Below, in pieces: positions 1 through 64,000 of a DNA stretch of 64,000 nt. How positions within the stretch are numbered: the stretch's first letter is position 1; each line of letters opens with the position of its first letter. The translations under genes and the position numbers were made by a program. The notes beneath the pieces are model-generated. The model was not told where the DNA came from and did not search any database. It saw only the letters and a list, made by a program, of their open reading frames with translations. The stretch comes from Owenia fusiformis (lineage: Eukaryota; Annelida; Polychaeta; Sabellida; Oweniidae): positions 32,617,375-32,681,374 of the forward strand of contig CAIIXF020000005.1 of NCBI GenBank assembly GCA_903813345.2. Reading direction: 5' to 3'.

Positions 1-824
1 GATTTTGAAAAAAAATTTAGTCAATGTGAAGCAAGTTGAAAAAAGACCTTTTTGACCTTGAGAAGGTCATTGAAGGTCAAATGTCAAATCTAAAGTCAGA
101 TTTGAACTTCTGAGAACATGTAGATGATTTAGAAAAAAATTGAAGTCAGTCTAAACAGTATTTGTTAAGTTATAGGAAGCTGTAAGAAATTGTTACAGAC
201 GCCGGACGCCAACCTCCAACCACCAACCGCCGGACGCCGTCGCAAAAAAACGGAGACCATAACAATATGTCACCACTTTTGGTGGTGACATAATAACATG
301 TGAAAATAAAAACGGTACTTTTGTAATCAGTGGTAAAATATGATACTTTTGACAAATGTTCACTTAACCATAACATACGGTTTTTTAGCCATGACATACG
401 ACGTCGTATGCGATGGTTAATGGATTTTTGCTACTTCAGACTCAAAACGAAGCTAAGTGTCAACATCGCCGGATCGTTTGGAAATTCGAATGAAATAACT
501 TAATTTCCGACGATTCTGATGATGACTTTAACTATGGAATAAAAAGAACATCCTATGATTTACTCGTGATATGATTTTAATCCACTCGTGGATATTGATA
601 TCTGCACTCTCTCGCTACGCTCGCTCGTGCAGATATCATATCCATTCGTGGATAAAAATCATATCACTCATAAATCATAGGATATCCTCTATTTATTTGT
701 GTAATACATAATATACCAATAACGCCATTTCAACTCCTCATTGATTGTTATGGCCCAGTACCATGAAATGCTCAAGTCAATATAGAAAAATATAAAACTG
801 ACTCTGTTCATTATTTTGTTTTAG
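1..824. other. Intronic or intergenic sequence upstream of the hemopexin exons
   Basis: I see no convincing exon here. The ATG-less stretch before 825 ends in a pyrimidine-rich ttttgttttag acceptor, so the right part is the intron preceding the first visible hemopexin exon. The stretch around 190-300 (cgccggacgcc motifs followed by ggtggtgacata) resembles sequence near 54330-54430 and looks like dispersed repeat. A long hairpin lies at 550-683. Confidence 0.5.
550..683. repeat. Near-perfect inverted repeat (hairpin) of about 134 bp
   Basis: The left arm begins ATCCTATGATTTA and the right arm ends TAAATCATAGGAT. The arms pair over about 57 bases with few mismatches, around a short GC-rich centre (ctctcgctacgctcgctcg). 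It is probably a foldback-type or MITE-like element. No coding content is visible. Confidence 0.8.
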
Positions 825-1679
825 GAGACAAATTCTGGATCTATTCTGATGTAGTTGATTCTGTGTATCCCGGGACTGATGGCAGGCTGATTAATGAAGC
901 ATTCAATACAAACACCTCTGATCCCAATCTGGTCTTACCAAACAATCTGGACACTGCATACTATGATTTCAGAGATCAGAAAATATATTTCTTCAAGGGA
1001 GATAAGGTACTGGTCCTTCAGTGGCCTTACATAAAGATAAAGTGTGATGTTACACAGAATACACTGTTAGTGTAAACGAAGTCGTCCACGTGTGAAATGT
1101 GTGATTGACACACATTTATGACAACTTGTGCTGTCACTAAAAATCATTATAAAATTCTACTGCTAATTAAAATATTTAAACATTGTTTATGTCTTTGAAA
1201 AAAGTATGAAGTTTTTTATAAAATCACCGATGAAGTGTTTAAAACCACAACAAACAACATGATCCCAAACATGGGAAACACCCTATAAGTTTGTTATATT
1301 GTGATAAATATGAAATACAAAAATATGCCTTTCAAATTTTCAGGTTTGGACAGCAGACCCAGTTTGGAACGCAGACCCAAGGATCCCTCAATTCTACACT
1401 GTGGACAGTGTGAGTTTAATATCAGAAAAATTTCCCCCTTATGCGGGTGATTTTCACTATAGTGGTAAGGTGTATAAAGGACCTCATAGGGCACTACCAA
1501 ATAATCTGGATACAGCTTATTACTGCTTTGTCAAAGGCATTTTGTTTTTCTTTCATGGCGAGGACGTTTATATCAACGCAATGTACAACCTCGCTGTACG
1601 ACATCATATAGTAAATGGTATAGTCTATCTTGGAAAGTGGTATGAACTGGACTCCTGGTTTGATATATGTGATGTCTAG
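825..1679 (+). CDS. Hemopexin-repeat protein, 3' end of gene (two last exons)
   Basis: Two exons are visible, 825-1006 and 1344-1679, joined by an intron with gt at 1007 and ag at 1342-1343. The frame is continuous across the join (FFKGDK | VWTADPVW). The product contains hemopexin-type blade motifs: FWIYSD near the start, then PNNLDTAYYDFRDQKIYFF in exon 1 and PNNLDTAYYCFVKG in exon 2. It ends with YELDSWFDICDV and a stop. Hemopexin propellers occur in matrix metalloproteinases, hemopexin and vitronectin-like proteins, where they bind matrix proteins or haem. The upstream exons, and therefore any protease domain, lie outside the window, so the parent family cannot be named. The first codon is split across the preceding intron. 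Confidence 0.75.
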
Positions 1680-4095
1680 TATACATGTGCTTCATGTAAA
1701 CCATACAACCAAAGATAACCCCAGTCCTTTAAAGACTTGACCAACACCTCTTACGATAATGCAATATCAGTATAGCAGAACCCATGAATTGACATTGGGC
1801 AAACGCCCAGGCCTCAATATTTCTAGTCCAGCCAAACTGTGGGCGCACCAGATGGAGGAAGAATTGTTGCTGTTTTTACAGCACATATATACCAGGCTTT
1901 GTCGGTTGGTATTGTTAAACTTGACAAAGGTGCCAATTAGCTAGTATTATTTCATATATGTTAAGATAATGTTGCAGTAGCATTACAGCAAATGGTTGCT
2001 TAAAATGTGGCTACAAGATGCACGGGAGATAGCATATATAAAACACTAACCCGAGTGATAAGCTGACAACAGACTTGGCTGCATAGAACAGTGAATACAA
2101 GAATGTAAATAAATATACCATAGAGTATGAACATCTGTTTGATGAAAATAGATATATTATAAAATATTCATGAGAGTCGTAACTATGCCATTTCGTCATT
2201 GTATGCAGAAGCTCTATTCATCCATCTCACGACCTTAATTATATCCAACAACAAATTCAAATGCGCAAATGTTGTAAAAGAAACAAGATTTATTTAAAAT
2301 ATTCATAGAAATTTTCAAAACTCCAGGATTTGATTTTTTCTTTAAATTTGAGTGGATCTTGTAGTGTTCCTGGCATACGTGTAGTTACGTCACTTATATA
2401 TTACATATAATATTACCTGATATATTGTAGAGACCGTCAGCATACATATGGAGCAGTGAAGCACATGGATAGGAATTCACATTGGGCAAATTTCAACAAC
2501 ATGTGGATCCAATATGCCCAGGTCAATCACACAATCCCAACAGGGCTGTGTTGTTAAAGAACAATTATTTGATGAGTTGTAAATATCATAAATATCAAGT
2601 CAAACTTACCATTTAATAGAATTATGTGTAAATATAGTTTTCTCAGGTATATTATAAAACTCACCTTATTTATAGCTAGTTATATATTGTTGTACAGGTT
2701 AGCAGATCGGTGTAGTATACATTTCTTGTCTTAATAGTACAGGCACGCTATTTATTCTACTTAAATGTATCCTGCAAAAATTTCGGGAAATTTTTATATT
2801 TTTAGCAATGGAAAAATGTACATCGACCGAAGCTGCAAGGTCTTTGTAAAGTAAGGGTGGAACCTAGTCTACATCATAATGTTCTTTTCCCTGTAGATTA
2901 TATTTAGTGTAGGAGTATACTAACTGGATCAGTAGCATTGTGAGATAGACTAAGTGCGAGATGAACTATCATAGAACTGTCTCTTATGTTCTGAAGTTGG
3001 AAATATTTCTAAAAATCTTAAAAATGCGGAAGTCTTTTTTCATACTCTCATCAAGTAAATAAATAGAACTTCAAGAAGCAGTTCCGTATAAATAGCCAAT
3101 CAAAGACCACCCTAAAATCAGTTAAAGGTGCAATACAATTATGTTACCATAGCAACCAAATATAATATTCTGTTGGATTTACAAAAGATGAAGGTACTAA
3201 TTTAGACAGTTGTCTTAAGTAGTTAAGATAGGCATTCTATAGGAGAGCTAAGGTGGAGGGGACAAAATCACATATATCATGTGATAAAAGATAAGACATC
3301 CTTTGGAGGTTGGCTCTTTCAGCCATGAGGACCAAAAAACCAGGGTGAAATCACTAATATAGTTTAGTTTACATGCTCCTTTTCTGCTAAATTCTAAAAA
3401 ATGCATTTTCATTTCTACTAATATTAGTCTAACAGGAACTAGGGATCTGACAAATGCTTACCGCTGGCTGGTAATATTGGATAACATATGACATATATCT
3501 GACAGAATTTCACTTTTGGTTGCTAAGGAAACGTATAAACTGAAATCAATCAAAAGTATATATCATTAGATGCTTTTCATGCCTCTCTATAGCCGTTAGC
3601 AGCAAAACATTAATTTATGAAAGCAAATAAAGTATGTACTTATATTGTTCTGTTCATATAATATAGATTATAATTTTGATATATTATCTACATAGACACA
3701 AATGAATATATTTATGAGAGATGCTAAGTGTAGGAGATAGAGATTGGGAAAGTGGAGATAAGAAGTTGAAAAAATTTAAAGGGAATGCTTATTTCATTTT
3801 TGAAGAAAAATCTTATTGATAGATATGAAGTTTCCATGGTTATTAATCATTTCACTTGGCTATTCTGGTCATCGTACATTAATATAGCTGTGTTAGCTTT
3901 GTAACAATGTATTTATCCTAATAACCATGGTAACCACTTATTTTCCATCAGGCAATCGTGTCAATGATAAATTGTGGAGTGAAAGAAAAGTATACATGTA
4001 CTTAATATTTGGCAAAGGATGAACTGATCTGATGCTCAAAATGTCATCAATTACTTGGTTAGTAATCTTATATGGAGCTGTTATGTGAGCATATT
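1680..4095. other. Intergenic region after the hemopexin gene
   Basis: I recognise no exons or RNA genes. The sequence is AT-rich. The hemopexin 3' UTR presumably starts here, with candidate AATAAA-type signals near 2107. Short open frames in it show no family motif. Confidence 0.4.
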
Positions 4096-5765
4096 CCACA
4101 TCTGCAGACTGTTGCTATTGTAATTATGTTTTGTATGCATAGTCAATATCTGCAGCTGTTGCCATTGTGTTATGTATGCATAGTCAATATCTGCAGCTAT
4201 TGCAATTGAGTTATGTATGCATAGTCAATATCTGCAGCTATTCCAATTATGTAATGTATACATAGTCAATATCTGCAGCTATTGCAATTGTGTTATGCAT
4301 GCATACGAAAAATCTGCAGCTATTATAATAATGTAATGTATGCATCCCCAATATCTGCAGCTATTGCAATCATGTTATGTATGTATTCTCAATACCTGCA
4401 GCTATTGCAATTGTGTTATGTATGTATTCTCAATATCTGCAGCTAATGCAATTGTGTTATGTATGCATACTCAATATCTGTAGCTATTGTACTTTGTTAT
4501 GTATGCATGCATACTCAATGTCTGCAGCTGTTGCAATCATGTTATGTATGTATTCTCAATGTCTGCAGCTGTTGCAATCATGTTATGTATGTATTCTCAA
4601 TATCTGCAGCTGTTGCAATTATGTTATGTATGCATTCTCAATACCTGCAGCTATTGCAATTGTGTTGTGTATGCATAGTCAATATCTGCATCTATTCCAA
4701 TTGTGTTATGTATGCATAGTCAATATCTGCAGTTGTTGCAATCATGTTATGTATGTATTCTCAATATCTGCAGCTATTGCAATTGTGTACTGTATGCATA
4801 GTCAATATCTGCAGCTATTGCAATTATGTACTGCATGCATAGTCAATATCTGCAGCTATTGCAATTATGTACTGTATGCATAGTCAATATCTGCAGCTAT
4901 TGCAATTGTGTTATGCATGCATACCCAAAATCTGCAGCTATTATAATAATGTAATGTATGCATCCCCAATATCTGCAGCTATTGTACTAATGTTACATAT
5001 GCATAATCAATATCTGCAGCTATTGTACTTTGTTATGTATGCATGCATACTCAATGTCTGCAGCTGTTGCAATCATGTTATGTATGTATTCTCAATATCT
5101 GCAGCTATTGCAATTGTGTTATGTATGCATAGTCAATATCTGCAGCTATTGCAATTATGTACTGTATGCATAGTCAATATCTGCAGCTATTGCAATTGTG
5201 TTATGTATGCATACTCAAAATCTGCAGCTATTATAATAATGTAATGTATGCATCCCCAATATCTGCAGCTATTGTACTGATGTTATGTATGCATACTCAA
5301 TATCTGCAGCTGTTGCAATCATGTTATGTATGTATTCTCAATACCTGCAACTATTGCAATTGTGTTATGTATGCATAGTCAATACCTGCAACTATTGCAA
5401 TTGTGTTATGTATGCATAGTCAATATCTGCAGCTATTGCAATTGTGTTATGTATGCATAGTCAATATCTGCAGCTATTGCAATTATGTAATGTATGCATA
5501 CTCAATATCTGCAGCTATTGTAATTAGGTTATGTATGCATAATTGATATCTGCAGCTATTGCTATTATGTAACGTATGCATACTCAACATCTGCAGCTAT
5601 TGCAATTATGTTTTGTATGCATATCCAATATCTTCAGCTATTGCAACCATATTTTGTATGTATATCCAATATCTGCAGCTATGACAATTGTTATGTGTGC
5701 ATATCTGCAGCTATTGTAGTTATATTATGTATGTATACTCAATATTTGCAGCTATTGTAATTAAT
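4096..5765. repeat. 41-bp minisatellite, about 40 copies
   Basis: The unit is about 41 bp and reads roughly CTGCAGCTATTGCAATTG followed by tgttatgtatgcatagtcaatat. Nearly every unit has a CTGCAG and an ATGCAT. A variant containing cagctattataataatgtaa recurs near 4317, 4935 and 5225, which suggests higher-order duplication. Because 41 is not a multiple of 3, the array stays open in several frames and produces long Cys/Tyr-rich spurious reading frames. Confidence 0.95.
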
Positions 5766-6905
5766 TATGTTCAGAAAATCTGATTTATGAGTTTGTGCTG
5801 AATGAATTTTGGGAATAAAATTAAATCTAATTAACAGCAAAAATGTTGAACATTTGTTGTGCTAAAATGTAAAACTACTCAAAACCATGCATCACCACAT
5901 TGGATATAGATTGATTAACAGTGTTTACAAATTGTATAACAGATCTTATATTGTACATCTAAGTTAATAAATGAGCTCTAATTCAAACTCTTTATTTACC
6001 ATATCACCTCTATATTCAGAGTAAACTTGGGAGCAGTCACTCTACTCTCACTCAACTCAAACTCATAAATTAGATAAATTCTAGTATGTATATGGAGAAA
6101 ACCTGCATGTTTATATGCATTATTGGAAATGTAGATCTAATGAATGAGAGCAAAGTCATGAGAAAAAGTAACGAGCATCAAATTACATGTATTGTCAGCT
6201 AAATTTTGGTTGAAATTATACTTTAGCTGAGGACATTAAAACACTGGAATTGGATAAGTATGTTGTTCTCATGGCTTTCTTTTACCATTTGTGGTCTGAT
6301 TAGTTCACTATATGCATGTTTGATCACATTATGGTGAATAATATCAGAGCATCTTTATATAATACTAGTTAAGATTGTAATGTATGGGGTACTGATGTGG
6401 ACTTACAAACTGGTACATGATGGTCATACACCCCATTCTTTGCGTTAACAGCGTGCAATGTTAAAAATAAAGTCAAAAAGGGCTATTGGTTTTTTGAAAT
6501 TTAAAATGAGCTACAGTGTCGTAGTTTTAGCTCTGATAGGTCATGAAAAGATACAGTGAATTAAAAATGTGAATAAAAGATGTCTATCCTTTTATGGATC
6601 TTTTTGGAATATGACCGCCAATAACAGTATGTATGGAAGAGTGTCCAAACTGAGATCTGTGTATATATAGAGCAGTTTACTGAAGAATAGGTAAAACCTT
6701 CTACATGTTACAATAGTCTGAGTTATAGAATATTCCTCAATAAAGTGAAAGATGAATTACAATTTTCCAAAATTTGTATTATGGTTGGGCAAAATTATTA
6801 ATAAAACAGTATATAAATTCATCAGAGAAAAAAACAAATGTCTGTTATTCTTTTTTTATATCCTTATATCCTTAAATTTGAGTATGTATTCCTGTTAAGC
6901 ATATA
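5766..6905. other. Intergenic AT-rich sequence
   Basis: I see no supported gene, RNA or clear repeat in this stretch. Confidence 0.4.
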
Positions 6906-7180
6906 CAGTGAAACCTGGAATGTACCTCTAGAAGTGGAACACCTTTGTTAGTGGAACACTTCAGAGTCCCAAGACCAACTGACTTAATGTTAAATGATCC
7001 TCTATAAGTGGAACTCCTCCCAAGTGGAACACTTATTAGAGGTACCAAAAAGTATTCCACTTGTGAGGTGTTCCACAACAGAGGTTCATTAACATGGTGT
7101 CAATGAGCTACAGGATTTTCAAAATCTGTTTCACTTGTGAGGTATTCAACTTACAGTGGTGTTCCACTTAGTTTCAACTG
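6906..7180. mobile_element. MITE with CAGTGAAACC ends and TA flanks (275 bp)
   Basis: The left end is CAGTGAAACCTGGAATG. The right end, reverse-complemented, is CAGTTGAAACTAAGTGG. Both sides are flanked by TA (6904-6905 and 7181-7182), as expected for Tc1/mariner/pogo insertions. Inside, a GTGGAAC(A)CC motif recurs in both orientations. Related elements lie at 18262, 25790 and 26115. No transposase is present. Confidence 0.75.
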
Positions 7181-7316
7181 TAAATAGGGTGCCAGAAAGA
7201 TTTTAAGGTGCAAAACTGCATTTTCAATGTACTTCCTACATGACCATTGGACACTTCAAAGTAAGGATGTAAGTACACAGACCACTAGTAGTGCCATCTT
7301 TATATTCACATTTATA

Positions 7317-8059
7317 CACTTATTAAAGGAGGAGGGAAAGTACCGCAACAGATTTTGGACAGTCATATGTTGAATTTTGGCTATTTTCTGAGGATTTAAA
7401 CAGGTGCATATGTAAAACCAATGCATAAGCTCCAGGTAATGCATTCCTAGAGATGATAAAATATTTTCGACTTTGAGATGGGGAAGATGCAAACAACCCA
7501 CCCACATGTTTTGTCTGAAATGTTTTCCTGATTTTCAACCCCTTCCACCCCTCCTTTTTTAAATTTTCTTGCATCAATGTGTTGTGTTTTAACACACAGT
7601 TAACCCCTTTAAAGGAATAAAGTGATTCCTTTTAGATAAAGTGGAAAACAATAATTCCCATGTTATTTTCCCATAGGGAAAACTCATGCGATCCATTGCT
7701 TTCAGCTAATTTTGGTCAGCCATAATGGATATCTTTAAAACCCCCAAAGGAATCACTTATTCCTTCAAAGGGGTCTAGAGTGTGTCAAAACGCAATATAT
7801 TAATGCAACAAAAATTGAAAAAGGAGGGGTGGAAGGGGTTGAAAATCAGAACAACATTTCAGAAAAAACATGTGGGTAGGTTGTTTGCATCTACCCGGTC
7901 TCAAAGTCGAAATTATTTTATCATCTCTATGAGTGCTTTTCCTGGAGGTAATGCATTGACCTAACAGATGCACCTGTTTAAATCCTCAGAAAATAGCCAA
8001 AATCCAACACATGACTGTCCAAAATCTGTTGCGATACTTTCCCTCCTCCTTTGAAAGTG
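7317..8059. mobile_element. 743-bp element with about 300-bp terminal inverted repeats
   Basis: The left arm (7317-about 7636) and right arm (about 7742-8059) are diverged inverted copies. They share, for example, AAAGGAGGAGGGAAAGTA, CAACAGATTTTGGACAGTC and GGAGGGGTGGAAGGGG, read from opposite strands. About 105 bp separates them. Each arm contains an open frame on its own outer strand that gives similar peptides, but this only reflects the repeat. It is a non-autonomous long-TIR or foldback transposon. Transcription through it would give a long hairpin. Confidence 0.85.
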
Positions 8060-8878
8060 ATTTGAAAAGAACACCCATGGGCTTGAAGAGGTATTTTTTT
8101 ATTTTTAATGAATATAAAATACATTTCGTAGAATGTTTAGACACACCAAAGTATAAATTTGATGACCTTATTTCAGATATAACAGATTTATAGCAGAATG
8201 CGGTCTACAGAATAATATACATTGAGGTCTTTGGCAATGGCCAGAATAAAATCTTAGGTCATATATTTGCCATAAATCATAGAATCAAGTTTTTTCATAA
8301 ATTACAGAATCAGGGTTTTCTTTACATTCTAAACTAAAAAACAAAGGTTAAAATTTATGAAATTTAGCAAATACTTTTCTGCCTGACCACACCAATGGGC
8401 TAACCCATCCAAAAAGCCCTATACTCTGAAGTAGATAAAACATGTAAGGTGAATTTTCAAAACACTTTCTGGGGTTCTGTTGGACACAAGTATCACTCAA
8501 GGAGTTATAGTCAATACCTTATGATGGCACAAAAGTTGTTGATATATTCCACCTTCATCCTTTCAAAATTCAGCTAAAGACAGAATATGAAATGCTGAAC
8601 AGACAATGGTTAACATATAAAATTGAAAATTATATTTGTCTAAAAATCTATTTTTTGAATTGTCCACATATGGAAAAAATTGAGCGAATACTCACTGCGA
8701 CGATGAGTGCTGTTTTACATAATAGCAAAATAAATTCCATGCGTAGCATTATTGCACAATAAAAAGTAAAATACAAAGCAACAGCCTTGTGGTCAAATAC
8801 ACAGAACTGTTTTTACAAACTAAGTAATAAGAAATCAAGCTGCATGCAGTTGATACTCTGCTTTATATCTATTGACAC
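8060..8878. other. 3' flank of glycerate kinase
   Basis: No other gene is seen. Because GLYCTK runs on the minus strand, its 3' UTR is expected immediately below 8879. Confidence 0.4.
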
Positions 8879-11800
8879 TTAGAAACTCCCTTTGTCCATC
8901 TGGTCGAAGCAGTTGACAAGTAATATTTGGATGTCCATTACGTTTGTGCCTGTCAGGCCAGTTGTCACCAAGTTAGCACCCCCGTTCACTGCTGAGTAAA
9001 ATGTGAATGTGTCATTCTGATCCAGATACTTCTGCGGGTTAAACCCTTGGACTTCCGCCTCCCTGATCAACTCAGGGTCAGCTGTTGCCCCAGCAGCTTC
9101 TGTGGGCCCATCTTGTCCATCCGTTCCACCACTCAGAAACTGTATCCCATAATGCTTCAGTATGTCTAAATCCTGGAAACTGTGACGTAACTGCATGGCA
9201 GCTGATAAGGCAAGCTCTTGGTTTCTCCCACCCTTACCAGACCCTTTAACATCAACTGTGGTTTCTCCACCACTTATTATGCATACACCCTTCCCATATG
9301 CCTGGGCCTTATGACAAGTGTCCAGAAGCTGGTTCAACTTGGCTTTCTCTACTCCTCTTTGAACTATATCCATCTCTAATTGACATAGTACACGGTTGGA
9401 GTCAGATTTCTTACCACAGGCAAAGGACAAGTACACAAATTCAGCAAGTTTTCCATATAATACTCCAGCTTCTGATGCATCGCCAGCTAGCGATGTACTA
9501 AGCACAAATGGCAGATATCCCAGTTGTATGGCACGACTAGATGCAGCATCAATAGCAATGTTATTGGTCCCCACAAGAACATTTTGCACATGATCAAAGC
9601 CTACATCTGAATCCTTATCACATTGTGATTTATCTAATTTTTCCTGTAAAAAGTTTTTAACAGTATTTGGAATATCTTCATGTACATTAAGTTTCTGAAA
9701 GAGTCCAAGACATTGTGCTGCTGTGGAGGGGTCTTCAACGGTAGGACCACTTGCTATAAGATCAAGCGGGTCTCCAATAACATCAGACAATATTAATGTC
9801 ACAACCTGAAAATAAAACTTGATTACATTATATAACTAGATATCGAACAATCCATGGAGTAGCCAATCCCAACAAAAATATTCATGAATATCTATACATT
9901 TTCTGTTCTAAAATCTTCTATGTAAAATCTTGTCATCATATGTCACAGTGTAATATTAACCCTTTACTCTAACCTTGATTTGCAGATAATAAAAGACACT
10001 AAGACAGACACTGGATCAGAATTTTCACCAATTTAAGCATTTTGGGTGACCATTTAGGAGTTTCAAAGCCACAAATCAAAAAGACAATACAATATTTGAG
10101 ATCTAATGCAGTATTATAAACGTAAGCATACTTTGAAGAGATCTCTAAATTATAGTGATTTCCAACTTCAGCCTGTCATTTTGAATTTTCTTAGGCATGA
10201 ATCAGAAGAACAATACCAAAATTGTGATCTACTTTAAAATTCCTTCAATTAGAGTATAACACATACATGTAGTTTGAAGAGATCAGGGATTATTGTGAAA
10301 TCCCAAATTAGGCAGCAATTTTAATTTTTCAAGCCCAGAATCAGAAAATCAATACAACATTTGCAATCTACTCTAGATTACCTTTCATATGAGTATAATA
10401 AAGCTAATACTTCAGAAAGAACTCAATATTAATGAAAATTCCTGTTTTCCAAACGCCCATACACAGCCCCTGGAGGTTGTGCCAAAAAACAAGGAATAGA
10501 TGTCAAATAGATATACATGTATCTTATGGAAACTACAGTACCAACATTTCAATAAGTAATACTCATCACTTAGGCTTTAAATGAAAAACTCCGATCATAT
10601 TGAAAGTGGTGGCCATCTTGTAAAATTATTTATCAATATCCATCCTTCTACCAACTATGAAGAAAATCCGTCTACTAGTATTCAAGTTATTTTCTGGATG
10701 GACTTATGGACTGACAGAAGAAGGGCGTCACAATATCCCAACTCAACTTTGTTGGAATAATAAAAGTATACGTTAGGTTGGCCAAACATCCATTTGTTTG
10801 AACACATGTACAACGGTATATCCCTATCATGTACATCCAGATACAATACAGTCACAATTTTCAGGCAACAATGTTCAATTGCATCTACATGCTTTCTAGA
10901 ACATTTGAAAAATTGTATTTCAGTTATCTCCCAAAACAACTTAACTATGGTCTCAACATTTGTGTACTCCATGACAGAATTTCATGTTTGACAAAAATGT
11001 ATGCAATGGAGGAACACATTTGGATAGTTTACCTTTGCAGGAAAGGCAGCCCGAGCAAGACCTCCCCCTTTAAGAATCTCAAGCTGTTTTCTGACTGTAT
11101 TTAGTTCCTGTATGGTAGCCCCAGCTTTACCCATTACCCTTGTTGTTTCTGCCATCTCATTCAGAGTTATTGGTGGGATTGGAGATGGTAACAAAGCTGA
11201 GCCTCCACCTAGAAATAAACATACAAGTCATCTCAGTCAGTGGTAGTTGAGCTGGTATTCAGCATTTCTTAGTGACCAGTGTCTATGCCAATAAAGTATC
11301 AGCACATAAATTCTGAACCAAATCTGTCAAATGGTATTTGAGTTATCGAATTCTAAAAATACATTTTTATTAAATTTTGATAAAAAGGTGGTCAGAGGTC
11401 AAATTGGAATACAGGTACAGTATGTAAGATTACATTATTTACAAAAAATGGTGGCCATTTTGAATTGAGCAGCCATATTGGAAATTCTTTATAAGCAGAG
11501 GTCCTACACCCTCAAGTCATATGCCTACAAAATTTGAACCAAATCTGTGAACCAGTATTGGATCAGTTATCGCCCAAACAAACGGATGGATGCACAGACA
11601 GACGGCTTCTCAATATTCCTACAAACTTCATCCCATGGGTTAATAATGCACAAACAGGACTTTCAGCATGACTTACCTGAAACCAAAACTAATAATATGT
11701 CATCTGCAGTTACTTGTTGGGCTTGGTGATAGATGGCCATAGCAGTGGTCTGAGCTGCTTCATCGGGAATGTTGTTCTTGGCACCCTCACATATCTTCAC

Positions 11801-12529
11801 TTTACTGTTATCAAGTGGAAGTAGATCACTGAAACATACCATCAGTTCATAAAACCAACATATAAAGAATATTTTATACACGTATTCATACTTTAGAATT
11901 TTACTTACACTGAAAATTGATATTAGACTATATTGATTCATTGATAAATATTATGCCATTCAAAAACTTGATACACTTCATTTGGAAATGTTCTCTGTAT
12001 TTAAGTTCATTTCCTTGTAAATAGTGATATGAATGCATTACCTTTTTCCAGCCTCTCTTAATACGTTCTGTATATTAAAAGGCACACTTGCTATTCCCTG
12101 CACTATCTCGTCTCCAAGTACACTTTCAGCTGACCTAACCATACCAATCACTGCTTTACCAAATGCAGAAATGTGGACATTCTTCTTCAATTCGTATGTC
12201 TGCTCCTTCACTGAGAGGACCCCATCCTTCACTTGCAAAGCATCATGTACCATCTGACTTGGAAGCACAGCATTAATAGCTGTATTGAAGATCCCCCTGG
12301 CATGCTGGCCTATTTCCTCTCTACTCAATGGTTCATACTCGCCACCGACATTGATCCCATAATGTCGACATTGCTGCTCATGTGGTGATTCATGCTTGCC
12401 AGAAGACCTGATCAGATAACGTCTATGGGGTGATTCTTTGTTGGGACACCTGGTAAGAGGATATAGAACTGGTGATTTAGTGACCAGGCTTGGGCTGTCC
12501 AATAGCAGACGTAGCCAGACGCCCCTCAT
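8879..12529 (-). CDS. GLYCTK: D-glycerate kinase (MOFRL family), 4 coding exons
   Basis: The coding exons on the minus strand are 12529-12042, 11828-11677, 11208-11033 and 9805-8879. Phases match at every join and give about 580 residues; the human enzyme is slightly shorter (523). The class-II glycerate kinase signatures are clear: SGGGSALLPSP across the exon 2/3 junction, LSDVIGDPLDLIASGPT at the start of exon 4, and the MOFRL motif with SGGETTV then GKGGRNQELAL. The enzyme phosphorylates D-glycerate to 2-phosphoglycerate in serine and fructose breakdown. I chose the ATG at 12529. The open frame extends 6 nt upstream with no other ATG, and a ttttttag acceptor at about 12536-12542 suggests an upstream non-coding exon. 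The N-terminus (MRGVWLRLLL) could be a mitochondrial leader. Introns 2 and 3 carry repeats. Confidence 0.93.
10000..10775 (+). repeat. Degenerate tandem repeat plus GGAC-type 3' module in GLYCTK intron 3
   Basis: Units of about 128 bp begin near 10074, 10200 and 10329. Each has a variant of AATCAGAA then AATACAA, then ATCTACT, and TTTGAAGAGATC in the middle. The right end (10640-10775) reads tatgaagaaaatccg, then attcaagttat, then ggatggacttatggactgac, then cccaactcaactttgttgg, then aataataaaa. It is an eroded version of the module at 14080-14250. Confidence 0.6.
11380..11645 (+). repeat. Second copy of the GGAC-type module in GLYCTK intron 2
   Basis: The sequence runs through AAAATGGTGGCCATTTT, aaatttgaaccaaatctg, tattggatcagttatcgccc, then ggatggatgcacagacagacgg and cctacaaacttcatcc, then atgggttaataat. 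The order is the same as at 14000-14250. It lies in the same orientation as that copy and the intron 3 copy. Confidence 0.6.
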
Positions 12530-12699
12530 CGTCAACTAAAAAATTAACATTGACTTTCAGCTATTGAACACATATTCAAATTATATTACTGTTTGCAATG
12601 TAACTGTCTTATATAAAAGATAAACCAGAACAACGGCAACGCCAAAGCGTAGCGAATCCCATCGAACAGAAATGGCTGGTATTTTTACAAACGAAATAT

Positions 12700-14250
12700 A
12701 TAGCAAATATCATAAAACAACACACCAGAGAGGCCACCATTTCCAAAATGGTTGCTCACTAGCCAAGTTGTCATCAGAAGAAATAATATCCTTTTTAGTA
12801 GCCACCTATAAAATTTTTGAAAAATCACACACATGTACTTGTAAAATAACACACATAAAAATGGTGGCCATTTTTCAAAATGGCCGACTACTCCCCAAAG
12901 TTTTATGAGACAATGTGCCATGCTTGAAGTATTCACATATCAAATATGAACAAAATCGCACCACTTATACTTTTCGAGTTATAGTAAAAAATGTAAAAAT
13001 GACAGCCATTTTTTAAAATGGCCGCCTACTATCTGCAGTGTCATGAGACAGTGTGCAAGGCTCATGAGTATTCACATATCAAATATGAACAGAATCGATT
13101 CACTACATTTCAAGTTATAGTAAAAACGTAAAAATGGTGGCCATTTTTCAAAATGGCCGCCTACTACCCAAAGTGTCATTAGACAGTGTGCCATGCTTAT
13201 AGTATTCACATATAAAATATGAAACATACCAAATATGAACAAAATCGCTCCACTACTTTTCAAGTTATAGTAAAATACGTTAAAATGGGGCCATTTTTCA
13301 AAATGGCCACCTTCTACCAAAAGTGTCATTAGACAGTGTACCATGCTTTTAGTATTCACATACCAAATATAAACAAAATCGCTCCACTACTTTTCGAGTT
13401 ATAGTAAAATATGTTAAAATGGCCACCATTTTTCAAAATGGCCACCTTCTACCAAAAGTGTCATTGGACAGTGTGCCATGCTTATAGTATTCACATACCA
13501 AATATAAACAAAATCGCTTCACTACTTTTCGAGTTATAGTAAAATACGTTAAAATGGCGGCCATTTTTCAAAAAAATTTTCAAAATGGCCGCATTCTACC
13601 AAAAGTGTCATAGGACAGTGTGCCATGCTTATAGTATTCACATACCAAATATGAACAAAATTGCTCCACTACTTTTCGAGTTATAGTAAAATACGTTAAA
13701 ATGGCGGCCATTTTAAAAAATGGCCGCCTTCTACCAAAAATGTCTTTAGACAGTTTCCAATGCTTATAGTATTCACATACCAAATATGAACAAAATCGCT
13801 CCACTACTTTTCGAGTTATAGCAAAAATCATAAAATAACGAGTAAAGGCCGCCATTTTTCAAGATGGCTGCCATATGCTTCTTTAATATCTACATTTGTA
13901 GCTTTATTAATGTCCTTTATAATTTTTTTACATTTAAAACATATTGCTATTACAGTTTTACATATTGCATCTAAATTACTGTAAAATCGGCACTAAAATG
14001 GCCGCCATTTTGCAATGAGCGGCCATTTTGAAAATCGGCTTTCGAGCAGAACTTCTAGCACCATAGGGTATATGTGTACAAAATATGAACAAAATCGGGC
14101 CAACGGTATTGGAGTTATTGCCCGGACGGACGGACAGACGGACAGACGGACGGACGAACGGACGTACGTACGTACGTACGGATGTACGTACGGACGGACG
14201 GACGGAGGCGTTCCCTATATCCCTCCGAACTTCGTTCGATGGGATAATAA
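12700..14250 (+). repeat. Tandem array (about 135-150 bp units) with mirrored AAAATGGCGGCC blocks, ending in a GGAC tail
   Basis: About seven units carry AAATATGAACAAAATCGC, cactacttttcgagttatag, and a palindromic block of the form AAAATGGCGGCCATTTT (units near 12940, 13080, 13235, 13370, 13500, 13645 and 13780). The tail at 14080-14250 has caaaatatgaacaaaatcgg, attggagttattgcccgg, a GGAC-rich microsatellite, and then tccgaacttcgttcgatggg with ataataa. It lies between the divergent GLYCTK and WDR82 starts. It is probably a SINE-like or other non-autonomous family with internal satellite expansion. I cannot name it. Confidence 0.8.
14121..14206. repeat. (GGAC)n/(GTAC)n microsatellite
   Basis: This is a run of GGAC/AGAC/GTAC tetranucleotides that forms the tail of the preceding repeat element. 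It stays open in several frames on both strands, which makes spurious RTD-rich peptides. Confidence 0.95.
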
Positions 14251-14338
14251 ATTATACATACATACTTGTACATACATACCAGACTGCAACAAGGACACAA
14301 ACCTGAAGAACATTTACCAACCAATGGGTGACCATTAT

Positions 14339-14471
14339 CAGCAATCTCCCCAGGATTTTTTCTCAAGTGGGTGCAAAAATTCTCATTTTCACAATTCAGA
14401 CCAAAATTGGTCAAAATATGACAATTTTTCATGATTTTTCTCATTTTCAAGTAATGCTGGGGAGATCACTG
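14339..14471. mobile_element. 133-bp MITE with 5-bp target duplication ATTAT
   Basis: The ends are CAGCAATCTCCCCAG and, reverse-complemented, CAGTGATCTCCCCAG, flanked by ATTAT on both sides (14334-14338 and 14472-14476). A related but eroded copy sharing aaaattggtcaaaatatg and tcatgatttttctcattttc is at about 20215-20362. The 5-bp duplication fits hAT5-like elements, but that assignment is inference. Confidence 0.75.
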
Positions 14472-14859
14472 ATTATGATACATGTATCTTGATTTTTCAT
14501 TCTAATGTCCAACAAGTCATTAGTTCTAGAACCATGGGCTTTCAAGAGAAAGGTTTTCTTTCCATGCAAGAAACATATTTCTAAACTTAAAATCAATTCA
14601 TCAATTAGTTTGGTTTGAATGGATTCGGCATAATGTAATTTCAAAATAATTTGACCAATATGATTGCTTGAAAACATTTTCTCATGGAAATGTTTTTTGT
14701 TTTTGAGGGTTGCGAAGGTTAATTGAGCCAGAAAATACACCCTCCTTCCAGGTACTAAGGTACTATTTGGTGTGATGTTTTAGAGCCAAAATAAAACATT
14801 ACATACTGTACTCTGGGTGTCCCGATCACTCCATTGAATTTCTTCATTTTATGATACTA

Positions 14860-15479
14860 CAGGGTGGGCCAAAAAAACGCCACTTTTTTCAAAATGCTAT
14901 AACTTTTTTAATTTTTGATATTAAATCATAATTTACATACCAAATGAAACTTGAGGTTGTTATCTAGCCATGGATCATAAATTATATACTTTTACTTGAA
15001 TAAAATATGCCACCAGCGTCTCACTTAAACATGTGGTGTTCCATGAGAAATAAGCATAATTTGCAAAATGTTCCTGAACTGATACAGCCTGATGGTTGCC
15101 AAGCTAATAGCCCTGATGCAAACCCCAGTGAGTATAGGGTATGGGAAGGTCTCCAGGAGATTGTATGAAGACCACCCATCTAGAAAATTGCTCAACTAAA
15201 GCTGGCAATTAAGACAGGTTGAAAAAACTTAGCTAACATTTCATTGATACTGCAATATCAGCAAGGCGACTGAAACTAAAATACATCATTAATTAGGGTG
15301 GCGGACCAATTGAACTCCCCTTTTGGATCAAATATAATCAAAGTTGAAGGACTTGTTACATTATATAATGACTAAGAACCCTTGGCACTATATAACTGCA
15401 AAACTTGGGGTATGTAGGTTGGAAAATAAAAAAGTTGTAGTGTCTTGAAAAAAAAGTGGCGTTTTTTTGGCCCACCCTG
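14860..15479. mobile_element. 620-bp mariner-type MITE
   Basis: The ends CAGGGTGGGCCAAAAAAACG and its inverse are flanked by TA (14858-14859 and 15480-15481). The inverted repeat extends about 30 bp with CGCCACTTTTTT. The end sequence is typical of Tc1/mariner elements. No transposase reading frame is visible inside. Confidence 0.85.
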
Positions 15480-16444
15480 TATTTGTTGATTTCTGAGGAC
15501 TTTTGGTGTATTTGAGTCGAACAAAATTAAAATATGGCTTGCCAGAGTGGATTTGGCAGAGGATGGTCATCACTCCCCCTCTACAGTTTCACCAATTTAA
15601 GAAACCATATTCTATCTAATAAGCGCAAGGTTCCAATGCAGGCACATGTGACTTTTATGTTGAATATGGACTCAAAAAACTGAGGATGAGGCACATACAT
15701 GTACATGTACATTTATGTGCCAATTATCAGGGAGTAATTTCCTAAAATGACAAAGATATGGTGAAAATAGCGTTGCAGTTTTTTTACCACCCTGTACTAT
15801 TTAGTTGGCCCTTGATGTATACAGGGGAATAGCTAGCAATTGTCAAGGCCTCAAGGGGGTGCGAAAACAATAACCCCCCTCGTCTGTTTCCAGCAGACAG
15901 ACTAGAAATCAGTTAGACAGGGATGCCCGGATGAGTTGGACTATTGGAGTTTTGACTTACATCAGTAGGGTCACCTTCTATATCAGATTTATAAATAAAG
16001 ACCCTGTACAGTATGCACACATACAAATCAGTCTGAATATTTTCAATCCAAATTTCAATCAGATACGTAAATCAGGTACAGATTTTTATTTTATTCTTGA
16101 TATCTGCATCTGATATCTGTACAATTTGCCAAAGCGTAAGTACAATAAAACGCATAATAATGAAATAGTCTTCTAATAAGCTTATAAATGGAAATACAAA
16201 CCAGATCTTATGACCTTTGGAGTTTGACAAGTAGCTCATACCATAGATGGCGCTTTAGCGCTTTGATAAAAAATTATTTAGAGTGATTGAAGAGTTGTAA
16301 AATTGTGGTTGTATAATTTCTGCAATTCTTATTTAAATTTACTATGTTCTTAATAGTTTCAATTACTTGTACTGATAGTTCAGATTTTAACTTGATTGAT
16401 TTCGTCGCGGAGTGAATTTCGCAACTTCCGGTTTAGAAAAAAGC

Positions 16445-19400
16445 ATGAAAATGAAATTGACCGATGAAGTTGTTAGAAATCTACGGGTTGCTAAGTTATT
16501 TAGGGAAAATAATCAACCAATAAATAAGATTGCATTTTCTGCTAATGGAGAGCTTCTGATTTCATCGAGTTACGACGACCAAATTGTTATATATGACTGT
16601 CAAGGTGGAAAGTAAGTGGAGAGTATTTTGCAAAAGTTCATGCTCGATTCTGAGGCATTGTAGTTAGGGATGGGACGGTTCGTTTCGGTTCGGTTCGGTT
16701 CGGTTTTTCGGATCATCAGCCGTCGGTTCGGTTTTTTCGGTATGGTTCATTCATTTTAAGGATTTGTATTGATTGACATGATTAGCTGCTTTGTCTCGGA
16801 CTTCACTGCTGACTGTCACTTTCTTTTATCCAAACGGCTGATTTTAGCTTTGTGGGGGCTGCAATAATCTTCATTTCTTTTGGGAAAACGGGAATTTGAG
16901 ATCCAGACGCCATATTTGAATGTATTGTGGGTGCGCACAAATAATACCCTATATCGAACCTGCGCAAATATAAATTTGCGCAAATCTTTGTATCAATTAT
17001 GCCACGTTATAACAATATTTTATAGATGGAATTTTATGTTATAGTATTTCATGAACAATACATATTATTTAGAATACACGACTAAAGAATATAGTACCAG
17101 GGACCACATGATTGATTACAGAGGGATACGAATACGCGGATACGAAACGAATCTAGTAAACGAGTGAGCTAGCAACAGACAAGACAGACAAGGTAGGGAC
17201 TAGGAATATCAGAAATGTTGCTGTAAAACAGTGTTTTTAACTGTTTTATTGATACTTGACCAATGAAATATTAATCCGAAAACGATCCGAAAAGCTGATC
17301 CGAAAGTAGGGCCGTGATCCGAAAACCGATCCGAAGGCTATGAACCGCGGTTTTTCGGTATTTCGGTTATCCGTCCCACCCCTAATTGTAGTGGTTAGTT
17401 ACAAGAAGTTAAATCTAGTCTCGAGGCCATATTTCCTATCTAACATATCTAATGACCCTCAACTTCATGAAAGTGTTGACAGTTCTTCGCCACTTTCCAT
17501 GATTGGGAATATAAATTCCCGCGTAAATTATTGTGTCCATTGTACCTTCCGATTTTGGATTATTATTTTTAGTAACACATCAGATTTTTATTCTCATCTC
17601 AAACTGGCTTTATGTTGCTTTTTGAAACTCGCTCCACCTGTCATGAGTGAATAGGCCGATCCAAAGGATATTGTAATTACAAATTTAAACTGCCAGTTTG
17701 AATATTCTCCCGCTAAATAGCAAGATTTTGTCTTATTCCGTACTAAAAAATTCTAAACACATGACAGGGATTGGGATATAACTCTAAACCTTTCGATAGT
17801 ATGGATTATGAATTTATTGCCAGTTCTAAGTATTCTAAATCTAATGCCAGTGAATCTCAGGGCATAGCCAGTTTTTTCTGATGCAAGATGCCAAACCTGG
17901 AGTATTCAGTATATTATATTGAGAACTTCCCATTATCCGTGACCCTAAGACATGCCAATGAACAATCCAAGCAATCCAAATCACCCAACTGACCTCCAAA
18001 TCAATATACTCGCAATCTAACCAATAGATCTGCATGTTATATACCAACTATCTGAAAGAGTCTAGTAGCTTTTCCAGAGACTAAAAGTGTTTTTTCCAGA
18101 GTCTAACTTTACATTTTTGTCACATTATTTGCGGTAAAACTCTAGAGAAAATACATAAAACTGGATACAAATAAGGAATAGGAAGTCAGAAACCTTTTAG
18201 AAATAAATATTGGGATTAAAATAGCAAGATAATCTTAAGAAGTATGTTGAAAAGTATACTACAGTAGAACCTGTATATCTGAACACCTGGCTAATCCGAA
18301 CACCTCCCATTCTGAACTCTTTTTTTTGGTCCCATCTTTTCCTCCCATTGACTCCCATGTTAAAAAAAACTTAAGATGTGAACACCTCTCAATTTGAACA
18401 GTGAACAGTCACATTTGAAAAATTAACCTGTCTAATCTGAACACTTTTCATAAAATTTCACATGTTTTGTACAAAATTGCTCAAATATTGTTTTATCAAA
18501 ACTTTGGGAAAGAACTTAAATGGTCTTGATTAACCTATAATAGGGCTTTCCAGCATGACTGGATTCATTTGAATTGAATTTTCAAATTTCCGAAATGCCG
18601 TAAAGCTATGTGGTCAAATGAATTATAAATATGTACCACAAATGTGTTCACATTTCTTCAGAATCTGGCGGATGCAAAAACCTCAAAATGTGAACACCTC
18701 CCAATCTTAACGCTTTAAGCCGGTCCCAATGGTGTTTGGATTATACAGGTTTCACTGTAATAGGATATCTCTGATCTCACATAGGGCAGGGGAGAAGTAG
18801 TCGCGATAGCGAAAAAAAGTAGTCATAATACTGCTAAAAATATATATCGCATATAGATATCACATATCAACAATTTAAAATGTTGATATTTAATTTTTTG
18901 GACAATGTAAAATTGTAAGTACATTTCCAAGGGTGTTGTGAAATGAAATGTGACCCTATATCAAAGAACTAAGTCATTGAACTATATTATTGTAGATGTA
19001 CCAGGAACCTAAACAGCAAAAAATATGGAGTTGATCTCATCAACTTTACCCACACACAGAATACTGCAGTACACAGCTCAACAAAAATAGATGGTATGTA
19101 TAAAAGCACAATTTCCTAAAAAGGTAGACCCAAAATTCTTAAAAATGCCCAGTAATGTCAGTTTGTTATCTAATTTTCTCACTTTATGTGGGGAGGAGCA
19201 GAGGAGCAGGAGCAATTCTTTAGAGCCCACCTTGAATTAGATTATATTGAGGGGTTAAACCAAAATGAAATGAATTCCTTCCGTAAATGTCAGCATTTGG
19301 ACATGATCTCTAAATCATTTTTGTTTATCAAAATTCAATTTCTAAACTTCAGTTTGATTACATCTCATACAAGTAACACCTCTAGACACAGGGCTCACGC

Positions 19401-22400
19401 TAGCAGGATTTTTTGCGTATTTTACACAGATCTTCCAAAGGGGATATGAACAATTAAACCCTTGGCATTTCTTGGGACGCAATTTTTAATTCAAATTCTT
19501 CGATTGAAAAAACAAACAAAATTGAAGTGTCCCGTATTCCATCTTCAATGCTTTCAACATAAATAAAGAGTAATGATTCTTGTTCCTTTCTGCAATCATA
19601 ATTCACAGAACTTCCACAATATCTGCTTTCAAAGCACAGAACTATAGAATTTATAAACACTTGCAACATACTCTAATTATTGATAATTATAGTGATAACT
19701 AGGGGTCTAATTGATCATAACAGTGAACCCATATATGCATATTATGTGTTCAAATTATATGCAATCTGATTCCATGGCAATAAATATTGAAAACAAAAAG
19801 TAATATTTCTGATTTTTGTTGGTTTATCATTGCAATGAATTACATGAATAATCATCAATCTGTTTTAACTCTATCTTAAAACATTTCGTTGAAAATCTGA
19901 CCTTGCATTTTAAGCCCATTTTCAAATGAAAATATCTACAATCTGCGATGACATATCAATTCCTATTTGCTATGTTATATTTCAGACACCATTAGGTATC
20001 TCTCCCTTCATGACAACAAGTACATCAGGTACTTTGGTGGTCACACTAAGAAGGTGGTGTCACTCTCTATGTCTCCCATTGACGATACTTTCATCTCAGG
20101 CTCCTTAGACAACACAATCAGACTATGGGATTTACGGTCACCAAATTGTCAGGTAAGGGTACAACTTATTCTTTGAATCTCAAAAAGAAATTGTACATAT
20201 AATACAAGTGCATCTCCAAAATTGGTCAAAATATGCCAATTTTTCATGATTTTTCTCATTTTCAAGTGGGTGCAAATGGATTTTCAGGTGGGTGCAAGCC
20301 TATTATCAAAATCTCACGTGGGTGCTAGCCCACTTGCTTTAATGCTTGGGAGATCATTGGTTATTCTAAAATAAGAGGATCGTCCTGTTATCCATTAATG
20401 GCAACTTCATTTATCTGACATAAAAAACTCATTATTTTATAGGGCCTGATGCACTTACCAGGTAGACCAGTGGCAGCATTTGATCCTGAAGGACTTATAT
20501 TTGCAGCGGGTATAAACTCAGAGATGGTGAAACTCTATGATCTTAGATCTTATGATAAGGTGAATTACTCTATCATAAAAAGATAAAAAATTTCATATTT
20601 TTATTGAATTATATTTTACTAAATGATGATGAATTATGATCAAATATGTATTAACTTTTAGGAAAAAGTAATCAATTTGTCAAAGAAAAATACATTGACA
20701 GCAGTTTCCAAGTTCAAATATGGATATTATCAGACATTCTTTATCTGAACAAGACATACACTTGTGGGACTGAGTTTAATACATGTGTTTGGCAGTTTAA
20801 ATACTTTGAGTAGCACATATCTATAGTGTACATAGATGTTGTTTAATGGGAGGGATGTAATATGTATTTTTATATTTTCCCTCAGAATAAAATTCATATT
20901 CCCTGCCTCCCTCCCATTAAATAACTTATCATTAATTGAATAATTTAGTGATATTTCATATGTGATGTAATTGTATCATACATGAATTTATATAACCCAT
21001 GACACTCATATAAAATTTCACAACACAATTTACAATCACATGTGTGCAATCAACTTGCAGGGCCCATTTGCCAGCTTTAAGATGCAACAAGATAGAGATT
21101 GTGACTGGACAGGGATCAAGTTTAGTCCTGATGGTAAGCTGGTGCTCATTTCAACAAGTGGACAGATCATCCGTCTCATAGACTCCTTTCAGGGCACACC
21201 ATTACAGACATTCATGGTAAGTTTCATGATAAATTGATATGAAAATGTTACCCACTCTGTCATCCCACATACTATTTTGAGCAAAATCACTTTGATTTCC
21301 AGACACAAAAGGATATGATGCTTTTACATGTTTGTGCTGAAAAGATTGTGATGGTTTATAAATGTACTTGTAGAGATACATGAACAATTGTAGATAATGT
21401 TGTCCTGACAACAATGGCAATTTGTATATATGTAAACTATTGATTTATAGAAATAAATGTGAAGCAAGTAAAAAAACAAAACAGAAGGGTCCCAATATAG
21501 GCTTCATTTAGTCATTGATATGTGAATTGATGTATATGAATCTACTTGTAGAGCTACATGAACAGAAGGGTCCCAATATAGGCTTCATTTAGTCATTGAC
21601 ATGTGAATTGATGTATATGAATGTACTTATAGGGCTACATGAACAACAGAGGGCTCCCAATAGAGGCTTCATTTAGTCATTGATATGTGAATTGATGTAT
21701 ATGAATCTACTTGTAGAGCTACATGAACAGAAGGGTCCCAATATAGGCTTCATTTAGTCATTGACATGTGAATTGATGTATATGAATGTACTTATAGGGC
21801 TACATGAACAACAGAGGGCTCCCAATAGAGGCTTCATTTAGTCATTGATATGTGAATTGATGTATATGAATCTACTTGTAGAGCTACATGAACAGAAGGG
21901 TCCCAATATAGGCTTCATTTAGTCATTGACATGTGAATTGATGTATATGAATGTACTTATAGGGCCACATGAACAACAGAGGGCTCCCAATATAGGCTTC
22001 ATTTAGTCATTGACATGTGAATTGATGTATATGAATGTACTTATAGGGCTACATGAACAACAGAGGGCTCCCAATATAGGCTTCATTTAGTCATTGATAT
22101 GTGAATTGATGTATATGAATCTACTTGTAGAGCTACATGAACAGAAGGGTCCCAATATAGGCTTCATTTAGTCATTGACATGTGAATTGATGTATATGAA
22201 TGTACTTGTAGGGATACATGAACAACAGAGGACTCCCAATAGAGGCTTCATTTAGTCATTGATATGTGAATTGATGTATATGAATCTACTTGTAGAGCTA
22301 CATGAACAGAAGGGTCCCAATATAGGCTTCATTTAGTCATTGACATGTGAATTGATGTATATGAATGTACTTATAGGGCCACATGAACAACAGAGGGCTC

Positions 22401-23729
22401 CCAATATAGGCTTCATTTAGTCATTGACATGTGAATTGATGTATATGAATGTACTTGTAGGGATACATGAACAACAGAGGACTCCCAATAGAGGCTTCAT
22501 TTAGTCATTGATATGTGAATTGATGTATATGAATCTACTTGTAGAGCTACATGAACAGAAGGGTCCCAATATAGGCTTCATTTAGTCATTGACATGTGAA
22601 TTGATGTATATGAATGTACTTATAGGGCCACATGAACAACAGAGGGCTCCCAATATAGGCTTCATTTAGTCATTGACATGTGAATTGATGTATATGAATG
22701 TACTTATAGGGCCACATGAACAACAGAGGGCTCCCAATAGAGGCTTCATTTAGTCATTGACATGTGAATTGATGTATATGAATGTACTTATAGGGCTACA
22801 TGAACAACAGAGGGCTCCCAATAGAGGCTTCATTTAGTCCAGATTCACAGTTTGTTTTCAGTGGTAAGTTTCAAACACACCTCATGCCAAACAATGCTTT
22901 TCTTTTAAACAACATCATATATTTGTGTGCATTCAAAATTATGAATTTATGATGACATAACTGGAAACTTCTTGAACAATACTTTCAAACACCTGTTATT
23001 CAAAATATTAATAATGAAATAGAAGACTCTGAATGAAATAGGATACCTGCCTATGTAAAGAAAGTCTTGCAGTCACAGACAACCTTCTAAACGTCATGAA
23101 TGAAAATATACAAGGTGGGCCAGAAAACAGATATCTTAAAGTATATAACACACATTAAATATAACATTCATTCAACATTTCTTGTATATTGTGTATATAA
23201 TAGGTTCATCAGATGGCAAGATCCATAGCTGGAACACAGATACGGGAGCCAAAGTGGCTGTATTGAATTCTGAGCACCAGGGACCTGTCACACGCATAGC
23301 TTTCAACCCACATTTCATGATGATGGCTACAGCCTGCTCACAGATGGTAAGTATAGCATCCACATATGATCAGATCACACTGATCTGGCTTCTGGTCTTA
23401 ATATCTGGTTTCTATTTTGTTTCTGTGCACATTGTGAATATTGTTTTATACTCTATAGAGTGTAAAAATCTATAAATATGAAGCAGAATGAATATGGGAA
23501 AAATTTAAATAATTTAAGAAAATAGAATTTAAAGATGATAAAAATGTCAGATATGGAAAAAAACTAAATTGGAAAAATTATTGAAATGTTTGAAAAATGA
23601 AAAGCCAATAAATAACAATTGTAAACGTGTCAGGATAGAATACAGTACATGTACATATGAATGCCTTTCTTATGACTCTATATATGGTCAATGTTGCAGG
23701 GATTCTGGCTGCCCAATGATGTGGAATGA
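16445..23729 (+). CDS. WDR82: WD-repeat protein WDR82 (Swd2 orthologue), 8 coding exons
   Basis: The exons are 16445-16611, 18996-19093, 19986-20152, 20443-20559, 21061-21216, 22794-22863, 23204-23346 and 23700-23729. All phases agree and give 315 residues, or 313 if translation starts at the second ATG (16451). The second start matches the MKLTD start and 313-residue length of human WDR82. Diagnostic blocks are RVAKLFREN and [14 protein letters not shown] (exon 1), SKKYGVDLI (2), [20 protein letters not shown] (3), [11 protein letters not shown] (4), [10 protein letters not shown] (5), SDGKIHSWN (7) and the terminal FWLPNDVE (8). WDR82 is a seven-bladed propeller that recruits SET1 COMPASS H3K4 methyltransferase to RNA polymerase II. 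It is also part of PNUTS-PP1 termination complexes. Exon 6 (70 nt) sits at the end of a tandem array made of its own 5' part. Intron 1 carries a hAT MITE and a pogo-like MITE. Confidence 0.96.
16665..17384. mobile_element. 720-bp hAT-type MITE with perfect 8-bp target duplication
   Basis: The ends are TAGGGATGGGACGG on the left and, reverse-complemented, TAGGGGTGGGACGG on the right. They continue into cggttcggttcgg-type sequence. The 8-bp duplication ATTGTAGT is intact at 16657-16664 and 17385-17392. It is inserted 53 bp after the exon 1 donor of WDR82. No transposase frame is seen. Confidence 0.92.
18262..18757. mobile_element. 496-bp pogo/mariner-type MITE
   Basis: The ends CAGTAGAACCTGTATATC and, reverse-complemented, CAGTGAAACCTGTATAATCC are flanked by TA on both sides. 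GAACACC recurs several times internally. It lies in WDR82 intron 1. Confidence 0.88.
20215..20362. repeat. Eroded copy of the 14339 MITE family
   Basis: It shares aaaattggtcaaaatatg and the following tcatgatttttctcattttc with 14402-14450. It then repeats an AAGTGGGTGC-type motif three times and ends ttgggagatcattggtta. It lies in WDR82 intron 3. Confidence 0.6.
20838..20930. repeat. Short inverted repeat in WDR82 intron 4
   Basis: GTTGTTTAATGGGAGGGA near 20838 pairs with TCCCTCCCATTAAATAAC near 20910. The intervening ccctcagaataaaattcat recurs near 29482 in the PPM1H gene, so this is a dispersed family. Confidence 0.6.
21481..22840 (+). repeat. Tandem array of the WDR82 exon 6 acceptor (81/84-bp units)
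   Basis: Sixteen truncated copies precede the true exon 6. A typical unit is gaattgatgtatatgaatg, then an acceptor (ttatag or ttgtag), then about 40 nt of exon 6 starting GGCTACATGAAC and ending CTTCATTTAGTC, then intron again. The 81-bp type lacks 3 nt (ACAGAAGGG for ACAACAGAGGG) and roughly alternates with the 84-bp type. Only the last copy continues into the complete exon and its GTAAG donor. Copies using the upstream acceptors run into a stop (TGA or TAG) within the unit. The first copy has a degenerate left side, and a fragment of the same kind occurs at 21360-21395. Confidence 0.95.
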
Positions 23730-25789
23730 GACCATGGTGTCATCTATTAAGAGCTGCAATAAATAAACAACCCATTAACTGCTCTAGCTAATGTGGCAGT
23801 CATGGAATCTCTACAATACTCTTCTGTGAAGATGAATGAACATTTCAAGGGACAGGAACAAGTAGATGGTGTTCTTGCCTAAAAGAATTCTATCTCTTAA
23901 AGGCCCTATTTTTAAAAAAAACTATAAAAGCCTGCAATATGAACCATCTGCAGACTTTGACACAAAACTTATTGCACAATTACAGAACAGTAGTTTGCGG
24001 CATGACATGTGCAAATTATAAGGGGTGCATGCACCTCTTAAATTACCCAGGTGCGGGTAGGTAGTTACCATTTTCACCACCAGGTGGCTAGTTTGGGGTA
24101 GATAACATGGCAGGATATTAGAAAGTTCCCTTAACTTGAATACTGTGAAACATGTTGATTAATTCATCAGAAAAGATATTTCCCTCACCAAGAAGTCAAG
24201 AAGAAAGTTAAATTTTCGAAGTTTATAAACACTTTTTAAAACCACATTTCTAGATGTAATTTCACATGTGGAAGAATTTTGAATAATGTAAACCAAGGGT
24301 ATTTCTACTCGCATCTAGTTTATTGAAAAGACAGTTCACCTACTATCTGAGCTATTTTTTCAGGCACTATAAGTTCACTCTACTATACCTTACCCCTAGA
24401 AATGCATAAGATATTCTGTTTGTCTAATTGTATTGTTTAATATATTTTTGAAAGTACCTTATTAACATCTAACAGTCATCCGATAAACCATTCATAAGGA
24501 ATAGACACACAAAAACAAATCACATAATCATTACTGATATGCCAAATAGGTTGCTCATGGACACAAAATGCAAGGTATAGTAGAGTGAAGTTACTGAAAA
24601 GGAAGTTGTATCAAAGTCTGTTGATGGTACAATGTCCAGGCTTTTCTGATCTGGGGTATTTTAAGATCAGAAATAGACATTGAGTTGTTTTATGGGCAGA
24701 ACTTAATATAGCAAGCTCGTTATGTTCATCTGATAAAAAAAGTAACAGGTTTATTCAGGAAAATTAGTATGTGTACTTGTTATTTTTGTTGTCATAAATT
24801 ACAGCAATTTCTGAGGATTCATTTTCTTGCTAAGGCCTTAACAAGAAAAAATTATTTTTTGAAGCAAGAAATGAAAAAGTTGTGAAATATTATTAGTGTA
24901 GTCAAAAGTAGCACTCTAGCCTATTACATGTACTGTACATGTACTGTAGTGTTGTAGTTGTCAGTATACATTATGTTCCTTGTAAAATCCAGTTATATTT
25001 TATATTTTTTGTACCAAATGTAGACAATTGTTACCCCAACCAACAAAGTTTACCTTGGAATAGTGTGTCTGGAAAGTAACTACGAGATCGCTTTGTCAGA
25101 TTCGGCTCATATTTTATTGGTAGGTACAATATTGGCACAGGATCTCTGCTCAAGTTTCAAAAATTACCACTGTTGTTATTAGTGTATGATGTCTAAGTGA
25201 AACAACTGTATTGGCATATTTTAAATCCTTTGTTAACATGATTTCCATTTTTGATTCGGCTCTTTATCAATAGAAACCTATAGCTCCCAGATCAATTATT
25301 TAGCCATTACTCAGGAATTATTTAAAATGACATCATAATTGTAATGGATGGTTGGGATTTGATTCTGTATAAGAAGCCTATTTACTACAGTAGTTTACAT
25401 AATAGATGGTGTACATATCATATGTGTAAATATTGTAAATAAACACAAAAATTATATTAAGATTTATTTGTTATGTTTTATTAAACAAATATTGCATAGT
25501 TCTTAATTACATAATATGAAATCCTGTCTCTTGTCCAATTTGAGACAGTCCTCCATAATCAAATGCAATTAAATGTATGTGATAGGGTTTTAAACCAACT
25601 CTAACCACTGAATGTACAATATGGAAAATATCAACATATTTTACTAACAAATCTTCAATAATCCCCATTTTATATGGAAATTGAATCTTAAACTGTTAAC
25701 AATTAAACACTCCTCATGTAAAAGCTCCTTATGTAATAAGCAACTTTCAAATTGAGTCTCAAATTATTGCCCATATAAGAAAGGAACTA
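23730..25789. other. WDR82 3' flank and intergenic sequence
   Basis: The WDR82 3' UTR begins here, with AATAAA-like signals close to 23758 and at 25438. No second gene is seen. The stretch 24045-24340 (gtaggtagttaccat, caccaccaggtggct, ccacatttctagatgtaat) is a fragment of the dispersed repeat also found at 53275-53720 and 37060-37340. Confidence 0.5.
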
Positions 25790-25944
25790 TAGTAAACGGT
25801 CTTGGTGAACACCTCTCTAGAGTAGACACCCTTTACAAATACTCCACTGACTTCTGTATAAATTACCCTCTCTGTGATGAACACCTACCAACACTGAACA
25901 TTTTTTTATAGGCAAAAAATGTTCAATTTACACAGGTTTTACTG
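25790..25944. mobile_element. Short degenerate MITE of the GAACACC family
   Basis: The left end is eroded (TAGTAAACGGTCTTGG). The right end, reverse-complemented, is CAGTAAAACCTGTGTAAAT. Internal text (gaacacctctctag, tgatgaacacctacc) matches the element at 26115. Confidence 0.65.
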
Positions 25945-26114
25945 GAATTTAAAGCATACATGAATGTTTGTCAAGAGGGAAAACAAAAAACATGTTCACA
26001 TTTTCAAAAACAAGAACTTGTATAGTATACAAAACACTGCAATTTGAACACTTTGTTCCATTGAGAACTCATTTATTTTATGTGAATTTTAAACAATACT
26101 TTGTTTACTATATT

Positions 26115-26289
26115 CAGTAAAACCTGTCTTAGGGAACACCTCTCTAGTAAACACCTGTGTCTAGTGAACACCTCTTCATAGCACACACTTCACCTTTCTC
26201 TGGTTAAAATTGCCTCTGTAGTGAACACCTACCTACAATGAACACACTTCTGTGGCTCCAGAGGTGCTCAATGTACACAGGTTTCTATG
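26115..26289. mobile_element. 175-bp MITE of the GAACACC family
   Basis: The left end is CAGTAAAACCTGTCTTAGG. The right end, reverse-complemented, is CATAGAAACCTGTGTACAT. GAACACC recurs internally. A TA follows the right end. It is the second copy within 400 bp. Confidence 0.7.
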
Positions 26290-26841
26290 TACTATATTAC
26301 AATTTTCAACAAAATGTTCAGTTTTGGTAATTCAATCATAATACATGTGTGAACTGACAATATATTATTTTGGGTAATGTAGGATAGAATACATGTATTA
26401 CCTGATAAGAAATTCAGAGTTATAACAAATGTTCAGACTGGATACTATTGATCTCCAAATATATGGAGAACCTTGCGGGAACATGTTAAAACTGTATGTA
26501 ACCTACTAAAATGTAACCAAATAAAGGATGCCAATGCCTAATTTTAATGTTGTGATATTCTGGTGCACTTATTTTGCTCCATCTCCATGCCTGCTCTAGC
26601 ACTTTCACAAAGCTTTATTTTCATGATTTCTTTCATACAAATGAATTTGAAGAAACACATTTTGAGTTAGTATTTAGAATATCCTATATATTTATTAGAA
26701 GCCTTCATTTAAATGTATTAAAAAGGTTATAATGGAAAAACAATCTTTGGAATGTAGGATGTTATCACATTTTACACTAACTGAGTATTGCATTATGACA
26801 ACGCTCAATTATGTGAAATTATTACTACATGTATTTCTTTG

Positions 26842-27116
26842 TTAAAGGGATATTCCTTGCAATTTTCTCTCATGATATGCTTATTATTTCTATACAATTT
26901 TCTCTCATCATATGTTCGCTAATTATTTCTATACATCCCCATATTACCATATTTAAACATAGCAGTCTACTGTAAATGAACACTGCACTTTTAAATGATA
27001 ATTTTGACCATACAGTATCAAATCATTTTGCCATGTTTTGCTAAATTTGGATAATATAAAATGGTTATAGCTACCATATCAGGAGAGAAATTGGCTCATA
27101 AGGAATATCCCTTTAA
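26842..27116. mobile_element. 275-bp MITE with TTAA boundaries
   Basis: TTAAAGGGATATTCCTT at the left mirrors AAGGAATATCCCTTTAA at the right. The inverted similarity continues through the ATTTTCTCTC and GAGAGAAAT blocks. TTAA at both edges suggests a piggyBac-like or Kolobok-like origin. Confidence 0.75.
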
Positions 27117-27951
27117 ACAGTTTACTCCAATACCTAGCTGAAATTTGATGACTACATCCTGTGATAAATATTAGTGGGCCGGGAATCATTTCTGACAAAC
27201 AAATGTCTGTTGATATTGTACCTATTAGAACATGGCCTTAACATGAAAAATGTCATCACCTGCCATTTGTTAATACCACTAAACACCAATTACCAAAAAA
27301 TGACAAATTATAAAAAAAATAAAAACCCTCTAACTGTCTTACATACAAACATTTGGAAATAAAATATATTATACATTTTGTGTAACTACATGTATTTGTG
27401 CATACAGTATATACATATATATAATAGTAAAGAGAATATCTGTTTACAGTTATATTGCACTTTTATATATAAATGTTGTATGAAACTAATTTGTAAGGCA
27501 CTAATTTTACAATACAAAATTACTTCACTTGTACAAATCTACAAGAACTATCTTTGCACATATTTTTTACTCCCCATTATTGTATTACATAAAATAACTA
27601 TTCTATTTCTTCAAGCGAGGCAGTCTCCTCGACCAGTTACTAGATTTCAAAACCACATTATCTAGATTTCTCATAAGACATAACATCATTAACAGAAATA
27701 ACATCATAACTATACCAATGGCAAGAAATACTGTAAATTAATAATGTTTAAAATAAACAACCATTAGGTAGATATATAATTTATTCATGTAATGTAGAGA
27801 TATAATTTATTTATGTCTCTACATTAGCTGTACCATCTAAAATCTTCATTACCTGTAACTACCATGTAACTTACATGGTATAAAAGAAAATCTGCATTGC
27901 GTTTTAGACAGCTTTCTGAAACCACTATAATTACATCCTCTAAATTACAAG
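27117..27951. other. Intergenic sequence and 3' UTR side of the phosphatase gene
   Basis: No exon is seen. The sequence is AT-rich with a short direct repeat (gatataatttatt) near 27773-27820. Confidence 0.4.
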
Positions 27952-30900
27952 TTATCCATTTTCTAATTTTTCAGGGATGTGTCCATTTTGAGTATTTATT
28001 GAACAGCTAGGACTATTGAGCTGACTTAATGGAATTATAAAAGCAGTGATGTCATCACCTGATGAAGGTCGGTCATTTTCCATGCGCCAACCACGTCCTT
28101 TGGGGTGTAAGTGACCTCGTGCTTTTGAGACTAATTCCTGAGCTGCTGAAGTGTAACTGCAAAAGGAAATTGGTTCAGGAAATCGCATATTCTTTTCAGA
28201 TTCATGACTCAAAATATGAAACTGACATTGTTATGACCAGTGAAAATAAGTTAGTTTGCTTGCAATTTTACAGGTGTTTCTTTTGGCAATTCAGAATTTA
28301 CCAAGAATCCAAGTCATTTTCCAAGTCATATTATTAAAGCATATTCAACGTACAAGTAATAATGTATTGACATGCTTTTCCTGTGTATTATACTGGATGT
28401 TAGTTACTCTCATAAATATGTGGAAATAAAATAACTTTAAAATATATCATAGGCTTTCAAGAGAAATGAGTGGTTAAGATGACCTTGCTGATTAATACTA
28501 CTCACCGACTGTCTTCATTCTGACTGAATTTGCGAAGATCCTCCCGCACTATTCTACCTGTGTCTTGATTGGTCATGACATCCCATAAACCATCAGAGCC
28601 CATCACCAGGATGTCATCTTCTGTGTGCTCACAAGATGTCATGTCATACACTTGGACCTATAATAAGATGTCATGTCATACACTTGGACCTACAATAAGA
28701 TGTCATGTCATACACTTGGTCCTACAATGAGATGTCATGTCATACACTTGGACCTACAATAAGATGTCATGTCATACACTTGGACCTACAATAAGATGTT
28801 ATTTCTAGATCTAGTTTATGTATAAACCTCGACCATTGAATATCATGGTCATACTTTAGTATTTCATTGCTGAAATCATAACCATTATTTACCATCATAG
28901 TTTATCAAAAAGATGCTTTCATTAGATACTCTGAACATGAACAATTATGAAATTGAAGGAATCTGTACATATTTACATTGTGACAAACCACACTATTTCA
29001 TTGTATTTTATGCTTACAGATCACGAGTCAAACAACCAGTTTATGTCATTGTACTTCATTATTGACCAGTCCATCACACTACCAGTGTACATTCTCATAG
29101 TTGATACTGGAGCCAAATTTGAAAGTAATAATCTATTTTGGAAACACGCATCGAGTGCTATTCTAATATCTAATACTTAGCAGTATTATTATATGTATTC
29201 TAAATGATACAGTACCTCAGGAACAGGAGACAGAAAAGGTTTGATGTGAATATCAGATGAATGGACCTTTAAATCATGGTCCCCAAATCCCCTAGTGACA
29301 CCTATGGTTGCTAATACCCGAGTCTGAAACAACAATAACATGCTTAATATGAGCATGAAAGAACATGCATTATGTGGAACAACAATAACATACAGTATCT
29401 CATATGGAAAATATCACATTGACACTCAGGCTATCACCCTCAGTCAATATGATATTTTCCGTGACCAATATCATATCTTCCCTCAGAATAAAATTCATAT
29501 TTCATCTCTCCCATTGAATAACCTCTATGTAACCCATGAATATGTCTTTCCACAGGAATTACAACATAATCAATCCCACATCCCAGACCCTGATTTCCCA
29601 TACCCTACTTTGTAATATAATACTTACCCTCTTTCCTTCTCCATAGATGAGAGGATATTTTAAATCTTGCTCCTCTACTGTCTTATAGAACCTGAAAAAG
29701 GGTAGAATTGTATTTAAGATTAATGATTCAGAATATCTCATAATCAAAATAAACTAGGATGCAGATCAATTTCATCTTGGCATATGCATTCCACCAATCA
29801 TCATTGTCAGCTTTGAGCTTCGTCTCCTATTCTGACCATGTCCACTGCAATGGTGCAAAGGGCTGGTTGGCAGCTACATGTAGCACATGGAGATAGGATT
29901 CAGATGAGCCATACATCATACATTTTTGTACACATTAAAATTTTATGCTTCATCATGAAACTAAAAGTGGAAGCAAGAATGATTCTCACTAATCTGTTGC
30001 TGTTGCTGGCTTGCAAAGCACTGTAGGCAACTCAGGAGTTGCATGTTAGTAAGAAGTCAATATGGGTGTGGTTCATCTGTCCCCCCTCTCACACCTACAT
30101 GGTGAAGTACAATACCTAAGTTACAATATTCCTCATATGCAGCTGTATACAATAGCACCCTCAAAACACTACAGAATATATTATCAAAAATGCATCTGCT
30201 TTGGGAGCCATCTTGAATTTTCACCAAGAAGAAGTGTGATCCTCACTTGGCAGGACAATTCAAAATTTAAGTATGCCAATAGTAGTCAAATGCCAAAAAT
30301 TTGACAAGGATTTCTAAGCAATCTTAGTACATTTATACATCTTCCAAAACTATCCTCATGCAAAATTCATTTTATTGATTTGACTAAATGATTAAAGTAT
30401 CATACCATCCATCCATAAGGGCATCCCTACATAATATCTTTTTGCCAATATCTCGTCTATGTACTCTCTTCTGGAACTCAAGGTGGGTGAACTCATTGTG
30501 GAGTAACTCAGGCTGAAGGTAACCCAGGTAGGCTATTCGCTTTCTTTCACTTACAGGAGTAAAGTCTGTTGACATAGGGATAATCTCTTCCCCCCTGTAG
30601 ATGACAGCTCTGCAGTCCCCTGCATTGGCCACATAGAGTTTAGCTCCAAAGAATAAGGCTACAAGGGCAGTGCAACCACCTTTTATCCTGAATGTGGTTC
30701 GCTCTCTTGCTATTTGTTCATCCTACAAAATGAAGTGTGAACAGTTATTGCATGAAATGTTAGTAGAAACTAGAGCTCGATGGAATTCAATTTTTTCAGA
30801 TATGGGCAGCTTTTGCCTAGGGGGGTTCACTTTTCAAAAAATTCCAGAGGGTTCACATTTGAAAACTTTGGCCCAAAATTACTTGAGAAGTACTAAAAAT

Positions 30901-33900
30901 AGTGAAAAACTGCATGATTGTGAAAGAATTTGCCAAGGGGGATTTGATTGAACCCCCATAGCCCCCCCATCCCCTGGCTACGGGCATGTATGGGAATCTA
31001 CCATGCATGTATACAGGCTGTTCTATCACACTCATGGTTAAAAAATCATTGACCTTATTTATTAATTATAAATTCTGCACTTGAACAGCAAACACCCAGC
31101 ATGTTGAATAACTTATCAAAATTAGATTTACATTTACATGTTCATGTATTTCAAAATGTCCACAAAGCTACATTCAGTCCAACTACATAGGTCATTAAGA
31201 AAAAATGGGTTTTCAGGAAATATTGAGGTGGAATACATGTACAATGTATGCCTTTATAAAATTACCATATCACAGAAAGCTGTTTCTAAAGCCCCCTTGA
31301 CTAAAGAGTCTTTGGTGATCCTCTTTGTTGGAAGATTGACATTAGCTGACATGTTCCTCTTCTTCAGTATATCATTCATCTTGTCTTCATTTGAACATAA
31401 GAGCAGATCTTTCACCTCCAACAGTCTCTCCTGAAAAACAAAGAAATTCAAAATTTTCATAATTTTCTTAATGTAATTTCAGATTATTTAAACACACATA
31501 ATCTTTAAAGAATCCTTATGTTACACCAAAATGAATGTAATTAGTTAAAGACTGCTTGCAGAAACTAATTTTGCCCATGAAGGGGAAATCTGATTGAGCA
31601 ACTGAGATAGTGCTATTCAATCTGTGAATTTAGTGAACACATGATTTCAAACATTATTGTAATATTTTGCTGACCTGTATGTGCTTGTGCAGAGTATTAG
31701 AAGCCATCAATGCAGCACCAGTACCAGCATGGCCATCAAATATTGCAAAATATGTGTACTCTAGACTATTATCAAACTCCTGTAAGAAACAATGGCATAT
31801 GTGTAATATTTTTCCATAACACATGCTGTACTTCTACTCAATTTGGGGCTACTTATTTTGGCGGGTTTGCTTTTTTGAACATTTGGCAGCTACAAACTTG
31901 CAATATTACAATGTATTAATGGTATTAATTTCCATGGTTGTAAAATTACTGGGAAATTTGGTGGCTATTTAATTTACGGCCACCAAATTAAGTAGAAGTA
32001 GAGTACATGTATCCTTGTACCTAGAAATTGTATTGAAATAACCAGACATTTTTAGTTTGGTAACTACAAAGGAGCAGCACCAATATGCAATTTCATTTGG
32101 AAGGTGACTAAACCCCCTTTGATTATTTATGAATTTGTAATAATTCATCATAGTCTTAAACATTGCTTTAATGAAAGAGACAGAAGAATAGCATCCAATA
32201 CTAACACCCCCAGTGTTTGCCATGTCAGTCATCTCCACCTGATTATCTGTCTTATTCAGCAGTGTTTCTGTCATGTGTGCCATTATATGGAAGTGCATAG
32301 CAGTTGCTTGGTCCTCATTTGACTTGCTCTTGCCAGCATTTATTACCCTGAAAATCATAAATTTTCATTTCATCATTCTTACATTCTACGATGATTTTTC
32401 TAATGTGGTATCAATAGAACTATAGGGATTTTAGGTTTTAAGCTTTTGAAAAAGAAACTAGATATAATATTACAACAGCAATGCCCAGGCATAGAATGCC
32501 AAGGCATAGCAAATCCCACCCTACACTTTATGAGTGACAGAAAACAGACTCGAAAATGTAAAGGCTGAGTACAATGTACATAAGTCCGACTTTCCAAAAT
32601 CTGAAATCTCGATTCAATTAAAATTGAGAATTCTCTGTGGTCCTACTGTGTTAGGGGACATATTGTAGCCTGCCTTTCTGAAAATGTAAGCAAATTTGTG
32701 CTTATGATCTCACTTCCTGCTTATGCATGTAGAATACTTAATAGGAGGAGGAAATAATCTATGTTTCATAATCGAGCTTTTAAATTACCACTTCCAAAGG
32801 CACTTTCAATTCAATTCTAAATAGTTCTTTACAATTTTCCAAAAATCACTATGATTTCCATTAGAATAGAAAAATGTTGACTTCCCCAGTTTAAAACATG
32901 ATCATTTTCCCTATTCTCTCCATTAAAAGGTTTACTCTAGGTTTATCAAATAAAGGATGAGATAAAAAGAGCATAAACACTTTCAGGGCTTTGTATAAAA
33001 AACCTCCTACCTCATACCCACCTACCCACCTACGTGGAACATGATACAGTCAATTGAAGGGTTCAGTTTTAAAGATTATTAAATCTCAATTTACATGTAG
33101 TTCAAATTATTAACATTTCTACAATTCCGGCTTTATTTTATGACTAGACAGATGACAGATCCATAAATAAAGGCATATGGATGCATTTTAATCTGTAATG
33201 ACACGAGGGTGCCCCAGGGAATAAATAACTAATGACCGCGAGCATAGGTCCAACAAGCCAGATAAAGAAATTGAAAGAAAGTGTGCTAAATTCGATGCCC
33301 CGAGTGGGAATCGAACCCAGCTACTTGCTATCAAGGGTCGTTACAAATGCATCTATAATTCATTATAAACTAAGATTTAATAAACTAAGATCTTTTAAAT
33401 TGAGCCCTTCAAAGACTGTATCATGTCCCACATACGTGGGTAGGTGGGTACAAAGCCCACTTTCAGTCCTCGATCTAAACTTGGCTATAAAATTACAACA
33501 GTGGCCTTTGAAAGCACTTTTATGCACATTTGGAAAATAGAACCTATATTGGCTCTTTCACTGAGAAATCCCTACATGTGGGTCTCCTTTTTTGAACAAA
33601 AGCTCACCATTTGAGCTAAAAAACTTTAGATGTGGGTTGATAATTTTTTCCTGAAATCCCCTAGATGTGAGTGAAAACGACTCTGATCTCACTAGACATG
33701 TTAGACAGCCCCGGTTGATTGTTTTGGCCAGGAAAATTCCCAGAAAAAACCTAGAAGTGGGTCTACTGTCACTTCCTGTTCTCCTTTTTACAAATAAAAA
33801 GTAGACTGAGGTGATGTCCCCTCGTGGATGTCCCCCAGGGGCATAAGCCAGGATTTACTAAGGGGGGTTCTATTTTTCCACCAGCCAGATGTTCGTTTTA

Positions 33901-34372
33901 TAACGAAAGGGTGAGTTTGAGGCAAGGTAGGGGGGATGTTCGCACGTTGGAAACAGTTTCAATGAACCAATAAAATTACAGAATATAGGATGCATATCAG
34001 CTAGTATAAACGAGTGTATTAAAAGGGCGATTCAAGGAATGGATCCAAGAGTCCCACTCCTTGCTGTGACCATGGTCCCTTATAATATTTTAGCAAGAAA
34101 GAGCCGTTCCCATTATCCATGAGATAATGTACTTACTCTGCATATCCAGCTTTCCATGGTAACTTATTCACACATCTGGGTACAAGTATTGGTCTGGATA
34201 TGTGGTCTGCTGTCAACTCTACTTCGTCACTTGTCAAAAATAGAAAATCAGGTCGATTGTAATGAAACTTAACTTGCAGTGAATTTGGGTCTTCTGGTAT
34301 TTCAGTTTGGTGTGGTATTGCTGGCAGACCTCCCATTACATTCGAAACGACACTCTTAAACCTGTTAAGCAT
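27952..34372 (-). CDS. PPM1H: PP2C-type protein phosphatase of the PPM1H/J/M group, 9 coding exons
   Basis: The minus-strand exons are 34372-34137, 32347-32206, 31779-31675, 31430-31266, 30722-30406, 29691-29628, 29323-29216, 28657-28506 and 28156-27952. All phases agree and give 497 residues, close to the 514 of human PPM1H. Family blocks are MLNRFKSVVSNVMGG (start), VINAGKS..NEDQA, YFAIFDGHAG, LYVANAGDCRA, EIIPMSTDFTP, FTHLEF, PLIYGEGK, TIGVTRGFGDHDLKVH, MGSDGLWDV and SSGDDITAFIIPL. The metal-binding Asp residues of DGHAG, SDGLWD and GDDI are present. The PPM1H subfamily includes phosphatases acting on phospho-Rab GTPases. Choice among PPM1H, J and M is uncertain. The exon 2 donor (GGT|gttagt) was chosen because it restores phase 0 to exon 3; it is the weakest junction. 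Exon 8 has a repeated acceptor. Confidence 0.9.
28634..28805 (-). repeat. 32-bp tandem repeat spanning the exon 8 acceptor of the phosphatase gene
   Basis: On the minus strand each unit is ATTGTAG followed by GTCCAAGTGTATGACATG and ACATCTT. The true exon 8 starts at 28657 with that same sequence. Four further full copies and one partial copy lie upstream in the intron. Splicing to the next acceptor upstream shifts frame and meets TGA within about 17 codons. Confidence 0.95.
30803..30992. mobile_element. Element of the GGCCCGTAGCCAGG family
   Basis: It contains aggggggttcacttttc, ggttcacatttgaaaac, ttggcccaaaattac and gtgaaaaactgcatgatt, and ends cccctggctacgggcatg. The same internal text is at 60245-60390. 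It lies in intron 4 of the phosphatase gene. Confidence 0.65.
31829..32000. mobile_element. 172-bp inverted-repeat element
   Basis: TACTTCTACTCAATTTGG at the left mirrors CCAAATTAAGTAGAAGTA at the right. It lies in intron 2 of the phosphatase gene. No coding content is visible. Confidence 0.65.
32985..33459. mobile_element. Inverted-repeat element containing a tRNA-like segment
   Basis: The left arm (GGGCTTTGTA, ACCCACCTACCCACC, CATGATACAGTC) is mirrored by the right arm 33365-33459 (GACTGTATCATG, GGGTAGGTGGGT, TACAAAGCCC) over about 100 bp. Between the arms, on the minus strand at 33317-33307, is GGTTCGATTCC, a perfect pol III B box. The adjacent T-arm-like stem is imperfect and no A box is evident. 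It lies in intron 1 of the phosphatase gene. Confidence 0.6.
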
Positions 34373-34652
34373 CGTTAATACTGTTCAAAGCTCTTCATTT
34401 CATAATTTTCAAATGAAACTTTAATTTACATCCTCCATTTTGAACGGGAAGTAAGTCATGTGACCACTTTTTGCTGCTACGAGACACGGTAACAAACGTT
34501 AACGCATCAGGGGTTGACCAAAATGGCGGATATTCAGATATAATATCCGATTTGATCGGGAATAAAAGATACATACATGTAACTGTAGGAACTATGGGCA
34601 CAGTGGGCACCATCTATCTAATATCTTATCTATAGATCTAAAGAATATATAT

Positions 34653-37600
34653 CTCGGCCCGGAACACGACCATTAGAAATGCTCGCAATGCCCTACTATG
34701 TAGCCTAAAAGCAGGGCCGTCAGATGGGGGGGGGGTGCGATGGGTGCGACCGCACCCCCCTTTGACACCCTCCAAAAAAAAGTTTGACTCATACACTTTG
34801 AAAATACCCAGAAAGCACCAAATAGCATCTCAAAATTGTAACATTTTCTGGGGGGGGGGCGGGGCCACCCCTCACACCCCCACAAAACAATGGAAAGGTT
34901 CTGAATTTATTTTATGTATAGTCTCAGACACTTTTAAAGTGCCCTGACATCATCAAATAGCTCCTTGATATAGTCAATGATTCTTGGAGACTAACACTTA
35001 CTCGCCCTCTGGCATTCCCACCCCACCTCGCTCTCTGGCACCCCCCCCCCCTTTAAACCCCCCAAATTGAAAAAAATTGTGATTTTCTCAAATGTTTTAA
35101 TTGACTCATACACTTTGAAAGTGTCCAGAGAGCACCAAATAGTGTCTTAAAATTGTAAAATTTTCTAGGGGGAGTAGGCCATACTCCCCATGCCCAAAAC
35201 AAAACAATTGAAAAGTTCTGAATTTATTTTATATATTGTCTCAGACACTTTTAAAGTGCCCTGACATCATCAAATAGCTCCTTGATATAGTCAATGATTC
35301 TTGGAGACTAACACTTACTCGCCCTCTGGCATTCCCACCCCACCTCGCTCTCTGTCACCCCCCCCCCCCCCCCCCCTTAAACCCCCAAATTGAAAAAAAA
35401 TGATTTTTTCATATTTTTTGTTGAGTCATATACTTTGAAAGTGCCTAGAAAGCACCAAATAGCATTTTAAAATTGTAAAATTTTCTAGGAGAGTTAGCCA
35501 CCCCTCACATCCCCCACAAAACAATTGAAATAATTCTGAATTTTGTGTATTGTCTCAGACACTTTTAAAGTTCCCAGACATCATCAAATAGCTCCTTGAT
35601 ATAGTCAATGATTTTTACTCGCCCTCTGGCATCCCCACCTAACACCCACCTCTGGCATCCCACCTCAACATTAAAAAAATTGAAATTTTCTTAGAGAGTT
35701 GGCCATCCCTCAAATCCCCCACAAAACAATTGAAAAAATTCACTTATTGTCTCAGACATTTTTAAAGTACCCAGACATCAGCAAATAGCACCTTGATATG
35801 GTCAATGTTTCTGGGGGACAACCGCTTGGTCCCCCTCTGGCACCCCATACTTCACCCTCTCATCCTCTTTGACACCATCCCCAAAAGAATTCCCATTTTT
35901 TATTGACGCATACTCTTTGAAAGTGCCCAGAAAGCACCAAATAGCATCTAAAAAGTGTAAAATTTTCTACGGGGAGTGGGCAACTCCTCACACCCCATAC
36001 AAAACAATTGGACAGTTTGGACACTTAAACAGTCACCAAGTGACATAATGAAATCATAAAAATTTCTGGCACCCCACCCCAAAAACTAAAGCATTCATTT
36101 ACTCAAACGCATTAAAAGTGCTCAAAATTAATCAGACAGCATCTGGAATTGATAGAATTTTTCTGTGCTACTTAAGAAGAAAATGATTGAAAATCTGAAT
36201 TTCTTTAAATATTGATTCTATTGATTAAAACTCCTAAAGTGTCCAGAAATCACTGAATGTGATCTTGAACTGGTAAAAAGTTTCGGGTTAACATTTATGC
36301 CCTTCTAGCACACCTTTCCCCTATCCAGTGTTTCTCCAAATTGCTCATTCAATATTTAGTCTAAAAACAATAAAATACTACAAAATAGACTGAATGGCCC
36401 CAATATAGGGAGTAACCGACCCTCCCCCCTCTGACTTACGCGATTTGATTTACGCGGCAAAAATTGACAATTCCATATTCTCTTTAGTAAAAACCGCACC
36501 CCCCTTGGAGAAAAGTGTCTTACGGGCCTGAAAAGATAGGCCGAACATACATTTTCACGATAAAGATTGATACACACGTGTCACACGCCCGGTGATCGGA
36601 AGACCTGAACGGAGGGGGGTAGCTGATTTTCGCTAGGAAATTCAACAAATCTGAATTAGTAGAAAGTTCCCTTACTTAAAGAGAGAATCAGATCTAGCGA
36701 GCAGGCTAAACAAAAAATTGTTTCAATTTTAGAATATTTTTGGCTCATCTCATTCCTTGTCATGTCTATTTTCTAAAAATCACAAAAGTGCATACTTTAT
36801 TACAGGAAAACTAAAGATTTTTACAATAATGTATTCTTTTTCTATAAGAATGGTTACCATTCTTATTATTTGGGAGAATTTAAACATTTTTCACTCATTT
36901 TTGCACCTTGAATCATTCATAACTTCATCAACTTATGACATATTGTGAATCTTTTCGGAGATATTGTATTTGATATTGTAAGGATTAGATTGGTAGGTCA
37001 ATTATACATTTTGCTTGTAATTTTGTCACCCCCTATAGATCAGATTCTGCCTTTAATAACATTCTGTTTTAGTGGCTCAATTTTCAAATCACCTTTATAT
37101 ATCTAATGGTTATGCAAATTAAAATATGTCTAATAAAAAAAAATGTTATCTGTCCAATAAAGAAAAGATATTTTACTTTTTGTGATTTGTAACATGGGGT
37201 CTATGGGGAATCTCCCTGAAATAGAAGTCACATTTTCAAAAAAAATTAAATTTTCACTTTTTACATGTAGATTTGAAATATGACATCAAGTTGACTGAAT
37301 TTTCAATGGCGTAAATCAAGATTACGTCTTGTCTATTGTAATGTGAAATCACAACCCACATGTCAATAAGACCATATAGCTACATTCCAATGATGTTTTA
37401 AGTTGATTCCAATGGAATTACCTTCCCAATACATAACCATTCATTCTTGGCATTTCTAGCCATATCAACACCCATGATGCCATCTATTTTCCATTTATAT
37501 ACGGAAATGGTCAATCAGTACCCTTTGCATTCGTTCGACTTCTCAAAAAAGAGCTGCATCTTCGTAGTTTATAACTAGACTCTGCGCGCAGGGTAGTCAA

Positions 37601-37798
37601 TTAGCGAAATCGTCCGGTTTTGTTGAATTTTCTAACGAAAATCAGCTACTCCCCCCCCCCTCCATCCAGGTCTTCCGATCACCGGGCGTGTGACACTTGT
37701 GCATTAATCAATTATCGTGAAAATGTATGTTCGGCCTATCTTAGACTACATAGTAGGGCATTGCGAGCATTTCTAAGGGTCGTGTTCCGGGCCTAGGT
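34653..37798. mobile_element. Large inverted-repeat element, interrupted by a nested insertion
   Basis: The left arm (34656 onward, GGCCCGGAACACGACC, then ttagaaatgctcgcaatg, ccctactatgtag) is mirrored at 37744-37796. After the nested insertion the arm resumes at 36536 (ataggccgaacatac, cgcccggtgatcggaagacc), mirrored at 37625-37740. The inner unique part (36640-37620) is the source of dispersed fragments at 24045-24340, 53275-53720 and 57964-58339. No transposase is seen. It lies between the divergent phosphatase and carboxypeptidase genes. Confidence 0.8.
34712..36530. mobile_element. Nested 1.8-kb element with 5-bp target duplication AAAAG
   Basis: The ends are CAGGGCCGTCAGA and, reverse-complemented, CAGGCCCGTAAGA, flanked by AAAAG (34707-34711 and 36531-36535). 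Inside are four main copies of a roughly 320-bp unit beginning near 34786, 35103, 35425 and 35905. Shared text is CATACACTTTGAAA, AGAAAGCACCAAATAGC, and gtctcagacacttttaaag, each with poly-C runs. The insertion splits the left arm of the surrounding element. Confidence 0.85.
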
Positions 37799-38354
37799 AT
37801 CTTTTATCAACAAACCGGCTGCAAATAAATTTCCATATGTCAAAAATACATAGGCATGCCATGTTCACCTCCAACCTGTAGCAATGATTAAGCTATTTTT
37901 CTCTACTTACCTGGGGAACAATCTTACAATGTGTGTGTATTTGACAAATTGTTTGAGACACACTTACCACATGTATTTGAATAAATCAATGAATTGAAGG
38001 ATGGTGAACGAATGCCTTGTTTTAAGACTTTGAAGGAGTGCGGTAGCTCGAATTCAAAGTCTAGGATATAATGCACAACTGCTAACTTGAAATTATGTAA
38101 TTGACGAGGGTAATCAATTTCACTGAATCTCAAAATAACCATGGACATCAAAAATAACATATTATTTAAAGTACCATGTTCTGATTGGCTGGAATTTTAT
38201 ACATCTTCTTTAGCTGTGTGTGAATCACTACAATTATGCAAAAATCCATTGAATTCTAAACATTTCTAAACAAGCATGCACGTATACATCTCAGTATTTT
38301 TACAGAGATAACGTGATTATGGTGATATGGTAAGGTAATCCCAGGCGCAAGTAA

Positions 38355-39232
38355 CACACCCGGTGATCGGACAGAATGAACGAAGGGAGAGGGGAGGTGC
38401 GGCGCATGGTATCGTAAAATATGTTATCTCTTCTAGGATCTTTTTAACTCGGACACCCTTGTAAGATATGAGATCCATCAAAAAAGGCGCGCCGTCACCA
38501 ATTTGCAAAAGTCAATTTTTTAACAATAATCTACACGACCTGTAGGCTTCTGTGATAAATACTTATAAGGGACATTATTCACATAAAACTAATGTCATTG
38601 TTGACTTTTTAAAGTTAGCTATGTTATTTAAAAAATAATCGAAATATATCAAAGTTGTACAGATGGAGGATTGAACGGAGGATTGTGGAATAATATGCCT
38701 TTAATATGGAACAAGTTTACACGAATTCGTGTATTTCAAAAATGAACTCTTAGTAAGAATCTGGATTTTATATCTCTGAAGGGTGAAAAATGGGGAAATT
38801 TGGAGTAATAAGAAATAAAGTCAAGTAACAGCTCTTATCACGTCTCATAGACATAAGAATCCCCCTCCGTTCAACACCCCCCCCCCCGTTCAATTTTAAT
38901 TTTTTTACTTTAAAAAGTCAACGGTGATAATAATGTCCCTTATAAGTATTTATTACAGATCGTGTAGACCGTTGATTGCCTGATTTATAGCAAAAACATT
39001 GACATTTACATGTTAGTGACAATTGGCCTTTTTAATAGATCTCATATCTTAGAAGCGTATCTGTTCAAAAAATCCCAGAAAACCTAACATATTTTAACAT
39101 ATCGCGCGCCTATTCATTTAACAATTCAATGTAAACTTTCTCTTGAAAAATAAATCTCCCAGATTTGTTGAATTTTCTTGCAGAAATCGCCCCCCCCCCC
39201 CCTCCGTTCATTCTGTCCGATCACTGGGCGTG
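38355..39232. mobile_element. 878-bp inverted-repeat element with 5-bp target duplication AGTAA
   Basis: The ends are CACACCCGGTGATCGGACAG and, reverse-complemented, CACGCCCAGTGATCGGACAG, flanked by AGTAA (38350-38354 and 39233-39237). The arms extend inward to the gacattatt and cttataag blocks near 38572 and 38935. The end motif CCCGGTGATCGGA also occurs in the arms of the element at 34653-37798. Confidence 0.85.
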
Positions 39233-39339
39233 AGTAAGCTCAATATTACTAGGTAGATAGGAGTGTTGATTGTGTGAATATTGCAGTATGTAAAGTCAAG
39301 CACATTTCCTGTACGTTGTAGTGCAGAAGAGAACCTTTG

Positions 39340-42300
39340 ATGATGAGGGTGCTGTTGTTTTTAGGCCTTGTGGCCCTATCTTTGGCAATAAAGAAGCGAT
39401 ATGATGGGTATGTCAAAATCCTTTTTAATTATTTTAATTCCTAAATTCGCTCTTCCAATAATTTCGATGTATGAAATCAGCCATAAGAGAACTAGTTTGT
39501 AATAAGTATACACATCTGTTAGTTTGAAATAAATTAATTAATTGCCAAACTAAAGAGATAAGACGGTAAAACACCTCGGAGAACAAAACGCCATGTTAAT
39601 ATCAGGGATTTGAAATGAGTTCAAATTCTGTAGGCTACTGAAAACTTTTTTGTTTTTTGTTGCTTTTGTAGTGACATGGCTGAAGCATCACAAAATAAAA
39701 GTGAAATACAGTCTATTTGGTATGAGCATTGAAAGCCCATGGTATGAGGGAGCCATTTATCTGTTTATACGTTTGCCAATCTAAAAAAATAAACAATTTG
39801 CCTGAAAACTTTTTCAGAGATCATGTCCTCTCCGTGTATCCTACAGACGAGTACACCGTCCATTATATGCACGATCTATACAACAGAGAATATCTCTATG
39901 TAGGTATCCACATACATTATAATTAAGTTACACATTTTTAAAAGACTTGTAAGTGAACGTGTAGATTCATGGCCCCTATTGATTTGATTGATAGTGTAAA
40001 GAGAAAAGTCCTTAGGTTATAAATGTAATGTCCGTTCACGGTTGCAGATGGACTTGTGGACCGAACCAAGAGCAGTGTTCAGCCCTATCGTATTTCGGGT
40101 TACTGCGGACCGATATGTTGAAATAACTCGTCAATTAGATGAGGCAGGAATTGCATATGACATCCGAGTTAACGACATCCAAACGTAAGTAGCACACACC
40201 AATCTTCATTGTGTTGTTGCAGTCATCCTCCAAATAAATTGCTCCAGACACCAATCCACCCACTCTATTTCATCATGGACCTCTATCCCCTGGAAGGATT
40301 TTGTCAAAGTGTGTCCAAAGCCTTGCGTTGAGTCGAAGGATGGATTGCAATACTACACAACTTTGAATTTAACATCATGATTGTAAAACATGACCCATGG
40401 CCATCTGTACTCCATGGACATGTGATCGTGTGGTATAAGTTGAGGTATTGAAAATGCAAGAATTAAGTTACCATATCACCCCATGGCATAATACGTACCC
40501 ATACATGTAGTTGATGCACCGCCGTATATACGATGTACTCTACGTATACATAATGCATATACATGTAGGTTGATTGACGAGGAGGAGGCAATCCTGTCTG
40601 CCAAGGACTATTCACAAATTGTTCCGGAGGACTTTGATGCATACTGGCCATTTGACACTGTAAGTACCTATTTTTGAAAAACGGTTGGTCTACTCCGTGA
40701 AGCTGAAAGTGCATACATATAAACAGTCTGGGTTTATGAAAACATATACGAGTCGTAATAATGACATTTCTTTTTGTAGTTGATGTCTTGGACGGAAGAC
40801 ATCTCGGCCAATAGATGCGGGGGAAGATGTGCCATCACCAGCATTGGCACGTCTTATGAAGGGAGAAATATCCGTCTTATTAAAGTATGTATTCACTTAC
40901 ATGGTGATATAAATAATGTTCATAAAAAGATGGCACTGCTCATTGATATTTTTACTGTGTTTGGAATTGTTCAGTGAACACTATGTCATCCAGCTTGGGT
41001 TTGAATTCATATTTGGCACAATTGATCCCTGTTCTATGCTTTTTCCATTCCACTAAGTGTCGTCTATGCTGGATGACTGAGTTATCAATATTTGTTTGGG
41101 TTACGTTTTTTGGCCCGCGCTGTACAATATCTACTTGTGCTTATATCCTCACACACGATGATGCCAAAAACATACATACGAAATACTGTTTATCTTTAGA
41201 TTGGAACCCAAACTAATACCACCAAACGAGCTGTGTTCATAGATTGTGGAATTCACGCCAGAGAATGGATCGCACCAGCAACCTGCACATACTTCATTTG
41301 GAGGGTAATAGATATGTGAAAATGATAGCTAAACTGTATGACAATTGACTATTTAATACCAGGCCCGTAGCCAGGATTTCCCAAAGGGTTGGGGTCAGTT
41401 TTCAATAATATCCAGGGGGGTTCACTTTTTCATAATTAGGTTTTGGCGCTCAAAGTATAACATGAACATTTAACGTAGCCTACATGATGCTACTTCAGAG
41501 TTGTAAGATTATTTGATAAATGGTCCTAGAATTTCAAATAATCGTTGTCATTGCTGTATTTTCTCTTCTATATTTGGAATCCCAATCATCCATGTATTGT
41601 TTTTCACATCTCAGATTCACTTACGTGTGCACAATGATTGCATGATCTTCACTTGTTTCAGCTGACTCAAGACTATGGTAGTGTCGCTGAAGTGACCAGA
41701 CTAGTTGATACATACGACTTTTTCATTCAACCTGTTGTGAACCCAGACGGCTATGAATATACAAGAGATGTGGTTAGTCTACGTAGTTAAGCTTAATATA
41801 AAACATTTAAATAACATAGGCGTAACCAGGAGGGGGTGCGATGGTGCCAGTATAAAAATCAAGTTGTTTTATTACATAGGAACGTTTGTGGAGGAAAACC
41901 AGGTCCGACTACAATGATGCTTTGGGATGTATTGGCACAGATGGAAATAGAAACTACGGTTCTTATTGGGGAAGTAAGTGAACGATGAATTGCATATTTC
42001 CCCGGGATATTTCCCAAGGCGGGTCTTCTCTGTATATCTCGGAGGTTTATTTTTGCTTATATTATCAGGTCCACTAGGGCTAGCTTGACGACAACAATAT
42101 ATTTGTACATCAGTTTATCCCAAAAGATACCTTAAAGGCCCTAAAGAGTAGCAAACATGTCATAAAGTTAACCAGCTAAATCGGTTATAAAACTTGGTCT
42201 GTTATATAGGCGATGAAGGAGGGGCCAGCGATGAACCATGTTCAGACACATACCACGGACCAAGTGAGTTTTCTGAGGTGGAATCTCAACGCCAAAGAGA

Positions 42301-43574
42301 TTTCATCCTTCCCATCAAGGTAACTAAAATCATGGTGTTCTGATTTGATGATTTGAAACACAAACCATTCCATACTGTATGTATATACAGGGTCTCCAAG
42401 AAGTAAAGATACAAATTGTCTAATTTTAAGAGATTTGCGTTTTTGAGATGAAACGCCGGAAAATCCCTATTTTAAGGTCAGGATAGATTCCATCCGACGA
42501 CTATTAAAATGAAAAAATCCATTAGTGTTTCTCCGAGGTTATCTTCAAGGAATCCAAATCAATTTTTTCAAGGATCGCTTCATTGCCTTCTGGACTGTAC
42601 ATTCTTTCGGACAATATATGCTTTGGCCTTGGGGAAGTGTATTCGATGTCCCTCCAAATGAGGCTGAATTGGTAAGTCACTCAAGATTACATTGATTGTA
42701 AAAAAAACTTTATTGGATCTTTTTTCACTTACACTCATACAATTAAGAATTTTCTGGAATTTTGCATAATTTTCTGATGGCCAAGTTTGATATAATTGTA
42801 AAATGATGTTTTTTAGGATCAAGTTGGACAGGCCATCGTCGATGCTATATTTAATGTCCACGGTCGGGTTTATACTCAAGGTCAATCTGCTGTGGTTCTA
42901 TGTAAGTAGCACATCAGCAATGAGTATATGTTTTTCATATTATCATATACAATATCTGCCGGGAACATAAACAGCCACTTTGGTAACGAGGGAGAAATTA
43001 GATAGAGTTTCCCTAATGAATAGAGATCAGGGATGTAACCAGTATCTAAAATAAGGCAAGGCAAAAATTTAAAGGCGAGGCTTTAGGATTAAAGAGGCAT
43101 ATTTCTACATTTAATCTGTCAATTCCACAGTTTTAGTTGAAAAACATATAAAAATATAAGTACATATATATTTACATGTATATAAGTACATATATGTACA
43201 TGTATATTTCTTTAGCAAGGCGGTTGTGTCCTTGGACATAACCAAAAAACTTAAAGCCGGGACTTTAGAACAAATAAATGCTGTTATGATTAGTTGTTCA
43301 AAGGCAATGTTCCCTTATCATTTTAATCACTATATAGGCTACTATAATTGCAGACGGTACCCAGGGATCATCTCAAGATTGGGCATATGCCTGGGAAGGT
43401 AATCCCGGTGGTTCTGGTGCTGGTATAGAGTACTCTTACACACCTGAGCTGAGAGACACTGGCACCTGGGGCTTTGAACTGCCCCCTGATCAGATTCTTC
43501 CTGTCGGTCAGGAGATGTGGGCTGGACTACAGGCCATGATACGAGAGATTGAGAGCATCGGCCTACCCCCATAA
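39340..43574 (+). CDS. Secreted zinc carboxypeptidase, M14A (carboxypeptidase A/B type), 12 coding exons
   Basis: The exons are 39340-39407, 39818-39899, 40048-40184, 40569-40659, 40780-40884, 41200-41304, 41662-41772, 41880-41973, 42210-42319, 42573-42671, 42817-42901 and 43354-43574. The product is 435 residues. It starts with a signal peptide ([16 protein letters not shown]), followed by an activation propeptide ([19 protein letters not shown]). The catalytic domain has the zinc ligands in HAREW (exon 6) and VHSFGQ (exon 10). Substrate residues lie in NPDGYEYT (7), RLWRKTRS and DGNRNYG (8), and the catalytic Glu in YTPELRDTG (12). It should remove C-terminal residues from peptides outside the cell or in the gut. 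The residue aligned with position 255 of bovine CPA, which sets specificity, is Gln (SSQDW), and about 8 residues are inserted before ELRD. The exon 2 donor was taken as TAT|GTAGGT because only this keeps the frame into MDLWTEP. Confidence 0.93.
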
Positions 43575-44757
43575 ATTTAAATGTTGGCCTACTCTATTTG
43601 AAATAAATTACTATCATATCAATAAACAACAGTTCATCAAATAAAGTGTGGACTTTTCATTTATATTGGTAGATCAGAGTCCATCTCGAGCACTAGATAA
43701 AGAGGGGGTCCTGATAAATCGGAATCACTGTGAGCCCCCTCCCTGATATTTAATCTCCTAAAAATGTGTTGTGCAGACCTACTACCGGGGACACCTTTTT
43801 GCTTTCTCGAAGAATTATCTTTCGAGGTCGAAGGTAACGTTTGGTGTCATTTGAGAATTGTTTTTTATTTAATTATTTTTCAAAAATTGGGTCCAAATTT
43901 TTTCCCGCCTCTGATGTCTTGTAAGGGAGTTATAGGCTATATGTGTGTGTGGGGGGAGGCTGGGGGTAAGAGCTTCTCCTCGACCAATGGTTATGGGTAT
44001 GGGACTAAATAATCCGTAATTAAGTCACATTTTCCTAACTAAAATGACTTCATTTTAAACTTGTACTGTAGATCTAGATGGCTTAGGAACCGGGCTTGGG
44101 ATGAGTTTTTTCAAACTAAGATATGCAGATTCTGTAGTAATATAATGTGGTCTTATATACTCATTTGCAGTGTATTTAAAATTACATGGAATTGCCAATG
44201 CAGCTGGGACGGGAAGTTATTAACTTGTGTAGTAGGTTATACTTGGTTGGGCTTTTTTCCCGGGGCTTTTCTCTGAGGATTTCCCCGGGAATTTATTGCA
44301 ATGCTTGTATTTCGCCTAGTGCATAGTAACTGTTGCTACGATAGGTGCCATCTTGGAAAGTCAAATTTTAGTAAGTGTTTTTGTTAATTTTCAATAGCCT
44401 ACAGATTGTAACATATGTCCATTCTAATAAATATTGTTGATGAAACGCTTTCGTAATATATTAATGGATTTTGAGAACGATCTGTTTTGAAATACACCCT
44501 TTAGTGTGAAAGATCTAAGCCTGAGTAATAAGGCATTCATTTCATCGCTGTCATCGCTTATTCGTAAGCTTAGGCCTCAACTTACAATCCAATTCACTTA
44601 ATAAAACAGGATTATTTGTTGTTGTAGAGATAAGCAATCAAATGACCAAAGTGTAGTTTATTGATATGATATAAAACACGCGCAGAAAAACTTCAGTAGA
44701 CTTGTAACAACTGGATGTTTTTAGATCTACTCTATTATCACCCACTTTTCCAAAATC

Positions 44758-44838
44758 CATAGGCCACAGTAAGCTGTATATAGCCTAGGAGAGATCTTCT
44801 ATATACAGCTTACTATTACTTTTCCCTTGGCCTATGCC
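44758..44838. repeat. Two-tier hairpin
   Basis: The inner arms GTAAGCTGTATATAG and CTATATACAGCTTAC are perfect 15-mers around a 14-nt loop. Outer arms CATAGGCCA and TGGCCTATG also pair. No known RNA family is recognised. Confidence 0.75.
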
Positions 44839-45102
44839 AAAATGGATAGTCTATATTGTTTTAATTCAAGCCATTTCTTCTTCTTGATCCTTTTTACGTA
44901 AGTGTCCGTGTGACACTACATGTATTCATGTGCACTATTGGCATTATACTGCCATTTGTTGTTAAATGCTGATCATGTCTGCATATTTCAAGGCTGAATG
45001 GCAGATATTCTAAACATGACAGCAAAAATGCCATTCATGTCTGACATGCATTATAACTGGCTGTTAATTCAAAATAGCAAATCTAAAAGATTTGAACGAG
45101 AC

Positions 45103-45933
45103 TACTATTTTTTTCAAGGCCTGTCTGCATCGCTAACATGCTAAATATAAGAGTTAGCTGACGTTTGGGAGTCTGACTTACCTTCTAAAGGTTAGAACCC
45201 GAATCTTAATGAAACCATATCACCTTTGTTCCGTCAACCATGGAGCATTTGCCACAACATCCAAGAGGTAAATCATGGATCGAGAAAATGAATGATTTCC
45301 TTGTAAGTTCCGGAAGTTTCAATACGAAAAATTACCGAACATATGTGAAAACCGAATATTTGTTCGTTGTTTTCACGATTTACAGGTTCGTTTGTTCTTC
45401 AATGTTTTGGTCTCAATTATAAAGCATCACCAACAGGTCTTTCTCTATTAATCGACTAATACAGCAGACGGCTCATATTTCTACGTAGCATTTCATTCAG
45501 ACCAATAGTGGGAGTGTAGATCACGCAGTTTCGTTCGTTGCGTTCTTCACTTGAAATTGGTAATTTTTAATATTGACTACTTCACTTAGCTTGGCGGATG
45601 TAGAACATTGCTTAATATTCTTTTAATTTTCACACCAGACATGCTTGGTTGACACGTCAACAAAGTAAAGTTCAAGGGTCAATGCGTTATTTCGTGATAA
45701 CTACAACGCCTTCCCGGAAGTCAACATTTATGAAAAATGAAAAAGTCGGAAAAGCATTTACGCTAATTTCTATCAAATGCTATGTTTATGCATCATCATC
45801 GACGCAACAAAGGTGATATAGTTTCATTAAGATTCGGGTTCTAACCTTTAGAAGGTAAGTCAGACTCCCAAACGTCAGCTAACTCTTATATTTAGCATGT
45901 TAGCGACGCAGACAGGCCTTGAAAAAAATAGTA
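45103..45933. mobile_element. 831-bp element with about 125-bp terminal inverted repeats
   Basis: TACTATTTTTTTCAAGGCC at the left is mirrored by the right end (45909-45933). The arms continue through cgctaacatgctaaatataa, gacgtttgggagtctgac and aaccatatcacctttg on the left. A 60-codon open frame in the middle has no recognised motif. The family is not identified. Confidence 0.8.
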
Positions 45934-46833
45934 ACTTGATCACTTCTCGTGCTTTTCTATTCAGATTTTGTAATCATAACATGACCATATATAGCAGAAT
46001 ATCACAATGGAATTCTGGGAAGCAATCCTCCTTGATCTTTTCCTTGTAATCTGTAAATGCACAACCTTCTTTACAGTTTCTTTGACAAATTTGAATCTAA
46101 AAAGTAAACAATCAAAGGACCTCATAATGCAACAGTACATATATATGGAAAAATAGAAACATACATGTATATGCCTGCCCTGATTTTTGTATATTTCAGA
46201 TCTAGTCAAACTTTTATATATTTCAGATACAGTCAAATTTTAATTCTGAAGAAAAGTTTGGCCCTGAAATACAGGTATACATTTAAGAAATTTACATAAA
46301 GTTGAACGTTATTCCTTTTTGAATTTTTATTCTAAATGATTCAAAGGCCAGTTTTTATGTCACCTTGCACAATTAACAATAGCATAAGATGTGGGTATGT
46401 ATGAGCCGAATCTAGATTATCTCTAAATTGCTGGAATAACGTGATCATTTCAGATGGATATACATATGATCCAAGTTCTTGCCATCTACAGAAAACTCTG
46501 CATGCATCGACAAAATATTTACAAGCATTTTGAACAATATGTAATGTTTTTATTAAAACATATTGTGTTGCACTAAATATCTTTTTTTATTGTAATATTG
46601 GTATCCTCTGACCGCTGAGATCCAAGATCCAGAATATCTTCAGAGTACCGTAGCCCCGTAGAGGAAGGATATGAGAATCATTTGGAAAGGGTCCATATTG
46701 CAGAGAGAATTTAGTTTTTGGAATTTCTTCTCTGTGGAGTATAATCTTCTCATACTGTATATCTTAAATTGAATTATTTCTATGTTGATTTAGCCACAGT
46801 TAAAGATCAGAGAAAGAAGTGCAAGCGTTTAGG

Positions 46834-49800
46834 ATGGAAGAGCGTGAGGAAATGGCTGAGGATGGCCAAGACAATCCTGATTATACACCAGCTATATCTG
46901 CCATCCCTCCCAGAGTTATTGCACATGAGGAGAGTCAGATGGAGGTCTCAGCCAGTCCTGCATTCCAATGCTTAGATGACGTAAGTGATGATCACACCCT
47001 CGTTATGTTGATTGTACCCTTAGATCAGTGAGAAAATGTTGCTATGTTACATAACCTCTCAGGGATTTCATTAGAATTTGAAAAGGAAAATATATTAAAA
47101 CAACAGGCTAAACTATTGGAAATTACGATTTCACTGGCAAATATTCATAATTTTTATGAAAAATATTATTAGAAATGGTTCATAAACGATGAAGTTTTAG
47201 TGTAACATTTGACAGACCTGCCAACTTTCAATTGAGAGAATAAAAAAGTCATTTCTTTTTACTTTTGTCAAAAATCTACTATATTAACAATTCTATTCTA
47301 AACACTCTAGATATAAGAGTGGTCAATTATAATAATAAATCTGTTATATACAAAATCTAAATTTACAAATTATTTGATGTTCACTACCCTTAAAAAGTTT
47401 ATGGGAGTGTATGTATTATTGCATGCTGAAGACCTGTATCGGTAAATTATTTACATGTAGCAGTTGTTGGCTAGGAATTATAATGCAAATTCTAGGGTAA
47501 TTAATCACCATTGTATACTTTTATATAGTTTGAAAGTTAATTATGATTTCAGTTCAATCTTGCTATCTTGAAGTCCATACACCTGTGACCTGTCCATAAT
47601 AAAATATATAGCAAACCTTGCTAAAGATTGCTTAGAAATCTTTGATGAATTTGATTAGTTAATTTTCAAAATGTCTCGGCGTTCTGCCATAAGTTTTCCA
47701 AATTCCTGCGGTCGCACTTTGATTTCTGTCCTTGCAAGGGATAGTTCGCTGTTGAATGGTAGCCACATGATACCATCCTGATGTATACTCTCATATTCTC
47801 CACCCTGGTAGAAGATACCATTCAGGTTAGCTGACATGCAGCTATGATACCACCAACCACCTATACACAAAATAATATCATGTTACATTGCAACTTTCAC
47901 CATACCTTAATTGACATTATGAATTATATAACTCAAAAAGTGTCTTTATTATGGAAGATATGAACTTTTATACCTTCATATGCAGCAGCACAATTGCCAG
48001 CATGTAGATCATGATCTCGATCCCTTGTGCTGAATCTCATCTTGTGATGACGTAGGAAATAGTTGCCATAGTGGAAAGCATCCCCAGCTGTCCCATTGTA
48101 TTTCCCAACCATCAATCTGTAGGAGTCAGTCTCATCAGAAAGGCGAAACTGTCAATTTTGAAATGAACAGATTAGAGGTGAAACTCAATAGTGATATGTA
48201 CAGGTTAGAGGTGAAACTGTCAATAGTGATATGTACAGATTAGAAGTGAAACTGTCAATGGTGATATGTACAGATTAGAGGTGAAACTGTCAATGGTGAT
48301 ATGTACAGATTAGAGATGAAACTGTCAATGGTGATATGTACAGATTAGAGGTGTAACTGTCAATGGTGATATGTACATGATATGTATAATTAGAGACTAA
48401 ACAGTCAATAGTGATATGGACAGATTTGAGGTAAAATTGTCAACTACTAGAATATTTTTCTTTTTTACATGTCCATCCTTGGAACAAATGTGTTATTGCT
48501 CAAAAACAATGATCAATTTATCTATTGCTTACTCTGTCATACTGGGCATAGGCATAAAGATCACTGAAGTCCCAGAGATCAAAGCGGATCCCATTATTAC
48601 CATAAGCATTGAGCAAATACATTTTCTCTAATCCTAGCCAGTGCTCTCCCTCTACATCACCAAAACCATTCTGAAACAGAATTCAAAACTGCACATATCA
48701 AATCAAGATCTTGAGTTAGGCTACTGTATATAACTGCTCTTTAGAATTTTATGTACATGAGTGTGATTTACCTTATAATCTCTCCAGTCTCTGTCAAAGT
48801 TTTCCCCTCCATCTGTACGTCTTTGAATGACAGTCCATCCACCACCATCTGTCTCCATGTCACAATAGGCAAAGAAGGCTGTTGAATTATCTATGAAATC
48901 TGGCTGGATCATATATACCCCACTTTCATTGAGACCTGAGAGACGCATACTTGCACAATCAACACCGACTCCTGCAAATACAAAAACACATGTGCAGTTT
49001 ACACACTGATGTAAAGATAGAATTGAACAAATTATTTAGGTTCTCTATAAGTTTAAGGAACACATTTATTGCGAGGAAATGTGGCACTAACATTTTAAAA
49101 TTAAATTTCATGAAAATTAGTTTACCTATTGGCATTTTTTTCAGATCATCGCCAGGTCTTGGTCGCCTGATGAGTATATGAGGCCCAGGTTCGGTTTGAC
49201 CTGTATACTCTGCTTCAAGACGATTGAGTTTGTCAGTTAACTTATTAACAGTACGGTCACATTTCCTCACCCTTGCATTAATACTGCAAATACAATCAAA
49301 ATATCATACGATTTGATTTACCTGATGGATTTAGCTTTGGTTTTGGTTCTCGCTCTTTTGGACGCATCACTAAAACATCATTCTTTTTGTTGTTTCGTAT
49401 TTTTCCTGTAATTTTCAGTTCTAATGATTTTACTTTCTTTTCCAATGATTTTATATCTCGTTCACATCTGTCAAGTTTATATTCATCAATTCTGGAAATT
49501 AACACAATTATTTTTTTAAATATTTATTTATATATTTTATATATATAATGGTCCTTAAAAATGAAATGATCTAATGCATAGCTTTTATATTGTATTTTGT
49601 ATTGTAAATACATTATTTGCTTATTTGTCGAAATTATTTGTAATTTTGTGCAACCCCTGTAGCTGTATGCTTTGTATAACTATAAAAGGTTCAAGTTTTG
49701 ATTAGTTCACGAAAAGTAATTTTGAGGGTTTTTTAATTTGTGTTCATCATGATATACTCACTCAGCTGTTCCTGAGTTCTGTCCCACATTCTGTCCTAAA

Positions 49801-52800
49801 TTATGAACTTGATCTTTTAGTCCTCCAAAATCTTTTCGTAATTTCTTCATTTTAGAATCAATTTTTTCACACATGTAACTTGTTTCAGACACATGGTCTT
49901 TGAGCCATTTAACTTCGCCCATCATTTCTGTGTCTTTATGTGCCGTCTGGAACACATTGCAAAATCAAAACAATTTAATTTATATCATTATATAAGTCAC
50001 CTCTGTCCATCCATCTTGGCAATAACTCAAATACTGTTGGCCCAATATTGTTATATTTTATATACATATACCCAGTTGTAAGTACAAGTTCTGCCTTAGT
50101 AGAGTTTATTTTTGTTACAAATAGTATTTTTGAGTAATAATTTGGATGTTGATTAAGACCAAAATCCAATTTTTGGGAAAATATACAGTTGTATGATGGC
50201 AATGCTATTTTATGTTGTTTAAAAAAAAAATTATTTTGAATAAATAATTAGTTGAAAGCATGACATTTTACATTTGTCATTTATTGTTTTTGCTATAACT
50301 TGAAAAATATTGGAATCATTTTGAAATATGAAGGCTATTTGCATATGTGTTATTTAAGTTTTTTCTCTTTTAACAATTTGGCTAATGTGGTGGTCAGTTT
50401 TAAGTGATTAAAAAAGTGATGAAGCAATTCTGTTGATAATTTTAAGTATTGTTATATTGTTATTAAATACCACATTTTCTGACAAAATTGGCTAATAAAT
50501 CAGCCATTTTGTTCAAAGTGGTATAACTTCTTATGTTTGTAATTTTACCTTTTTTAATTAAAACCTGAAAAGTAATTGAGCAATTTTGTTCATATTTTAA
50601 GTCGGCATTGTATTAGCTACACTTTGTCATTGGCATTGTTATGCATGGTATGGAATATTCAGCATTCAGATTTATGATCATATGATACAACAAACTTTAG
50701 ATCTGCTTGAGATTGTAAAATATACACACCTAAATACCATTCTAGCTCCCTAAATGTTATAAAACAGCTTATTTTTGAAGATGAATAATTAGAAAGTATG
50801 TTTTTTGTTTTGAAATATTGCACCAACCTACCTCAGACATGCTGGGTAGAAATATATAAAGTTGTTGCTCTTTAACTTGACAAATTGTTATAATTAAATA
50901 CTAGCATTTGGTACACATGCTTAGACTGTTTAAAATAGAATTGTGCACTCTCTGTATGGGATATTTAATCATTCTTAATAATTTCTTAGTATTTATAGTT
51001 TAACAGTATGCAAAATGTTTCCTTTTTTTTGATGTATCAATATGATGAAACAAAGTAGCTATGGTTCCACTATTATTTTAACTAAATTTTGCATCAAGAA
51101 AAAGAACTAGGATAATGAATGACTTTCTAAATGTTAAATCTTAAGGGCAATTGCAAAGGTGGAGATAAATTGTACACATTTCCATGGTCAGTTATTTTCC
51201 CCCTGATTGATAGATATGACCTCAATGCACTCTAATTATTAGGTATGGCAACAAACTCTGTGTACTGTGTACCTTTAATTTTTTTATAACTCAATATGTT
51301 AACCAAAAATGGTAGTTAGTATCAGATAAGAAATTATACTTGAAATAAATTCAATTATTAAAATCAAGGTTCATAAGCTATTCAAATTCAAAACAATTTA
51401 ATTTTTACAGATTTTAGATACATTTTGATAACCCTGGGATGATAAATACTTTTTAATAAAGTTTATTTTTAATGGTTGTTAATAATGGACATTCAGAACC
51501 TCAAATTTTCTAAGTCCCCCAAAATCTCAATCATATTGCAGTTAAGTGAAGAAATGTAGTAATGACATATGTTATATCAGTATTGGATCTATGATCTTTT
51601 TGTTGAATATTTGCACATTTTAAAAGGAAACATTCTCAAAATGTTTAAAAGATGGCAATGACCCCCAATATATATTAAGTTTTCCATCATTTTTTCTTTC
51701 TAAAAATTAAAAGTGAGTTTTTAATTAAATGATTTATTTTTAAAATATAGCTGTTACATTCTAGAAACATATCACTTTTGTATCTTATATTCCACTTATA
51801 ACTCATGTGGCACTTTTAACTCATCATTAGCAAAATTGAGAATTGCTAGCCCAGAATAATGATTATTTTCCAAAGCTACTTGATCAGGTATAATTAAATC
51901 CTCAAGTAGGACAATTCATTTATATCATTATAGATTCTAGGATATTTCTACATGTCTATAAATTTGAAAATATAATTTACCTTTGTCATTCCTCTAAGGC
52001 TCTCATTCAGTTTAACTAATTGGTTTTTAAAGTCTGCTAGTTGGGGTGAATCAGCGACATAATGATTGAAAATATTGTCTATGGAACGCACTTGGTCTAT
52101 GGGCAACTGGTTGCCCCCTGGGACATTGCCTCCCTCACGGGGAATAGTTAATGTGAATATGTATGTACAGGTACCATCATGGTGACACATTGACTTATAC
52201 TGGTGCACTGCTTGATGATCATGTTCATATTCCAAGTCACTTGGCCTTACAGGTTGTTGCATGGTCTCACTACGGAAGTCATCTCGAACATAATATCCAT
52301 CATAGACAACATTTTTGTTTTTAGGCATGTCTGATTGGGCTTGAGCTTCTGATTGCATTTCCAACTCAGATATTTTTTCCTGGAGTTGTTCATCTCTCTT
52401 TGCTATTTTCTGAGTTTCTGTTTTAGGATTTTTTATTAGTTCATCATGAAGAAGATTGTCTGGAATTATATCTGGTTGTGGTTGGTTGCTCAGATGGATT
52501 TTATCATCTGCGTCATGTTTGGTTGGTTTCAGTTTGTCAATAATTCCACTGTGGTCATCTCCTGCAGTATGCTCACCGAGTCTCACTTTTTCTTCATTGA
52601 TTGTCTTAAGTTCAGAAATGCAAATGCACAGAGCAAATATGGTTAACTGTTTTAAATGCATTTTTTGTTCCCTTTCTTTGTCAGTCGCAGAAAAATCTCA
52701 AACTAAACTCACTGTACTTTATAATTTGAATCAAATAGAGTACTATTTTGAATTATAATATATTTTATTTTTCCATATCTGGTAACTTTTGTCTGTAATC

Positions 52801-55800
52801 CCTGCACAAAGTTTCTCCTGAGGTCCAAGATATGGATTGATTAATGCCCTTCTTAGACCTTGACATATAAAAGCGAAACCATATTGTGGCTGATCATGCG
52901 AGCATCTGTTTCACAAGTACTGAACAGTTACTCTCTTTGACTACTGACTGAGCACTCCTGTTGGAATCATTAGTATTTGTCTCTGGCGGCTTGTAATATT
53001 TGTTGCCCAATCAGCTTCTAAAGGGAAGAACCATTTAAAGAACAAGTTGAAATGTTTCAGTCGATGTACTTCAACAAAGATTTATTTTGTGTTCATCATG
53101 ACATACTCACTCATCTGATCCTGAGTTCTGTCCCACATTCTGTCCTAAATTATAAACTTAATATTTAAGTCCTCTAAATTTTTTTGTCATTTCTTCATTT
53201 TAGAATCAATTTCAGGAGGGGGAGGAAGACCTTTGCAATCTTTGCTATATTGAAATGCTTAAACCTAATTACCCAAATGCGAGTAGGTAGTTACCAGTTT
53301 CACCACCAGGTGGCTGATTTGGGTCAATTAACATGGCAGGTATATAAGAAAGTTCCTTTAAACTTGAATATTATCAATTTAAGTGGCTTAATTTTAATAT
53401 AACCCTTATGTGTCTGATACTTATACTAATGAAAATATGTCCAGTAAAGCAAAATATTATCTGTCCACTAAAAGAAAAGATATTTCATTTTTTGTGATTT
53501 TATAGCATGGGGTCTATGGGGAATCTCCCCGAGCTAGAAGTCACATTTTCAAAGAAAATTAATTTTTCAAAGTTGATGAACACTTTTAAAAACCACATTT
53601 CTAGATGTAATTTTACATGTAGATTTTAAATATGATATTACTTTGACTGACTTTTGAATTTTTAATTACGTAAATCAAGATTATTTCTACTCGCATCTGG
53701 GTTATTGCTTATACTATTTAAAAGTTTACCATGATTTCTAAGATGAAATGGCTCATCCTGAAATTGTAGCTCTATTTTAGTATATTATATTTTAAAAAGC
53801 AATAGATACAGAGCACAGGTGATGCTCATTTATATTCATTTTCTTAAACTATGGCTGCCATTCTAATATAATACACACACACTGACTGTACCAATTATGC
53901 ATGGCTGCTTCATGCATGGGATATAGTGAACACAAGGGTAACAAATTGGCAAACAAGAAAGTATGAGTTCTAAATTTTTTAACATTTATGTAAATAAGAT
54001 AACAGAAATGACTAAATTTTAATGAAATGATGTAAAAATCTGATTCATATTCCAAGTGTCTTGCCCTCTCATAATATACCCTGTGCAAGCAGCATTCACA
54101 CAGAATTGGTAGAGTCACTGTGATGCAAAAGTGCATGAGTACATAATACACATCATATAATATAAGTCCCATATGAAAAAACCTTGTAATGTAAACTAAA
54201 ATGTATATGCAATCTATGCATTGCAGGCTGTTTTGATTTGGGATTGATTAGGCATCTGTCCGTCAACATTGGCAGTTAATACAAATTGCACATTATGTAC
54301 ATAAACATATTAAAACAGCTATTTTCATGTCACCACCAGAAGTGGTAATAGTCTTTAACTTTTTTTGTGGATCGTGTTTGGTGTTGGCGGTTAATGTTCA
54401 GTGTCTGTAACAAATTACAAGTCGGTGACATTTTAATGCCATGTTAATTCCTTGTTATTATATAGGATTTTAAAAAAATTTGTCAATGATGCCTGATTGA
54501 TAACAAGATATGATTAAGATATGACAAAGCTGATATTACTATATTACCAATGGATAGGGGAATTTTGAAGATTTAATCTAAAATGGTATAGGTAGGTTTC
54601 ATTCCAAATAATGCGACATGCCATCTTGGTAAGATTAATAATGATAAATTGTGGAAGTATACCTTGGTTTATGACGTGATTGTACCAAATACTCTTGAAA
54701 CTATAAATAAAAGCGGAAGTAAATGTAGAGCATGTGATTGATTGTTGAAAGTGATGTATGCAGAATTAAGGTAAATAGGTCTGTGTCCCTGCTCAGGCCA
54801 CTGCAGGTTAAACCGTATTATTAAAAGCCAGTCATAATATTTAGGTCATGTTTCAGTGCGTGGGAAATGTTAAAAAGATATTGAGTTCAAATCACTTTTT
54901 ATCCAACTAAAAAGGAATGCTATTGTAATCAGCTAGGTGAACAGGCAGGTTGGCCTATGGAATCTTCCACTTGTCTGTCCATCCATCCATTCACCCACCT
55001 ACCCACTCCAACCATCCACCATGCCACCCACTCACTCCAATCAATCCATCCATCTATCCATCCATCCCTCAGTCCCTCACAAAAGGTATAACTTTATGCA
55101 TATAAAGTTTTTTTTATTACACCAAGAAGTGGTGACATTGTTACAGCAACCAGTTTTTGTAGTCTGTGTTCTGTGCTGCATCCAAATTCATTATCTGCAA
55201 CAAATAGTTACACTTTCATCATAAGAGCCAGGTGATGTTACCTCTTATTTTTACTTTACTTTCAGTTATTCCAAGAAGGAAGCATCACAGGTACCAGAGT
55301 GTCACAACTGAAATCAAAATACACAGAGCTACATGACATGCTCAAACAGTAAGTATGATGAAAAATAAAGCCCCTCTGTCAATCCTGAACCATCCATCTG
55401 AAATACTGGTGAATGTATTAGAGCATGATTGCTGCAAGGATAAATGATACATTGTTGTGTGCAAATCAGGATTACCACCACTTTAAAAGTGATGATCATT
55501 TTCTTGAGAACTGAACCTTAATAGCTAGATTTCACCTTTTTAATGACACTGCATAATTTCATCATCAGCATTACTTCTTTGTAGGAAAAGAGAACATGAG
55601 ACTCAGTTACTTAATGAAGCTAAAGAGGCATCTGTTAACATGGAGACTCAACGTAATGAGTTGGAGAAAGCTGATGGTTTCCCTGAAAGCTCCAACTCTG
55701 ATGTCTCCAAACTTCGCCAGCAGTTACTTAAGCACCACAATGAGATGGCCCAGACTGAGGAAAGGCAGTATCAGTTAGAGTATAAGCTAGAACAGTAAGT

Positions 55801-58800
55801 ATTGATTGAAATAGTTCCAGCATATAAGCACTGATTTATTGGGGCTTTGATCACAAACATTGAAACTTCTAGGGTATCCGGCAAATTAACTTTTAAGGGT
55901 CTGTCCATGTGTACTAGGTCGTTCAATTAATTCATGCAAAAACAAAATTAATTAAACTAATTTTTTTTATTTTTCAATATTTTTCCTTGATACTTTCACA
56001 TACAGAAAAATACCTATTCATTAAAAAACAAAAAATAAATTACTTTGTTCTGATTGGTCAAAAGATTTGGGTATCTTAGCCATCACGTTTGTGAAGAAAA
56101 AACATGTGGCCCAGGTATCTACATGTACGTCACTGTTTTATATAATTGTTTCTCATTTTTTCGTGTTTCATTTATAGCTTACTGAAATTAATGGTTTCAA
56201 TGCCCTCCAATGATTTAAAGCTCTTTGCCTCTTTATTTTGCCATTATTGTTGCTAATGGCTTTATCATTTGTTTCAGCCTGCGTGAAGAGAAAAGACTGG
56301 TGGAGAGAGAATATTCCAGACTTCCAAAGCAAGGGGTACGTTAGACCTCATAGCTATTTTATAAAATCGACACAGATGTACAATCAGATAATTGGAAATA
56401 TTGCCATGATTGAGTCAAGACAAATCTTCCTCCAGGCCATGAATGTTTTCTTTTCACTCAGCAAATGCTGCCATTTTTCATGTATGTCATTCTTTGTTTA
56501 TTTGTTCTCTATTTCAACATTTGATCAAACAAAATATGCAATCTGTCTCCCATAATTTTAGTGATCTGTGGGTGATTGCTTCTCTGCATGCTATTTGTGT
56601 GTGTTCCTTGTTATATAATATTTAACTTGGCTTTGAAGCCTTCAAGAGTAAGTTATAATTTGCCCTTGAAGTTTAGAGGAACATGACTTTTTCCTGTGAC
56701 TCTATAATTGCTTTGACTTTTAGGTTAAACCCAACAAGTTACTGGCTCATCCAGAATTCTTATGTCTGCATGTTTTGCATATCTCGCTTTTCATGTATAA
56801 CTATGTTATTAACATGTGATACTTTATTTTCTCAACTGCTCTCAACTAGCTATGCCAATGATGCATACATTTCTTGAAATAGAATTAACAAAAGACAATT
56901 TCCTTTTATATTTCTTTTTGATGAAATAGTTTAATTTAGTGCAATATTTATCAAATGTGTTTACGTGAAAGTAACCTGTATATGTAGAAAAATGTTAGAT
57001 AAAGCTTATGTTGGTTTAAATCTACATTTAACTGTTTGAAACAATTCTAGAAATATGGAAATGTTCCTTTAGATTCATTATTTCCAAAGTTCTCATTGTC
57101 AAGCCCAGATGTTTTTTGTATCTATGGCTCTTTAACAATGAAAATTGATGGCATTTCTGCAACTTTACCAGCTGGAATTACTGTCTGTTTACCCAGTTTA
57201 TCAATTTTAACATTATCATTATTGGTTGGTTGTCTAGTTTGCAAATAGTATTTTAGTATGGGTGGGGAGGAGGTTTGACGTGTGGTATGCTTAATGGTCA
57301 GTCTGCCTAGAGTATTTAAGTATTCAAATTGTTCGTTTGAAATTAAACAGTGTATTATTCTCATTTATTCACTTTGTATAATAATTATACTCTTACTTCA
57401 ATATTGTATAGATGTTCACTTGTATGATTTTAAAACATCTAGATCACCATTATATTATGTTAAATGTTTCTTGAATAACCTCCATATTTTAAGCTCAGGG
57501 TTGTTACATCATTTTTCACTCAGGTATGATAGATATGTGTACAGTGAGATTTTTGGCTACTCATGAATCAATCTTAAAGCAGATGGAAAGCATACTTCAT
57601 AGAATAGTCTAAATAACTTATTTAACTGGAGACAACTGATATATCATATAGTTTTAATGCAAGTTGTAGAATGCATTTGACTTTGCTGAATGGGTTGATA
57701 ATGAACTAGTGTACACTATACAGTCTATGAGATGAGTCTTGATAATCACTGTACCTTTAGCAGGTATAATATTATCATCAATCCGGTTGGTGTATGGGTA
57801 CTGCCATCTACCTTTGTTAGCCCATTTCCTCTGACAAAATGATATGCAAATTTCAGGGACCTTTTTTGGTGTGAAAATCTAGAACTGGGCACACTTGGTA
57901 AACTTAAAGATTGCCTGTCTATAGGTGCAATATTGTTCACTGTGTGCCTTTTTTGTTTTTTGTTTAAAGAGAGAATCAGAGATAGCAGCAGGCTAAACAA
58001 AAAATTGTTTCAATTTTAGAATATTTTTGGCTCATGTCATTCCTTGTCATGCCTATATTCTAAAAATCACAAAAGTGCATACTTTATTCATGGAAAATAA
58101 AAGATTTTTACAATAATGTATCATTTTTTTATAAGAATGGTTACCATTCTTATTATTTGGGAGAATTTAAACATTTTTCATCCATTTTTGAATTTTGAAT
58201 CATAATAACTTCACCAATTTATAACATATTGTGAATCTTTTTGGAGATATTGTATTTGAGATTGTAAGGAATAGATTGGTAGGTAAAGTATGCACGTTGC
58301 TTGTAATTTTGTCACCTCCTATAGATCTGATTCTGCCTTTAATTGCAATACAATTGCTTGACACATATGTGTGTCTTATTGTTTTAGGAAATTGAGAAGA
58401 AGATAGAAGAGCTGCAACAGACATGTGCAGACATGAGGAAAGAGATTGGTCAGCGCCAACTTGAGGCTAAGAACCTACGTGAAGACCTGGAAATGAGGAA
58501 GAGGCAATACACCAATGATAACAAAGAATATGAGAAAATCACCTTTGAACTTGAGAAGCTCAAGGTAATTACCATTGCACCAAAGTATTTCAATGTATGT
58601 AGGTGCAGTCTTGTGGATTTTCTTTGTGGTTAGATAGTGAAACATTTTGATGAAAGTGGAAGCGAGAACAAATGTCAATACACATTTTGTTCTCCCAATA
58701 TTATTACAGTACTTAGATATCATAAGAAGACACTGTTCTCTCATTAGGCATTCAAAATTGACGAATGTTCTGTCAGGAGGCCAACTCTAAAAATGATGGC

Positions 58801-61800
58801 AGATGAAAAATCATATTTAGAAAACACAACTTTATTATTGTTTTCAGGTTATGTTCTTGTATAACGATCTGTACAAAATTGTTCATTCTTGATGACCTTT
58901 AAAACTTAAACCTAGCTTTAGAGAGACCAAATGAAAAACCCAAAAATGTGAGATTACATGAAGCCAAAACAACCTAGTCTACCAGGCAAAATATTTCAAA
59001 AATGCAATATACGTCAGTAATAATTATATGTGTTTGATGTACTAAGTGTTAGTGGGGTCACCGTGAACCTCATTTGCACAGTTTGCCTAATTTAATGATG
59101 CCTACAAACATCTTTCGGCACATTTAGAATAATTGAAGTCATAAGTCATTACAAGACTTTTCTGAATTTTACATTCTTACTTGGTGGAGATTCGTGACTT
59201 TGAGGACCAGTGCTTTAACCCCTGATATTGAAATTGTTCTTTCTTCGACATTTCCCCTCCACATTTGTCCTCCTCATTTTTAGTCTGTACAGGACAATAC
59301 TGATTAAATGTTTTTAAAAAGTCTAAAAGTAGCTAGATTAATGTGGTCATTCCCACAGGCATTTCTAATTGGCAAATGCCTGCATTTGGACAGTTTGTAT
59401 GTTTTCTTAAGATAAACTGCATCCCAACCAACTCTAATTGGGAAGATCATGTAAAATGCATCAAAATTACTGCAAAGAAAGTATCTTTTAAGGGTCAATG
59501 CACACTGGTATGATTTTGATCTTTGTGGAGATTTTGATGAGGCACTAAGTGGGCCATAGTGGCTAGACCTTTAGTGTACAGAGAATGCTTTGCTTCAGGC
59601 CCGTAGCCAGGGGGTTCCAAAATTTCTTTCAAAATCATGCAGTTTTCACCATTCTGCCGATTTTTTTAGGATTTTTGGCCAAATTTGCCAAAGTGAACCC
59701 CCCCCTAGAATTTTTTGGAAAAGTGAACCCCCCCCCTTGGAAAATTCTGGCTATGGGCCTGTGCTTCTATATATTGACTCCGTGATAATAACTCATTCCC
59801 TTTATAATGCCTTGTACTTGTGATGCCTTCACCATTGCCAAAAATATGTGGCTTTCCAAAATAAAAACATATGATGTCAGTGAGTAAGTCAGCTGTGATC
59901 AATTTATACACATTAGCTTGTAGGTGATACCATAAAAGACCCCCTCAAACCTACTAATGACAGAACAACAACTAATTGCTCACTCAAAAAGCTGTCTGTT
60001 GAAACAATTCAACCCTAGTTGCTTCAAATTGTATTCTGAAAGTCATTTTTTAAATATTTTAGCAAGTTCAAGTTCATACCGTTGGTTCCTCCATTTATAT
60101 TTATTTGGCTTGAATGAGAAAATGTACTGAGTGCTCCTCCAGTAAGATTGTTCACTTCTTTTGTTTTACCCAAAGTTTGCTACTGTATTATGTGTTGATT
60201 TATGTTTTAAGTACTGTATTAACTTAGCCAATGCACATCAGTATCCAGCTTTTTCCAAGAGGGGTTCACTTTTCAAAAAATCCAGGGGGTTCACATTTGA
60301 AAATTTTGGCCCAAAATCACTTGAAAAAATGCTCAAAATGGTGAAAAACTGCATGATTTCGAAAGGATTTCCCTCCCCCTAGTTACAGGCCTAGCTGTAC
60401 TTATCAGATTTGTACAAGTGGTTCAATTTTTATAGTTGAAATATTTACATATGATTTGTTTTGATTTGAAAACTTTATTTAATTTGCTTAAAAAGTATAT
60501 GCATTTACATGAATCTTCACCTTTTATTGAACATGAGGCTAAAATGACAATTCATTCATCTTGAGACCCCGTTTAATAAACCCCCTCCCTCAGATCTGCC
60601 AACACTTGAGTATTAGGTACTAATTTGATAAATGATCTTTACTTCTAAAATGGATGAAATTTTTGTCACCAGTGTGTCGCAGAAAGTATACTTGATTAGA
60701 AATGCTGTTACTTTTTCAGGGTGACCTTGTTTTAGTGAATCAGATCCCAAACCAGATTGCCAAAGATACAGACAAGCTTGCCAGACAGAAAAAGTAAGTC
60801 TACACTTTCTATATATCAATTTGACGTAACTCAAGCCTGAGGTTAAGTGAACTATAAGATGAATGCATGTAAGAGATGTTTGTAATAAATCCAATAAATT
60901 GCCATATCCATATGATATCTGAACTGCGAGGCAGTTGTTTGTGAATTTTTAAAGTTCAATTGTTCTTATTTCAAATGTACATACATGAATATGTTTTTCT
61001 TAGTATGGGGAAATTGTAACGTACCTTTTGCTTGGTCAAATGTATGAATAAGTAGGAATGGATGACCGATAACAACATTTTATTGTTAATAAATTTAATT
61101 CTCGAAATAACCATTTGACCCAATATGGCCTTTCAACATCTCATTTAGCAAAGTTCAAAGAGAAGTCATAACCTTTGATTTGTAGGCTACCCCTAAGATG
61201 ATAAACATAATGTTTCTAGAAAAATCACCTGAAATCACTAACCATTGCATGAGGAAAAATTTGTCTAATTTTTCTTAGATCCATTTTAGGATCCATGAAA
61301 ACATGACTAGCCTGCCCTTAATAAGATGACTGCTTTTTTCTTTTTTATACTGATTCTATCTTAGTTATGCAAAAGTGGGTTTATTTAGTTTAAAATATTT
61401 TCATATCATTTCAGTGAAACAGACAAAAATCGTAAAAAGCTAGATGAGGAGCATAAAGACCTTCACACAGCAATCCAGAGCATTGAGAGCAAGCGTCAGG
61501 AGTTGCAAGAGGAGAAGTTTGAACTTGACACTGAAGTGGACAAGCAAAGGTCCATACTGGAGGAAAAGGAACGGGAGTTTGATGTTTTAATGAAAGACTT
61601 TGAGTATGCCAAAGAGCAGGAAGCTGTATTGATGGGAGACAGGTACTTTATTATCTCAACTAATTAAGGGATATAGTGAAGCCCTCCATCTGCTAGCTCA
61701 TCTATGGCTTTATTTTTAAGCCAAAATATATGAGGCAGTGTATAAGTTTATATGTTTTAAGGCATCTGTCAGTTCCATTTGGGAAATAACTCAAATACTT

Positions 61801-63568
61801 ATACACACATTTTCTCCATATTCGTTGGAAAGATGTATTGAACCAAAAAATTAGTATTACTAAAAAACTAAGCAATTGAGTTATTTATGTACAATTTATT
61901 TCCAGGGCAACACTAGATCTTAATTTAAGACACATTCATCTCGAGAAAAAAACAAATCATGACATTCACTCAAGAAAATTAAGAGAGAAAGATCGTGATT
62001 TAAGGACATTGAAAAAAACTGAGCTTCAACTTAAGGTTTCACTGGATGCCCTAGCTCATCAACAACAAATATATGATAAGGCAAAAGGTCAGGTGGATGC
62101 ACTTCCCAAAGATGATGGCACATTACAACATAAACGTGCTGAGTTACAGAGAGAGGTTGATACAACTAAAAGAGGACTTCAGCAACAGGTAAATTGTGAC
62201 TCATAGGGAAGGCAAATATAAAATGTTGGCACTAATCTAAGGGATAGATGGGAGTCAACTGTTTGAAGTCAATGGTTTGCTTACAACTCTGTTTATATTT
62301 TCTGATAAAATGAATTTTGATACCTATCAGAAATTAATTTTATTTAATAATATGCAGAAAAGTCCAAATTCATAAGAATTAAAAAAAGGCCGCATTTCTA
62401 AGTGAGATATTTATAACTGGGTGCCTCCATTTTTTAGAATGCAGAGAATGAATGATCAATGGAGTAACATTTTGTATGACATTTAGCAGTACGACTGATT
62501 AGTAGACTCTAAATCTGTTGTTCTTTGTGTTTCAAAACTGCAGCAGTGACCTCTTTAAATAAAGTGTGTTGTTCTTTATGTTTCAGAACTCTTTGACTGC
62601 AGTAGAACAGGTGAAGGTAGAACAAAGTGTAGCAGAGGAAGAGCGCCTCTTGTATGACCAAAGTGATCTCAGAATTGAAGTTGTGGAACTTACAAGGCTA
62701 GCTGCTATAAAGGTATCAGCTAATTATAAGCCAGTCAATGTTTTCATTAGCCTGGCTGATTAGTTGCCAGCCAAATTTTGCATTAGGCAGATATGCTGAT
62801 CAATGTTTTAATTAGGCTGATTCTAAGGCAATCGATATCTTCTTTAGGCTGATTATAAGCCAATCAATATCTTCTCAAGGCTGATTATAAGCCAATTGAT
62901 GTTTCCTTTAGGCTGATTATAAGTCCGTCAATATTTTCATTAGGCTGATTATATACCAATTAATCTTTTCAATAGGCTGATTTGCCAGTCAATGTTCCCA
63001 TTAGGACAATTATAAGCTTATCAATGTTTATTCCTCTTTATAGGCTGATGAGAGGGAGCAGAAGGCAAGGGACTTCATGCGTGCAGAGATGAGATACCAT
63101 AGGGCGGTGGAAGACCTCAAAACAAAACAATTGCAGATACAGGACCACCAAAAAAAATTTCAAGAAATGCAAACAAAGTGAGTCTGTTGTTCCCTGTATT
63201 TTATTTCATCTGGGTTTGTATGATACGATGATAAGAAGCCATGTCTGTTTTCATCATCTGACATTCACCTTTCCCATAATATATTACAACTTAATATCAC
63301 AACTATCTGCTGGGTATACAACAATCTATGGGTATCAGTATATCTCAACTATTACCCAAGTTACTATGTATATCTGCTTTAATGCTAATGTTGTTCATTG
63401 TAGATTGAAGGAGTTTGCTAAGATGTATGATGTGATCAAGAATGAGAGAAACAAATGTGTCAATCTTATACAGACCAGTACACAGAAGGCTGCAGAAATG
63501 AGAGAGAAAATAAAAATATTACATAATGAAATAGAAATTTTAAGAACTGCAGCTTCAACTAAAGAAAA
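46834..63568 (+). CDS. CCDC146: CCDC146-like coiled-coil protein, 5' 11 coding exons (gene continues past the right edge)
   Basis: The exons are 46834-46980, 55266-55348, 55585-55794, 56278-56335, 58388-58564, 60720-60793, 61415-61642, 61906-62188, 62587-62712, 63044-63177 and 63404-63568. All phases agree and give about 561 residues. The first ATG (46834) follows an in-frame TAA at 46801, and the exon begins at an acceptor at 46792-46793, so an upstream non-coding exon is likely. The protein is almost all charged coiled coil, with blocks that match vertebrate CCDC146 in order: [89 protein letters not shown] and [16 protein letters not shown]146 is a centriole- and flagellum-associated, microtubule-linked protein needed for sperm tail formation. 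Intron 1 (8.3 kb) hosts an antisense gene. Exons 9 and 10 have repeated acceptors. Confidence 0.93.
47655..52661 (-). CDS. Angiopoietin-like fibrinogen-domain protein, nested in CCDC146 intron 1
   Basis: The minus-strand exons are X1 52661-51981, X2 49946-49762, X3 49491-49322 or X4 49283-49126, X5 48971-48772, X6 48670-48533, X7 48148-47974 and X8 47860-47655. The product is 584 residues with X3 or 580 with X4. It has a signal peptide ([16 protein letters not shown]), a charged region with a coiled coil ([20 protein letters not shown]), a cysteine cluster ([16 protein letters not shown]) like that of angiopoietin-like proteins, and further coiled coil. The fibrinogen C-terminal domain runs from X5 to X8: [57 protein letters not shown] and [12 protein letters not shown]. 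Such proteins are secreted oligomers that act as ligands or pattern-recognition lectins. Which role applies here is not known. X3 and X4 are predicted alternatives. TATAAAG lies about 60 bp upstream of the ATG. Confidence 0.9.
48149..48440 (-). repeat. 35-bp tandem repeat spanning the X7 acceptor of the fibrinogen gene
   Basis: On the minus strand each unit is CTGTACATATCAC then CATTGACAG then TTTCACCTCTAAT. The real X7 begins at 48148 with TTTCGCC after aaaattgacag. About eight more units lie upstream in intron 6, most keeping the TTGACAG|TTTC form. Confidence 0.93.
49126..49283 (-). other. Alternative exon X4 (158 nt) of the fibrinogen gene
   Basis: It enters in phase 2 (GA|T ATT AAT) and leaves in phase 1 (CCAATAG|gtaaac), the same as X3. 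It encodes [19 protein letters not shown], then [19 protein letters not shown]. It is similar to X3 in layout: Cys, heptad-like stretch, TG, then hydrophobic-RRPR/MRPK and a basic tail. Confidence 0.85.
49322..49491 (-). other. Alternative exon X3 (170 nt) of the fibrinogen gene
   Basis: It enters in phase 2 (GA|A ATT GAT) and leaves in phase 1 (CCATCAG|gtaaat). It encodes [19 protein letters not shown], a coiled coil with one Cys, then [19 protein letters not shown]. It is compatible with X2 upstream and X5 downstream, not with X4. Confidence 0.85.
52718..52724 (-). promoter_or_regulatory. Possible TATA box of the fibrinogen gene
   Basis: TATAAAG on the minus strand lies about 57-63 nt before the ATG at 52661. 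This leaves room for a transcription start about 30 nt downstream and a short 5' UTR. It is sequence-only evidence. Confidence 0.45.
53087..53213 (-). pseudogene. Duplicated, broken copy of fibrinogen-gene exon X2
   Basis: It closely resembles 49737-49864, including the GTGAGT donor and 20 nt of following intron. Compared with X2 it has a 1-nt deletion and an in-frame TGA shortly after AAAATGAAGAAA, so it cannot substitute for X2. It lies upstream of X1, outside the gene, and is therefore a dead duplication. Confidence 0.8.
53275..53720. repeat. Dispersed repeat fragment
   Basis: Its left part matches 24045-24125 (gtaggtagttacca, caccaccaggtggct, taacatggcagg). Its right part matches 37070-37345 (atctgtccactaaaag, catggggtctatggggaat, tacgtaaatcaagatta). 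Confidence 0.75.
54955..55080. repeat. (CCAT)n-like microsatellite
   Basis: This is an imperfect run of tccatccatcc, cacccacctaccc and similar tetramers, shortly before CCDC146 exon 2. Confidence 0.8.
57964..58339. repeat. Dispersed repeat fragment in CCDC146 intron 4
   Basis: It is a close copy of 36676-37053: gagagaatcagat/gag, ggctaaacaaaaaattg, ggttaccattcttattattt, gtaattttgtcacc, and tagatctgattctgccttt. That sequence is internal to the large element at 34653-37798. Confidence 0.85.
59596..59761. mobile_element. 166-bp MITE with 5-bp target duplication TGCTT
   Basis: The ends CAGGCCCGTAGCCAG and, reverse-complemented, CAGGCCCATAGCCAG are flanked by TGCTT (59591-59595 and 59762-59766). 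A partial copy with the same left end starts at 41362 in the carboxypeptidase gene. Related internal sequence is at 30803 and 60245. Confidence 0.8.
60245..60395. repeat. Second CCDC146 intron 5 copy of the CAGGCCCGTAGCCAG family
   Basis: It contains gaggggttcacttttcaaaa, gggggttcacatttgaaaat, ttggcccaaaatcac and gtgaaaaactgcatgatt. It ends in ctagttacaggcctag, an eroded terminus. Confidence 0.65.
62517..62605 (+). repeat. Two-copy duplication at the CCDC146 exon 9 acceptor
   Basis: GTTGTTCTTTGTGTTTCAAA followed by ACTGCAGCAG (62518 onward) duplicates GTTGTTCTTTATGTTTCAGA followed by ACTCTTTGACTGCAG (62567 onward). The true exon starts after the CAG at 62584-62586. In the upstream copy the acceptor AG is AA. 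Confidence 0.75.
62735..63043 (+). repeat. Degenerate 32-35-bp tandem repeat spanning the CCDC146 exon 10 acceptor
   Basis: The unit is TTTAG|GCTGAT then tataagccaatcaatat and cttc. Copies lie near 62750, 62808, 62852, 62880, 62912, 62943, 62975 and 63002, and the authentic junction is TTTATAG|GCTGATGAG at 63043/63044. Several intronic copies keep a good TTTAG|GCTGAT acceptor. Confidence 0.85.
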
Positions 63569-64000
63569 GTAAGTGTGATGTTGATAAGCCATTGGGCAGG
63601 ATATTATAGAATAAATTGAAAGTTGATGTTCACTGGAAATTTATAAGATCCTCAAAGATGGCATCTTTTGACGTCAAAGGTGTTATGGCATGAAGTTGAG
63701 GCAATCAAAACCTTGTCAATCAAGATGCCAACATGGTTGTCTACATTTCAACATTTCTCAGGAAAAAATTCTTGAACTTTCCTAAGTAGATTCAAAGGAT
63801 GAATAAAATGGCTGTAACTTACTTGAAAGGGGGATTAATTCATAGTAAAAAACTACTTATAAACTTATATATATATAAGTTGGTTGTATAAGTCTATACA
63901 ACCAAGATTCACACACAGGTTCAAATCAAAATCAAATCAAACTCAGTTACCAACTAGAGGAAACCATTGAATGATTTGCTATATTTACCAAAATAAAATA
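63569..64000. other. CCDC146 intron 11 (start)
   Basis: It follows the exon 11 donor (AA|gtaagt), which leaves phase 2 open, so more exons must follow beyond the window. Short hairpins (GGTTGTATA/TATACAACC) are present near 63880-63902. No exon is seen. Confidence 0.6.

Follow-up and report, generated by a model that had tools for sequence, protein, structure and literature searches.

Tandem repeats running across exon-intron boundaries, at acceptors and donors alike, are a real and widespread feature of the genes sampled here from the annelid Owenia fusiformis, and the original prediction that such repeats are tied to acceptors only is refuted in these samples. Arrays of this kind have been called mirages. 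After curation, our collection comprises 29 arrays whose unit spans a boundary, 3 from the window (the whole 64-kb stretch of DNA analyzed, C5:32617375-32681374 of a 498-Mb assembly) and 26 from blind samples of the same genome, and six of them were displayed copy by copy. The blind arrays lie in 21 of 56 loci, in unrelated genes, as the prediction of a widespread phenomenon had it, and are found at about 3.5% of the sampled blind splice junctions (26/740).

The window contains animal genes with introns, and five acceptor arrays had been proposed there, of which three are clear. The first lies in a WD40 gene (Pfam WD40 match at exon 19986-20152) that we take, from its sequence, to be WDR82-like. 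This array, at 21480-22839 on the plus strand, consists of about 16 units of 81/84 bp, as judged by TRF and by reading; it includes 46 nt of exon, and its last copy continues into an authentic 23-amino-acid exon (22794-22863, plus strand) for which a Pfam search returned no match. The other two clear arrays, likewise called by TRF and reading, are on the minus strand. One, at 28633-28799, has 5.2 copies of a 32-bp unit and takes in 25 nt of an authentic exon of a PP2C-type phosphatase (28506-28657; Pfam PP2C, 8e-7). The other, at 48141-48422, has about 7-8 copies of a 35-bp unit and takes in 8 nt of an authentic exon encoding a fibrinogen C-terminal domain (47974-48148; Pfam Fibrinogen_C, 5e-13).

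The remaining two proposed arrays, both on the plus strand, are weak. A diverged 32-bp array called by TRF at 62799-63017, in the intron preceding exon 63044-63177, ends 27 nt before the acceptor at 63044. It matches the edge of that exon at noise level (score of 20 versus a null maximum of 19), and other window arrays reach equal scores against distant exons; it is possibly an old acceptor-type mirage. At 62510-62590, a two-copy repeat (copies at 62510-62539 and 62560-62590, 50 bp apart) has a second copy that extends about 4 nt past the acceptor of exon 62587-62712. The pair aligns over 31 columns, and adjacent-window pairs (5,786, with arrays kept in) score equally or higher in 6.8% of cases. 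Among the 46 donors of the window, none is straddled by an array, in keeping with the prediction for this stretch. For units of at least 30 bp, 3 of the 8 window arrays straddle a junction, with 0.9-1.2 expected (P = 0.11); on its own, this value makes the window suggestive, and the evidence is supplied by the blind samples.

Further window genes, identified by Pfam or by reading, are a carboxypeptidase-like gene (activation peptide), a MOFRL/DUF4147 gene that is presumably glycerate-kinase-like, and a gene that we take to encode a coiled coil, two exons of which had no Pfam match. At positions 4114-5770, at least 2.7 kb from the nearest predicted exon, a 41-bp unit is repeated about 40 times. 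An inverted repeat (45103-45248 and 45788-45933) has 146-nt arms that are 95% complementary and 539 nt apart, and is perhaps a foldback element. A candidate for a mirage shared with a paralogue was rejected: the match on C6 to a 32-bp window array is itself a 32-bp array with no predicted exon beside it.

The blind sample comprises 56 stretches (292 kb) picked by the density of kinesin or myosin matches; genes with sparse matches were skipped or taken only partly. Forty stretches (197.6 kb) came from a kinesin family search with 144 matches, and 16 (94.5 kb) came from a myosin-head search with 92. One kinesin array, in which a single exon is present 18 times at 159-bp intervals, was visible already in the search and entered under the same inclusion rule. 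Exons were called with a home-made predictor. Its training set was 46 window exons, annotated by eye, plus its own kinesin-locus predictions, and it was frozen before the myosin loci. At the end it reproduced 39 of the 46 training exons exactly, a figure that is not independent, and a few of the training boundaries are thought to be wrong. Pfam identified kinesin, kinesin-associated, or myosin sequence in 20 of the 26 blind exons with straddling arrays at an E value of ≤0.03, five of these 20 being below the curated cutoff; exons of L010, L017, and L024, one of the L030 exons, and two of the L053 exons had no such match.

Curation preceded the placement counts. Three donors were left out, namely, those at L026:736-916 (a better candidate site is present 36 nt upstream of the predicted exon end), L036:2530-2636 (low score and low complexity), and L020:3650 (the first copy of an acceptor array), as was the acceptor at L053:5727, which is on the minus strand within an array that belongs to a different exon. 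The array at L042:4733-4820 was reassigned from exon to intron, as the Pfam match begins further in, and unit lengths were set by hand for L008 (64 bp) and for the window array at 21480 (83 bp). Nine predicted exons were slated for removal. Seven of these passed the score filter and are counted in the 24-mer recurrence test described below; they are absent from the exon-share and placement counts.

Comparing TRF arrays at acceptors and donors, the check on which the acceptor claim was to stand, yielded similar numbers in the 56 blind stretches. Of the 370 acceptors and 370 donors, 14 and 12, respectively, are straddled by an array that reaches at least 4 nt into the exon (binomial P = 0.85); for a reach of at least 8 nt, the counts are 13 and 10 (P = 0.68). 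Adding the window gives 17 acceptors and 12 donors (P = 0.46). By family, arrays straddle 11 acceptors and 7 donors in the kinesin loci and 3 acceptors and 5 donors in the myosin loci. A 3'-specific process is thus rejected in these samples, given the similar donor counts. Individual arrays illustrate the symmetry (all in gene orientation): L053 has one acceptor in 12 copies at exact 91-bp steps and L005 has 4 acceptors at 93 bp, while L056 has one donor in 9 copies at 121-125 bp and, in L052, 4 donors are spaced by 41 bp. Copies run into the intron in the arrays read, upstream of acceptors and downstream of donors.

Placement was compared with a model in which founding units fall uniformly. 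For units of at least 30 bp, 25 of the 42 blind arrays straddle a junction, compared with 10.8 expected when array density is taken from all arrays (P = 1.6e-4) and 4.4 when it is taken from the non-straddling arrays. The excess is present in both families (kinesin, 18 versus 7.8 expected; myosin, 7 versus 3.0). It is also present within the 337 introns between neighboring predicted exons, window included, where 20 of 32 arrays straddle and 11.0 are expected (P = 9e-5). Overall, the founding-unit expectation is exceeded 1.8- to 2.3-fold for these long units, and units of 10-29 bp show no excess in the intron test (1 of 53 straddling versus 2.2 expected); the 30-bp cut was chosen post hoc, after three size bins had been examined. 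With all unit sizes and the window included, 30 arrays straddle versus 14.7 expected (P = 3e-4; these figures predate the L026 correction). The prediction that chance would not favor these junctions is supported for units of at least 30 bp in both families, and its restriction to acceptors is not.

The excess is visible only against the founding-unit model. When 24-mers recurring nearby were counted, junctions did not rise above nearby intron positions: the counts were 22/422 for acceptors, 13/422 for donors, and 15/411 for exon middles, versus 32/422, 21/417, 26/418, and 22/414 for intron positions. Acceptors led donors in this test in the kinesin loci (15 versus 7) and the window (2 versus 0) but not in the myosin loci (5 versus 6). 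This test counts any copy for an intron base, whereas a junction can be present only in the founding unit.

Minisatellites make up 33.2 of the 356.2 kb sampled (9%). The share of the unit that is exonic ranges from 0.08 to 0.9 and leans toward exon (Kolmogorov-Smirnov test versus uniform, P = 0.03, on 30 arrays of which two were clipped at 1, with one dropped and one unit changed afterwards). Such broad shares fit founding segments that arose broadly, with a lean toward exon, and were then filtered by selection; they do not fit a process with a fixed start point. GC content is 0.431 in exons and 0.326 in noncoding DNA, and at 0.352 it is only slightly raised in non-straddling long-unit arrays, which weighs against a birth bias toward exons. 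Two of these non-straddling arrays look like old, displaced mirages. The L031 array at 2105-2808 matches the edge of the exon at 4787 (score of 68 versus a null maximum of 21), with open reading frames judged by eye to be retrotransposon-like in between, and the L041 array at 2712-2830 matches the donor of exon 2319-2451 (34 versus 22).

Several other features of the motor protein genes deserve mention. Retrotransposon-like open reading frames, again judged by eye, are in or beside kinesin genes at L031 2750-4489 and L010 2470-4793. In L013, the kinesin exon at 1861-1999 has a shorter near-copy about 300 bp away (2191-2274) that was not detected as a tandem array. Upstream of a myosin heavy chain gene (G000, C9:37986009-37994334), twelve irregularly spaced matches to one myosin-head exon (profile about 18-84) are perhaps a cluster of alternative exons. 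In one myosin gene, L048, two variant copies of exon GESGAGKTENTKK, which we take to be the P-loop exon, are at 6791-6896 and 7235-7337 and are perhaps mutually exclusive exons.

Extra copies mostly retain their splice signals. Compared with the authentic copy, 108 of 111 extra acceptors have kept AG and 62 of 69 extra donors have kept GT (no copy was obtained for L041), and across 28 arrays the signals are better kept than other dinucleotides (Wilcoxon P = 0.003). The original prediction had offered selection for spare acceptors or for splicing-coupled control as one cause, and there is no clear sign that the extra sites are retained by selection. The comparison with the authentic copy is inflated, because the authentic junction cannot change. 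Measured against the copy consensus, AG is off in 8 of 224 cells versus 398 of 4,802 elsewhere (pooled Fisher P = 0.008), a test weakened because its cells are not independent. When a random dinucleotide is drawn per locus, in arrays with 3 or more copies, the within-locus permutation gives a P value of 0.22 for AG, so the higher AG conservation seen against the authentic copy is not significant by this measure; GT gives 0.49 by Fisher test and 0.63 by permutation.

Splicing at an extra site would cause a frameshift or introduce a stop codon for 97 of 104 acceptors and 38 of 43 donors, in a count to which the donor arrays of L010 and L024 contributed no usable site and from which six junction arrays (L008, L014, L017, L026, L041, and L042) were left out. 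Because most extra sites would break the frame, splicing presumably uses the site on the exon side. In the donor mirage at L030 2482-2958 (57-bp unit), 5 of 16 extra donors would keep the frame and introduce no stop codon; these five might add 19-residue repeats to the protein.

We propose that mirages are minisatellites whose founding unit happened to span an exon-intron boundary, a reading that combines broad birth, a filter of selection, and growth on the intron side and that we consider the probable one. Tandem duplication of tens to a few hundred base pairs would occur at acceptors and donors alike, probably more commonly in exon-containing DNA than in plain intron, as the junction excess and the lean in exon share suggest. 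Selection would then remove duplications within exons, as the observations imply, and a junction-straddling duplication would be tolerated because the full exon keeps one intact splice site and the rest becomes intron. Copies accumulate on the intron side in the arrays that were read. In line with exon definition, the spliceosome would choose the site attached to the complete exon, since almost every other site would disrupt the reading frame. With age, as single cases indicate, arrays may diverge or become split from their exon by mobile-element-like sequence, so that old mirages come to resemble ordinary intronic repeats.

Four other explanations were weighed. A feature of the boundary itself, such as a nucleosome edge, an R-loop, a composition step, or co-transcriptional splicing, could raise the rate of tandem duplication at both ends of exons; the excess over uniform placement in both families and within introns would follow from this, but exon shares are broad rather than centered on the junction, and a list of non-straddling long-unit arrays read by eye has no evident pile-up beside junctions, which leaves junction-directed birth rather unlikely. 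That minisatellites are simply common enough for some to land on junctions is a simpler view, and the 24-mer result and the lack of excess for units of 10-29 bp agree with it; set against the 1.8- to 2.3-fold excess for longer units, we judge it improbable.

Maintenance of spare splice sites, or of splicing-coupled control, can draw on the intact AGs, the Wilcoxon result, and the pooled Fisher test. It appears very improbable to us given the per-locus permutation values for AG and GT, the inflation noted above, and the broken frames. Intron gain through tandem duplication of an exon segment containing AGGT, put forward for lancelet mirages (PMC3087553), appears extremely improbable here: among exons judged authentic, no array spans both one exon's donor and the following exon's acceptor or supplies both splice sites of one intron. 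The L020 array would be an exception only if the first copy, which was discarded as such, were treated as an exon.

Beyond broad founding followed by selection, we tentatively advance a bolder idea, possible if somewhat doubtful: that exon-intron boundaries, at either end of the intron, are favored birthplaces of long-unit minisatellites in this annelid, that arrays sit on a few per cent of all splice junctions, and that most genic long-unit minisatellites are present or past mirages. If so, a duplication process linked to boundaries and contributing to intron growth would be common to lancelets and annelids or would have arisen twice. With arrays at about 3.5% of sampled junctions, O. fusiformis offers a system for asking how minisatellites are born, how the spliceosome finds the correct site when as many as 18 nearly identical ones are present, and whether mirages lengthen introns or give rise to them. 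Gene predictors should be warned that array copies resemble good exons.

Ordinary intronic minisatellites are like the Owenia arrays in unit size, copy homogeneity, and likely turnover; they differ in that the mirage unit takes in coding sequence and a splice signal. In the Rogers model of intron gain, the duplicated exon reportedly supplies both new splice sites. The Owenia arrays share with that model tandem duplication next to splice signals and differ in multiplying one existing junction. The model is named in work on lancelet mirages (PMC3087553), and a potato RdRp case is reported in PMC4974935, among others.

Three matches above the cutoff to the erythrocruorin-linker family Eryth_link_C, presumably an annelid family, were found in the genome, and a profile search of it for the GFP family had no match, which does not prove absence. 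Amphioxus has 16 members of the GFP family (PMC2679011).

The original prediction knew of no named system, yet the structure is already published. In PMC3087553 and PMC3902484, mirages are described at 5' and 3' boundaries of the lancelet Adh3, globin, TnC, and PGBD5 genes, the PGBD5 case being added, with Adh and TnC cited, in the latter. Splicing is reported there as undisturbed and copy number as unstable, and an intron-gain model is proposed (PMC3087553). The Owenia arrays likewise have tandem units across the junction, an authentic exon at one edge, and splice signals in many but not all copies, at both 5' and 3' boundaries, and their units are similar in size (17-260 bp, versus 10-160 bp in lancelets). 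Somatic instability and normal mRNA are reported for the lancelet arrays; those of Owenia were read in one genome assembly. The matches listed in our literature search included no published annelid case. So far, then, as these partial sources go, mirages have been a lancelet curiosity from a handful of genes, without comparison with a placement model. The Owenia arrays have been set against such a model, their host is an annelid, and instead of being confined to single genes they turn up in 21 of the 56 blind loci.
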